From: Ascochyta rabiei
Lineage: Eukaryota; Ascomycota; Dothideomycetes; Pleosporales; Didymellaceae
Reading direction: 5' to 3'
Assembly (NCBI RefSeq): GCF_004011695.2
Contig: NC_082407.1
Coordinates: forward strand, 930,001 to 994,000
Length of the DNA stretch: 64,000 nucleotides
Part shown: positions 1-64,000 of the stretch, in pieces
Layout: every line of letters begins with the position of its first letter
Position numbering within the stretch: the stretch's first letter is position 1
The notes under the pieces: model-generated
What the model saw: the letters and a program-made list of their open reading frames with translations, nothing else
Database searches by the model: none
What the model was told of the DNA's origin: nothing
Made by a program: the position numbers and the translations under genes

Positions 1-99
1 GTTTTAGGGGTACTATTAGTAGCCGTAATAACAAAAGTATTAAAGGATAGTCTAGTATTAGGAGCTTAAGAGTTATGCTTAGATTAAGTTATAACAGTC

Positions 100-2250
100 A
101 CTGCTTCTAGGTTTCTACTAGAAAACTTAAGGTTCTTATTCCCTATTAGCGTCTGTTGTACTATAAGGACAAGACAGAAGAGGCTTACTCTATCTTTGTA
201 AGGAAGAATTTCGCTACCCTATATTCTATAGATAACTAGAAGATTAAAGTTAAATACGTTAGAAGGCGACATATTGTACTCTATAATAGTGTTTTATTAT
301 TAGCGTTAAAGAAAGTGTGTTAAGGTACTAGCGATAAAGGGGGAAACTTTAAGCCTTTGTCTAGAGACTTTACAGTCTAGGGTATGCTAATATGCTTTAT
401 ATATCTACATTCTAACATATAATAACAGTCCTAGGCTTACCTAAGACACTAAAGCCTCTTTATACCTTAGCTTGTTATTAGTCCCCTCTTAGGGTATAAA
501 GCAATTAGCTACAGCGTTAGATCTACTTGCTACTAAGGGTTCCCCCTGTGTATACAAGGCAGAATTTGTTAGCTTAAATAATATTCTTGCTATTTTAGTG
601 AAGATAAAGCAGAGCTAGTGTCTCCTACAGCTTGGTGGACATGCTCTGCCACCGCCATTATCTCTGCTACTCCTAACCTAGGGCTAACTAGCAGATGCTA
701 TTAGCTTTGTAGTATAGGGTGAATTAACTTATATAAATAGAAGCTGCGTTATATTATTATATAGAGGTAGCTGTATTATACTACACGGTTTAGTAAGCTA
801 GAAGTATAGTACTAAGTCCTCTTGTATAAGACTAGCGTGCACTATACTATAGCCACAACGCAATATTATAGATATTAGGCAGTGTCTAGTACGTGCTTTA
901 TACATTGATTTGCTAGTAATAGAGGTATTAACACCTTATACATATATCTAAGCAGTACTTTACTCTTATTTAAAACGCAGCTGTATGCTTTAACAGCATA
1001 GTAGCCTTATATGTTAGCATGGTTTAGTTGTTAAAGTAAGAGGAAAAGAAGGTAGCTATATTGTGTCTACTCTAACAGAAACACAACTAGTATAGAAGTG
1101 CTAAAAGTAGAAAGACTAATATAGCTTACAATGCAGCTATTATAAGAAAGCCCCTAAGCGCAGGATGCATAGCAAGCTAAGCACTAACTAGATAGTACTA
1201 GGACAGCTATAAAGACAGACATTAGCCTTTTAGAGTATTTAGTTAACTAACCTACATAGCTTCCCTCCTAACTTTATCTAAGATTTCTAACTTAGCTCCT
1301 AACATGTATAACTTCCTAAGTCTAAGTATTAGAACACGTGCTAACCTTTATTAGCTCTAAACCTACCCTTTACTTCTTTTTAATCTACACAAACAATATT
1401 AAGGATAGAGGAATTATTATTAATATTAACAACGTCTCTTTGCTTAACTTATTCTATATGCAGAAAAACATTAGTAGATTAGAATACAGGCAATCTAATA
1501 GTGTTGTTCCTATTCCTAGACCCTTAGCAGTTAGGCAAATCGTAGCCATATTAAGAGCTTTAACTAACCTGTTTTTCTAGACATCTATAATATCTTCTAC
1601 GACCTATACGTAGAGCTTGCGCCAATTAGAATAAGAAGGTAACGTAATGTCTGTTGTAAAGAAAGTAGATCCTGCAGCCTTATACAAGCTTTAGAAGTAA
1701 TCTGTGTAGAGTTCTACCCTCTCTATATAAGAAACACATTCTTAGTTAAGGCCTACTAAGTACTAAGTTTTGTTAGAGATTTCCTTCTAAGATTATCTAT
1801 TCTTAAAGAGGCTACACTTAAAATTAATATAAGGCAGCGTTACTATAGCAAGCCTGTAAAAATCTTGCTAGCGCTTCTTTCTGTAGTACACTAAGAAGAT
1901 ATTAAAGTTCAGTTCTAGTGCAAGGATTTAGATTAGGTGCTAGCAGATCGCCTTACCTAAGCATGCCAGCAGAGGTTACAGTAGCAGGAGATAATCTGCT
2001 AGGTAGGACGCATCTTTATCTTTAGAGACCTAGCTATAAAATTCAAAGAGAGAGGGCTCTAGGAATAGAAGGCAAGGACAGACATCACTTCCTAGAAGTT
2101 TTAGGCCTATCTTAGATTTAGAACAAAGGCCGAGAATAATAGTTTGATGCTGCTTTTAAGGATTAAGTATGCTAAGTAACAACTAAATTACTTAGTTAGT
2201 GCAGATTAATTCTAACTGTAGTACAATAGGGTAAACAATAATTTAAAAGT
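100..2250 (+). pseudogene. Decayed coding sequence, family not recognised
   Basis: Reading TAG/TAA as former Gln/Trp codons, the + strand gives protein-like stretches with charged residues, for example around 130-330 (fragment YQRLLHYKDKTEEAYSIF) and 1735-2220 (fragments KEATLKINIRQRYYSKP and KFKERGLQEQKARTDI). I do not recognise a family and cannot say whether this is one gene or several. A patch at about 600-680 looks less mutated, with TGG codons intact. It could be transposon or captured host sequence. The coding strand is inferred from charge content and from stops being of RIP type, which is weak evidence. Confidence 0.35.
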
Positions 2251-2460
2251 GTAGCAGTGCGTAAACGGTACTGAAGTGAGCTGATTTGCTAGATTGATTT
2301 AAGGTTGTAGGTTGAGGCGTGTGTTAATTAAGCAGACAGTTGCTTAGAAAAACTATCTAATTACATCTTGTCATCTATTTCGTCTATTTTATCTCTCTTA
2401 TCCTTCTTGTTATAGCTGTGTTAGTCATTAATATTTATTAATTTAAATTGCTTATTAGGT

Positions 2461-2530
2461 AACCAGCGCGGTGTTAATGGCGTAGTTGTGGTTAAGGCCT
2501 TGCACGGGTTCTGAGGTGCATTACATAATA
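2461..2530 (+). other. tRNA-like segment with A-box and B-box resemblance (possible SINE head)
   Basis: Within AT-rich DNA there is a short GC-richer segment with an A-box-like motif at 2478-2491 (TGGCGTAGTTGTGG) and a B-box-like GGTTC at 2507-2511, spaced roughly as in tRNA genes. A cloverleaf cannot be closed convincingly by eye, and the B box lacks the usual GGTTCGA core. It may be the head of a tRNA-derived SINE, a decayed tRNA gene, or chance. Confidence 0.25.
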
Positions 2531-3239
2531 CATCCATTTTAGCCAGCTAATAGGAGTACTAAGTAGGTTAATTAACACAATAAATTAGTTATTACTACGT
2601 TACTAGCAACAAATGATCGCATACATTACTTGCTGGCCGCTCCTTACAAGCCTACGTGCAGGATACTAAGGTGTAATTACGTATGTGGACAAGTGTCCAG
2701 CTAGCTTCTAACGCCCCTAACGTCTGCTCTAAATCTGCAATGCAGCAATACTCTAAAACTATCTTAATAGATATAATCCCTGCACTTAAAACATCTGTTA
2801 AGCATAGTTGTTAAGTTTCTGTTTCTAGCATGCTATTCCCTGTAAGTGTCTGCTGTGCCACCTGTACGCGCCTACGCTACCTATACCCCTCTTTACATTA
2901 GGCAAGTAGACAGTAAGCAATCTTTAGCTTTAGAAACATTAGAGTACAATCTCTAGGATCCTGCTGTAGCCCTTAATTACATTTATGTTAGATATAACAG
3001 TTTATAAAACTAACAATAGAAAGCTGTATATTAATAGCAACTTGCAAATATCCTATACACCTAAAGACTGCTTATTAAGTTTAATTCTTAATTTAACATA
3101 TCTCTTTACTAATTAAAACAATCCTACCTAGTTTATTATTGCGAATTTCACCTAATCTCTGTGCCTTGCAGGACAGTCTTTAGTCTCTTTTAACCTCTTT
3201 AGCTGTCGTGCCATCTTACCTATGTCTTTCTTAAACATA

Positions 3240-4460
3240 AATACTTCTCTCTCTTCTCTACCTCTACCTAAGTATTTAGTATATACTACTTCGGCTTATA
3301 TATAGAAGGCTAAGAGTGCTAAGTACTAGTCTACCTTTGTAGAGAAAAGCAAGCTAAGGATTAAAGACTCCCAGGAGCACATCCAGTACATTAGAGATCC
3401 ACACTTCACCAGCGTAGTTAGTGTTTACAGATAGTATTATAACTAAGTAACTACTAATAGCTTTTTACAGTACAGTCTAAAATACATATAACTAGATATT
3501 AAAGTTCTAGATACTATCTAAATCTAATATAGTTAAGTCTTCTGTTACCTTACTAAGCTTCTTAACAAGTTCTAGAACTGCATTAGCAAAATAAGTCCAC
3601 TCTAAGAAGAGGACCTACTATTCCTTCTTCTTTATTAGTTTGTAGATTCTTCTGAAGCAGCCGTGTATGCTAAGATACAGCGCCTAGATAATGTCTAAAT
3701 CTATAACTTAACTATCTAAGAACTACTAGTAGGTCTGCTTATACACTAGCATTATAAAAATACTAAAGGTAAATAGGAAACAATAGTACTTAAAGGCTCT
3801 CTAAGTTACAATGCTAGTGTTATCTATACTAATCTAAGTATAAACTACTTAGAGCTACTACTAGGAGATTATTCTCTAGACACAGCCTACAGTCTTTTAC
3901 CCTAGACACCTTTAGAAGCAGACAACATTTATGCAGCAACAGTTTACTTCCCCTTAGCTATACCTATAGAACTGCTAAATAGTCTAGAGTTACCTATAGA
4001 TAATCTACTAGAGTACTTAAGTCTATTAGAATAGACAGAGATATAGCTAGAGCACAACTAGGCCTAGTTGCTACTTAAATTACAACCTCTAGGTTTTTGC
4101 ATTTATTAGTGTTACCACAATAGAGTAGAACGCAGTAGCAAGGATAAAGCTTTTAAGCTTCCCTTAGGATTTCTAGAAATAGTGCACTATATAGAAGAAG
4201 CCTTTAGTAATATAATTAATACTATAAGGTATTTACTTTTCTACTAGAAGCTAATCTATGTAGGTTTCCTGTGCTACATTTCAGGTTTAGAGCCAGTTAA
4301 GGCAGTCTGTACCCCTAGAAGACAGAGGCACTTAGAGCTTTAAGTGTAACCTGTTTGTTACTATCCCTTCTTTGTACATTACAGTGTAGTAAGATAGAGG
4401 TTCTCTAGTGTACAGGAGTTTTAGGAACAGAAACATTAAGTTTTTACTAACACAAAATTT
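3240..4460 (+). pseudogene. Decayed ORF of about 400 codons, unknown function
   Basis: With TAG/TAA taken as former Gln/Trp codons, the + strand reads as a long protein-like sequence (fragments KSAKYQSTFVEKSKLRIKDS near 3320-3360 and KAFKLPLGFLEIVHYIEEAF near 4150-4205). Nearly all interruptions are of RIP type rather than TGA. No domain is recognised. It lies inside the block whose right end carries a DUF3435 recombinase relic, so it could be cargo of a large element, but it could equally be part of an unidentified transposon. Confidence 0.35.
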
Positions 4461-5677
4461 AATCTAAGTTAATAGTTTTCTAGGACTAGATCGCATCCTA
4501 CAATAGTTATAAGGAGTGTTCTAGCTGTTAAGAAGGTTTTAGAGTATAGTTATAAGATAGCCACGTAGATACAACCTCTCTGCAAATAATATGTATTTCT
4601 ATTAATTACTCTTTTTAACATAATAAATAATATAATAGGCTGTAGTTTAGGAACTTATGTAAAGCATGTTCGTACGCTACAAGTAGCCCTAAGATCTGCT
4701 GTCTGCTAAAGCCTGTTACTAGTGTCTTAGATTTGTTGGGCCCTCTTAATAGAAAACAGTTTCTAGATTTTATAATTACATGTACAGAGGATCTTTTTAA
4801 TATAAAAGTAAAAAGATCCTATTTACCTAGATGTCTACCTATAAATACTCTACAATTAATTAGATAAGTAAGCTATGTCTGCTACGCTACCTCTTTTGTC
4901 TTGCTAATTAGGTAGCAGCAATGCCTTAGAGCTAGTTAAACTTGCCTATACACTAACATAGCCTATAACTCTGCAGAGTTCTATAAATTATATTACAGAC
5001 TAACTGTTACAGCTAAACATATATCTACATCTATTACAAGTCCTTAAGTAGGAAATATAGACGCATAGCTAAACTTATACTAAGCTTATAAGTAAGTATA
5101 TATAATCTACAGAACTTACAGACTAAGTAGGTAGACTCTCTAGTAAGCTTATACAGTTGCAAAAGTTACCTAAAACACCTTAGCACAAAGACAAAGAGTC
5201 TTTACTAGCTCTTTAAAGCAATCTTAAACAGGAACATAAGGTTTGTGCTGCTAAATATCCTTTAGGAAAAGATATTTACATAAAACAGACTCTAAAGCTA
5301 TAGTTATTTAAGCCATTTTAGCATAATTAAGAATCTGTTCTAACAGCAGAAGATAGAGGAGACAATGTCTAGCACCATAATAGACGCGTAAAGACAAGGT
5401 TGTAAAGCTTATTTCTGTATTAAATATAAGTTTGCAAATAGTTAATGTGCATTTAATAACAAGATTTATGTCTAATGCTTCTTTCTAAATACAATAGTAG
5501 TAACTCTACGCAGACAATGCAGTATAACTAACAGTAAGACTACTACAGGCTAGAAGTTTAGTCTAGCCACATAATATTGTTTTCTAGAAACTTAAACTGC
5601 ATTAAATTTACTACTAGTTCTTCCTTGTTCCTGCGTACGTTAACGTCTGCAGCTTTAGCAAAACATAAAAGCTACTA
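4461..5677. other. AT-rich stretch, no gene recognised
   Basis: A short + strand stretch at about 4880-5330 reads as protein-like if RIP stops are ignored (fragment AYNSAEFYKLYYRLTV). No domain, inverted repeat or RNA gene is recognised. The segment ends at the TA duplication of the pogo-like element at 5676-5677. Confidence 0.3.
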
Positions 5678-7541
5678 ATGTACCCCACAGACGAAAGAAT
5701 CAACAGGCAAGAGAATTACTTTTGCTAAGCCCCTACTAAACCACCCTTTACATAATAATGCCTTCTTAACAACACTATTTAGACGCATTAAAAGAAGCTT
5801 AGATACAGCTTGCGCTCTAGGCTCTTAAACAAGACATAACTCTCTCTTAGCAACGCGCTGCAGCTATCTACAGAGTTCCTTAAGCTACACTAAGCAAGTA
5901 ACGCGCAGGACAACCTTTACACACTAATTTTATAGCTAACTTATAGAAGCTAGATAATAATAAGGAGAAGGTAATTATTAAATATGTCCTTAAGCTAGAT
6001 GCATAAGGATTTTCCCCTTAGCTCTTAGATATAGCTACTATAGCTAATTCTTTGCGCGCTAAGCGTAATCTAGGCCCTATTAGCACAAACTAGCCTAGTA
6101 TGTTTGTTAAGTAACACCTAGAGCTTAAAGTTAAGTTTAATTACAAGTACAACTACAAGAGAGCCCTCTATAAGGATCCTAAGGTTCTATAGGGCTAGTT
6201 TAGCCTACTAGTAAATGTTAAAGCTAAGTATAGCATCTAGGATAAAGACATATATAACTTTAACATAACAGGCTTTATAATAGGCTAGATCTCCCTAGGA
6301 GTAGTTATTATAGCTTTAGAACAACAAGGTTAGCTAAAGGCAGTCTAGCTAGGCAACTGCGAGTAGGCTACAACTATAGTAGGCATTAATGCTAAAGAAT
6401 AGGCTATTCTAGCCTTTCTTATCTTTAAGGCCTACTACTACCTCTCTGCCTAGTATAAAGAAGAGGATCTGCCTTAAGAATAGGTTATTAGAGTCTCTAA
6501 TAACAGCTAGACTACTAATAAGCTTAGTCTAGACTAGATAAGCCACTCTAACAGGCATACAAAGGAGCGTACTATTAGCACCTACTATTTGCTTATTATT
6601 AATAGTTATAAGAGCTATAACTCTCTTAAATTCTAGCAGTACTACATGGATAATAAGATTATTACTCTCTGTTTGCCTTTTTACTTATTATACCTTACAC
6701 AGCCTCTTAATATAGCTTCTTTTACTACTTTAAAGAAGGTATATAGGCGCTAAGCTAAAATACTTATATATAACTAGATTAACTATATTATAAAGACAGA
6801 GTTTCTACTATACTTTAAATGCGCCTACAACGCTGTAATTACTTCTAGCAATATTTAGAGGGGGTTCTAAGGCGCTAGACTAGTCCTGTTTAACCTATAA
6901 CAGGTTATAAGCAGCCTTAATATAAAGCTACGCACGCTATTACCACTACTACCTATTAATAATAAGCTTTAGCAGTTGCAAACCCTAAGCAATACTCTTA
7001 AAATTAGGTTGTAATTAACGCTTATAAAGACAAGGATTTAGAGGTATATAGATAGCTTACCTACCTCTATAGTTAAAGCGTTTAAGAAGGTCTTAAAGGA
7101 GGCAGCTATAATTGCGCATAAGCTAGTGTTAGCGCAACAGGAGATTACTAAGCTTTAAGCTGCTAATAAGGCAGCTATATAACAAAAATTACACAAAAGA
7201 AAGCAGGTTAAGAAAGAAGGTACTCTAATAGTTAAAGAGGGCTAGCAATTAACAGCTCTAAAAGAGTTTAGAGCGTGTAGTAATAGTAAGAAGGCAAAGA
7301 AGTAGGTGCGCGCTAATAGGGCTAAGCTAACCTAAAGGCGCTATAGACAGTATAGTAAGACTAGACATAACGCACAAATGTGCAAGAATAATATAGAAGT
7401 AGTCTCTAAGTAATATTACAGCTTATCTTGCCTTATGCAGCGCTAGTTTGTAGTGTTTTAGGCCATAATAGGGTAAGTTTTAGTAGGGGCTTAGTAAAAG
7501 TAATTCTCTTACCTGTTAATTCTTTTGTCCGTAGGGTACGT
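5678..7541 (+). mobile_element. Pogo/Fot1-like DNA transposon, RIP-inactivated, 1864 bp
   Basis: Inverted repeats of about 68 bp bound the element: left 5678-5745 and right 7474-7541. The ends read ATGTACCCCACAGACGAAAG and, in reverse complement, ACGTACCCTACGGACAAAAG; the differences are mostly transitions of the kind RIP makes. A TA dinucleotide flanks each side (5676-5677 and 7542-7543), as expected for the Tc1/mariner/pogo superfamily. The interior carries one transposase-like reading frame in the same direction. Length and layout fit a single full-length copy. Confidence 0.85.
5758..7432 (+). pseudogene. Pogo-family transposase (CENP-B/DDE type), broken by RIP
   Basis: The frame opens at ATG 5758 and resembles fungal Fot1/pogo transposases: an N-terminal helix-turn-helix region, a stretch reading KEKVIIKYVLKLDAQGF if a stop is taken as Gln, then catalytic-core signatures. 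IYNFNITGF (about 6249-6275) lies where the family has IYNFDETGF, so the first acidic residue is gone. At about 6590-6630 a diverged copy of the family's LIxDGHxSHxS motif reads IINSYKSYNS, with Asp and His lost. The stretch LPFYLLYLTQPLN (about 6667-6710) matches the family's PPHxxHxLQPLD. A basic coiled tail follows. Dozens of TAG/TAA stops make it non-functional. The missing catalytic residues are seen in the sequence; the family assignment comes from motif order. Confidence 0.75.
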
Positions 7542-7543
7542 TA

Positions 7544-9309
7544 GGGATAATACTAAAACAGTAATAATAACTATAACTCTAGCTAGAATTAATCCGTTAA
7601 GTCCCTTTTAACTAGAGTTTCTTGTAAAAGATAGCTTTTGTATAGTAGATACCAAATTTCTGGCCAGCTTAAGCTTCTTAAACTTACAATTAGAGCTACT
7701 CTAGTGTCCCCTACTGCAAGCTTCTTACCATTTAAATTAATTATTAGCTTATTCTTTAATCTAGTAGATAGAGGTTTAGTTCTAGGCAGGGTCCTGTAAG
7801 ATGTTTAGCGTTAGGTTAAGCTCTTATATAATAGGAAAGATAGAAGTAATTAACTTATATAGAGTTAACTTGTTCTTAAGCAAGAACTGCTTCTTAGACT
7901 TAGATAGAGATCTGAAAGAAACACAGCTTAAGATAATGCAACGCATAGTAGCAGTCTTAGAACTTGTACAGTAAAGGACGTTTTTAGCAATAATACAGTC
8001 TATGCACAAGTTTAAGAATTTGTAGTAAACTGTCTTTAGTTCTTAACATATAACCTAAACCTAGTTCTAGTAAACCTTATATAAGCAGATTTCTGTTCTA
8101 CGTTTACAGTTCTAACACTGCTAGTAGACTAGCTAAATACGTTAAGATTGCCTATATCTACCTAATTATAGACAGGTCTAGAATTACAGACATGCTTAAA
8201 TACACAGCAGCGCAAATACCAGTGCTAATCTCTTTCCCTTAAAACTAGGCTAACAATCTACAGACAAATATTAATCTCTAAAATAACAAAGAGCATATCT
8301 GTATAGTATGTTATACGCATGTTATACGCTACTCCTAACTTAAGAGATTAGCTGTTTAACCTTCTTACCCTATTAGACCTAAGTACCTTTCTGTACGCGT
8401 TTAACACCTTAATAACTAGAAAGTAGTCCTGTAAATAGATGCAGTTTTAGAGGTAGATATTTACAGACAAAAGCTGGCTATTCCAGATACTTTTACATAG
8501 GTTTAAGGTCTTATTTGTAGGAAATAGCCTAATAATAATAGTAAATTAGGTTTAAAACCTAAGCCTAATGAATTGTAGGAGGAGAAAGCTGTATTTAGAC
8601 CTAAATCTAGTTAGCTGTGTCGCTTTAAAGAGATACGCGCTCTTATCTCTTAAAAGTTTTAACTTTGTTATTAGGGAGAAGAACAAGCACTTTAGGGAAT
8701 TTGCAAGAAATAACAACTTTAACAAGGTCTTGTAATTAGGGGTCTACGCTAGATACGCTGAGCTAATTATAGGCTGTAGACTTTATAACAACTAAACTAT
8801 GCCTTTTATCTAGCTAGACTTTACTATAACTAGCGCAGTAAAAGACAAGGAGATTTGCAAGTTCTACAAAATAGGAAGGAGAGCTAATTATAGCATGTCT
8901 ACTAGGTTATAGTACAGTAACAAGACTATACAGAAGTTGCAACCTCCTAAGACTATAAGCTCTACTATAGACATAGGTGTACTGTTAAAAATAGACAACG
9001 CCTTACTTACTAACATACTAATAGATATTAGGTTTTAAAATTTTAGTACATTAACAAGGTTGTAAGCAGGATTCCTTTTACAGGCGTGTACCTCTTTTAG
9101 CAGAAAAACTTATTTAATTGTATAGACATTATAGAAAAGTTTAATACCTAATTATATAAATATTTTGTACTATTCTTTATAGACAAATTCCTCTATTTCT
9201 AGAATTATGTAATGTTGTATATAGATTATATTTTCTGTTTCTAGATCTTACATCTCCAGCCTAAACCCTAGTTATGTTGCTTAACCCTAGACTAATTAAG
9301 GTTAGGGTT
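7544..9309. other. RIP-degraded stretch, decayed coding sequence of unknown family
   Basis: Between the pogo-like element and the recombinase relic, the + strand at about 8640-9150 reads as protein-like when RIP stops are ignored (fragments KVLQLGVYARYAELIIGCRL and VKDKEICKFYKIGRRANY). The minus strand also gives plausible stretches, so the coding strand is uncertain. No known domain, inverted repeat or LTR is recognised. The short open frame at 7824-8009 is probably chance. Confidence 0.3.
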
Positions 9310-11012
9310 ATTAAACTATTCTATCTTTATTGCTATCTGCACGTGCTTTACGCTTTCCTGTAACCCTACAGGGACCAAATAGAGGCATGCCGTAGACTGT
9401 AGTTGCATGATTCCAGAAGTTAGATTCTGAGGATAAAGTATTAGTACAGAGTGGGTGTAGGCATACTGCAGGAGCGTTCTCCTTTATTAGATGCTCCTTT
9501 ATGTGTTTATGTAACTAAAAAACGTTGCTAAACTACGCAAAGCGTACAGCTAATAGAGCGTTAGTGCTAAGGTAAAAGATACAATATGCTGCTACTATAA
9601 TAAGTCTACACTCCTTTATTAGACTATAATAGTTATTTAAATCTTTAAGATATTGCTTCTGTAGGTAGGCGTTCTAAATTTAGTTAGAACAGTACTATAC
9701 GTTGTGCTTATAGCAATAATGCATCTTTATAAGCGTTGTCTATTTATTAGGAATATAGTACTCCTTAGAAACATAATACGCAAGGTCTATATAGCTTTTT
9801 AATCTTTTGCAACAGCCTGCCTACAGGCACTAGTGCAATCTAGAATGTTAAAGATGTTAGGTTTTATAAAGAGAATATAACCTACACATCTTCCTATTAA
9901 AGTAATAGTAGCAATTATTTTAAAGACACGTGTAGATCTTTAAGAAACGTGCAGTTATATGCTCTTACTCTGAATTAACTTATCTTTAGCATGCGCACTA
10001 GAGCAAATTACTATAGAAATAATCTAGACTAAGACTATAGATTATAAGCAGAGCTCTGCATAAGGTAGACACTTTTATACTTTACTAGGTCTTTGTTATA
10101 GTTACTATACTAGGTCTGTTCTGTTAGTTCTGCAGTCTTATACGTGTAGCGCTTCCTTTAAGACCCTACTATTTTAATTAGGGGCTTAAGGACTTATGTA
10201 AGTGAAAGTTAAGATATAACCTTATCTTTATTATTACTATTATAAAACATAATATCTACTACAGCCTAGCGCTTAGGCTTAAACTTAAGTAAAGCTTAAA
10301 GGTAACAGGACAGTTTGCAGGAAAGAAATGTAGACGTTAGTACTGTAGCTCTAACAGCTTTGCCTTTCCCTTTAAGATATTCTTAGTAGTTCTTTTAATA
10401 CGCTGTTTTACGCGTTTATTGCCTAAGCTTATACTCCTGCGTTACAGATAGTGGCACAGTTAATAGAACTTAGACCTCTCTTTCTTCCTTCTCTTTTAAG
10501 GCCTGTGGTACCCTCTTATACAGTAATTCTGTAAGCATTAACCTAGGTAGCTTAGGCGCTAGTAATTTCTAGTTTGCTATTATAGAGCTAGACTCCTTAT
10601 AGGTTAAGGCATTACTTATATTTATAAATTATAGATTAGCTGTTAATTCTAATAAATCCTAAAACGTGGTACTGCGCTGTATTATTATATTTGTGTCCTA
10701 TTAAGGTCCTGCGCTATGTGGCTGTAGCTTCCCCTAAATAGGTCTTAGCTTAACTTCATTAGTGTGTAGTACTAACTTGCCTTTAATAGTGTAGGCAAAG
10801 GCGCGCCTAAAACAATACGCGCTAAGATACAACTAGCTCCTTTTAATTCTAAGTTAAAGTAACTGTACGTCTATATGCAGGTTATAGACATTAATTTGTT
10901 AGCATATATCCCCCTTATAATAGAGCACTCTAGAAACTTAGATCTATACTTAGCCCTGTGTAGCAGATTACCTATAATAGGTTTTGTAGTTTCTAAGTTG
11001 TTCTTGAAGTTG
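9310..11012 (-). pseudogene. DUF3435 tyrosine recombinase (Starship captain-like), C-terminal part
   Basis: This is the downstream half of the gene whose start is at 40290; LTR element A sits between the halves. Across the joint, counting the AGTTG duplication once, the minus-strand frame continues without shift. It contains an Arg-rich motif FRRAFAY near 10790-10830, where the recombinase family has its second catalytic Arg region, then a long helical stretch (RQQTRKTAYQKNYQEYLK). At 9392-9463 lies a C2H2 finger of form C-X4-C-X12-H-X4-Y, whose last His has become Tyr through CAC to TAC. DUF3435 proteins often carry such a C-terminal finger. The catalytic Tyr region is not clear. All frames are broken by RIP stops. 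A Crypton-type recombinase is the alternative. Confidence 0.6.
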
Positions 11013-11531
11013 TACTTTAGTTAAAGACCGTAAGCACTAATTCTATTTGTTCTTAGGGATAAGTACTGGTGGATTGGTTGGGGTTATTAACTAAGCAAAG
11101 CTTGTGAAGATAGAGTGCACTGAATAGTACAGAGTAGACTCTCTAGTTTAAGCGCAGGTTAAGATTCTAAAGACAAACTTAATTAACAAGGTTAAACACA
11201 AACTATAAGAGTTATTTTCCTACTTAACTATATACTTTAATAATTATAGTGGTAATACAGACTAATTAGTGTTGTGTATCCTCTAATTGCACTAAGCACT
11301 AATTGCCCTAATTACTAATTGTACTAATTCCTGATTACACTAATTACTAATTGTACTAATTACTAGTTGAACTAATTATGCTAAGCCTTAATTAGGTTAT
11401 ATGTCCTATTAGTTATTAGCTAAGTGCTAATATGTAATTGTTGCTTACTTGTTGTTTGTTCTGTTGTTATAATTATTGTGCCGCAGCTACTGTAATTAGA
11501 CAAACCCTTCCTGTGTTCTGTAGATTGTAAC
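11013..11531 (-). repeat. Left (3') LTR of element A
   Basis: This copy pairs with 38807-39325 over 519 bp. Differences are mainly C/T and G/A, for example GTAATTAGAC here against GTGATTGGAC in the right copy, so this copy took more RIP at its inner end. It holds a short-period array of CTAATT-type units at about 11282-11395. Confidence 0.9.
11282..11395. repeat. Short tandem array (CTAATT/ACTAATTGTA) inside LTR A
   Basis: Units related to ACTAATTGTACTAATTACTA repeat head to tail. The same array is present in the right LTR at about 39074-39186, so it belongs to the LTR and is not a local expansion. Arrays of this kind in LTRs often sit in U3, but its role here is unknown. Confidence 0.7.
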
Positions 11532-11548
11532 ACTATCCCCCCTCTGTC

Positions 11549-14500
11549 TTAGCTTAGTCCCTTAAGCTTATTTATATAACGCAGGGCCCTTTCTTAATTA
11601 TTAGGCAGGTCTTAATAATGCTAAAACAACTAACTATCTTAAGTTTAACTTGCTGTTATTGTTTATATAAATTTATTAAGTCCTTTAGAGAGATTATAGT
11701 GTAGAAATGTAAAACTTATATAAAGTATAACTAAGTGTATAAGGTTTACATTTAATCTAGGAAATATAGCAAGTGTATTTGCTTAGGGCAACATTATAAC
11801 GTAAAGGTAACTTAATCTAAGTTTACCTAACTAGCATCTAAGAAAGAGAAGTTGTGTATATGTATAAAAGAAAGTTATAAAGCGTAAACTAAAGCGCTGT
11901 GTATATCTAAAAAAGCTATAGAAGACTTACGTATAGCTTATACGCGCAAGGAGCAGTTATAATAATAAATAGATTTGTTAGACTATTGTGCTAAGGAGGC
12001 TATTGCGGTAGAGAAGCGCGGTATTAAGGAGCAAGAGCAGTTAGAGGCGGAAACTATTAAGTTAGATTTGTCTAATAAATTCTTATTACTGCCTAGTACC
12101 TAGAGTGCCTTTAAAGGTTAACCCTTAGAGTACTAGGAGAATAATGTAGCACTGCCTGATTAGTCTCTTTAAATTGTTTTATTACTGCTAGCAGTTTGTA
12201 AGGTGCGTAGTTAGTTCCTATGTGTTTTCTAAGTCTAGGTATCCTAACTACTTAACTAGATATTTTTCCTAGCTATCTTCCTTCTAGTGTTGTATAATTT
12301 TTTTAACTTCCTATTTATTTTTACTATTAGCTTAATAATAGAAGTTCTCCTAGATAGGCGTTCTAGAGTTAGCTAGTTCTAATAGCAATATGTGGAACAC
12401 TAGATAGATCTTTACATTTTTTAGCAGATTAAGTCTATAGTTAACTAGGCTTATCTGCTTAGAAATAAAAAAGTGTCTAACTTTAACGTAGTCTAGTTTT
12501 TTTGTTAGTCTTTATGTGCAAATGTTTTTTATAAGAAGATAGACTTTATCCCCCTCTTTTAGCTAAAGTTCCTTTTTTCTTTTCTAGTTAACATATAAGA
12601 TTACTTGTTTTTAAGCTCTACTAATATTTTCTAGTGCTTTTCTATGCACTTCTTTTAGTCTTGCTACTAAAGCTATTACTAATTTAGTCTAAATTAGCGT
12701 GTCTAGACTTCTAGTAAAGAGACTTAGGTGCATCCTGTAATTCAGGAAGAATAGTAATTCTCCTGTTACTTCTAACGATTTGTTATTGTATGCAATTTGT
12801 GCTATAGGTAATAGTAAAACCTAGTTATCTTATTACTAGTTACTATATATCTATAGGTATGTTTCTGTAGTCTAATTTGTTCTTTCTGTCTATCTGTCTC
12901 TCTGCAGATAATAGGCTGTTAAAAGCTTCTTCTTAGTACTAATAGCTGCTAAGAGCGTAGTCTAGTAGTTTAACGTAAAGAGCTTATATTAATTGCTAAT
13001 AATTAATTCTAGTATGCCTTAATACCTTATATATTAATCTAGGAATACTTATATAAGCTACTCTGCAGTATAACTATGTTAAAATAGTATTATTTTAGCG
13101 TACTTAGTAAATCTGTTAACTTTAACAAAGATTAAGTTGTAGTTGTATCTAGTTACTAGGTCTCTTAAGGTAGGCAGTTGTGTAATAAAATCTATTGTAA
13201 TGTTTGTCTATAGTGCTATTAGTGGCTCTATTACCTACATTTCTCTGTATTATACGTGTGTACTGTGTTTATTTTACTAACAGTTAACACAGTTCTTAAT
13301 GTATTTAGTAACCTTATCTTTTATATTACTAAACTAATAGTATTACTTAATAAGTTCTATAGTGTGTATAATTCTAAAGTGTCTATATAGCAGGTTATTG
13401 TAGTTATTAGCTATAATTTTGGTCTAAAGTTTCTCTACTACGTCTAATGTAATATGCTGTTTGTTTTTAATCTACATTATATTGTTTAGTTACTGCAATA
13501 GTCTAAGTAACCTATTATTATTAATTCCCAATACTGCAAACTAGTTAATTGTTTTTTCTCTAGTAAGGTTGTGTTGTCTGCTAAGTGCGTTAGCTCTACT
13601 ATTATCTTTGCCTAGCGTATATAATATCTCAAATTTATATTACCTAAGTATCTTAGACTAACAGACTTATTGTTAATTTAAGACCTTAGTAGTAGTAAAG
13701 TATACTAGGTTCTTATAGTTATTGTAGATAGTAAGTTCTAAGCAGCTTTCTGTATATAGTTACTAATGTTCTAGAGCTAATATAATTATAACTAATTCCT
13801 TGTTATACATATTGTAGTGTTCTTTAGGTCCTAAGAGCTTACATAAGTTGTAAGTAATAGGGTACTATAGTCTATTCTTTTTTTATATAATATATACGCC
13901 TAATATAAGATCTAAAGCGTTAGTCTCTATACGTATTAGTTTGCTACTATAAAATATAATTAACGTAGGAGGTAGAATACAGGCTTACCTAAGTGTCTTA
14001 AATGTATTATTCTATTCTTATTCCTACTTAAATAGTGTATCCTTCTGCGTAAGCTTTGTTAGCAGGATTACAATCTTAGAGTAGTCCTTAATAAAGCGTT
14101 AGTTTAAGTTAACAAATCCTAAGAATTCCTAGATCTGTTTAACTGTTTTTAGCGTCTGCTAGGTCTTAACTACTTCTACTTTTATTAGACTAATTTTAAC
14201 TCTGTGTTGTTCTACAATATACCCTAGGAATTCTATTTCCTCTTTATGCTATTTATACTTTTTAGGTTTAAGCTATAGGTCTGCCTACTTTAGGTATTCT
14301 AGCACTTTTATAATATGTTGTTTGTGCTCTTCTAGTGTCTTTAAATGCACTAGGATATTATCTAGGTACACTACTACAGTTCTATTAAGGTGTACTCTTA
14401 GGACGTTGTTAATTAACTTCTTGCACGTTGCTAGTGTGTTTATTAGACTAAATAGCATAATAACGTACCTATAGATTCTATATTACGTTCTAAATGCTGT

Positions 14501-16809
14501 TTTCTATTCTTTTTCTTTTCTTTATGCGTATAAGGTTGTACGCGCCTTATAGGTCTAACGCTCTAAAGTACTAAGCTCCTACTAGCTAGTCCTGCAACTC
14601 TGTAATATTTAGGTGTAGGTAGCAGTTTTTAATAGTAATTTTATTAAGCTTCCTAAAGTTAATATAAGGTTGTAGCTTACTATCCTTCTTAGGAACAAAC
14701 ATAATTAGGTACCCTGCAGGTAATTCTAATCTTCTAATAAATCTATTCTTAAGGTTCTCCTTAATGTACTTATAAAGTACTTTAAGTTCCTTTTCTAAAA
14801 ATTAATATAATAGCCTAAAAGGTGGTGTCTTTCCTTCCTAGAGCTTAATCTTGTAATCCTAGGTTTTATGCTTAGGCAGGGCTTTTGCTGTAAGCTGTTC
14901 TCTAAATATCTCTGTATACTTTTAGTAAACGTTAGGGATAGTAGAAGGTACACTCCTCTCCTCCTTAACTCTTACTTTGTAATCTATAGGGCATTTAGCA
15001 TCTATAAAGTTAACTGCTCTATCTTAGCGTATCTTATGTATTAAAAAGATGTTTTTAATCTCTTTCTTATCTACTAGCTGCTGCGTGCGCTGCGTAGGTG
15101 TAGATATATTAGTGCTGTATTTACATCCTTCTAATAAAAGTCTTTCTTATGCCTAGTTACTCTGTAGGTTGTACTTTTATAACTAGGAAAGTCCTAATAT
15201 AATATTATATATAGCCTTTATAAAGATATTTAGATTTATTTTCCTATAGTGCCTCTGTATCTATAGAGGTACTGCTATTACTTTAAACATAATTAGCAGT
15301 TTATCTAGTATTAATTCTCTATTAGCTACTTAGATTAAGTATATGGTCTCCTTATAATGTAATCTAAGTCTAGCTTACTATATTGCTGTTCTAGTTATGT
15401 AACTTACTTGTGCTCCTAAGTCTAAGAGTGCTGTTAAGGCTATCCTATTTAGCTTAATAGGTAGCTTAATAAGGTAATTATCCCTAATCCTATTATTTGA
15501 TTAATCTCTATGGCTTGTAGGCGCTAGCCTAAAAAAGTCCCCTTATTACTAAACCCTTTAAACTCCTTAGTACTGCAATGCTTCTTGCAATCTGCGTTAA
15601 GGCAGTTCTGCTAGTGTATGTTATAGCAACTTCTATTAACTACTAACTATATTTGCATTATAGCCTATAGGTTATCTGTTCTAGGGAAGTATGCTTTCTA
15701 GTATTTGTTAATAAGATAAAGTTTATATAGGTTGTTGTAACACTAGTACTATTAGTTATAACAGAGGCCTGATTATACTAGGAACTATCCTGCACTAAGC
15801 TTCTTGTTATAGTAGATTATATATTTGTCTTTAGTACATACTATCTACGTAGGGTTTCTATATTTTAGGTTTTAGTAGTCTAGGATGTACTATAGTTATA
15901 GGCTAATTTCTAGTAGTACTTTTTTCTACTTCTGCATATATTCTAGGCTAAGCTATGTTTCTTACTTACACTAAAGCTAGTCTTTAGCTTCTTCTAGGTC
16001 TTTAGCAAACTGTTGACTATTATTAATTTCTTTTCTAAACTAGTAAATAAGCTGTTAGAGTTCTAGTGTTATTTCTGCAATTTTAGGTCCTTCTACAGGA
16101 CTAACAAGTTCCTAATATATTTAGTAGTAAGCTTCTTTATTATTATGCTTCTAGTGTTATTAAGCTATATATTCTTATTTGCGTATTACCTTTACATTAA
16201 TTTAGCTACACTTTTGTCCTAATATGTCTAGTCGGTTGTTTATCTTGTACTTGTTATTGTTAGAGTAGTTCTCCTTTTCTTTGTCTGCCTAGGCGTTCTA
16301 GTAAGGTGTTGCTACACAAATTACAGGTACAATACAGTTGTTATTGTCCTCTAGACTAGACTCTATATCTTCTAGCAGTTGTCTTATGTTATTAGTAAGA
16401 ATTTCCTATTTACTAGCATCTGTATTATTATAATTACAGGTAAGTACATTTAACTAGTAGTAAACCCTATTTAACTAGCAGTCTCTAGCAAAGTGACCTA
16501 GTTTCCTACAGTTGTAGCAGTCCCTGCTGCCTCTGTGTTAGTTACCCCCCTTACGCTTCTTATTCTATCGCTTTAGTAGTCCCTTGTTAAGGTTTAAGAG
16601 GTCTATTGCTTTAGGTCTGTAGTATCTACTCTAAGTGTTGCTGTAGGTGCAACGACTAGTATTTAGCTAGTTACAACCTCCTTATTATCCTCTGTTCTAG
16701 TTGTTGCGCTGCTAGTTCCTTAGTAGCAGCCTGTTAGTAGCAATAAAAGTAGTACGTGCTCTAGGATTATCTTAAAGTTCTTACTAAAGTTTGTAGAGTT
16801 ATACGTTAA
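11549..16809 (-). pseudogene. Element A gag (part)-pol: zinc knuckle, protease, RT, RNase H, integrase
   Basis: On the minus strand the order is gypsy-like. A complete zinc knuckle CYNCRKLGHFARDC is readable at 16478-16519 (C-X2-C-X4-H-X4-C intact). A protease motif LLDLGAQVSYI lies near 15408-15432, where DSGA has become DLGA, as expected from TCA to TTA. Reverse transcriptase follows at about 14080-14760, with FVPKKDSKLQPYINFRKLNK and the catalytic box read as YLDNIL instead of the usual DD pair. Integrase-like sequence continues toward 12200. RIP stops break every frame. The first part of gag is displaced to 38185-38806 by element B. Confidence 0.8.
11699..12170 (+). pseudogene. Antisense reading frame at the 3' end of element A (Cys-rich start, coiled coil)
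   Basis: Opposite in strand to pol, the + strand reads as about 155 codons when TAG/TAA are taken as Gln. It has a Cys/Tyr-rich start (YSKCICLGQHYNVKV) and then a strongly charged helix (KEAIAVEKRGIKEQEQLEAE near 12000-12055). The charge pattern and heptad-like spacing look like real coding, not a shadow of integrase. I recall similar small Cys-rich plus coiled-coil frames antisense to fungal gypsy elements, but that memory is not checked. Stops make it inactive here. Confidence 0.45.
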
Positions 16810-16964
16810 TGTTATAGACTAGCCTTAGGGTAGGATGCAATAAGGGTTGATATGGTATTGTATCTCTTAAGGAGGTAACACGTTGCGTGTCCTTCTAATA
16901 TGTCTGTAGGGCACGTAACTGCCCTATCTCGCTTAAGGCTTAGACAAGGTCTAAGCCTATAACA
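16810..16964 (-). repeat. LTR B1 (left end of element B)
   Basis: The + strand begins TGTTATAGACTAGCC and ends CCTATAACA. A purine tract on the minus strand (GATAGGGAAAGGAGGT) directly abuts it at about 16966-16981, which marks this as the 3' end of the left unit. Confidence 0.9.
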
Positions 16965-17893
16965 TACCTCCTTTCCCTATCTCTCCCTAGCTAAATATAT
17001 TTTATAGGGTCCTTTCTATGTTTTACGTAGATTAGAGGGACGCTAGTAGCAGGTAAACCCTAGAGCTAGTTGTGGTTATGTAAGGGCCTGCCTCTTAGTA
17101 AGTCAGCTGCTGGTCTAGTCTGTAGTTTACCTAGGGTGGTCCCTACGCGTACCTAGGTTGTTTTTGTTTTGTCTAGTACACCTGCCTAAGTCAGCCACTA
17201 TACCACTCTACGCACCTACCTAACCTACCTGTCTTACACCTACCCTATTTCTTTTATATTATACCTACGCCTAACCTACTAAATCTGTTATTACTTCTAG
17301 TTATAGCTACTAGGCCACCAGCTAAGGAGCTAGTAGTCCCTCTAGAGGGGGCAGTTATAGTCTGCTACAGTCCCTCCCCTCCGCCTATAACGTTCCCCTA
17401 GTACTTTTTTCTATAGTTTCTAATTTAGTTATAGGGCCTAATAGTGTATATAGAAAGCTTGCTGCTGTTGTATAGGCAACTATAAGGTTAAGGGCAATTT
17501 AGACAATAAGGACCTAGTCTCTGTCTCTGCCAGCGCTGTCCTATACTACCTATGCTACCTTCTTACTATCCTTACTAGTTAGCCTTATACGTGTCCTGCT
17601 TCTATTATAGGCCTACCTACCTGCTAACCTTCTACAGCTAACTGCATTTCTAGCGCTAGCAAGATATGCTGTACCTGCGCTAAGCGTAAGCGCACTTATA
17701 TGCATAATAACAACCTCTTTACTATAAACGCTAAGCTCTACTACACCTAGCGTAACTTTAAGCAGTACATCTAAGTATGTGTCTCTGTCCTAGCCCTATG
17801 TTCCTAACTAACAGCAGTTAAGGCGTTAGTGCGTGCTAGTAACGCCTATGTTAAGACACCTAGCACCTAGAGTGTAGGCAGCAACAAGGCTAA
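16965..17893. pseudogene. 3' extra region of left B unit, first part (distal to element C)
   Basis: This is the part of the left unit's post-pol region that lies between the 3' LTR and the element C insertion; the rest is at 25195-26300. It aligns with about 31330-32040 of the right unit, except that the right unit lacks roughly 200 bp next to its LTR, including the purine tract. The + strand reads a Cys/Lys-rich patch (TCAKRKRTYMHNNN near 17670-17710). The minus strand also reads plausibly. The coding strand is therefore undecided. Confidence 0.4.
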
Positions 17894-18095
17894 TGTTAGG
17901 CGCTGGGCCTGGAGGTACCTCTGCCTGTCTTAGCGAGCTACTATAGGGCTAGTCAGCCCAGACTATATAAAGGTGTTAGAGGTTATTACTAATACTCTAG
18001 TAATTAGTCTTGTTACTACACACTACGTACCTTAATACACCTACTATCCTCTTTAACCCTATCCTCCCTTATAATTGCTTTGTATACTCTTTATA
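17894..18095 (+). repeat. 5' LTR of element C
   Basis: It matches 24988-25189 over 202 bp, with differences mainly of the transition type. A TATATAAAG box lies about 80 bp in, a plausible core promoter for the element. Confidence 0.9.
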
Positions 18096-18119
18096 TTCTA
18101 ATTACTCTTATATTATAAT

Positions 18120-21100
18120 TAAAGATAGACCTAAGCTACTATAAGTCTTAAACTGAATTATCTAGGCTTACTGTCTTTAGAGAGGGACTAAGACAACCTA
18201 CCTGTAGGAGAGCTAGTAGAGCGTAAGGTAACACCTCCCTTTACAGAAAAGGAGATACCTTAACAGACACTAAGTGTCTATAGTGCCTTAAGAGGATCTG
18301 TAGGCCCTCTAGGTAGTATACCTTACCCTAGAATTTATATCTATAGGGCAGCTTTAGCTAAAGAAGGCTAGAATAGCCTAGAAGTAGGTAATTAATAACA
18401 GGAGTTAGAAAACTTGCGTATATAGTTATAAGAGACAAAAGACTATAAGGAACTTTTCTTTCTTTATAAACTTAGACGCAAATATAACAAAGGAGATCTA
18501 GTAATAATCCTATCCTTCTAAAAAGTACTAGAAGGAGTAGAGAAACTATAATTTTCCCTATTTATAAACCTTCTATAACCTAAACCCCTATAGAAGTATA
18601 TTAAGCGTAACTGCGCTAAATATAACTATTAGGAGAGAGATTGTAAGGGATACTTCCTCTAATCCCTAGTTAATTTCCTTATAGAGGAATAAAAGATTAA
18701 CTTTAGTATAAGGTACCTCTTAGAGAACCTAAAGATGTTGTAGTAGGCTTACTGCACAACTAACTACTGTAATTAGCTAACCTAGGAACTAACATAGTAA
18801 GAGCTAAAAAGAATTGTACTAGATGCTCTAGAAACGCTAGCTAAACGTAAGTAAGCAGCGTATAAATCCTTAAAGTAATATAAGTAGTAGAAATCTTAGT
18901 CCCCTATAGATCTGCTAGACTTTATGCGTCTACTATAGAAGGAACTAGGCAACTTATATATGCTAGAGCTTTAAGTCCTAGAATATATTACTACACTGCT
19001 CCCTAGTATATAAAAGGACTTATTTCTTATCCCCTATAATTAAAGAGACATAATCCTAAAGGTAGAGGAACAAGCTAATATTATTAACTAGAGACTAGGT
19101 CAGCATAGCTAACAGCTACCTAAGAAGACTCTAGCTAAGGGCAAGACAACTAATAAAGGACTACAGAAGCGCTAATCTAGTAACTCTAGGTTAGAGGGGA
19201 ACATAAAAACCCTAAAAAAGTTATTTAAGTCTAAGAAGTTCTATAAAGAGCTAGTAAAGGGTAAAAAGGGCTAAGATAGGCCACATAAGGCCTAAAACGC
19301 GTGCCTTAAGTGCAGAGAAACTAGTTACTACTGCCCTAACTGCCTAAAGCTAAAGTTAAATTAGAAAGACCCTACTCTAGATAAGTTAGGAAAAGATAAG
19401 GGACCTAAGAGCTAATCTCCTCTCTTGTAGCCTATATTAAATTATCTAAAAAGAAGAAGAAGAATATCTCTCTTTATAAGGCAGTGTACTTAAAACATAT
19501 ATGCCTACTTACAGTTAAAGTATCTATAGGTAACACAGAAAATATAGAAGCCTTAATAGATAGAGGGTTATAACTAAACTTAATTTTAGTTCTCCTAGTA
19601 AAGGAGCAGGATCTAGAGGTTACACTATTAAATAAAATAATAGCTAAAGGTGTAGGTAGAGCAGAATTGCCTAATTACAGAGTAACTACAGCAGAAGTAT
19701 CTATTGTTAACTCCTATAGAAGACAGGAGGTCTAATAGATACCTTTTGTAGTTACAGACCTATAAAGGTACAAGATATACCTTAAATTACCCTAGATTAA
19801 CTAGACAAACCCTAAGCTAAGCTATTTAAGCTAGTGCATGCTCTTCTAAGAGAAGAAGTATAGAGACTTTCCTAAACTAGAGGAAATAGTATTAGAAGAT
19901 ACTAAAGAGTTTAAACGCACTATAAGAAGTCCCTTAGTAGACGTTTATATGTGTATAGTAAACTTAGTAGGTACACATAACCTAATATCTGCTAAAAAGG
20001 GCCTAATTCTAGAAGTATGTTGCAAATATGCTTACTTAGGATTAGAGGATAATGCTTAGGTCCTACTAGAGCATAGAGAGCACAACCTAGTAATTAATAT
20101 TACAGAAGGAGCTACTTCCCCCTACTAACTATTATACAGGCTATCTACAACAGAATTAGAAATACTTAGGAAATATCTAGCAGAATATCTACAACGTGGC
20201 TAGATATAACACCTAAGGTCGCCAGCAGGGGCGCCTATTCTCTTTTTAAAGAAGAAAGACAGTAACCTACAACTATGTGTAGACTATAGAGGTCTAAACA
20301 AGATAATAGTTAAAAACTACTATCTATTGCCACTAATTATAGAGTTACTAGAATAATTAGCGTAAGCTAAGTTCTATACTAAACTAGATATACATAAGGC
20401 GTATTACTATATCTAAATTAAGGAAGGGGATAAGTAGAAGACTGCTTTTTAAACTAGCTATAGACATTTTAAGTACATAGTAATACTGTTTAGACTTATA
20501 AATGCTCCTGCCTAATTTTAGGCCTATATAAATAAGGTACTAATAGGATTAGTTAATATAACTTATATTATGTATCTAGACAACATATTAGTATACTCTA
20601 AGACAGAGGAAGACCACATTAGACACGTTAAGAAGGTTTTAGAGAGACTTTGCAAAGTAAATCTCTATATGCGCTTAGATAAGTATAAATAGCACTGTTA
20701 ATATACAGAGTACCTTAGGTACATAGTCTTACCTAAAAGAGTAAGCATTATCATAGACAGGGTTGAAACAATCTAAGAATAGCTAATTCTGCGCATAGTT
20801 TGCAATATCTAAGTATTTATAGGCTTTATAAACTACTATTAGAAGGTTATTATAAGGTTTTCTAAATTAGCCTTACTATTAACCTAATTAACCTAGAAAG
20901 GGCTAAATTTGGCTAAATCTAGTTAAGCAATAAGGAAGGAGGAGAGTTAGCCTCTTAAGCTAAGTAAAGAATCCCTATAAGCTTTCTAGAATATAAAGGA
21001 TTTATTTATTAACGTACCTATCTTAGTTTATTTTGTACCTAAGAGGTAGACTAGGATAGAAGTAGATGCCTCTAGAGGCGCTATCTTAGGAATCCTCAGT

Positions 21101-23045
21101 TAACTAGTCCCTAGGGAGGGGAAGCTGGCCTAATAGAGGCCTGTAGACTTCTATTTAAAGAAGTTAATCTAAGTAGAGTACAACTATAATACTTATAACT
21201 AGGAACTTCTTTTAATTGTCTAGAGCCTACAGTATTAGCAAAGATACTTAGACAGTACCTTCTTTAAGATCTTAACAGATTACTAAAACCTAAAGTAGTT
21301 TATAGAGACAAAGGTTCTTAGCTATTAGCAAGTAAGGGCATACTTAGTGTTATCTAAGTTTAACTTTATAATTACTTATTACCTAAGGTCTATAAACCCT
21401 ATAGATAGACCTTTATAGCATCCTAATTATATAAGAAAGGCATAAGACCTCTTATAAAAGTATAATAAGGCTTTTATACAACTGCTTTAGGAGATCCTAA
21501 CTAGGAGGAACCCTAATACTCCCCTAGTAGCAGCTATAACCCTTTATTTATCTACAAAAGAAAGAAAGGACATAAGGGACCTTAAAAGAGAAGAATTAAG
21601 AGAGAACAGTTACATAGAGCTAATAACAGACTTAGACAACATAGACAAACTCTCTAGCACTAAAAAAGAGTTAAGCAACGTTAAAATAGGACAAAACAAC
21701 CTAGAAAAAGACAATATAGCTAAGGAGAAGGGTATCTTACTTATAAGGCTAAAAGATAAAGTATAGGTAATTAAAGAACGTTACAATAACCTAATATTAG
21801 GACACTTTAGAGCACAAAAGACCTTAGAGAAGATTTAGCGCAGATATACCTAGAAGGGCATTACTAAGAACGTATCTAACTACTACCACAACTGCTTAGT
21901 ATATAGGAGATTAACTACTGCCTAACACAAACTGTACAGGTTATTATAACCTTTACTAGTACTAAGCTAACTATAAGAGGACGTAATAACAGATTTTATT
22001 ACAGAATTACTTTCTAGTAAGGTGGCTAGGCTATTGTATAACTCTGTATTAGTAGTAGTATACAAATTAACTAAAATATTACACTATATACTAGCTAGGG
22101 CTAATTAGGATAGAAAAGATCTAGCACACGCCTAGATTAGAAAAATTATCTGTTTACACAGCGCGCCAGCACAAATTACTTAGATTAGGGGCTGCTAATA
22201 AACTTAAAGACGTAGGAAACCTTTAACTACTATTTAAACTTAAGACAAGTCTTAACGTTAGCCTATTATCCCTAGACAGATAGCTAAACAGAAAGGTAAA
22301 ATTAGACTCTTAAACAGTACTTACATTGCTATAATACTCTAGAATAAGATAATTAGGCCCTATAGATTTCAATTACAGAATTTATATATAATAATAGCAT
22401 TTACGCATCTATAAATATAACACCTTTCTAAGCCTGTTACAGTATAGATCTAAGGAGCACAGATTAGCCTACTTTAGTATTAAAAGGCAGAGAATCTCCC
22501 CTTGCAAAGGAATTAGCTGCTAGAGTTATTACCTTATAGGCTACCTGCAAAGTAAACAGAGAAAAGTTAAATAAGTATTAAAAGAAACACTTAGATAAGA
22601 AACGACTACTAGCACCCTTTAAAGTAGGCGATAAAGTACTAGTCTCTAGTAAGAATATTAGGACAGTACGCCTAAAAAAGAAGCTAGACTAGAAATATCT
22701 AGGACCTAGGACTATTACGGCCTAGATTAGCCCTAGTGCATACAGAGTAGACCTGCTAGGAACAAAAGAGATCTATCTAGTATTCTATGCGTTACTGCTA
22801 GACCTATATACACTAAGAAGTTAACTCCTAATTATATAGGAATAAATACAAGAACCTATAGTTAAGGGGGAAGAGAAGGTGTAAGATACAGAAAAAGTCC
22901 TTAATAGAAGGTAATTAGCTAATAGACAGTAGGAATACCTTATTAAGTAGGATAGATTCCCTAACTTAGAGAATTCCTAGGAAATTAGCACAAAACTTTC
23001 TAAAGAAGCGCTAAAACAACACTAGAAAATAATAAAGTAACTGCT
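18120..23045 (+). pseudogene. Element C gag-pol with chromodomain, RIP-broken
   Basis: Order on the + strand: gag; a zinc knuckle at 19302-19343 reading CLKCRETSYYCPNC, where the His position is Tyr (TAC from CAC); a protease near 19545-19580 (ALIDRGLQLNLI if the stop is taken as Gln, in place of a DSG motif); reverse transcriptase at about 20140-20720 with [17 protein letters not shown] and YLDNILVYSK; RNase H near 21040-21300; integrase with a His/Cys-type region near 21880 and a GPY/F-like region at about 22690-22800 (YLGPRTITA, YRVDLL). At 22932-23040 a chromodomain can be read (EYLIK, stop for Trp, DRFPNLENS, stop for Trp). Stops of RIP type occur throughout, so no product is expected. 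Confidence 0.85.
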
Positions 23046-23099
23046 TAGACTGCGTAATAAGACGTTAAGGTTAAAGTCTAAAAAAGGGGAGGACTAAAA

Positions 23100-24973
23100 A
23101 GGCTAAATACCTTTACTTAACTATAGTTTTTCCCTATAGGGGTTTTTGATTTAATAAGTTTTTAATAGTTTACGCTAAGGGAAAATATAACCCTACCTTA
23201 CTCTAAGAAATACAGACTAGCTAAAGCAGACATCTTTTAGCCTATTATAGCTATTTCTAATATAAGGAGATAAAGAAAGTTATATGCTACGTTATACAGT
23301 TACAATTATAAGCAAATATAAAAGAATTAGTATAGAAGAACACCTTTCTAGTATTATTTAGACTATCTAAGAGTGTAATGCACCTAATTGCTATATTAGC
23401 CTAAAACTATCTACTAACTACAAACTTAGGTATTATTAATCTAAACCTTCTATTATAGGGAATATCTATTAACTATAACTACTACTATAGGTATAAGTAG
23501 TAGCCTTGCAACTACTACAAGGCTTCTTAACAGCAGCAGCGGCAGCGGTAGCATTGGCGGCAGCCTGTTTAGCAGCCTCCTGTTCCTCCTGCTCCTTCTA
23601 GAGTTAACTAAGGGTCTTTCTAGTGCCTGTAATCTGGTACTTTAACTATATAAGAAGTTAGATATTATTAAAACAGGTTAAAACGTGCTATAATACCTTC
23701 TTACAGGGGGTAATAAGCGCGTCTAGATTAGACTTACTACTGCTCTCCTCTAACATCCTCTTTCACTTTATCTCAGCCTTAAACTGCGCTAGCCTTAGAT
23801 TGATCTCGCTTCTTAATATAGATACTAGACAAGGTTAACTTACGTGCGTAGGTGTTGCTATTATAGAGTGTAAGTAGCTCTTCCTAGAGTAAATAGTTCC
23901 TATAAAGGTTAGATTATGCTACAATAAGCTAAAAAGAGACAGAACGTACTCTTAAATTATACCTAGTAACAAGCTAGCCTAGTTAACAATAGACTCGCCT
24001 ATTATAGTCTTCTTATTAATAGACATAGGCGCAGTAGTAGCAGATATTACAGGGGTAGTCTTAACACTAGCTGCATTAATAATAGCAGCATAAGCAGTAG
24101 TAACTAGGTAACAACTAGAGTAAAGGCGCGCTATATTGCTAGAAAGCCTTAAATAGCTATTAGCGTACTTATTAGGGCCCTAAACATGTTAAAAGATGCT
24201 AAAACAAGCTAAAAGGAGATAAAACACGTACTAATAGGCAATTCTTGTTGCTATTATAACACTCTCTATAACAGTAGGCCTAGGCATCCCTATAACGCAG
24301 GCTACCCTACAAAGCTAGGTTAGTAGAGAAACAACAGTCTCTATACACATTACTATTAGCAATGTAGTAGAGGTAGAGCATACAGCACTGCTTAGTAGTC
24401 CTGCTGTTCTTAGTAATATTAATCTTATAGCAAGTAGGTATTAACATAACAGCTATAGCAAATTGTAGTTAGTAACAGTTAGTAATAGTTAGTAGTAGGC
24501 AGTAGTAGTTAGGAGCAGTCTAGAAAGGTTACTAAGGCGTGTTATGCGGTACTATCTGCTAAAACATATCAGAACATGCTAGAAAGACCTAGAAAATCCC
24601 TTAGCTATCCTTACAAAAGTGCTAGACAGAATAGGTTAGTACTTACTAAAATAAAGTAGGATGTAGTAGTAACTAATAAAACTAGGAGTATAGATAGCTT
24701 ATATGCTGCTAGCTACCTAGTTAGAGCTTTAGCCTGCGCAGACAGCTGCCTAGACCCTAGAGGTAAAGTAAGAGGTAAGAGAGGATTTCTGTTTAACTTT
24801 TACTAGGTAAAGGTAGAATTAGTATTAAGCCCTATCTAGCCTTACAAGGCGTCTAAAACGCCTAAACCTAGTTAGAATTAGCTATAACAGGACAGACAGA
24901 GCAAACACGTCTAAAGCTAGGCTAAAATAATACAGTATTACTAATTATACTATTATTTAAGCTAGATAATCTA
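23100..24973 (-). pseudogene. Antisense reading frame in the 3' region of element C
   Basis: After the chromodomain there is an unusually long 1.9-kb region before the 3' LTR. The minus strand from about 24200 down to 23480 reads as a charged protein with few RIP stops (fragments RSEINLRLAQFKAEIKQKRM and KEQEEQEAAKQAAANATAAA) and ends in a Cys motif KKPCSSCKATT. The opposite strand gives mostly hydrophobic residues, as expected of a shadow. It is antisense to pol. The function is unknown and the frame is dead here. Confidence 0.45.
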
Positions 24974-24987
24974 GAGAAGGGAGGCAT

Positions 24988-25189
24988 TGTTAGGCGCTAG
25001 ACCTAGAGGTACCTCTGCCTGTCTTAGCGAGCTACTATAGGGCTAGTCAGCCTAGACTATATAAAGGTGTTAGAGGTTATTACTAATACTCTAGTAATTA
25101 GTCTTGTTACTACACACTACGTACCTTAATACACCTACTATCCTCTTTAACCCTATCCTCCCTCGTGATCGCTTTGTACACTCTTTACA
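24988..25189 (+). repeat. 3' LTR of element C
   Basis: It pairs with 17894-18095 and keeps CTCGTGATCGCTTTGTACAC where the 5' LTR has CTTATAATTGCTTTGTATAC, so here the 5' copy took more C-to-T and G-to-A changes. GCTAA follows. Confidence 0.9.
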
Positions 25190-25194
25190 GCTAA

Positions 25195-26300
25195 CTAAGG
25201 GCGTTAGCCTGTCTTCTACTATAAGTTACCCCCTTAGCGCGCCTATAGGTCTTCCTTTCTAATATAATAGTCTTATTAGGCACCTACTATAAGCATTAGC
25301 AGGTGTATAAGGCTGCCCTTAACTTAGCCCTAGCTAACCCCACGCTAGTAAAGCAGCTAACTACCTCTTGCGCTGCCTGTGCCCCCGCTAAGCCTAGTAC
25401 CTAGGTTGCCCTGCCTGCCACGCTGTTATCTAGGCGTTATAGCAGTAACTAGCTTAATATATACCTCTAGTAGTTTATAGCTTATATAGGGTTAGCCTTC
25501 TAGTCCTAAACTAAGCGCATAAACTAGATAGAGGCAGTCTAGGCCTGTACTACTGTAAGTTTTTCTGCCTATATTAGGTATGTAGCTAACTTAATCTAAA
25601 GAATGCTATTAACTAAGTTAAGCGCCTGCTTACTACGCCCTACTGCTGCCTAAAGTACGCTCTGCTGTCCTGCTTATCCTGCTGCTGCTACTCTAACTCC
25701 TCTAACAAGCGCTGCTTATCTATCTGTTAGCTTTGCTTACCTCCCTGCTATTACTGCTCTCCTTCTTCTATTAAGTTGCCTATACCCCTATATTGTTGCT
25801 ATACTTCCTCTCTTATAGAGTTACCTATACCCCTATACTATTACTATTCCTCCTCCCCTATAGAGCTGCGCTTATTTACCTACTATTACTACTTACTATC
25901 TGTTATAGAGCTGCATACGCCCTACTGCAACTTTAAGGAGATATTACAGCTAACGCGTAGCAGCACTATTAAGGCAGATAAGGTAGATAACAATAATAAC
26001 TGTAAGGTTAACTACTGCTGCTGTATTACGCAGAACTAGGCCTAGGACATAGCTACTGCTGCCTGTCGCTCCCTGTCTGTTAACAACTCTATCTTTATTA
26101 AGTATTAAGGCTTACTACTGTTTGTCTAGTAGTATAGAGTATAAGGTAGCGTTGTGCTAACACTGTAAGGTCCCTAAGCTCTCTTATGCTAGGCTGCGTG
26201 CCCTACGCAGTATTTCCTAATAGGACCCTATAAGGGTTATTATAAATAATAAAAGTTTCTCTTTCTCTATATCTGTTCTGAACGTACTGTGTACATTGCT
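25195..26300 (-). pseudogene. 3' extra region of left B unit, pol-proximal part (Gln-rich, tandem repeat)
   Basis: Immediately downstream of the chromodomain end of pol, the minus strand stays in one frame, apart from RIP-type stops, for about 365 codons. Fragments include RYRERETFIIYNNPYRVLLG and SIRELRDLTVLAQRYLILYY, then a Gln-rich tract made of about 45-bp units at 25776-25930, and GRATQVLGLAGAQAAQEVV near 25400. With the distal part at 16965-17893 it would form a frame of about 590 codons. It is present in both B units. No domain is recognised. A + strand reading also exists but is mostly hydrophobic. Confidence 0.45.
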
Positions 26301-29300
26301 GTAAAGACCTCTTATACTATTATATCCTGTAATACCTCTAGTAGTTCCTACGTTAGCTTTATATATCCTTTCTATTTAACTAGGACCTATAACTTATTCT
26401 ACCTACAGGCCCTCTTTTCTTTTAGGATAGACTTTACCTCCTATTTAGCTAGGGTTAGGTTGTCCTCCTCTAGGATAACCAGCGGGCCTAGTCTACTTTC
26501 CTGCAGGCGCTGTGTTAGTAACAGGTTAGAAGCTGTACGTTCTAGTAGGTCTATATACACTATCTTATAGAGGTTACCTAGTAAATCTAGGGTAATAGTT
26601 AGAGAAGTAGAAACTGTAACTACTGTGTACTAAGCTTATAACTAGTTAAGCTTCTAGCTTAGCCTGTTAGTTTTTACGTTGTAGAGGGAAAACTACACCC
26701 TATCCTCTATATAGTACTGCTCTACAGGCCTACAGCTATAGTCTATTACGTCCTAGGTGCGTTATTATACCTATGCTATAGCTACCTAGGTAAGCTCTAT
26801 GCCTTTCTAGAGGTAGTCTAGGAAATAGACTGCCTGTCCCTGTAGTGTGTTCTAGCTAATAGTTAGTAGTACTGTTGTCTATAGGAGGTCTATATTATAA
26901 CTATAAAGAAGTAGGTTAGGACTAACACTAGTAACTAAAGAGTTATAATTATTAAGTGCTAGTTAGCAGGCTAGAAGATAGTTAGGCTAGTTATCCTACT
27001 TAAAGTTAACTATAACCTGTAGGACTGCCTACACCTCTTAGTTAGCACACTCTATCCCTCTGTCTGTCTAGAGGTAGTAAGCTGTAGAGAGCAGCTAGTC
27101 TACCCCTATAAGGCTACATAATATTGTCTAAAAACATCCTAGCTAGTCTAAGCTGTAGTCTGTAATAATAGCGCTTAGAAAGCCCTAGAACTGCTACTAT
27201 GTGTTACAGAAGACCTTAGCGTAATATTCTGCTGTTATAGAAGTTATTGCTTTAAGCTGTATATACTTAGAGAGGTAATCTATAATAACTTAAAGATAGT
27301 GTAGTACGTTCTTATTAGCCTGAAGGAAGTTAACTATAAAGTCTATTAAAATCTAGAACTAAAAATAGTTAGTAATAGGCAATAGCTAGATTAAGTCCTA
27401 CTGTTAGCGCTGTAATACATACGCGCTAAAATAGTAGCAGTTACAGATATAATGCTAAACGTCCTATAATATCCCCTTCTAGTAGAAGTTGCGTCTAATA
27501 ATGTAGAATATAGCGTTAGCACCTAGATAGCCTGTTAGGTTAGATTTATGTGCCCTTTAGATTATTGTAGTTATAAGTAGCTCCTAACATAAAACCTACA
27601 TAACCCTGTGCTACAGCAGCGTGCTATAAGCACTAAGCGTACAATCTACAATTTACTAAGTAGTCTTAGCCTTAGGAGGGAACTAGCAGGCCCTATTATA
27701 GACAGTAGACAGGCACGCTATATACCCTACGTCCTGCTAAACGCCTTTATCCTATAGTAATTATATATATATGTTAATAAAAAGTAGAAGTATACTAGGG
27801 CCTAGTGTACTAATTACTAATACTAAAACTAGGGTTATTATCCTATAGACCCCCCCTAACCTCCTATTATAGTCCTGTTCCTAGTAGCTTAGCGCATCTA
27901 GTTTGGCTGTAAGGCGCCCTAGGCAGAAGCAAAGGTAGAAACAGAACTTTAACAGCTCCTCCGCCTATTAGTGCTACCTCTTACTTAGCCTACGCGCTGT
28001 AGTAAAGTACTAGAGGTTCTTATAGTGAGTTAGGATAGTAAACAGCCTAGCAACAGACCCTAATTTAGCTGCCTAGACCCCTAGGCACTTTATAACAGCA
28101 GTTAACTCCTTATTATAGATAGTATAGTTCTGTTGTTCTATTATAAGTATAGTAGAGTAATATACTACTAGGCAAAGCACCTTCCTATACTATTAAGAAA
28201 GGCAGCTACCTATCGCCTTACTAAAGTAGTCTGCCTCTAATAGTGTTTCTTGCTTAGGGTCCTACTAGGCTAGGACTAGTTCTGTTATAAATGCGTTCTT
28301 TAGCTAGTAGAACGCTACATCCTCCTCCTGCCCCTACTAGAACAGGACATCCTTCCCTGTAAGGTAATTAAGTAGGGCAGCAATATTAGAGAAGGCTAGG
28401 ATAAAGTCCTAGTAGAAGTTAGCAAACCCTAGGAAACTGTAGACTCTGCGTAAAGACTATAGGGCTTCCTAATTATAGATAGCCTTAACCTTCTTAGGAT
28501 TAGAATAAATGTCCTTTCTAGCTTCTATAATATATCCTAGGTAGTATACTTCCTTTATTATAAATATACACTTCTTAGGATCTAGATATAGCCCTACATT
28601 GCGTAGGAGCATAAGGACTCTGCTAACCTTCCCTAAGTAGTCTGTCCTAGACCTGCTACTATAAATAAGGACATTATCTAGGTACGCAGTAGTATAGTTG
28701 CCTAATGTCTCCTAAAGCACGCTGTTAATATAACGCTAGAAGGACACTAGTGCTCCAGCTAGGCTAAATAGGTAGACTAGCTACTTAAAGAGCCTAAAAT
28801 AGGTACAGAACGTAGTAAGGTGCTTATCCCCTTCTATAACATAAATCTAGTAAAATGCTAAATAAATATTAACCTTAGAGAACTAGTAGGCACCCCCTAG
28901 TATACGCAACGTCTCCTTAATAAGAGGAAGTAGGTACTAGTTAGTAATTATAATACTATTAAGTGCGTAATAGTCTATGCACATACGCCACCTACTAGAG
29001 GACTTTTTAACTAGCAGGACTAAGGCCTCTACTAGGGAAGAGGAGGCACAGATCTACCCCTTATCTATTAGTGCTAACACCGGTTTCTATAGCTTAAGTA
29101 GCTGGTCCCTTAGTATGTTGTACAGAGGGCCTTAGGGTAGAGGCCCCTCCTTCCTAGACTAGTTGCGTTACAACTATATATAGTAATCTATCTAGCCCCT
29201 ATATAGGGGAAGGCTAGAGGCCTTACTCTTATTAAATAGGTCCTAAAACTAGACTAACATAGGGGGAAGGGGGTCTACCTCCTCTGCTGTCTCTTACGCT

Positions 29301-31174
29301 CCTAGGGATTAAACTAAGAGGATTTTAGTAATGTTGTAGAGGCTTATAGAGACAAACTAGTCCCTAGGTAGGTACTTCTAGAGCCTATTAGCTAGAGTCT
29401 TATTAAACCTAATTACTAATAGAAGAGCTATATAAACGTTTGCTATATGCTATACAGACTTATAGACTATAAGGTTTCCTACCTATTATATCCTTAGTAT
29501 GCCCTTTTCTGCGTCTAATACTACGCCCACTTATTAGAGCTAGGGCTTCCCTAAAATAATATCCTAGCTTAGGCCTAGTACTATGTAGGCTATAGCCTAT
29601 AAGTGCTACCTATCTAAGTTATACCTAAACAGAACTAAACAGGAGATTATAGACTTCCTACTAGTACCTACTAGTTATGCTAAGCGTTATAGTAGCACCT
29701 TAATAAAGTCTCCTCCTAAGCGTGTAGTAAAGTTATTACTTACTACACTAAAGCATTATACCCTAAGTCTACTAGCACGTTAGCCTAAATTACCCTATTA
29801 ATAAATAATAAAATGTAGAATATGGGCTTATCTATAGAGTCTGTAATAGCTCCTCTAGCAGCCTATAATGCCTCTGTACTAGTAGTCTCCCTTACTAATA
29901 TGCTTCTACAGCGCTCCTAACTTAGACTTATATTAGAAGTAGCTAGTTTCCCCTATATAAACTAGCCTCTTCCTTACCTAAGATTATTACTACCTGTACT
30001 GTAGTTACTACTGCGTTAGCGCAATCCTAGTAAATAAGTCCTTTTTTGCCGTAATAGGTATATAGGTTAGCCTCCTAGCGTTACTAAAATACCTTATTAG
30101 GAACCTACATAGCCTAGTTAGGAGTAGACTACTTCTAACCCCTACGCTTAGTACTGCTGCTAGTGCAACCTGCAGACATAACTGTTATTTTAACATTACT
30201 GTGCTTATTACGCTTAGGCAGCGCCTAGGTAGGGATATAGCGTAGCTAGTTTTCTATAGCTATAGTCTTAACGTCTATAGTAATAGACTTATACTCTATA
30301 ATAGCTATATTATAATCTATATAAGTTACTCCTTAGTTTATTACTATATTATAGATATTTGCGTTTAGAGCCTAGCAGAGCTTTAATAGGTACTGTTCTC
30401 TGTTCTAGTAGAGGCCACTACTTTGCACTAGTAGCTGCTTAAACTAGATAAAAAAGTCTAAGAATAACTTGTTAGGGCCTTAACAGATGCTTTCTAGCTT
30501 TACCTAGACCTGTTCCTAGCTATAGTTGTTGCTATAGCAGAATTCCAGGTATACTAGGAAGTCCTCTAGGCTCTACACACCTTAAGTACCCTTAATCTTA
30601 TAGAATAGAGCTATATCTTATTATATAGACGCACTAAGCTAGAACTATATAAAGGTAAACATGTTCTATAGCCTACTAATAAAGGATATGTCTACCTGCA
30701 GCTTATATTCTATTATAACCTACTATACCTTAAATAAGGATTTGTCTCTAGTAAAGGCCTTGCCTATAGGAAGAGGTTTTCTATAGGCTGTAGATGTCTG
30801 TATAGGGGCATGTAGGCCTAGGGCAGACGCTGAAAACAGCGCTTTATAAGGCAGGTTAGGGGCTAGGGTAGACGTTAATAGGTACAGCGTTACTTCTAAG
30901 GAGGATAATAGGACTGTAGACGCAGGTCTAGTACAGGTATTAGCTATTTGTGCTAGAGACTCTACAAACGCACGTATATTAGAGTTATTACGTTTAAGTA
31001 ATACTATACGCTTATTAGTAGTAGATAAGGCTTACTATAAGTTTATTATAAACTATAATATCTAGGCTATAAATTCCTAAAGGGTTAAGGGGACAGATTT
31101 GTCTAAGGGGTTATTCTAGGAGCCGGCTAACATAGTACAAGTGCTAGCTGTTCTCCTAGAAGAAGAGATATAAA
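26300..31174 (-). pseudogene. Left B unit gag-pol (chromovirus), RIP-broken
   Basis: Minus strand, right to left: a gag-like region; a zinc knuckle at 30021-30062 read as YTYYGKKGLIYxDC, where two Cys have become Tyr and the His is lost; reverse transcriptase at about 28380-29080 with AYLDNVLIYSS; integrase at about 26650-27700; and a chromodomain at about 26319-26406 (VLVK, stop for Trp, KGYIKLT, stop for Trp, E). The chromodomain places element B among chromoviruses. The right unit repeats this layout. Both copies carry many RIP stops. Confidence 0.8.
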
Positions 31175-31329
31175 TATTATAGACTAGCCTTAGGGTAGGA
31201 TGTAATAAGGGTTAATATAGTATTATATCTCTTAAGAAGGTAACACGTTGCGTGTCCTTCTAATATGTCTGTAGGGCATGTGACCGCCCTATCTCGCTTA
31301 AGGCTTAGACAAGGTCTAAGCCCATAACA
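31175..31329 (-). repeat. LTR B2 (shared middle LTR of tandem element B)
   Basis: This 155-bp copy is the 5' LTR of the left unit and the 3' LTR of the right unit. It starts TATTATAGACTAGCC, where the other copies have TGTTATAG, and ends CCCATAACA. On its right side about 200 bp, including the purine tract, are missing compared with the left unit. Confidence 0.9.
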
Positions 31330-33130
31330 CGCACCTGCCTAAGTTAGACACTGTACTACTCTACACTCCTACCTAACCTACCTGTAACGCACCTACCTAA
31401 TTTTTTGTACGTGCCCTTACCCTACCTGCTATATCTGTTATTACCTCTAGTTATAGCTATTAGGCTACTAGTTAAGAAGCTAGTAGTCTCTCTAGAGGGG
31501 GCAGTTGTAGTCTACTACAGTCCCTCCCCTCTACCTATAACATACCTCTAGTATTTCTTATCTATAGTTTCTAATCTAGTTATAGGGCCTAACTATATAT
31601 ATAGAAAGCTTACTACTGTTGTATAGGTAACTATAAAGTTATAGGTAACTTAGACAACAAGGACCTAGTCCCTGTCTCTGCTAGCGCTGTTCTATGCTAC
31701 CTCTGCTGCCTCCTTACTATTCTTACTAGCTAGTCTTATAAGTACCTACGTCTATTATAGGTCTACTTACCTGCTAATTTCTTCTATAGCTAACTACGTT
31801 CTAGGCGCTAGTAAGACCTACTGTACCTGCGCTAAGTATAAGTATATTTATATTTATAATAATAACCTCTTTACTATAAATACTAAGCTCTGCTGTACCT
31901 AGTATTAATTTAAGTAGTACATTAACGTATATGTTCCTGTTCTAGCCCCTTATTTCTAACTAACAGTAGCTAAGGTGTTAGCACGCGCTAGTAACGCCTA
32001 TGTTAAGACGCCTAGCACCTAGAGTGTAGGTAGTAATAAGGCTAACTAGGGGCGTTAGCCTGTTTTCTACTGTAAGTTACCCCCTTATTACTGCTGTAGG
32101 TTTTCCTTTCTAATATAATATTTTTAGTAGGTACCTACTATAAGCACTAGCAGGTGTATAAGGCTGCGCTTAACCTAGCCCTAGCTAACCCTACGCTGGC
32201 AAAGCAGTTAACCTCTGCTTACGCTGCCTGTTCCCCTACTAAGCCTAGTACCTAGGTTACTCTGCCTACTATGCTGTTGTCTAGGCGTTATAGCAGTAAC
32301 TAACTAGATACCTACCTCTAATAGTTTGTAGCTGCTATAGGGTTAGCCTTCTAGTTCTAGACTAAGCGCATAAACTGTATAGAGGTAGTCTAGGCCTATA
32401 CTACTATAAGAATTTCTATCTATATTAGGTATGTAGCTAACTAGATCTAAAGGACACTATTAACTAAGTTAAGTATCTGCTTACTATGCCCTACTGCTGC
32501 CTAGAGTACGCCCTATTATCCTGCTTATCCTACTGCTGCTGCTCTAACTCCCCTAACAAGCGCTGCTTGTCTGTCTACTAGCTCTACTTACTACCCTGCT
32601 ATTGCTACTCTCCCTCTACTGCAGAGTTGCCTATACCCCTGTGCTAGCGCTACTCTCCCTTTCTTATAAGGTCTTCTACGCCCTCTTACTATTACTACTT
32701 TCCCTCCCCTATAGAGCTACGCACGCCTACCTACTATTACTACTTACCTTCCCCTATAGAGCTGCGCACGCCTAGCTATAACTTTAAGGAAATATTATAG
32801 TTAATATATAGTAGTACTATTAAGGTAGATATAGAGGGCAGTAATAACAACTATAAGGTTAACTACTACTACTACATTATGCAGAACTAGGCTTTAGACA
32901 TAGCTACTACTGCCTATTATTTCCTATCTATAGATAAAAACATCTTTTTTAAGTCCTAAGGCTTACTACTAGTTACCTAGTAGTGTGTGTGTAAGGCAGC
33001 ATCGTGCTGTTGCTGTAAGGTCCCTAAGCTCTCCTACGCTAGGCCTTATACTCTACGCAGTATCTCCTAATAGAACCCTATAAGGGTTATTATAAATAAT
33101 AAAAGTTTCTTCTTTTCTATATCTACTTCT
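31330..33130 (-). pseudogene. 3' extra region of right B unit, uninterrupted copy
   Basis: This corresponds to 16965-17893 plus 25195-26300 of the left unit and preserves the site where element C inserted there. The roughly 45-bp tandem units recur at about 32620-32775. The minus strand reads Gln/Ser-rich stretches (SSIGEGKQQ, DLIRKGEQRQHRGIGNSAVE). The + strand shows a Cys/Lys-rich patch near 31820-31850 (TYCTCAKYKYI). Two divergent copies of the same frame make this the best place to test which strand codes. Confidence 0.45.
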
Positions 33131-36100
33131 TACGTACTATATATATTACTGTAAAGGCCTTCTAGGCCTTTATATTCTATAACGCTTCTAGTAGTTCCTA
33201 CGTTAGCTTTATGTATCCCTTCTATTTAACTAGAACCTATAACTTATTCTGCCTACAAGCCCTCTTTTCTTTTAGAATAGCCTCTACCTCCTATTTAGCT
33301 AGGGTTAGGTTGTCCTCCTCTAGGACAACTAGTAGGCTTAGTCTACTTTCCTGTAGGTGCTGTGTTAGTAACAGGTTAGAAGCTGTATATTCTAGTAGGT
33401 CTATATACACTATCTTATAGAAGTTACCTAGTAAATCTAGAGTAACTATTAGAAGAGTAGGAACTGCGACTACTGTGTACTAGGCTTATAACTAGTTAAG
33501 CTTCTAACTTAGCCTATTAGTTTTTATGTTGTAGAAGGAAAACTACACCCTATCTTCTATATAGTACTGTTCTGCAGGCCTACAGCTATAGTCTATTACG
33601 TTCTAGGTGCGTTATTATACCTATGCTATAGCTGCCTAAGTAAGCTCTATACCTTACTAGAGGTAGTCTAGGAAGTAGACCACCTAGCTCTGTAGTGTGT
33701 TCTAGCTAATAGTTAGTAGCACTGTTGTCTGCAGGAGGTCTATATTATAACTATAGAGGAGTAGGTTAGAACTAACCCTAGTAACTAAAGAGTTGCAATT
33801 GTTAAGTGCTAGTTAGCAGGCTAGAAGACAGTTAGGCTAGTTATTCTGTTTAAAGTTAACTATAACCTATAGAACTGCCTACACCTCTTAGTTAGCATAC
33901 TCTGTCCCTCTGTCTGTCTAGAGGTAATAGGCTGTAGAGAGCAGCTAGTCTACCCCTATAAGGCTACACAGCGTTATCTAAAAATGTCCTAGCTAGTCTA
34001 AGCTGCAGTCTGTAATTATAGCGCTAGAAAAGCCCTAGAACTACTACTATATGTTATAGAAGACCTTAGCGTAATATTCTATAGTTATAGAAGTTATTAC
34101 CTTAAGCTACATATACTTAGAAAGATAATCTGTAATAACTAAGAGATAGCGTAGTATATCCTTATTAGCCTAAAAAAGGTTAACTATAAAGTCTATTAAA
34201 ATCTAGAACTAAAAACAGTTAGTAATAGGCAATAGCTAGAGTAAGCCCTGCTGTTAGTAGTGTAATACATGCGCGCTAAAACAGTAGCAGTTACAGTTAT
34301 AATACTAAACGTCCTGTAACATCCCCTTCTAGTAGAAGTTGCGTCTAATAATGTAGAATGTGACGTTAGCGCCTAGATAGCCTGTTAGGTTAGATTTGTG
34401 TGTCCTTTAGATTATTATAGTTATAAGTAGCTTCTAACGCAGAACTTACGTAACCCTGTACTATAGTAGTGTACTATAAGTACTAAGTATATAATCTGCA
34501 ATTTACTAAGTAGTCTTAGCCTTAGGAGGGAACTAGCAGGTCCTATTATAGATAGTAGATAGGCGCGCTATATACCCTGCGTCCTACTAAACCCCTTTAT
34601 TCTATAGTAATTATATATATATATTAATAAAAAGTAAGGGTATACTAGGGCCTAGTGTACTAACTACTAATACTAAAACTAGGGTTATTATCCTATAGAC
34701 CCCCCCTAACCTCCTATTATAGTCCTGTTCCTAGTAGCTTAGCGCATCTAGTTTGGCTGTAAGGCGCCCTAGGCAGAAGCAAAGGTAGAAACAGAACTTT
34801 AACAGCTCCTCCGCCTATTAGTGCTGCCTCTTACTTAGCCTACGCGCTGTAGTAAAGTACTAGAGGTTCTTATAGTTAGTTAGGATAGTAAACAGCCTAG
34901 CAACAGACCCTAATTTAGCTTCCTAGACCCCTAGGCACTTTATAACAGTAGTTAACTCCTTATTATAGATAGTATAGTTCTATTATTCTACTATAAGTAT
35001 AGTAGAGTAGTATGCTATAGGGCAAAGCACCTTCCTATACTATTAAGAAAGGTAGCTACCTAACGTCTTACTAGAGTAGTCTACCTCTAGTAGTGTCTCT
35101 TACTTAGGGTCCTACTAGGCTAGGACCAGTTCTGTTATAAATGCGTTCTTTAGCCAGTAGAACGCTGTATCCTCCTCCTACCCCTACTAGAACAGGACAT
35201 CCTTCCCTGTAAGTTAATTAAGTAGGGCAGCAATGTTAGAGAAGGCTAGGATAAAGTCCTAGTAGAAGTTAGCAAACCCTAGGAAATTGTAGACCCTGCG
35301 CAAAGACTATAGGGCTTCCTAATTATAGATAGCCTTAACCTTCTTAGAATTAAAATAAATATCCTTTCTAGCTTCTATAATATATCCTAGGTAGTATACC
35401 TCCTTTATTATAAATATACACTTCTTAGGATCTAAATACAGCCTAGCATTACGTAGGAGCGTAAGGACTCTACTAACCTTTCCTAAGTAGTCTGTTCTAG
35501 ACCTACTACTGTAAATAAGGACATAATCTAGGTACGTAGTAGCATAGTTGCCTAATATCTCCTAAAGCGCGCTATTAATATAACGCTAGAAGGACACTAG
35601 TGCTCTAGCTAGGCTAAACAGGGAGACTAGGTACTTAAAGAGCCTAAAATAAGTGCAGAATATAGTAAGGTGCTTATTTCCTTCTATAACATAAATCTAG
35701 TAAAATGCTGTATAGATATTAACTTTAAAGAACTAGTAGGCACCCTCTAGTGTACGCAACAAATCCTTAATAAAAGAAAGTAGGTACTAGTTAGTAATTA
35801 TAATACTATTAAGTGCGTAATAGTCTACGCACATACGCTACCTGCTAGAGAACTTTTTAACTAGCAGAACTAGAGCCCCTACTAGGGAAGAGGAGGTGTA
35901 GATCTACTCCTTATCTATTAGTGCTAACACCTGCTTCTATAGCTTAAGTAGCTGGTCTCTTAGCATGTTGTATAGAGGGCCCTAGGGTAGAGGCTTCTCC
36001 TTCCTAGACTAGTTACGTTGCAACTATATATAGTAATCTATCTAGCCCCTATATAGGGGAAGGCTAGAGGCCTTACTCTTATTAAATAGGTCCTAAAACT

Positions 36101-38024
36101 AGACTAACTTAGAGGGGAGAGGGTCTACCTCCTCTGCTGTGCCTTACGCTCTAAGGGATTAAACTAAGAGGATTTTAGTAATATTGTAGAGGCTTATAGA
36201 GACAAACTAGTCCCTAGGTAGGTGCTTCTAGAGCCTATTAGCTAGAGTCTTATTAAACTTAATTACTAATAGAAGAGCTATATAAACGTTTGCTATATAC
36301 TGTAAAGACTTATAGACTATAAGGTTTCCTACCTGTTATATCCTTAGTATGCCCTTTTCTACATCTAATACTACACCCTCTTATTAGAGCTAGAGCTTCC
36401 CTAAAATAATATCCTAGCTTAGACCCAGTACTACGTAGGCTACAGCCTGTAAGTGCTACCTATCTAAGTTATACCTAAATAGGACTAAATAGGAGATTAT
36501 AGACTTTCTACTAGTGCCTACTACTTACGCTAAGTGTTATAGCAGCGCCTTAATAAAATCTCCTCCTAAGTGCGTAGTAAAGTTATTACTTACTACGCTA
36601 AAGTATTTATACCCTAAGTCTACTAGCACGTTAGCCTAAATTGCCCTATTAATAAATAATAGAATATAGAATAGGGGCTTGTCTATAGAGTCTGTAATAG
36701 CTCCTCTAGTAGCCTACAACGCCCCTATACTAGTAGTCTCTTCTACTAATATACTTCTACAGCGCTTCTAACTTAGACTTATATTAGGAGCAGCTAGTTT
36801 CCCCTATATAAACTAGCCTCTTCCTTACCTAAGATTATTACTGCCTATACTGTAGTTACTACTATGTTAGCATAATCCTAGTAAATATGTCCTTCTTTAC
36901 TATAACAGGTATATAGGTTAGCCTCCTAGCGTTGCTAAAATACCTTATTAGGAACCTACATAGCCTAGTGAGGAGTAGACTACTTCTAACCTCTATGCTT
37001 AGCACTGCTGCTAGTATATACTGCAGACATAACTGTTATCTTAATATTACTATCCCTATTATACTTAGGCAGCGCCTAGGTAGGGCTATAGCGCAGCTAG
37101 TTTTTTATAGCTATAGTCTTAATATCTATAGTAATAAACTTATACTCTATAATAGCTGTATAACAATCTATATAAGTTACTTCTTAGTTTTTTCTATATT
37201 ATAGATATTTGCGTTTAGGGCCTAGCAGAGCTTTAATAGGCGCTGTTCTCTGTCCTAGTAAAGGCCGCCACTTTGCACTAGTAGCTGCTTAAACTAGATA
37301 AAAAAGTCTAAGAATAACTTGCTAGGACCCTAATAGACGCTTTCTAGTTTTGCCTAGGCCTGTTCCTAGCTATAGTTGTTGCTGTAGCAGAATTCTAGGT
37401 ATACTAGAAAGTCCTCTAGGCTCTACACACCTTAGGTACCTCTAATCTTATAGAACAGAGCTATATCTTGTTATATAGACATATTAAGCTAGAACTATAT
37501 AAAAGTAATTATATCCTATAGCCTACTAATAAAGGACATGTCTGCCTACAGCTTATATTCTATTATAACCTACTACGCCTTAAATAAAGATTTATTCCTA
37601 GTAAAGGCCTTACCTATAGGGAGAGGTTTCCTATAGGCTGCAGACGTCTGTATAAAGGTATGTAGGCCTAGGGTAGACGCTAAAAACAGCGCTTTATAAG
37701 GTAGGTTAGGGGCTAGGGTAGACGTTAATAGGTACAGCGTTGCTTCTAAGGAGGATAATAGGATTATAGACGCAGGTCTAGTATAGGTATTAGCTATTTA
37801 TACTAGGGACTCTATAAACACATATATATTAGAGTTATTATATTTAAGTAATACTATATACTTATTAGTAGTAGTTAAAGCTTACTATAAGTTTATTATA
37901 AACTATAATATCTAGGCTATAAATTCCTAAAGGGTTAAGGGGACAGATTTATCTAGAAGGTTATTCTAGGAACTAGCTAATATAGTATAAGTGCTAGCTG
38001 TTCTTCTAGAAGAAGAGATATAAG
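33130..38024 (-). pseudogene. Right B unit gag-pol (chromovirus), RIP-broken
   Basis: It aligns with 26280-31174 of the left unit along its length. The zinc-knuckle region lies at about 36872-36913, reverse transcriptase at about 35220-35930, integrase at about 33490-34540 and chromodomain remains near 33160-33250. The two bodies differ at scattered C/T and G/A positions, so each took its own RIP hits after they were joined, or they were copies that already differed. Confidence 0.8.
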
Positions 38025-38179
38025 TGTTATAGACTAGCCTTAGGGTAGGATGTAATAAGGGTTAATATAGTATTGTATCTCTTAAGGAGGTAACATGTTG
38101 CGTGTTCTTCTAATATGTCTGTGGGGCACGTGACTGTCCTGTCTCGCTTAAGGCTTAGACAAGGTCTGAGCCCATAACA
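38025..38179 (-). repeat. LTR B3 (right end of element B)
   Basis: This 155-bp copy starts TGTTATAGACTAGCC and ends CCCATAACA, followed by GTTAA at 38180-38184. It is slightly GC-richer than B1 and B2, that is, less RIP-affected. Confidence 0.9.
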
Positions 38180-38184
38180 GTTAA

Positions 38185-38806
38185 TGTTAATAGCAGTATT
38201 AATAAGCTTATTGAGGGTTTCTGTGCTTGCGCTGGTGCGCATAAGTTCTTCCTTAACCTTAGGCTTTAATCCTTGTTAGAATATAGTAATTAGAGCAGTA
38301 TTATCCTAGTTAGTGTTAGTAGTAAGCTACTAAAATTCTGCAGTATAGTTAGTAGCTAACTTATCCTGTCTAATCTTCTAAATGTTACCTTAAGCAATAT
38401 GTAGTTTATTAGAGACTCTAAAGATTAGCTTAATCTTTTCTTTAAATAGGTTAAAGTCTTTTATCTACTTGTCTATGTTATCTAGAGCCTTACAAGCTTA
38501 GCACTGCTTTACAAAGGGCTTAATCTAGGTAAACACTTTACTACGCATGTAGCTAGCTACAAGGACTACTTATTTAGCCTTAAGAACCTTCTTACCTTAG
38601 AAGGTAAAGAAGAGGTCCTACTGTATAAGCTAGTTATTAAGCTTACTACAATCTCTATAGTAAAGGTTAGGCTTATTAATATTTATAGTGCTGGTAGTAA
38701 CAGTTACATCTATGTTAATGTTGCTAGATAGGGAGTTGCTAGGGGTAGCACAGGATCTAATAGTACTTATCTTAGGCCCTTAGGGGTGTTTAAAATGTTA
38801 ATGTTA
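38185..38806 (-). pseudogene. Element A gag, first part (split from 16809 by element B)
   Basis: This lies between the 5' LTR of element A and the element B insertion and would join to 16804 leftward once B is removed. It is the expected place of the primer-binding site and the gag N-terminus. No clear TGG-type primer site is seen next to the LTR. Stops are of RIP type. Confidence 0.6.
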
Positions 38807-39325
38807 TACTTTAGTTAAAGACTGTAAGCACTAATTCTATTAGTTCTTAAGGATAAGTACTAGTAGATTAGTTAGGGTTATTAACTAAGTAAAGCTTATA
38901 AAGATAGGGTGCACTAAATAGTATAGAGTAGACTGTCTAGTTTAAGCGCAGGTTAAGATTCTAAAGACAAACTTAATTAATAAGGTTAAATACAAACTAT
39001 AAGGGTTATGTTCCTACTTAACTATATACTTTAATAATTATAGTAGTAATATAGACTAATTAGTGTTGTACATCCTCTAATCGCACTAAGCACTAATTGC
39101 CCTAATTACTAATTGTACTAATCACTAATTACACTAATTGCTAATTGTACTAATTACTAATTATACTAATCACACTAAGCCTTAATTAGGTTACGTGTCC
39201 TATTAGTTGTTGGCTGAGTGCTGACATGTAATTGTTACTTACTTGTTATTCGTTCTGTTGTCATAATCACTGTGCCGCAGCCACTGTGATTGGACGAACC
39301 CTTTCTGTGTTCTGTGGATCGTAAC
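38807..39325 (-). repeat. Right (5') LTR of element A
   Basis: 519 bp, pairing with 11013-11531. Its right end is markedly less mutated than the partner. The AGTTG duplication follows at 39326-39330. Confidence 0.9.
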
Positions 39326-40290
39326 AGTTGTTAAAAGAATTTAAGTCTTAGAACACTCTATCTGCAAAGGTAAGTAACAGGAACTATGTTATAGGGCATA
39401 TATATCTTATACGCAGCTCTTTATACAGCGTTATAACAGGTCTATCTTAAGTTAGCCCTTATTAAGAATAGAAAGTAGCAAACTAGTATAGTATACGCGT
39501 GTTTCTTATACTCTTAATGTCCCTTTTAGTTTCTTAGTTTAACGTGAAGGAGTTACCTAGGAGAGTTGTTGTTAAATAAGCAGACAAGTTTAATATCTTT
39601 ATAAAGCAGCCCTTTGTTAGTTTAATACTATACATCTAAAATAACAACTTCTCTAGGTCTAACACTAATAAGAAGTAAGAGTTAAATAGTAAAAGCTATC
39701 TAGTTGCGTATGCGAGGGTGTAGATACTTATATTTATTACTAGCAAAGAGGAACTTAATAATGTCTTTAGCAACTGCGACTGGCGCAGGTAGCTTAGGGC
39801 GAGCGTTTGTTAAAAGAATGCCTCTTAGGATAAGATCCTTCTTAACAAAATTTAGAATCTCCTGGTTCTACACTTAAGTTTATTAATAACGTGTGTGGAT
39901 CTTAATAGCACGCTTAAGACTGTTAAAGTAATTAACAAGGGTTGTATTAGTAATGTAATCTTCTAAGAGACTAGTACGTGTTTAAGTAAACTACTTAAGG
40001 AAAAGTTTAATCTGGAAAGTTGTAGGTGCCTCTGTAAAACGTTGCTAAAGCATTAGCTTCTCTAAAACCTCTTCTAAGAAGCTTAGCTGTTAGTTAGTAA
40101 TTAATTTAATCCTAGCTATATTATATAAGGCTTACTGCAACTATATCTCTATTATAAAGATATAAGAGTTATAACTATATTTTACTAAGGTGCTCTTTAT
40201 ATCCTTAGGGCTAACAGGTTAAGAAGCAATTTCTTGCTAAGCACGCTTCTTGAGATCATTAAGATTAATTAGCCTGGCCGCCCTTGGCAT
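39326..40290 (-). pseudogene. DUF3435 tyrosine recombinase (Starship captain-like), N-terminal part
   Basis: The frame starts at ATG 40290 (MPRAARLINLNDLKKRA) and runs leftward to the element A insertion. Central fragments match the DUF3435 pattern: LLLLISVRPREVVILDVQYQ and NKGLLYKDIKLV lie near 39575-39680, where family members read GxRPGE..., then NxGLLYxDIxLV, then a KLRNxKGH motif (here KLRNQKGH). The Arg of RPRE would be the first catalytic Arg of the recombinase. Interruptions are TAG/TAA of RIP type. The gene continues at 11012-9310, giving about 890 codons in all, normal for DUF3435/C2H2 proteins. In Starships this gene sits at the 5' edge and points inward, as here. A Crypton-type element is the alternative. 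Confidence 0.65.
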
Positions 40291-40962
40291 TTTATAGTTA
40301 GGCCTAGTAATAGTAGAGATAACGTTTCTTTATTATTACGCGTTAGCTAGTGTAATAGCAGAGTAATAGGGAGCAGGCAGTAGGGAATGTGCTATTGCGA
40401 GAAGGTAGGCGCTAATTATTTATTACAGTTTACAGCATAACTTTGTTAGTAGTTAGTGCTTTGTAAGGCACACAGACTAGGAATATGTCTTTAGTTTAGT
40501 GTTTTGCAGTAAAGAGAGAGGAAGCAAAATAGTCTAAATAGAGCTTAGCTGGTTGCGAGGCATAGTTACTAAAAACAGGAAGGCGTACCACGGCATCCTT
40601 AAAACAGTACCACAACAGATGGCGGATCGGACAAGAGAACTTGTTTTTAACGTCCTATGGTCGTATGTAGAAGAGGTGGCCAGCAAAATCATTAATATAC
40701 TTAGTTTGTCTAAGATGAATGAGATACACTAATCCAACACAACGTCTCACTTGCTATCAGCGCAGCATGAAATAGGGCCCTACGTAGCACACACATCCTA
40801 TCTAATTGCTCACATTCTTTCTCATATACAATGGATGGGGCTTAAAATCAAGTAAAACCCACTCTCTTCTCATTTACGTGTTATTCAACACATACATCAC
40901 AAGTCAAACATAGGCTCAGGCTTAACTGTTATCTATCAACTGAGAACAACAAATACTCCAAA
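40291..40962. other. Edge of the RIP block; no gene
   Basis: Base composition changes from TA-rich to ordinary within about 40560-40700. Two direct copies of GTACCAC lie at 40585-40591 and 40607-40613. No inverted repeat or insertion duplication could be fixed by eye, because the other end of any large element is outside the window. The stretch holds the upstream region of the recombinase relic and the 3' flank of the peptidase-like gene. Confidence 0.5.
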
Positions 40963-42644
40963 TCATCTTCTGTTCACAACAGTACCAGCCAGTTCAAACA
41001 TGACTGGAGGTGCAAATATCTCGACACGAACGTTTTCTCCGACACCGTGTGCAAGTTCGTGTGGCTTGGGTGGCGAGTAAACCTCTGGAGCTGGATTCTG
41101 GGTACCGTCAAGTTCGGCTTTGGCATCGACTGCCAATTCACCAGGCGCTATCTTGCCATGCCCTTGCAGTACTTGAAATGTTCCTAGGCACTTTTTTGTG
41201 TCTTCGTCCCTTCGCTTGCGCCACAAGAGCCACAAGCAGAGTACAATGCCGAACACAAGCAGACTAGCCCCGATGGTTACACCCGCTATCGTTCCAGGCG
41301 ATGAAATAGTCGTAGTTTCTTCGGGCGTCGGGGCGGATTCTTCAGACAGCTTGGGTTGTATAGTGATGATGTTCGGTTCTGGCATTGGGTCCCTGAATAC
41401 AGCCTGACTAATTTCGAACACATCGCGCTCAATCCACAGCTAGATAAGCCTCTTGAAGGAACACTCTGCCAAGTGCATATTGCGTTCTGTTTGCTGTCTT
41501 TCTCAAAGGAAAGTATCTTGTTGTGGTATTGAAGATGGGCCATGATGCTTCCAGGTCGAATGCCTTGTAGGGTATCTCGATAATGATCGCAGGGCTGGTA
41601 CGTACACCAGCTCCGATTCGAAACTTCAGAGACCCTTCAATAGATTGTAGGGCATTGTGTGCGGCCGTAGTCAGGGTGTATCGTCCCGAATCCTCGTGGT
41701 AAGTGAGGTTGAGGACTGACGCGATTTGGTCGCAATCGTTAAACGGTAACCAGAGTTCAGGAACTGCGGTATCGAGGACAGCAGCAATTGCCGTGTTGAG
41801 TACAGTTATCGTCCCATCACGTAGAGATGCAGTGATGCCCTGGACGCCAACAATCACATCCGTTGCCGAAGTTACTGCAATGCTCTCGTTGGATCTGCGA
41901 GATTGATCGTAGCCACCCAGTACAAGGCTGCCTGGGGTCCTATCATAACCTGGGGGGAGTTAGCTGTGGAAAGTAGATGTGCGTGGTTAGACTCACGGTA
42001 TGCAGCTCCAGCTTGGTAGCCAAACGACAAACTGGGGATGTATCCATGGTCCTTCAGCCCATGAAGAAACGATACTGGATGTTCCATCTCGTTCTTAGAC
42101 ATGGCCACCTGAGAGAGGCCAAGCCGTCCTAGCCAAAGTCGGGATAGCCCAAGTCTGCTTGGTGTCGAGTAAGCTCCCACAGCTTGCTGGTCTAAGGTGA
42201 TGTTGTCGTTCGTTCCACCGATCAACGAGATCCCTGCTTTTTCATAACCATACAGACTGGTCCCGTCAAGTTCGAACTTCGTACCAGGCTCTAGATCGTA
42301 CAAGCCCAACTCCTGCCATGTAGATGATGCATTGACATCAAAGCCAGGACTGGAGTCTGATGCGAATACTTCTGCACCGCGCGAGGTGCCACAGTCAGTG
42401 ACAGGTATGCTCTGACAGTCACCCGTTCTAGGTACATATACTGTTTGGCTGTTCAAAGAGGGTAAAACGTGGAAATACTGTGGTGGTGTACCGACGTGTA
42501 CGTAAAAGCTAGTACTAGCTTTAGTGATATGCTTGAACCTGTCGGAATACAGGATCCTTACGTAGACCATTGGCCATCGTTTCCTAGCCATTTACCTGAG
42601 TTTTGAACTACAATAGGAGTTGCTAGATCTGAGGCGTTACTCAT
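40963..42644 (-). pseudogene. Membrane aspartic-peptidase-like protein (A1 fold), frameshifted
   Basis: Exons: 42644-42562, 42508-41997, then 41949 leftward; introns of 53 bp (42509-42561) and 47 bp (41950-41996) restore the family sequence (SGKWLGNDGQWST to FYVHVGTPPQ, and YQAGAAYR to TPGSLVLGGYDQS). At about 41430 the frame breaks: VD is followed by a stop, while ERDVFEISQAVF continues in another frame, as if 2 nt were lost. After it come a membrane helix (GASLLVFGIVLCLWLLW) and a basic KRRDEDTKK cytosolic tail. The first catalytic motif is VLPSLNSQ without Asp and the second is DTAVPELW, so peptidase activity is doubtful even if the frame were intact. No signal peptide precedes MSNASDL, so the start may be incomplete. 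It lies next to the RIP block. A sequencing error is an alternative to a true pseudogene. Confidence 0.7.
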
Positions 42645-45600
42645 ACTGTTATACAGTTGTCGAGGTTAAAATTGTGGTTATAGCAACATCTTCTGAATGC
42701 CTGAAGCCTCAATGCTTCGTATGGTTTGAGATTTTAGGAGCTCAAGGACTGGTTACGCAGATCCAATACGACATAACAGAAGCAGACAAGGAAAGAACGA
42801 TTCAATATCGTCAAAGACCAGGAGAAATCCTAAGATTTGAAAACATGAAGAGATGGGAAGGAGAGCTGCAGCATAAGTTGTATTACACATGCTGGCGCAT
42901 TAATCGGTATGCCAATGGGCTCGGTGTGGCTCTCTCTGACCTTGGCTCGACTCACAGGGCTAGACGTTGAACAAAACCCGGCGAATGTGGACGTCCGCTG
43001 TGCCTCAACTCTGCATTTTCGATAGCAGAATGTTGGTCGCCGATCGGAACACTTCGATGCATCTGTAGGTGACCCGATCTTACAGGTTCATCGTGTTTGC
43101 CTTGCAGCGGCAGATGGAAGACTGAGGGCATCGCGTGTGGTGTCGCCTACACTTCTGGAATAGTTTAGAACTTCGATCTGCGAGCCGGTGCAGCAGTTGT
43201 CTGTGATCAACCAGGCCTACCCATGCTAATGACATGGCGTTAGTGGCTTCATCGCTTGCGAGAACAACTTTTATGGGAGACTCCGGTACCTTGAGCTGCT
43301 TGGACGCGAGTCCTGCCAAAGTCGGGCGTACTAACACTGCACCTTAGCCTCCAGGCAGGCTTGCTGTACGACACTGTAGATGTCTGTACTTGGCACTGAC
43401 AGCAGTGGAGGTAAAGCAGTATATCTCTACAACATGATTTGTCACCGAAACTGTTGTGTGGATGGTAATGTTAGCTCCAACACACTCTTTATACCCTGCT
43501 AACAGCTATTACCGCTGGAGCATGTTGAAGAGCAAGCGACAGCGATCGTGAGGGCTCTGGGGGCGGATGGCTGTCAAGATGCGACTCCAGTGTACCCCTT
43601 GCTGAACCAACGGCTTTGCTACGAACCAAGAGTTTTCGCGGGAGAGATGTTCTCATTAGGACTCGGCGCGTTGGTGGCGGTGCTCGTGTGGAGTGATTTG
43701 AGAAGAACGAGGGTCTAGAGTCGGTGAAGGACGATTACGTCAACTCGACTGGAAGCGAGTGACACGCCTTCCCTGATCGAACGAAGGAACGATATCCCAC
43801 GAACGCAACCGACACACCAACAATCTATTTCGAAGAAGTAGAAAATAAAGACCCGACAACACATCGCTATGTCTCCTTGATAGCAAGAGACCGAACTCAT
43901 GCGGATCATTCAAGTTTTTCTTTGTCCGTATATCTAGTCTACGTGTGCCTTGCGGCAATCACAGTGGAAACGACACAAGGTTTCTCACACTGCAGTTGAT
44001 ACAGAAAAGAGACAAACAACCTCATGCTTATCCCAGCTGTTATCGGTTCGTCAAAAAGCAAAGTCAAATAGAACTTGTTTTGATTGCAATCTGCCAACTG
44101 CATGAACATTCGGGCGTGGCGAAAAATTTTCAAAAATCCCGACAGCTCCATTCTATAGGCAAACTCCTCAAAAATAAAGGCTCACTGGTTCATAAACCAT
44201 GCGTCCCTCAGCAAACACATGACTGGCCTATAATGTGATGTTGTTTCCAACAAAGCTGCGAAGCTTTTCTCGTCAATACAGATGGCAGCGTGATATATTC
44301 TCGATCGCTATACACGTCTCAAAGTATCATCATGAAATCTTCCTTCCAGACACAGCCATTTCGTCAAAACCCTAAAGACTCGAGTGTTCTTCTCATTCCT
44401 ATTGGTAACAGACCACTGTGACACAAGTGTCTTCCGAAAATACGTTCTTCTGAACGAAAACAAACCAAGATACAACAGCCCGTTTCTAGCGTCCCAACAT
44501 GGTGAAGCTGACACGGAGACTCAGTGCACAGCATGCGAATGTTAGCGTAGTGGCGAAAAAGCCGTGGAATTCAACTCTAGCACTGGAGTCTCTCTGTGCT
44601 TTGCTATCACAGTAGCTCCTTCTTTCCAATCCCCGGAACAAAAGACAGTGACACTGTTCTGGCATGTGAACACCTATTGACGCCCCATAAAAACAAGTAC
44701 ATTGCTACTATAAAGTTAACAAAGACATCCAAATGACCCGTCGACTTCCACCCCAGAAAAACAAGGTCTGAACTTCAAAAAGAGCGCATCTTCCTCGCGT
44801 GTTCTGCGCTCTCCTTGCTCCAAAAGTCGCATGTCTTAAAACCTTGGACATCCCGTGCATGCTGTAAACCAAACTGCAGCTTGTTCGACATAAGGAAAAG
44901 AAATCCACTCTTCGCCGCTGCACTGGATCTCGGTTACATACTTCAACACAAGCCACGAAATCTACAAGGGCAATCCACCCAGTTCCTGCCGAGATGCGGT
45001 AACCGAGAAGCACAAGATGCACGCGGCAGTTGCGCAAGTCCGCTGAATTTCGACCATCTCAACACACTCGATGCATCCAAAAGACAGCAACAAATTACAC
45101 ATGCTTTGCGCCTCTCAGTCGCCACCATGGCTGTTGAAAGCCGGGTACCCGCGGAAGGTAGAAAACACGGAGACATGGATATGCAAGTCCACGGTGTGCT
45201 CTTCTTCAAGTCCTCGAGATTTGTAGGCCCTGACTGATCCTTTTCCCCGTCTCGTCAGATATATATCTGACCAAAAGCCCTCACCACGGCGTTACACGCC
45301 GCATTCAATCCAACACAGCACAAATACACGCGCCATGTTTCTAACCCGCTGTAAACCAGCTGGCAATCATCTCGTGGCACAGCAGAAAAGGGCAGGTCTT
45401 GGATGCATGTGATAGCATGTCTTGATTTACCGTCCACGCAGTTGACAAGAACTCGTCTACAACCCCATCAAGCAAGGTATGCGCATCGCATACCGCGTCG
45501 GCACGCACGCACAAGTTGCGAGGCGAGTGCAGGTGTCCAAAAGAGCGCCGCTGAAGACGCCGATGGGGCAAGTTTTGCGGTGTGTTGGATGGGAAGTTAG

Positions 45601-45859
45601 TTCGAAACCCCGCTGTTGAGCGCACGATGCAGCGACAAGGGATCAGCGGTTGTGTCAAGACATTGAAGGGCCCGGGGTATGAAGCAATGTCGACAAGAGG
45701 AGACTGGGTGAACGTCGGGTACAAAGAGCATATGTGCAGGGTGAAAAAGCTTGGATTCTATAAACGGGTGTTTTGCTCCAGAAGCGAAGGGCAAAGAAAA
45801 GCGCTGTTTCGCTAGGCGCCAAACACATCGCGCGCGCGCGCCCAGAGTAAAGTATCCAT
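42645..45859. other. Intergenic stretch, no gene recognised
   Basis: This 3.2-kb stretch has ordinary composition. Short frames are open on both strands (for example 42620-42970 and 44815-45237 on +, 43080-43337 on -), but none shows a family motif, a convincing start with introns, or coding-like composition. No tRNA or repeat was seen except (CG)6 near its right end. It could hold a fast-evolving small gene or the decayed flank of the RIP block. Confidence 0.4.
45829..45841. repeat. (CG)6 dinucleotide run
   Basis: Six and a half CG units lie in the 3' flank of the glucanase gene. Alternating CG is unusual in a genome with strong C-to-T pressure on repeats. Confidence 0.9.
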
Positions 45860-46736
45860 CTACGATGCGAAAGCAGTGCCGACCTCGTTGAGCGCGTTGC
45901 CGGACTCGTTGAGCAGGAACTTGAGACCACCCTCGTTGGTAGTAGGCGCAGCCATGTGCCAAGCGTACCTCTCGATCCAGCTCTGCTGGTCCATCCAGGG
46001 CAGGATCTCCTTGAGGAAGGCGGGCGCATCGCCCTCGGTGACGCCGAACTCGGTGATCCAGACGGGCTTGTTGAACGTCTTGTGGAAGTTTGTCATGTAC
46101 GTCTTGAAGTCCTCGGCCTTGTCCCAGGCGTACCAGTGCGCGGTGACAAAGTCGATCTTGCAGTCCGAGCACCCGCTCATGAACGACTTGAGCCAGTTGA
46201 TGCCCTTGTCGGCGCCGTCGCCGTTGGTGACGGCGGGCGATCCGATCTTTAGGGATCCAGCGAGCGGCTGGATGAACTTCTTGTGCGCGGTCACGGCGTC
46301 CGAGACGGACATGCAGGAGCCGCCGCCACTATGGTGTGTTAGGACATGGTTGAAGTGTGATTGGAGGTAAAAAGGGCACTTACCCGCACTGGTCAGGCTC
46401 ATTGAAGGAGAGCACGTGCGAGACCTTGTAGTTCTTCTGTGCATTGGCGACGTTGGTGGCCCAGCCAGCCGTGCACCAGTCCTGGTTGGAGTGGAGGAGG
46501 GGGACATATTCAAGACCGCTGATGGGTGTGCCATCGATGACAGCCTCCCAGTCGTACATCCATGTTATCTGATCGTAGTTCTTGAACAACTGAGTGTATG
46601 TCGACCCAGCGACGCCGTTGTTTTGTTTGGGGAATGCAAGACCACGCTTGCCAGCGGAGGCGCGCTTGGTGGGGGCAGCCTCGGTCATGGCAGAGAGAGC
46701 AGCCAGGCTCAGAAAGAGAGTGGATTTGATAGACAT
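45860..46736 (-). CDS. Secreted glycoside hydrolase family 128 (Asl1-like) beta-glucanase
   Basis: Exons 46736-46384 and 46328-45860 with one 55-bp intron (GTAAGT...CATAG, 46329-46383) give 273 residues. The N-terminus MSIKSTLFLSLAALSAMTEA is a signal peptide, with a basic stretch (KRASAGKR) soon after that may be a processing site. The TIM-barrel fold of the Asl1/GH128 family is recognised from KRGLAFP near residue 30, WMYDWE near 59, the acid/base Glu in SFNEPDQC (E113) and the nucleophile Glu in WITEFG (E211). Four Cys in C-X(n)-CSDC may form disulfides. Family members cleave beta-1,3-glucan or bind it in the wall. It reads away from VTA1, with about 1.2 kb of promoter between them, and a TATATAGT box lies about 115 bp upstream of the start. 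The length is normal and nothing is broken. Confidence 0.88.
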
Positions 46737-47957
46737 TCTAATAAAGAGTGACGAGTGCTGAAAAGAGTGAAGCACTGGTGATCTTTGAGGGGGAATGAGT
46801 GTGGTGACAAAAGAGTGTCTTGTTGTAATCGGAACACAATTCAGAGTAGCTATATAGTATCCATATAGTCGACATGAATCGGAGATGAGAGCACGGTCCG
46901 CAGGTCCAGCTCCTGCACGTTGTCCGGGCGGAGTGTTGGCGTGGGTTGGCGTCAGCCATCGGCAGCTTGTGTTGTGTTTCAAAAACAAACGTGCAAAGTC
47001 CGGCTATGCAGGCCGCTCAACTGCAGTTCAAGAGTGAATCTCGACGCAGTCATGTTTGCAGTAGCATGAGGGATTTGTTGTTCCTCGACGTTGGATTCGC
47101 CGACTTTCCGTCTGTTGCATGCAGGAACAAGCCCGTCTCTTTCTCCAGGAACCAGCCGGCTTTGAGCAACGGCCTTTACATCGCATCTCAGTTTCCGCGT
47201 TTCCATTATCGCCCTGCTTGCGCCGCGCACGTCAGCCCAGTTATGCGCGCTGTTAGAGCAAGACATGGCATTCCAAGCTGTGCAACAGCGCACTCGGCGC
47301 CATACTTTGCTGTGCAGACGCCGATGCAAAGTTCGACTTGTGAAGAAGTATCGTGTGTGGGACTGCTCAGGCGCGGAAGCTTGCCAGTGGAGATCCGCCC
47401 GGCAGCTAGCGAGTTTTGGGCCTTGGGCATAAGCAGGAGCCGAACGGCTGTTGGCTGCTTTCACAAGCGTCGTCACCTCCTGTAATTTGCAAATGCGAGC
47501 CAAGAAAGACAAGACTCAACACCCTTGACGTGTCCCTAGATTCTGTTTGCTTTGGCGTCTGCAGGTCTCGCTGGTTCAGAATCTGCCAACAGTGCCCAGA
47601 TTGGTGGGCGACAGCGATTGTCTGTGGAGGCGTCGAGGAAGCGCCGCGTCTTTGCCGTGTCTTTGCTGTGACTTCTGTCAGTGCGACTGTGGCAGCAGCG
47701 TGGCTTCCGATCGAGCCGGACTCGAGAGGGGCAGTCCTGGCACTCCTTCCTTCGATCGCCACACAGCGAACATTGCTCAAGGCGAGCACACAAAGACCCA
47801 CGTCACCAAGTGCCCATGCTGGAGATGCTTCTCGTATCGAAAACTAAGAATATATTCTATATGACATCAGGGGTATACAACAAACCGATTTTCTCTATGA
47901 TGTGAACGCGAGGTGATCTTGGATGCAGACATGGAGCAGAACAGCCGAGGACCATGT
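46737..47957. other. Intergenic stretch between the GH128 gene and VTA1; no gene recognised
   Basis: Overlapping frames of up to about 180 codons are open on both strands at 46946-47512 and 47406-47847, but they lack family motifs, mirror each other, and are probably chance in balanced DNA. The stretch holds the promoter of the GH128 gene (minus) and the terminator region of VTA1. Confidence 0.45.
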
Positions 47958-49439
47958 TCAGTGTGCGCCCAAGGCTTGCAGCGCAATGCGCAGCTCTTTG
48001 ACGGCGGTCGCCGAATCGTCAAAATTCAGCGCCGAGATGGCCCACTTTGCATGTTTTTGTGCTTGCCTGATCGACTCCTCGTCGTCTCTGAAGGGTCCCT
48101 GCGATGAAGCTGGCGGTGGCGGTGGCGCTGCTGGCTGCGCATAGGGATTCTGACGTGGCGCAGAGTACTGCTGCGAGGGGGCAGTGGTCTGCGGCATGTG
48201 GTACGACTGTTGGGGAGGTTGAGGCGGGGGCGCAGAGAAGTGCTGCTGTGGCTGCTGTGGCTGCTGTGGCTGCTGAGCAAGTGGAGATGCATATGGGTTG
48301 AGCGGAGACGCTTGCTGTGGTGGCTGCGCCACTGGAGGAGGCGAGGCAGGATTTTGGTAAAAGCTCAAAGGATCAGAGGCTCCAGAAGGCTGTGGTGTCA
48401 CCCCGGACGCGTCAGCCAGGTTGCCCAGGGAGGAGGTCAAGGGATCGTCTTCGGTCGAAGGTGCCGTGGGCAGGCCAGGGGCTGTGTTGTCTGATGTGAA
48501 GGTGGGCGGTGCTTCTGTCCTGGGGAAGTATCCGCCGCCCACTGAGACGACAGAGCCCTGGCGAGAGGTTGCCGGCTGGGAGATGGGAGACACGTCGTCA
48601 TGCGTGTGTGATGCGTACCCAGAAGGCACCGTTGGCAGGGCAGGCGGCGGCGACAAGGCGGGACCAGAGAGCGTCGGCGAGGGCTGTGCGTGCGTGCTGG
48701 GTGCTGTCTCGACGTATGGCTGGTATGGGTTGGCCGAGGGCGGGTGCGGTGTGCCCTGGTTGATGCGCTGCACCTCAGGGTCGGCTGGGTCCAGCAGCGG
48801 CGGCGAGGGCGGCTGGTGCTCCTGCTCGTGCACGGGGTTCGTGGCGTTGGGGTCTTGGCCAGCCTTGATGGCCTTGAGTATGCGCAGGGCGTGGTACTTT
48901 GCGTACTTTGTCTTGGAGGCCAGCTCGACATCGTCCTTCTTCCAGATGGTGAGCATGTCGAGAAAGGTGGAGGCGGCAAGGAGGGTGTCGGCGGTGGTGG
49001 GCGTGACGCTGTTCTCGGCCATGTCCCTTTCGCCCCTCGCAAACGTCTGCAAGGCAAACTGCTCGCAGTAGGCGCTGGCAGCCACGTCGTCGAGCAGCGC
49101 GTCCTCGCCAGGCATGTCGGCCTTGGTCTGCTCGAGCCTCTCCATCAGGTCGGTCGTGTAGGCGGTGCATGCTGCGTCGGCCGAGTGCAGCCCGGCGCCG
49201 ATGATCTTTTGCACCGTGTGGAAGCGTACTGCGAGCGGCGTCAGTGTTGCTGCTGTGGTTGCGGCTGTGGTTGCGGCTGTGGTTGCGGCTGTGGCTGCTG
49301 CTCTGCTTGCTGCTGTGGCTGCTGCTCAGTACTCACGCCAGTAGGTCACAATGGGTCTGAAGCGCTCGAGCTGCGCCGCGCGTTTGGCAAACGGCGCCAG
49401 CTGCAGCGGCTTGAGCTTGGCAGGTATCGCGTCGGCCAT
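47958..49439 (-). CDS. VTA1: Vta1, ESCRT-III/Vps4 cofactor of multivesicular body sorting
   Basis: Exons 49439-49337 and 49228-47958 with a 108-bp intron give 457 residues. The N-terminal helical domain (MADAIPAKLKPLQLAPFAKR, then RFRPIVTYWLRFHTVQKIIG across the splice) is the Vta1/LIP5 tandem-MIT-like module that binds ESCRT-III tails. A long Pro/Gln/Ser-rich linker (about residues 170-400, with repeated QQPQQPQQ) follows. The C-terminal helices HAKWAISALNFDDSATAVKE and LRIALQALG form the VSL domain that binds and stimulates the Vps4 ATPase. It acts on endosomes in the cytosol. The intron carries three exact 12-bp units. The gene is divergent from the PDI gene across 306 bp. Confidence 0.93.
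48238..48290 (-). repeat. CAG/CAGCC microsatellite coding Gln/Pro in VTA1
   Basis: GGCTGCTGT units on the + strand repeat head to tail, encoding QQPQQPQQPQQ on the minus strand in the disordered linker. Length variation among strains is likely (inference). Confidence 0.8.
49252..49287. repeat. 12-bp minisatellite inside the VTA1 intron
   Basis: Three exact copies of GCTGTGGTTGCG, followed by partial units (GCTGTGGCTGCTG), fill most of the 108-bp intron at 49229-49336. The repeat probably expanded the intron beyond the roughly 50 bp seen in neighbouring genes. Confidence 0.9.
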
Positions 49440-49745
49440 GCTTGCGGGATTCCGTGGGCGAGGAGCGAGGAGCGTGTCGTTGGGTGAAGTTGCTGCGCCT
49501 GACGCAATGCGCCATGTGGTCATACGCAGCCAGCCAGCCCCACTCTCCTGCTCGCCCCGCATTCGCATTCGAGCTATGGGCAGCTGTTCTCGGAGCTTCA
49601 GCTACAGGGCCGCGTTGAGGACAAGTTGCCTTTCGCGCGCCCGCTGCCGAGCTATGCGAGCACCGCTATACAAGTACACAAGCACCGGCTGCTGACACGC
49701 ACTCCACCTCCATCCACCATCCAGCCCTCCCTCGCCCACCCCACC
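49440..49745. promoter_or_regulatory. Divergent promoter region shared by VTA1 and the PDI gene
   Basis: Only 306 bp separate the two start codons. A pyrimidine-rich stretch (CTCCACCTCCATCCACC, about 49700-49720) lies just upstream of the PDI start, as is common before fungal starts. No TATA box is evident. Shared control is possible but not shown. Confidence 0.5.
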
Positions 49746-51281
49746 ATGGTCCGTCTGTCCACCTACCTCGCCGCCACGGCCGCCCTGGCCCTCAATGCAC
49801 AGGCCGAGAGCATGTACAGCAAGAAGTCGGGCGTCGTCAACCTCTCCGGCACCGACTACGACCGCGTCATTGCAAAGTCCAACTACACGTCGGCATGTCG
49901 CCCAACCTGCACGCCCAAGACCTAGCTGACCCTCGCCCAGATCGTCGAGTTCTACGCTCCGTGGTGCGGCCACTGCAAGAACCTCAAGCCCGCCTACGAA
50001 AAGGCTGCGCAGTCCCTCGCCGGCATTGCCAAGGTCGCCGCCGTCAACTGCGATGAAGAGATGAACAAGCCCTTCTGCGGCCAGATGGGCGTCCAGGGCT
50101 TCCCCACCCTCAAGATCGTACGACCGGGCAAGAAGCCGGGCAAGCCCACCGTCGAGGACTACCAGGGCCCGCGCTCGGCCAAGGGCATTGTAGACGCTGT
50201 CAAGGACAAGGTCCCCAACATCGTCAAGAGGGTACAGGACAAGAACCTCGACGCGTGGCTACAGGAGAACAAGGAGACAGCCAAGGCTATCCTTTTCAGC
50301 GACAAGGGCATAGTCAGCGCTACACTGAGAGCCCTGGCCATTGATTTCGCCGGTGTCGTTTCCCTCGCGCAGATCAAGAAGACGGAGAAAGCCGCCGTCG
50401 ACAAGTACGGCATCACCGACTTCCCCTCTTTGATCCTCTTGCCCCCTGGCTCAGACGAGCCCATCAAGCACGAGGGCAAGCTCGAGAAGGACGCCATGGT
50501 CAAGTTCCTGTCGCAAGTCGCTCCGCCAAACCCAGACTGCCCTGGTCCCAAGGAGAAGAAGCCCAAGAAGGACAGCAAGAAGGAATCAAAGTCTTCCAGC
50601 AAGTTCGCCAAAGCCTCAGCTTCTCACAAGTCTGCAGACTCGTCTTCGGCTGCTGCGTCTGCCACAGAAGAGACTGTCCAAGAGCCTATCGCAGTGACCG
50701 AGTCTCCAGACCCGAACGTCAAGGACGAAGACACACCGGAACCTGTGGTTCTGCCTGTTGAAGACGCTAAGCCTGCCGTTCCCTCCATTGCCGATGCTGC
50801 TGAGCTCCAATCACTCTGCTTGAACGACCGAGCCAAGACCTGTATCCTGGCCATCCTGCCTCCAGACGACGCCTCTGATGCTGCCATGTCCGCCATGTCT
50901 GTCATTGCTACGCTGAGCGCTATCCACAAGAAGCACGGCAGCAAGCTCTTCCCCTTCGTCAGCGTCCCGCCATCGAACCCTCTTGCAGACACACTCCGAT
51001 CTGAACTGAGCTTCGGAAACGACGACACCGTCCACCTCGTTGCGACCCACGGCAAACGTGCGTGGTATAAGAAGTACCCTGGTACCACCTTTGGTGCTCA
51101 AGAGGTTGAGCAATGGGTTGATGCTATTCGAATGGGCGAGGGCAAGAAAGAGAAGCTCTCGGCGACCCTGATTGCGTCTGGAGCACAGGAGGCAGTCAAA
51201 GAGAAGGTTGCAGAGAAGGAGCCTGTCCAGATCAATGTCGAGGAGATCTTGGAAGATACGCCTAATCACAACGAGCTTTAA
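49746..51281 (+). CDS. ER protein disulfide-isomerase with one CGHC thioredoxin domain and an HNEL tail
   Basis: Exons 49746-49892 and 49941-51281 give 495 residues. The start has a CCACCATGG context. A signal peptide (MVRLSTYLAATAALALNAQA) precedes a thioredoxin domain with the active site WCGHC at residues 57-61 and the cis-Pro motif GFPTLKIV. A second thioredoxin-like half without Cys follows, then a Lys/Ser-rich linker (about 210-240), a third folded region and the C-terminal HNEL, an HDEL-like ER retrieval signal. It should catalyse disulfide formation and exchange in the ER; the closest relatives are the Mpd1/PDIA6 type. The 48-bp intron has a GC donor (GCATGT) with branch CTGAC and CCCAG acceptor; no GT donor nearby keeps the frame through the active site. 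Confidence 0.9.
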
Positions 51282-51681
51282 CCGTATCCCTAAGCGTACA
51301 TGTGTATATTCTAGCATAGTATAGCCAGAGCGAATCTCACGTACGACTATGACCACAACTGTAACATTCTACCTTCCAAAGGAACGTGATCAACAAACCC
51401 ATGAACAACTCTCCAAATCTGACCCGATTTCTGATTTCTGATTTCTAGGATCATCATTAGCGATAGGCATGGTCGTAAATGCTCAATTTCATAAAGGTGT
51501 TGTCATAATTGATCGTCTCAACATGCGTAGATACCGCCAAGCCTGTCTAGCTCCAGCGCACGTGCATGCATCCCAACCTCGCATGACCATCAATCTTGAA
51601 CGTCAACACCAAACTTCTCATCACAATGTCCATACGGTAGTCTGAACGATTAGGGTACTTCCTAACGCAGTCTAACCAAAC
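51282..51681. other. Intergenic, PDI 3' flank and VPS33 promoter; no gene
   Basis: A 400-bp gap between two + strand genes. A short direct repeat (TTTCTGATTTCTGATTTCT, about 51429-51447) is seen. No further signal is clear. Confidence 0.5.
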
Positions 51682-53878
51682 ATGGCGCCCGCCACGCCCT
51701 TCAATGCCGCTGAAATCACGGAGAAGGCGCGGCGCGACCTGCTTCTTCTGCTCGAAGGTGTAAGGCAGCCAGCGATGCCGCAAGATCAGCCACTTGGACT
51801 AACACCATATGTGTACAGATAAGAGGAAAGAAGAACTTGGTGTTGGAGAAGGCGCTTGCAGGTCCGTTGAACTTGCTGGTCAAGTTCTCTACGCTCCAGG
51901 AATATGGCGTGGATAAGCCGTTCTTCCTCGAGAACGACAACGTCGATGCGAGTCAGAGGAATGTAGTATTCCTTGTGAGGGGAGAGAAAGCGAAGACGGT
52001 CATGAGGGTTGCTGGTACGTGCATTAATTCCGTGACAAGAACTGAAAAGACGCTGTGCTCAGCAATGTGTTGGCAGCATCTGTAAATACCAATTTTTGGA
52101 AAGCTAACCCTGAGCAGACCAAATCAAACGCATACGAAGAGAAAGCGAAACCGAGCACGAATTCTCAATCTTCTGGGTCCCAAGGCGCACAATCGTCTCG
52201 GACCAACTGCTCGAAGAAGCCGGCGTGCTTGGTGAGGCCAGCGTCAGCGAGTGGCCACTGTTCTTCGTCCCTCTAGCTGATGACGTGCTGTCTCTTGAAA
52301 TTGAAGATACAGTGTCGGACCTATACCTTGTAGGTTCCTACGTCCCATCTCCGGTCGCTTGTGACTAACTCTTCTCAGCGTAAGGATCCTACATCAATAT
52401 ACATAGCAGCAAAGGCACTCATGTTGCAACAACGCAAGTATGGTCTCTTTCCGCGAATAGTTGGTAAGGGCGACAACGGCAAACGCCTCGCCGACCTTCT
52501 CATCCGGATGCGCACCGAAGTTGCAGCAGGTGAAACACCAAGCAATACTGGCCCATCATTCCTTGGTCTATCTCCCAGTACCACCATCGACAGCCTGATC
52601 ATCATCGACCGGGAAGTCGACTTTCCCACCGTGTTACTCACTCAACTGACCTATGAGGGCCTTATCGACGAAGTCTTCAATATCTCTGCCAACCAAACCG
52701 AAGTTGATTCATCAGTTGTTGGCGGCGCAGCACCACAACCCGGCCAGACAGGCTCAGCATCCACCAGCATGAAGCGCAAGATCATGATCGACCCCAAGGA
52801 CAACCTCTATAGCGAGTTAGGCGACGCCAATTTTGCCATTGTAGGATCCCTCCTCAATAAGGTGGCGCGCCGGCTGCAGTCGAGCACAGAGCGGAACAGC
52901 CTGGCCGCGAAATCGACTTCCGAATTGCGCGACTTTGTTGCCCGCCTTCCAGGCTACCAAGCCGAGCAGGCCAGCTTGAAGTTGCACACCTCTCTCGCAG
53001 AAGAGATAATAAAATACACCCGCACAGACACATTCACGCGTTGTCTCGAAGTGCAGCAAAACCTCATGTCCGGCGCCGACCCCAGCACACAGCACGACCT
53101 CATCACCGAACTGATCGACCGTGGCACGCCGCTCCCCACCATACTACGCCTCCTTTGTCTCGAGAGCACGACAAATGCTGGCATCCGCGCCAAAGACCTG
53201 GACGTTTTCAAACGCGCCATCATTCAAGCTTTCGGCCCCCAGCACCTGCTCACCCTCCAGTCTCTCGAGAACATGTCGCTACTAACCCCACGCGGCGGCG
53301 CCACCCTGGCCGGCGGAACAGGCAGCTCCGTAAAACCCGGGAGCGTAACAAACTACACGCCTCTGCGCAAGACGCTGCGCCTCTGGGACGACGAAGTCAA
53401 CGAAGCCAGCCCCAAAGACATCAGCTACACCTTCTCCGGCTACGCCCCGCTGAGCGTCAGAATCGTGCAGTCCATCATCCAGAAGCAGACACTCGCCAAC
53501 GCTATCAAACCGCCCACCACGCCCGGCGCGCCGCTGAGCTCCAACCCGCTAGCCCAGGGATGGAGGATGTTTGACGACTCGAGCAAGTACGTCCGCGGCG
53601 CTACCTTCAACGAGGTGCAGACGGGCAACGTGAGCCAGAAGGCGCTGAAGGCGAGGCAGATGCTGAGCGGGCACGGCGAGGGCGGCAAGACGGTCGTCGT
53701 CTTCTTCCTGGGCGGCGTGACGAGGGCTGAGATTGCGGCGCTAAGGTGGGTGGGTGGGAAGTTGGCGGAGAGCGGCGGGGAGGGCAGGGGGAGCAGGATT
53801 GTGGTTGCCTGTACGAATGTGTTGACGGGCGATGGGCTGGTGGATGGGGCGACGGAGAAGGGCATGTTCAAGGCGTAG
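51682..53878 (+). CDS. VPS33: Vps33, Sec1/Munc18 protein of the HOPS/CORVET tethering complexes
   Basis: Exons 51682-51759, 51819-52014, 52118-52329 and 52379-53878, with introns of 59, 103 and 49 bp, give 661 residues. The Sec1 fold is recognised from LVLEKALAGPLNLLVKFSTL, the domain-1 edge FLVRGEKAKTVMRVADQIKR, WPLFFVPLADDVLSLE, the central SLIIIDREVDFPTVLLTQLTYEGLIDE signature (split here as SLIIIDREVDFPT and LLTQLTYEG), and the C-terminal VVFFLGGVTRAEIAALR. The last two are hallmarks of Vps33 within the Sec1 family. It guides SNARE assembly during fusion at late endosomes and vacuole. Splice sites are GT-AG with CTAAC-like branch points. It converges with the SSB gene, 3' ends 509 bp apart. 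Confidence 0.94.
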
Positions 53879-54387
53879 AAAGAGGGCTTTGGTACGTAGT
53901 AATGACCGAAACTTGCGCTATGACTGCTATGTGCACTTGTGAATCTATCATAGTCCTTTCAGACACTTGAGCGACGTTACTATTTGCACTTCGGGTATCA
54001 CACGTTCACGCATAGTACAAATATGCAAGATGGTTGTAACATCGAACGTTCATTCAATTTTCCTTTCCTTCCGCTCTCGACTGTATCTTTCCGCCCGGCA
54101 TGCATCATTTTCGCAAGACATGCATCAGTCGTCAGGGCATCGTCATGACAAGTACATAAGATACTTTTTTTGCTTTGCGGCTCCCCACCTCCCATAAATG
54201 CCGAAGAGAACCGCAGGAAAGGGAAAGGAGGTAGAACCAAACACACCAAGTCTATCGTTAAATGCCGCACAAACATTGAAACTCCGTTCGCAGCGCTAGC
54301 GCACGAGGCAGTGGGCAGTCTGGGTATATGCCCACTTGCATCTGCGGCCAGCCTGGCCCGACATCCCTGTCATTAAAGCGTCCACGC
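53879..54387. other. Convergent 3' flanks of VPS33 and SSB
   Basis: No open frame with family signals is seen. Both 3' untranslated regions are expected here. Short A/T-rich runs occur around 54150-54250, but no terminator hairpin is apparent, as is usual for RNA polymerase II genes. Confidence 0.5.
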
Positions 54388-58082
<3,695 letters not shown>

Positions 58083-58852
58083 ATTGGATATATTTTACAG
58101 GAACGACCTGAAAAACTTTTGGGAGAGAGGAGTGGTGGAGGGAGGTGGGAGGCGGTGGGAGCTTTTCACACACGCTTATAGAATGAAAAATTGTGGTGCT
58201 CGCCCGCAGCATAGCGCTTTGGCCGCGAAGCCAAGACTTCAAGCGTGCAAAACCGCAAAATTGATTCGCCGATTGCAGGCCTATCGATAGGGAACAGTAG
58301 CAACCGAGGCGAATTGGGACCCATACTTTTCTGCCGAGTGTTGAACAGGTTGTCCGTCTCTCGCATGCAGAAAGATCCGGCTACATTGTCTCAGCGGCAG
58401 CCCCTGAAGCAGTATAGCTGGAAACTTTCAGCGTAACTGTTACTGCTCTTCAGATTTGGGTGAAGTAGCCGAAGTCTCTAAACGTCTTTACAGGTTGCAA
58501 TGGTTAGGAGAATAGCATTAAATACTTCCTATGTTATCAAGGATTGTTGGCTTGTAGACGGGCTTTCCTGCAGTGCGTGAGTTCGTGTGCCGGAGAGACT
58601 GACAGTCGTTTTGATGGGTTTCGTACGGCCGGTCGATTCACATAAAACCATAGTGCTCCACGTCGACCTGTGGACTCGACATGCGAACAGCAATTGTGTG
58701 GATCGCCAAAGAATGTATTGCTCGTTGCTGGGTATAATATTGGGTCTCCAAGCTCATGTAGCCGTAGGAATTACGCCTTGGTCTTCGCGACCTCAAAACA
58801 AACTAACGCCATACACCCTCATGACATGCTTTCTTCTACGATCACACAGCAC
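58083..58852. promoter_or_regulatory. SSB promoter region and E2 gene 3' flank
   Basis: 770 bp between the SSB start and the stop of the E2 gene, which read in the same direction. Short GAA/TTC blocks occur, but no clear three-block heat-shock element was found by eye. Open frames here (58587-58856) look like chance. Confidence 0.45.
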
Positions 58853-59550
58853 TTAGACCTGATTATCGTGGAAGACAAAGCTCAAGTCCCTCGGTCTCTG
58901 CGTGTTGTACCTGACGAAGTTGTCATCTCCCGGTGGCCTTTCCTTCTTCGTGTTGCTTGTGAGCATGCTTTGCAGACTGACACACACGCTTTCCACATTG
59001 TGCACAGGGCTCCAACCTTGCTTGTCAAGCAGGTCGAGGCAGATGATGCCGTTGGTGTAGATGTGTGGGTGCCAGGGTATCGGGTGCGACTCGTCTTTTA
59101 CGAACACTACTTCGGGGGCCTGAGACAGGGTTAGCTACTGGGCGAAAGCAGCTGTTGGGGAGCTTGTGGAGATCTATGAAGGGTGAAGGGTGAGAGCGCA
59201 CCTCGATGGGATAATTCTGGCTAAAGGTGAACTTGAGTCTGTATGTCTCGCCCGCATAAATGGGGTTCGCGTCAAGCACTTGAAGATCCACGAGCCAGCT
59301 CTCGAGATTGTCTGCTTTTATGAGTGTTATCCCGGGCGGGAGCTGCCCTTGCATCTAGAGCAAGCAGTCAGCATGCGAAAGGAATACGGTCGTATGGATG
59401 GTGATTAAAAGGTCGTAATGCAGCTGCCTAGATTGACGCACCTTTGTCAACTCCTGTGTACATGTCAACCGTGAACTGTAGGTCGGGGAAGCTCTCGAGG
59501 CTTCCGTTGACTGCAGGTCTTACCTTGCCTAACCGCCTAGTTGCAAACAT
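58853..59550 (-). CDS. Ubiquitin-conjugating enzyme E2, UBE2W/Ubc16-like
   Basis: Exons 59550-59524 (27 nt), 59453-59442 (12 nt), 59354-59202 and 59119-58853, with introns of 70, 87 and 82 bp, give 152 residues. The UBC fold is clear: PPGITLIKADNLESWLVDL, YRLKFTFSQNYPIEAPEVVF, the motif HPH (81-83, in place of the common HPN), the active-site Cys91 in TNGIICLDLL and QGWSPVHNVESVCVSLQSML. The ending PGDDNFVRYNTQRPRDLSFV fits UBE2W-type enzymes, which in animals ubiquitinate protein N-termini. The 12-nt exon supplies ELTK of the first helix. The function in fungi is inferred from the family. Confidence 0.9.
59442..59453 (-). other. 12-nt microexon of the E2 gene
   Basis: The minus-strand bases GAGTTGACAAAG lie between TACACAG and GTGCGTC and encode ELTK, bridging MFATRRLGK and MQGQLPPG. 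E2 relatives have a helix of this length here. Skipping it keeps the frame but removes one helix turn. Confidence 0.8.
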
Positions 59551-60132
59551 TGTGGTAGTGTTGTGGAACGACTAGAGGCACAGTCACACCGGCAGCCCGA
59601 AGACAGTCGATGCTGGCTAGGGTTGCGTTTGAGTGTTTGCGACTGGTCGCTGTCCGTATACAAGGCAGCTGGTGCTGGCTGAGGTGGGGGAGGGGCAGAG
59701 CAAACGCTTTCTGACCGAGCGCAGAACCACAAATGGCTCAGGTTGGGAGTTTCTCTAAAAACAAGTTTGGAGAGAGTTGGAGAAGCAAAGTAGTCGTCGA
59801 GAAGGCCGTGTCTGAGCAGCTCGTAACGTGTTGCGAAAGCTTGAGCTCGACCCACGCGTGAGGAACCACCGCCCTAGCCGTTCATACACGAGCCGGCTTG
59901 GCGAGTATGTCATAGCATTGTAGTTTATTGAGTAGAAAGAGTTGTGCATTCTTTCACGTAGAGTAATATTTCTAATCGAGCCGAAAACCATACGCCTTGC
60001 GTCGCTTTTTCCAGCCCACGATGTACACCTAACACGACCAAAACTCCGATATAAGATACATGCGCTGTATTTGCGACTGAACATTGCACTGTACAAAAGA
60101 AGGGAATTCTGGAGAAAACAACGCTAAAAGAA
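59551..60132. other. Intergenic, E2 promoter and PEX13 3' flank; no gene
   Basis: 582 bp between the E2 start and the PEX13 stop. No family signal is seen in the short frames. A/T-rich DNA at 59900-60120 probably contains the PEX13 3' end. Confidence 0.5.
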
Positions 60133-61516
60133 CTACGAGTAGAAGGCTCCTTTTTGAAAGCTCTCTACTCCCATATCGCCAGCCTTGCCTTCGACCTTTG
60201 GCCCCTCGACTGATTCCCCAGTCATGGTAGCAGTCCGGCTCGGGGCGCTGCTGCTTGTCATGGTCTGTGCTCTGCTGCCTGCTGGACTGCCACTCTGACT
60301 TCCGCTTGTGATCTGAGCAGGCTGCTTGCGCTGAATCGTCTCCAAATAGATACCGGGAAGGTATCCCATTCTTCCGTCTCTCGAGCGACATCTCCACCAC
60401 TCTGATGCATTACCCATAGGATCGCTCTTGCTCAACACCGCAACCATGTCGCCCTTCTTGATTGACAAGTCCATGCCAGACATGTTCGAGTCCGGTGTAA
60501 AGTCGTACAGCGCACGGCAGAACTCGAGCTTATTCGGATCGACAGTCTCTGCAGCCTGTGGATTCTCCAGCATGCGTCGCTTCTCTGCCTCCTCTTGCGA
60601 CCGTGCGAGGGCCTTGATCAGCTTGCCCATCAGATACGGCAGACCGAAGACAGCGGCGATGAAGAAGAAGAAGGGCTTCTTCGAGGGTTTCGGGGGCGCT
60701 GGCGAGCCGTCAGGCAACTTTCCTGTAAACGCAGCGAAGCCTGCAGGTGTCAATCCCATCGCATCCGCTGGTAGAGGCCGCCCTGTGAGTTTCGCAATCG
60801 CCGTCCGTATCCATCGCATGACTGTGTAGATGCCCAGTACGGAGCCGAGTGTCTGTCGTAGGTTGCCAAACTGCTCGGCGACTGAGACCATGGCTATACG
60901 GATGTCAGTTCTGCTCAGTCGCAACTACGAGTCCGTACGCACCGAAGAAGGAGGAATGTGTGGCCATGTACGTGCTCTGCAGCATCTGCGCAAAGCCTCC
61001 GAATGCGCCGACAATGTTCTCGATCAGCTGGAATGTTGCCTGCGTGCTCTGGCTGAACGACTGCGTGAGACTCTGCGGGTTGTTCGGGTCGCCGGGCATG
61101 CCCATGCCGCCGTACATGCCGCCCATTCCCATGCCGTTCATGCCACCATACATGCCACCGTATCCACCGCCGTACATTGAGCCCATCGAGCCCATGCCAC
61201 CGAAGCTCGAGTACGGCGAGCTGTAGCCGCCGCCATAGCTGCTGTAGGGCGAGGCGCCGTAGCCCCTGTTCATGTTGGAGTACGTCGAAGCGTTTCTGTT
61301 TGCGACCGCGCCGAGCGAATCTGGTACTGATGGCAGTGGTGGAGGTGCGCCCGCCGACGGTGCGGCTGATGTTGTTGTGCTGCTACTCGACCCTGCGAGA
61401 CCTGCTGCTCTGTTAGATGCGATCGGCGCAGGCAGAGTCTCCGGCGACTCACCAACCGAGGCACTGGTTGCGCCTCCACTTGTTTCCCACGGCTTTGGCG
61501 GTGACGGGGCAGACAT
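60133..61516 (-). CDS. PEX13: Peroxin Pex13, SH3-domain docking factor of the peroxisome membrane
   Basis: Exons 61516-60943 and 60893-60133 with a 49-bp intron give 444 residues. I chose ATG 61516 (MSAPSPPKPWETSGG), the usual fungal Pex13 start. The N-terminal half is Ser/Pro-rich, then Tyr/Gly/Met-rich (YGGGYGGMYGGMNGMGMGG), the YG-rich region of Pex13. A helical membrane part (QLIENIVGAFGGFAQMLQST and FFFFIAAVFGLPYLMGKLIK) follows, then a C-terminal SH3 domain at about 313-380 with ALYDFTP, EWWRCRSRDGRMGYLPGIY. Pex13 forms the import pore with Pex14 and binds Pex5. The tail after SH3 is Ser/Thr-rich. Confidence 0.95.
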
Positions 61517-62194
61517 ATCCAAGGGCCTTTCGTTACCGCACGCTCGTCCACAGGCCGGTTGTCGCGATGGAGTGCGCTGCTGATAGCGTCGAGGTCGGAT
61601 GTCGCGCCGACGTCAAAGGCGTCAAAGGCGTCAAAGGCTGCGAGATGCGGTTCCGGTCGGTCGAAGCGAGTTTGCGGGGTTCGCTTGGGTGCGTAGTGGC
61701 TGGTGATGTGGTCTGGTGACCCCTGTGAATGGAACCGCACGCTGCAAAAAGAATCCAAGGGTAGGGTATCAAGAAGTGACTGGGGAGAGGCGTGAGTGTC
61801 GTGCGGAAGCGTGCGATCATGTGGTCGTGATCGCGTGGGATGCGGCAAGTCTTCCACAGACCGACGGCAATCTTGCCTCGGTCTCGGGCACTGTCTTGAC
61901 TCTTGGGCAAGCACATGCTGCGCGAGTCATCGCCACCCTACGCTCACACCACCCGCCTGCACAAACCCTCCGCGATTCGGAGCGTCTCTACACATCGGGC
62001 GCTCCGTACAGCGCGATAACGAATTGAAGTCGGTCTCTGCTGTGCGACGTCTGCCTCCCTATCAAGTTCAACAACGGTCATCTTGGCTTCGCGACGCACT
62101 ACACACCAAGCAACTTTTTCTCCAACTCAAATGCAGCTGTATACTTATGCTACTTTGCAAACAGGTGACAGCCGCCGAACATGTAACTTCTTCC
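61517..62194. promoter_or_regulatory. PEX13 promoter region and TOS1-like 3' flank
   Basis: 678 bp between two genes on the same strand. Three head-to-tail copies of the 9-mer CGTCAAAGG occur at 61611-61637, about 95 bp upstream of the PEX13 start. They could be a repeated binding site or chance. No gene is seen. Confidence 0.45.
61611..61637. repeat. Three tandem 9-bp units (CGTCAAAGG)
   Basis: Exact triplicate upstream of PEX13. Regulatory meaning is unknown. Confidence 0.85.
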
Positions 62195-63888
62195 TCAGTC
62201 GCCTACAGGAAACATCGAGTGCACCCAGCTGTCCGGATCGTATGCTATCAGGCTCTCTATCTCGTCTTCGGTCAATGCCTCTGGGAAGTCGTAGTCTTCA
62301 TCTAGCACCGTTGCAGTCATGTGTGGGTAGTGCCACACCACTGCGAACTTCAAACTTCTACCAACAGGCCTCTTGAAATAGTTCGAATCACCTCCTTCCA
62401 AGTTCCCTTGCCGGTGCAGGGTGCTCTTGGCCCTTTCCTCTCCGTTCCCGAGGACTTCGAAGGCGTCAAACTCTCCGCAACCTGTCGACCAGCAAGAGCA
62501 GGGTATGTTGTTGCGATCATTGCCATACTGGAGGATGCGGGGAATGGCCGCGTTAAGAAACCACCATGCTGGTGCGTCGGAGATCAGGCCTTGGTCCGTA
62601 CCGCGGTTCTGATAGTGGTCCATTTGAAACTCGATGAAGAAAGCTTTTGAAGAGCCAGCCCAACCGTCTACGAGATTGTTAACGTGTCTCAGCTTGCGAG
62701 AAAACTTGCGAGGCTGGCACGCACAATGTGATGTAGCATTCGGTCTCCAGTACGGACAATCGACATCGCACTCCTTGTCAGAGAAGACTGCGATCTCGTA
62801 CTCGGACGTATCAAGCGTGCCAGCGAAAGCTTCGCTCTCGGATGCGACCCTGTTGCTAGCGGGAGTAACAAAGCTCAGTGAGTTGCCAAATGCACTATTG
62901 CCGGTCAGTGTGTAATCAAGGCATCGAGGAACGTGCCTACTAGTCAAAGGTACCAGACTTCTGTGGATCTCCCAGGTTCGCAAGGAACGAGAGCCCCGTT
63001 GCTTGAGCTGGCGCTGCCGACGAGTAGTATGCAATACGATCCCAAGCTGCAGCTCTTTTGTGAACTTCGGCTTTGTCTATGATTGGGGTTGAAGGGTGCC
63101 CTGGCCCGGACCCCAACGTAGCCATGGGATGACGCTCGAGGTCTTTGGTGATTGTCGTACGACTGCGACACTCACAATCGAAACTTGACGTTGTGGGATC
63201 CAAAGCTTCGGTAGTCGAAGGCCGCATGTCCGGCGTAGGAAGACACGGCAACGGGGTCCCAACATAAGTGGTGTATGATGTGGCTGCTGGGGTACTGCTT
63301 GGTGTGTTTGCTTCGCAGTTTGTTACAAATACCGTTGAAGTAACAGTGGACAAAGAGCTGCAGTTGATGGTGGTTGACCATGTCAGCTTGTCAAGTGGTA
63401 ATGTTTGGTGTTTACCCTCAAAGCGGTGGCTCTCCGCCGTCTCATGATGCCGTTGCTTCAGTGCTCGCCGATGGTTGTAGAATGGTACAGTGCTTCGCTT
63501 TCGCATCTTGAAGGCTTCGCTAGGTACCTGGTACACGGCAAGCTGAGAGACGTTCATGGGACCGCGCAGGTGTATCGACACCTATAGCCCGTTAATGCCG
63601 TGCATCGATCTGTTTGACAGATACAGCCACCTCTCCGAACAACGGCGTTAGTGGCCCAGTGGCTGGATATCGTATTGTCTCATGGCCGCATATTCCAGTA
63701 CTAGGGTCCACGTAGGTAGTGCGGTTATATGCGCCTGGCTGACTGATATTGTTGTATGTGATGGCCAGGACTTCAGAACAGTACCAATTCCCATCTGACG
63801 AACGCTCAGCCGTGCCGCTACAGAGCTGACCGGCGGTCTTGCCGTGCGCAAGAGATAAAAGGGTTATGAAATACACAAGAGGTTTCAT
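62195..63888 (-). CDS. TOS1-like cell-wall protein (DUF2403 + DUF2401, putative glycosyl hydrolase)
   Basis: Exons 63888-63631, 63581-62941, 62894-62725 and 62667-62195, with introns of 49, 46 and 57 bp, give 513 residues. A signal peptide (MKPLVYFITLLSLAHG) precedes the N-terminal TOS1 domain: LCSGTAERSSDGNWYCSEV, YNNISQPGAYN, then FGEVSIHLRGPMNVSQLAVY across intron 1. A Ser/Thr/Pro-rich linker follows. The C-terminal domain has LGDPQKSGTFDYAFGNSLSF, SHYGWAGSSKAFFIEFQMDH, APAWWFLNAAIPRILQYG, CSCWSTGCGEFDAFEVL and VVWHYPHMTATVLDEDYDF. Yeast Tos1 is a covalently linked wall protein of glucan metabolism. There is no clear GPI signal at the end. Introns were chosen because each restores family sequence. 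Confidence 0.88.
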
Positions 63889-64000
63889 AGTCGAAGTGAG
63901 CTATATGTGTTCGTAAAGCGATGTGATACAGAAACTAGTGTGCAGGTGCGAGAACAAAACGAGGCTGGGCAAAAGCTTTTGGCCGTAGGAAAACGCGAAC
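63889..64000. promoter_or_regulatory. Upstream region of the TOS1-like gene (cut by window end)
   Basis: Only 112 bp remain. The region is mixed in composition, with no clear TATA box. Confidence 0.4.

What the first reader, a model, noticed from the sequence alone, without database searches (positions are those of the whole stretch)
9310..40290. RIP-killed DUF3435 captain-like recombinase at the inner edge of the AT-rich block
A minus-strand gene starts about 300 bp inside the composition boundary, points inward and, once the retrotransposon nest and one AGTTG are removed, reads through as a DUF3435 recombinase with a C-terminal C2H2 finger. In Starships the captain is the first gene at the 5' edge and points inward. 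The decayed coding stretches further left could be cargo. This could be the fossil edge of an undescribed giant element. Seen: motifs and frame continuity. Inferred: Starship identity.
Basis: partly seen in the sequence, partly recalled or inferred. Interest (0 to 1): 0.85.

Follow-up and report, generated by a model that had tools for sequence, protein, structure and literature searches.

The report
Dead Starship stuck in 5S gene
The window holds the mutation-killed front end of what is most likely a giant fungal "Starship" transposon that had inserted itself into a 5S ribosomal RNA gene; a relative with both ends in place, 85 kb long, sits in another 5S gene of the same genome.

Summary
The minus-strand gene (40290-39327, then 11002-9320) is the relic of a DUF3435 tyrosine-recombinase captain, split once by a 28.3-kb LTR-retrotransposon nest with AGTTG at both ends. 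An 824-aa Cucurbitaria protein aligns collinearly across the split, and two paralogue stretches in the same genome run through it uninterrupted. The element edge is exact: nucleotides 1-29 of a 5S rRNA gene lie at 40668-40640 (28 of 29 letters), and element DNA starts at 40639, 349 bp before the captain. Ten other loci show the same broken 5S. One relative (C8) has both 5S halves 85 kb apart, matching inverted tips, a captain at its 5' end and a DUF3723 gene inside. DNA at window 1-5674 found only four other matches in the genome, two inside that element and two in line behind another captain copy: probable cargo. A DUF3723 relic lies left of the window. Not shown: this copy's far end (the AT-rich block ends between 886,200 and 888,000 on contig C3; unread), an empty-site strain, the captain family name. 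Direct Pfam scans of the window's pieces were negative. 5S-targeting Starships are already published: new member of a known kind.

The parts
40640..40668 (-). Remnant of the target: nucleotides 1-29 of a 5S rRNA gene, transcribed leftwards; 28 of 29 letters kept. Its last letters (CAAG, up to AACAAG in the C8 relative) are the likely target-site repeat.
   Evidence: Motif alignment, blastn with intact 5S; intact 5S genes confirmed by Rfam RF00001
40291..40639 (-). 5' end of the element: tip TTCTCTTGTCCG (TTCTCCTGyCCG in relatives) and leader before the captain
   Evidence: Edge alignments
39327..40290 (-). Captain relic, N-terminal part (residues 1-286 of P0002), with stops
11008..39330 (.). 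LTR-retrotransposon nest splitting the captain, with AGTTG at 11008-11012 and 39326-39330; contains a Gypsy element 17894-25187 (200-bp repeats, reverse transcriptase, RNase H, integrase zinc domain) and a 6.85-kb unit present twice (25190-31329 and 32041-38179)
   Evidence: uninterrupted paralogues
9320..11007 (-). Captain relic, C-terminal part (residues 285-801 of P0002) with eroded C2H2 region
8025..9137 (+). Relic of a second element gene, next to and convergent with the captain; its C8 counterpart equals Ascochyta rabiei ST47_g2209 (295 aa, hypothetical)
   Evidence: (62.6% to L035)
5675..7566 (+). Later insertion: pogo/Fot1-like DNA transposon with 66-bp inverted ends and a DDE_1 domain (transposon name recalled)
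1..5674 (.). Probable cargo: four other matches in the genome, two inside the 85-kb C8 element and two in line behind the other C8 captain copy; content not identified
   Evidence: Pfam six frames negative

Best explanation
This is the 5' end of a dead Starship. A tyrosine-recombinase captain inserted the whole element into a dispersed 5S rRNA gene after nucleotide 29, repeating CAAG (up to AACAAG) and splitting the 5S gene. Later, repeat-induced point mutation (RIP) and other decay killed the captain and made the element AT-rich; an LTR retrotransposon landed inside the captain, further elements nested in it, and a pogo-type transposon landed further in. Shown: the 5S edge, captain homology and orientation, other loci with the same edge, one relative bounded by both 5S halves, shared inner DNA, DUF3723 relics, and the C-to-T/G-to-A bias. 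Inferred: that this copy had the same far end; that its captain was the enzyme that moved it; that RIP was the main cause of death; the order of events.
For: Captain: P0002 collinear on both sides of the nest; paralogue L035 reaches PF11917 at 3.6e-11. Recombinase: the 17-sequence family profile has one PDB match at E up to 1, XerA 9.6e-5; the best seven fold matches are Cre/Tre, XerA and lambda integrase. Edge: 14 of 20 matches of a DNA search with the edge stop at window 40672-40676; 11 distinct loci, this one included, show 5S 1-29 then a shared tip, with differing upstream flanks. Both ends: C8 5S 1-29 at 1247889 and 5S 21-120 at 1332949, same orientation; C1 604870 and 624917 likewise; right tips of C8, C1 and C19 alike. 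Cargo. RIP-like bias: 197 to 58 and 253 to 119, TpA/ApT 1.9-2.2 against 0.7-0.8 outside.
Against: No DUF3435 hit on the window pieces themselves or at this locus in the genome search. No 5S 3' part or right tip found for this copy; the 1.8 kb where the AT-rich block ends was not read. Membership of window 1-5674 and of the DUF3723 relic (57 kb inward, outside the window) in the same element is inferred from paralogues; the far end of the second C8 copy is unknown too. The shared inner segment lies in the opposite orientation in the 85-kb element. The 11 edge loci were found by similarity to this edge, so they are not an independent sample. The structure model is weak (pLDDT 54.9).
Confidence: 0.9

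Rival explanations
1. A short, Crypton-like or 'solo' DUF3435 recombinase element sat in the 5S gene, and the rest of the AT-rich block is an unrelated graveyard of transposons.
For: The far end of this copy was not found. Solo DUF3435 genes are said to be more usual than captains (PMC12134995, passage). Several of the 5S-broken loci share only about 45-75 bp of element tip.
Against: The nearest copy with both ends is 85 kb. Window 1-5674 has relatives only in captain-bearing neighbourhoods, within the limits of that search. DUF3723 lies inward of the captain at all three places.
Confidence: 0.07
2. The AT-rich block is the centromere of this chromosome (or a piece of it), and the captain relic is just one of many transposons caught at its border. 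This need not exclude a Starship origin of the edge.
For: About 83 kb of continuous RIP-like AT-rich DNA full of nested transposons.
Against: The border coincides to the base with the 5S insertion edge. Block DNA shares low-copy segments with two Starship-like loci on C8, a single contig.
Confidence: 0.1
3. The 5S match is not a target site; the element merely carries a 5S-like tip.
For: The element's first bases loosely resemble the 5S letters that they displace, so the boundary at nt 29 is a little soft.
Against: Upstream flanks differ between the 11 loci, and the missing 3' part of 5S stands alone (from nt 21-26) at six of 40 scored places, two of them paired with a left half in the same orientation.
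Confidence: 0.02

Closest known systems
Osiris, Starship of the Enterprise family, Aspergillus fumigatus (PMC12153272, passages read)
   Same: Giant element (about 38-138 kb in the passage) that inserts in 5S rDNA and fragments it; captain tyrosine recombinase
   Different: That paper links 5S targeting with direct repeats over 6 bp; here the repeat is 4-6 bp. The copy here is dead, RIP-mutated and nested. Whether the captain belongs to the Enterprise family was not testable
Voyager Starship (seen only as cited in PMC10128009, passages; primary paper not held)
   Same: DUF3435 plus DUF3723 genes; Starship insertion in 5S rDNA is mentioned there
   Different: The 12-bp Voyager target quoted there is not the site used here (5S nt 26-29)
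RIP-mutated captains such as Frontier and Fusarium Limos (PMC12257634, passages)
   Same: Captain inactivated or eroded by C-to-T type mutation
   Different: Those are lightly or moderately mutated; this one is split by a 28-kb nest and has 49 stops
P0002 of Cucurbitaria berberidis and P0001 of Didymella keratinophila (database proteins)
   Same: 41% and 57% identical to the window's N-terminal stretch; P0002 has the C-terminal C2H2 region
   Different: Named only uncharacterised or hypothetical; their genomic setting was not examined

Membership tests
Starship superfamily | DUF3435 tyrosine-recombinase captain | tested here: met
   By homology: P0002 (PF11917 1.7e-34) collinear with both pieces; recombinase nature of the family. 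The Pfam model itself does not hit the eroded pieces
Starship superfamily | Captain is the first gene at the 5' edge and points inward | tested here: met
   Edge at 40639/40640, start codon at 40290, gene runs away from the edge; same in C8 copy L035
Starship superfamily | Flanking direct repeats from a target site | tested here: inconclusive
   Left side only for this copy; both sides seen in the C8 (AACAAG) and C1 (CAAG) relatives
Starship superfamily | Short terminal inverted repeats (frequent) | tested here: inconclusive
   Left tip present; right tip of this copy not found. In C8 left TTCTCCTGCCCG and right (reverse complement) GTCTCCTGGCCG agree at 10 of 12
Starship superfamily | Large size with cargo | tested here: inconclusive
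   C8 relative 85 kb with DUF3723. For this copy a continuous AT-rich block of about 83 kb, shared inner DNA and a DUF3723 relic, but no far end
Starship superfamily | Mobility: occupied and empty sites in different strains | not testable with these tools
   One assembly only
5S-targeting Starships (Osiris / Enterprise family) | Insertion inside the 5S gene | tested here: met
5S-targeting Starships (Osiris / Enterprise family) | Captain falls in the Enterprise clade | not testable with these tools
   No reference captains with family names at hand
Crypton | Short single-gene element with a GCR1_C-type DNA-binding domain (definition recalled) | tested here: inconclusive
   P0002 matches only DUF3435 and, below cut-off, a zinc finger; nearest relative with both ends is 85 kb. 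This copy's own length is open

The most novel reading that the evidence does not exclude
Part of the AT-rich, transposon-filled DNA of this genome was seeded by Starships: a 5S-hunting lineage repeatedly split 5S genes, was killed by RIP, and its large dead bodies became landing grounds for retrotransposons. The left-over 5S fragments are fossil tags by which dead Starships can be found to the base, counted and dated. Eleven broken 5S left edges were read here against 29 full-length 5S genes, and two more edge-like matches were not read (C9:1082540, C12:1138775).
Probability: 0.35. Interest if true: 0.7.

Novelty: new member of a known kind. Interest (0 to 1): 0.55.

Why it matters
It shows that a Starship can be recognised after mutation has erased its captain beyond the reach of the Pfam model, because the split 5S gene marks the edge to the base. 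The held library has no paper with both 'Starship' and 'Ascochyta rabiei' (2021 onwards). If that gap is real, this plant pathogen has an undescribed set of 5S-targeting elements, one of them 85 kb with both ends in place, and the origin of its AT-rich blocks becomes testable.

Tried and rejected
Pfam scans of the captain pieces and of window 1-5674 in six frames were negative. Rfam finds no 5S in the window, since only 29 nt are left. The other end was sought by blastn and a RIP-tolerant scan of C3:910001-994000 (best scores of the six probe/strand scans 11.0-13.5, one shuffle per probe 9.8-11.8, best blastn E 0.083) and of C3:890001-910000 (9.6-13.1, shuffles 12.2-13.7, no blastn match at E up to 1; the same scan scores 16.5-49.3 on the C19 and C1 right ends), by a RIP-tolerant 35-place 5S pattern over the genome (40 matches, none on the minus strand of C3) and by DNA search with right tips. 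None found it. The structure model of P0002 has low confidence (pLDDT 54.9, pTM 0.46), so its fold matches support but do not prove. DNA search with L073:1500-4600 was swamped by a dispersed repeat (40 of 360 candidates scored) and was repeated on the DUF3723 part. That the LTR pair bounds the whole block was considered and rejected, because uninterrupted paralogues show that the nest only splits the captain.
Full report
What was checked. The window is C3:930001-994000 of a 40.9-Mb, 23-contig genome. A gene beside the captain of a paralogous element (L035:6738-7811) is 100% identical over 83% of the query to ST47_g2209 of Ascochyta rabiei, so the host is probably A. rabiei or a very close relative.

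The captain. P0002 of Cucurbitaria berberidis (824 aa, PF11917 E 1.7e-34) aligns to the window in two blocks on the minus strand: residues 1-286 at 40290-39327 and 285-801 at 11002-9320. The blocks meet at the ends of the retrotransposon nest, which has direct terminal repeats 89.7% identical and AGTTG at both ends. Two paralogue stretches, L035 (C8:1245001-1255000) and L022 (C8:1094935-1098509), run through this point without the nest. The aligned stretches hold 49 stops in 792 codons. Where all 17 aligned relatives have a tyrosine (Y387 of P0002), the window reads histidine. Direct Pfam scans of the window's pieces found nothing, and the PF11917 genome search did not list this locus among its 16 matches; identity rests on the alignments above and on paralogue L035, which reaches PF11917 at 3.6e-11 in one of the four frames or pieces scanned. 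That the family is a tyrosine recombinase is supported by the only PDB match of its profile at E up to 1, XerA at 9.6e-5, and by Cre/Tre, XerA and lambda integrase as the best seven fold matches of a low-confidence model.

The edge. A DNA search with window 39327-40980 gave 20 matches, itself included; 14 of them stop at window 40672-40676. Fifteen were fetched as loci. Among all loci then held, the first 20 nt of 5S (up to 4 changes) occur at 13 distinct places: 11, the window included, show about 29 nt of 5S followed by a shared tip TTCTCCTGyCCG (with variations; one has a 6-bp insertion in the 5S part), and two are intact 5S genes (Rfam RF00001 in the two intact ones). Upstream flanks differ between the places. 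Two further edge-like matches (C9:1082540, C12:1138775) were not read. A search with the 5S gene gave 40 scored matches of 45 candidates: 29 full length at 99-100%, one full length at 87%, six that start at nt 21-26, and four cut elsewhere. Two of the six pair with a left half in the same orientation: C8 1247889 with 1332949 (85 kb) and C1 604870 with 624917 (20 kb). The other four (C14:493158, C2:276630, C19:631156, C19:169051) were not paired. The right halves on C8, C1 and C19:169051 are preceded by a similar tip of 54-66 bp; its reverse complement on C8 begins GTCTCCTGGCCG and mirrors the left tip at 10 of 12 letters. The direct repeat is CAAG (C1) to AACAAG (C8), 5S nt 24/26-29.

The rest of the block. 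DUF3723 is among the genes reported as prevalent in Starships (PMC12134995, passage). It gives 19 matches in the genome: two inside the 85-kb C8 element (1287099-1288677), two at C3:912490-913768, left of the window and on the captain's strand, one at C8:1031775-1032017, and 14 elsewhere that were not followed. By DNA the C3 relic has three relatives: C8:1287284-1288591 (67%), C2:275763-276084 (71%) and C8:1031750-1031832 (83% over 83 bp). Window 1-5674 has, besides itself, four matches: C8:1044940-1048023 (76%), C8:1037421-1039615 (72%), C8:1274044-1274983 (68%) and C8:1275659-1275934 (66%). The last two are inside the 85-kb element, in the opposite orientation relative to the captain. The first two, and C8:1031775, lie inward of the second C8 captain copy (left edge at C8:1105773), in the same order and orientation as on C3; the far end of that copy is not known. 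The tool warns that its DNA search skips very common words, so a short list does not by itself prove low copy number; a dispersed repeat from the same block did give 41 matches in the same kind of search. The content of window 1-5674 could not be named. Window 8025-9137 is a relic of the gene next to the captain in L035 (62.6%), which has 11 database relatives without a listed Pfam domain.

Decay. From the C8 copy to the window, C>T plus G>A changes outnumber the reverse 197 to 58 and 253 to 119 in the two captain parts; against the second copy 51 to 29. Transversions are also many (144, 149 and 49). TpA/ApT is 1.9-2.2 in the element and nest and 0.7-0.8 outside. CpG and CpA sites are both affected, and the C8 copy is itself mutated, so RIP is the likely main process, not a proven sole one.

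The far end. GC samples put the left border of the AT-rich block between 886,200 and 888,000 on C3. That stretch could not be read. Searches for a 5S 3' part or right tip for this copy were negative. The full span is inferred.

Comparison. 5S-targeting Starships are in print: Osiris of the Enterprise family in Aspergillus fumigatus (PMC12153272, passages), with mentions in PMC12134995 (passages) and PMC10128009 (passages). Captain as first gene, direct repeats and inverted repeats as Starship features, and RIP-mutated captains, are from PMC12257634 (passages). The primary Starship papers are not held. In the held library no paper contains both 'Starship' and 'Ascochyta rabiei' or both 'DUF3435' and 'Didymellaceae'; most subscription journals are missing from it. 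I file the find as a new member of a known kind with an unusually well-marked fossil edge.

Noticed in passing
G000 C1:604870-625011: A second element bounded by both 5S halves, 20 kb apart in the same orientation, with left and right tips like the C8 element; no captain match there. Possibly a short or non-autonomous relative.
   Followed up: partly
G000 C14:493158-498389 (L015, L041): An intact 5S gene (498270-498389, minus) lies about 500 bp upstream of a captain-like piece (497339-497767, minus), and a 5S 3' part from nt 26 lies at 493158-493252, same strand. This could be an element that restores the 5S gene on insertion, or a rearrangement.
   Followed up: no
window 5675-7566; C3:914581-916448; L036:7669-9562: A pogo/Fot1-like DNA transposon with 66-bp inverted ends, present in this block twice and in the leader of the second C8 captain copy.
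   Followed up: partly
window 16808-38179: A 6.85-kb unit with a 157-bp repeat present three times (16808, 31173, 38023), as in a tandem of LTR elements sharing a middle repeat; its first copy is split by the Gypsy element 17894-25187. No Pfam match in three plus frames of the second copy.
   Followed up: partly
G000 C9:455600-456910, C7:1598685-1600008, C18:668050-669366, C15:908601-909933, C12:1197521-1198051, C20:229299-229604: Further DUF3435 genes or relics in the genome; the C7 one has DUF3723 about 6 kb away (C7:1605813-1607202).
   Followed up: no
G000 C2:275751-276729: DUF3723 fragments (275751-276268, minus) just outside a 5S 3' part (276630-276729, minus), the reverse of the expected order.
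   Followed up: no
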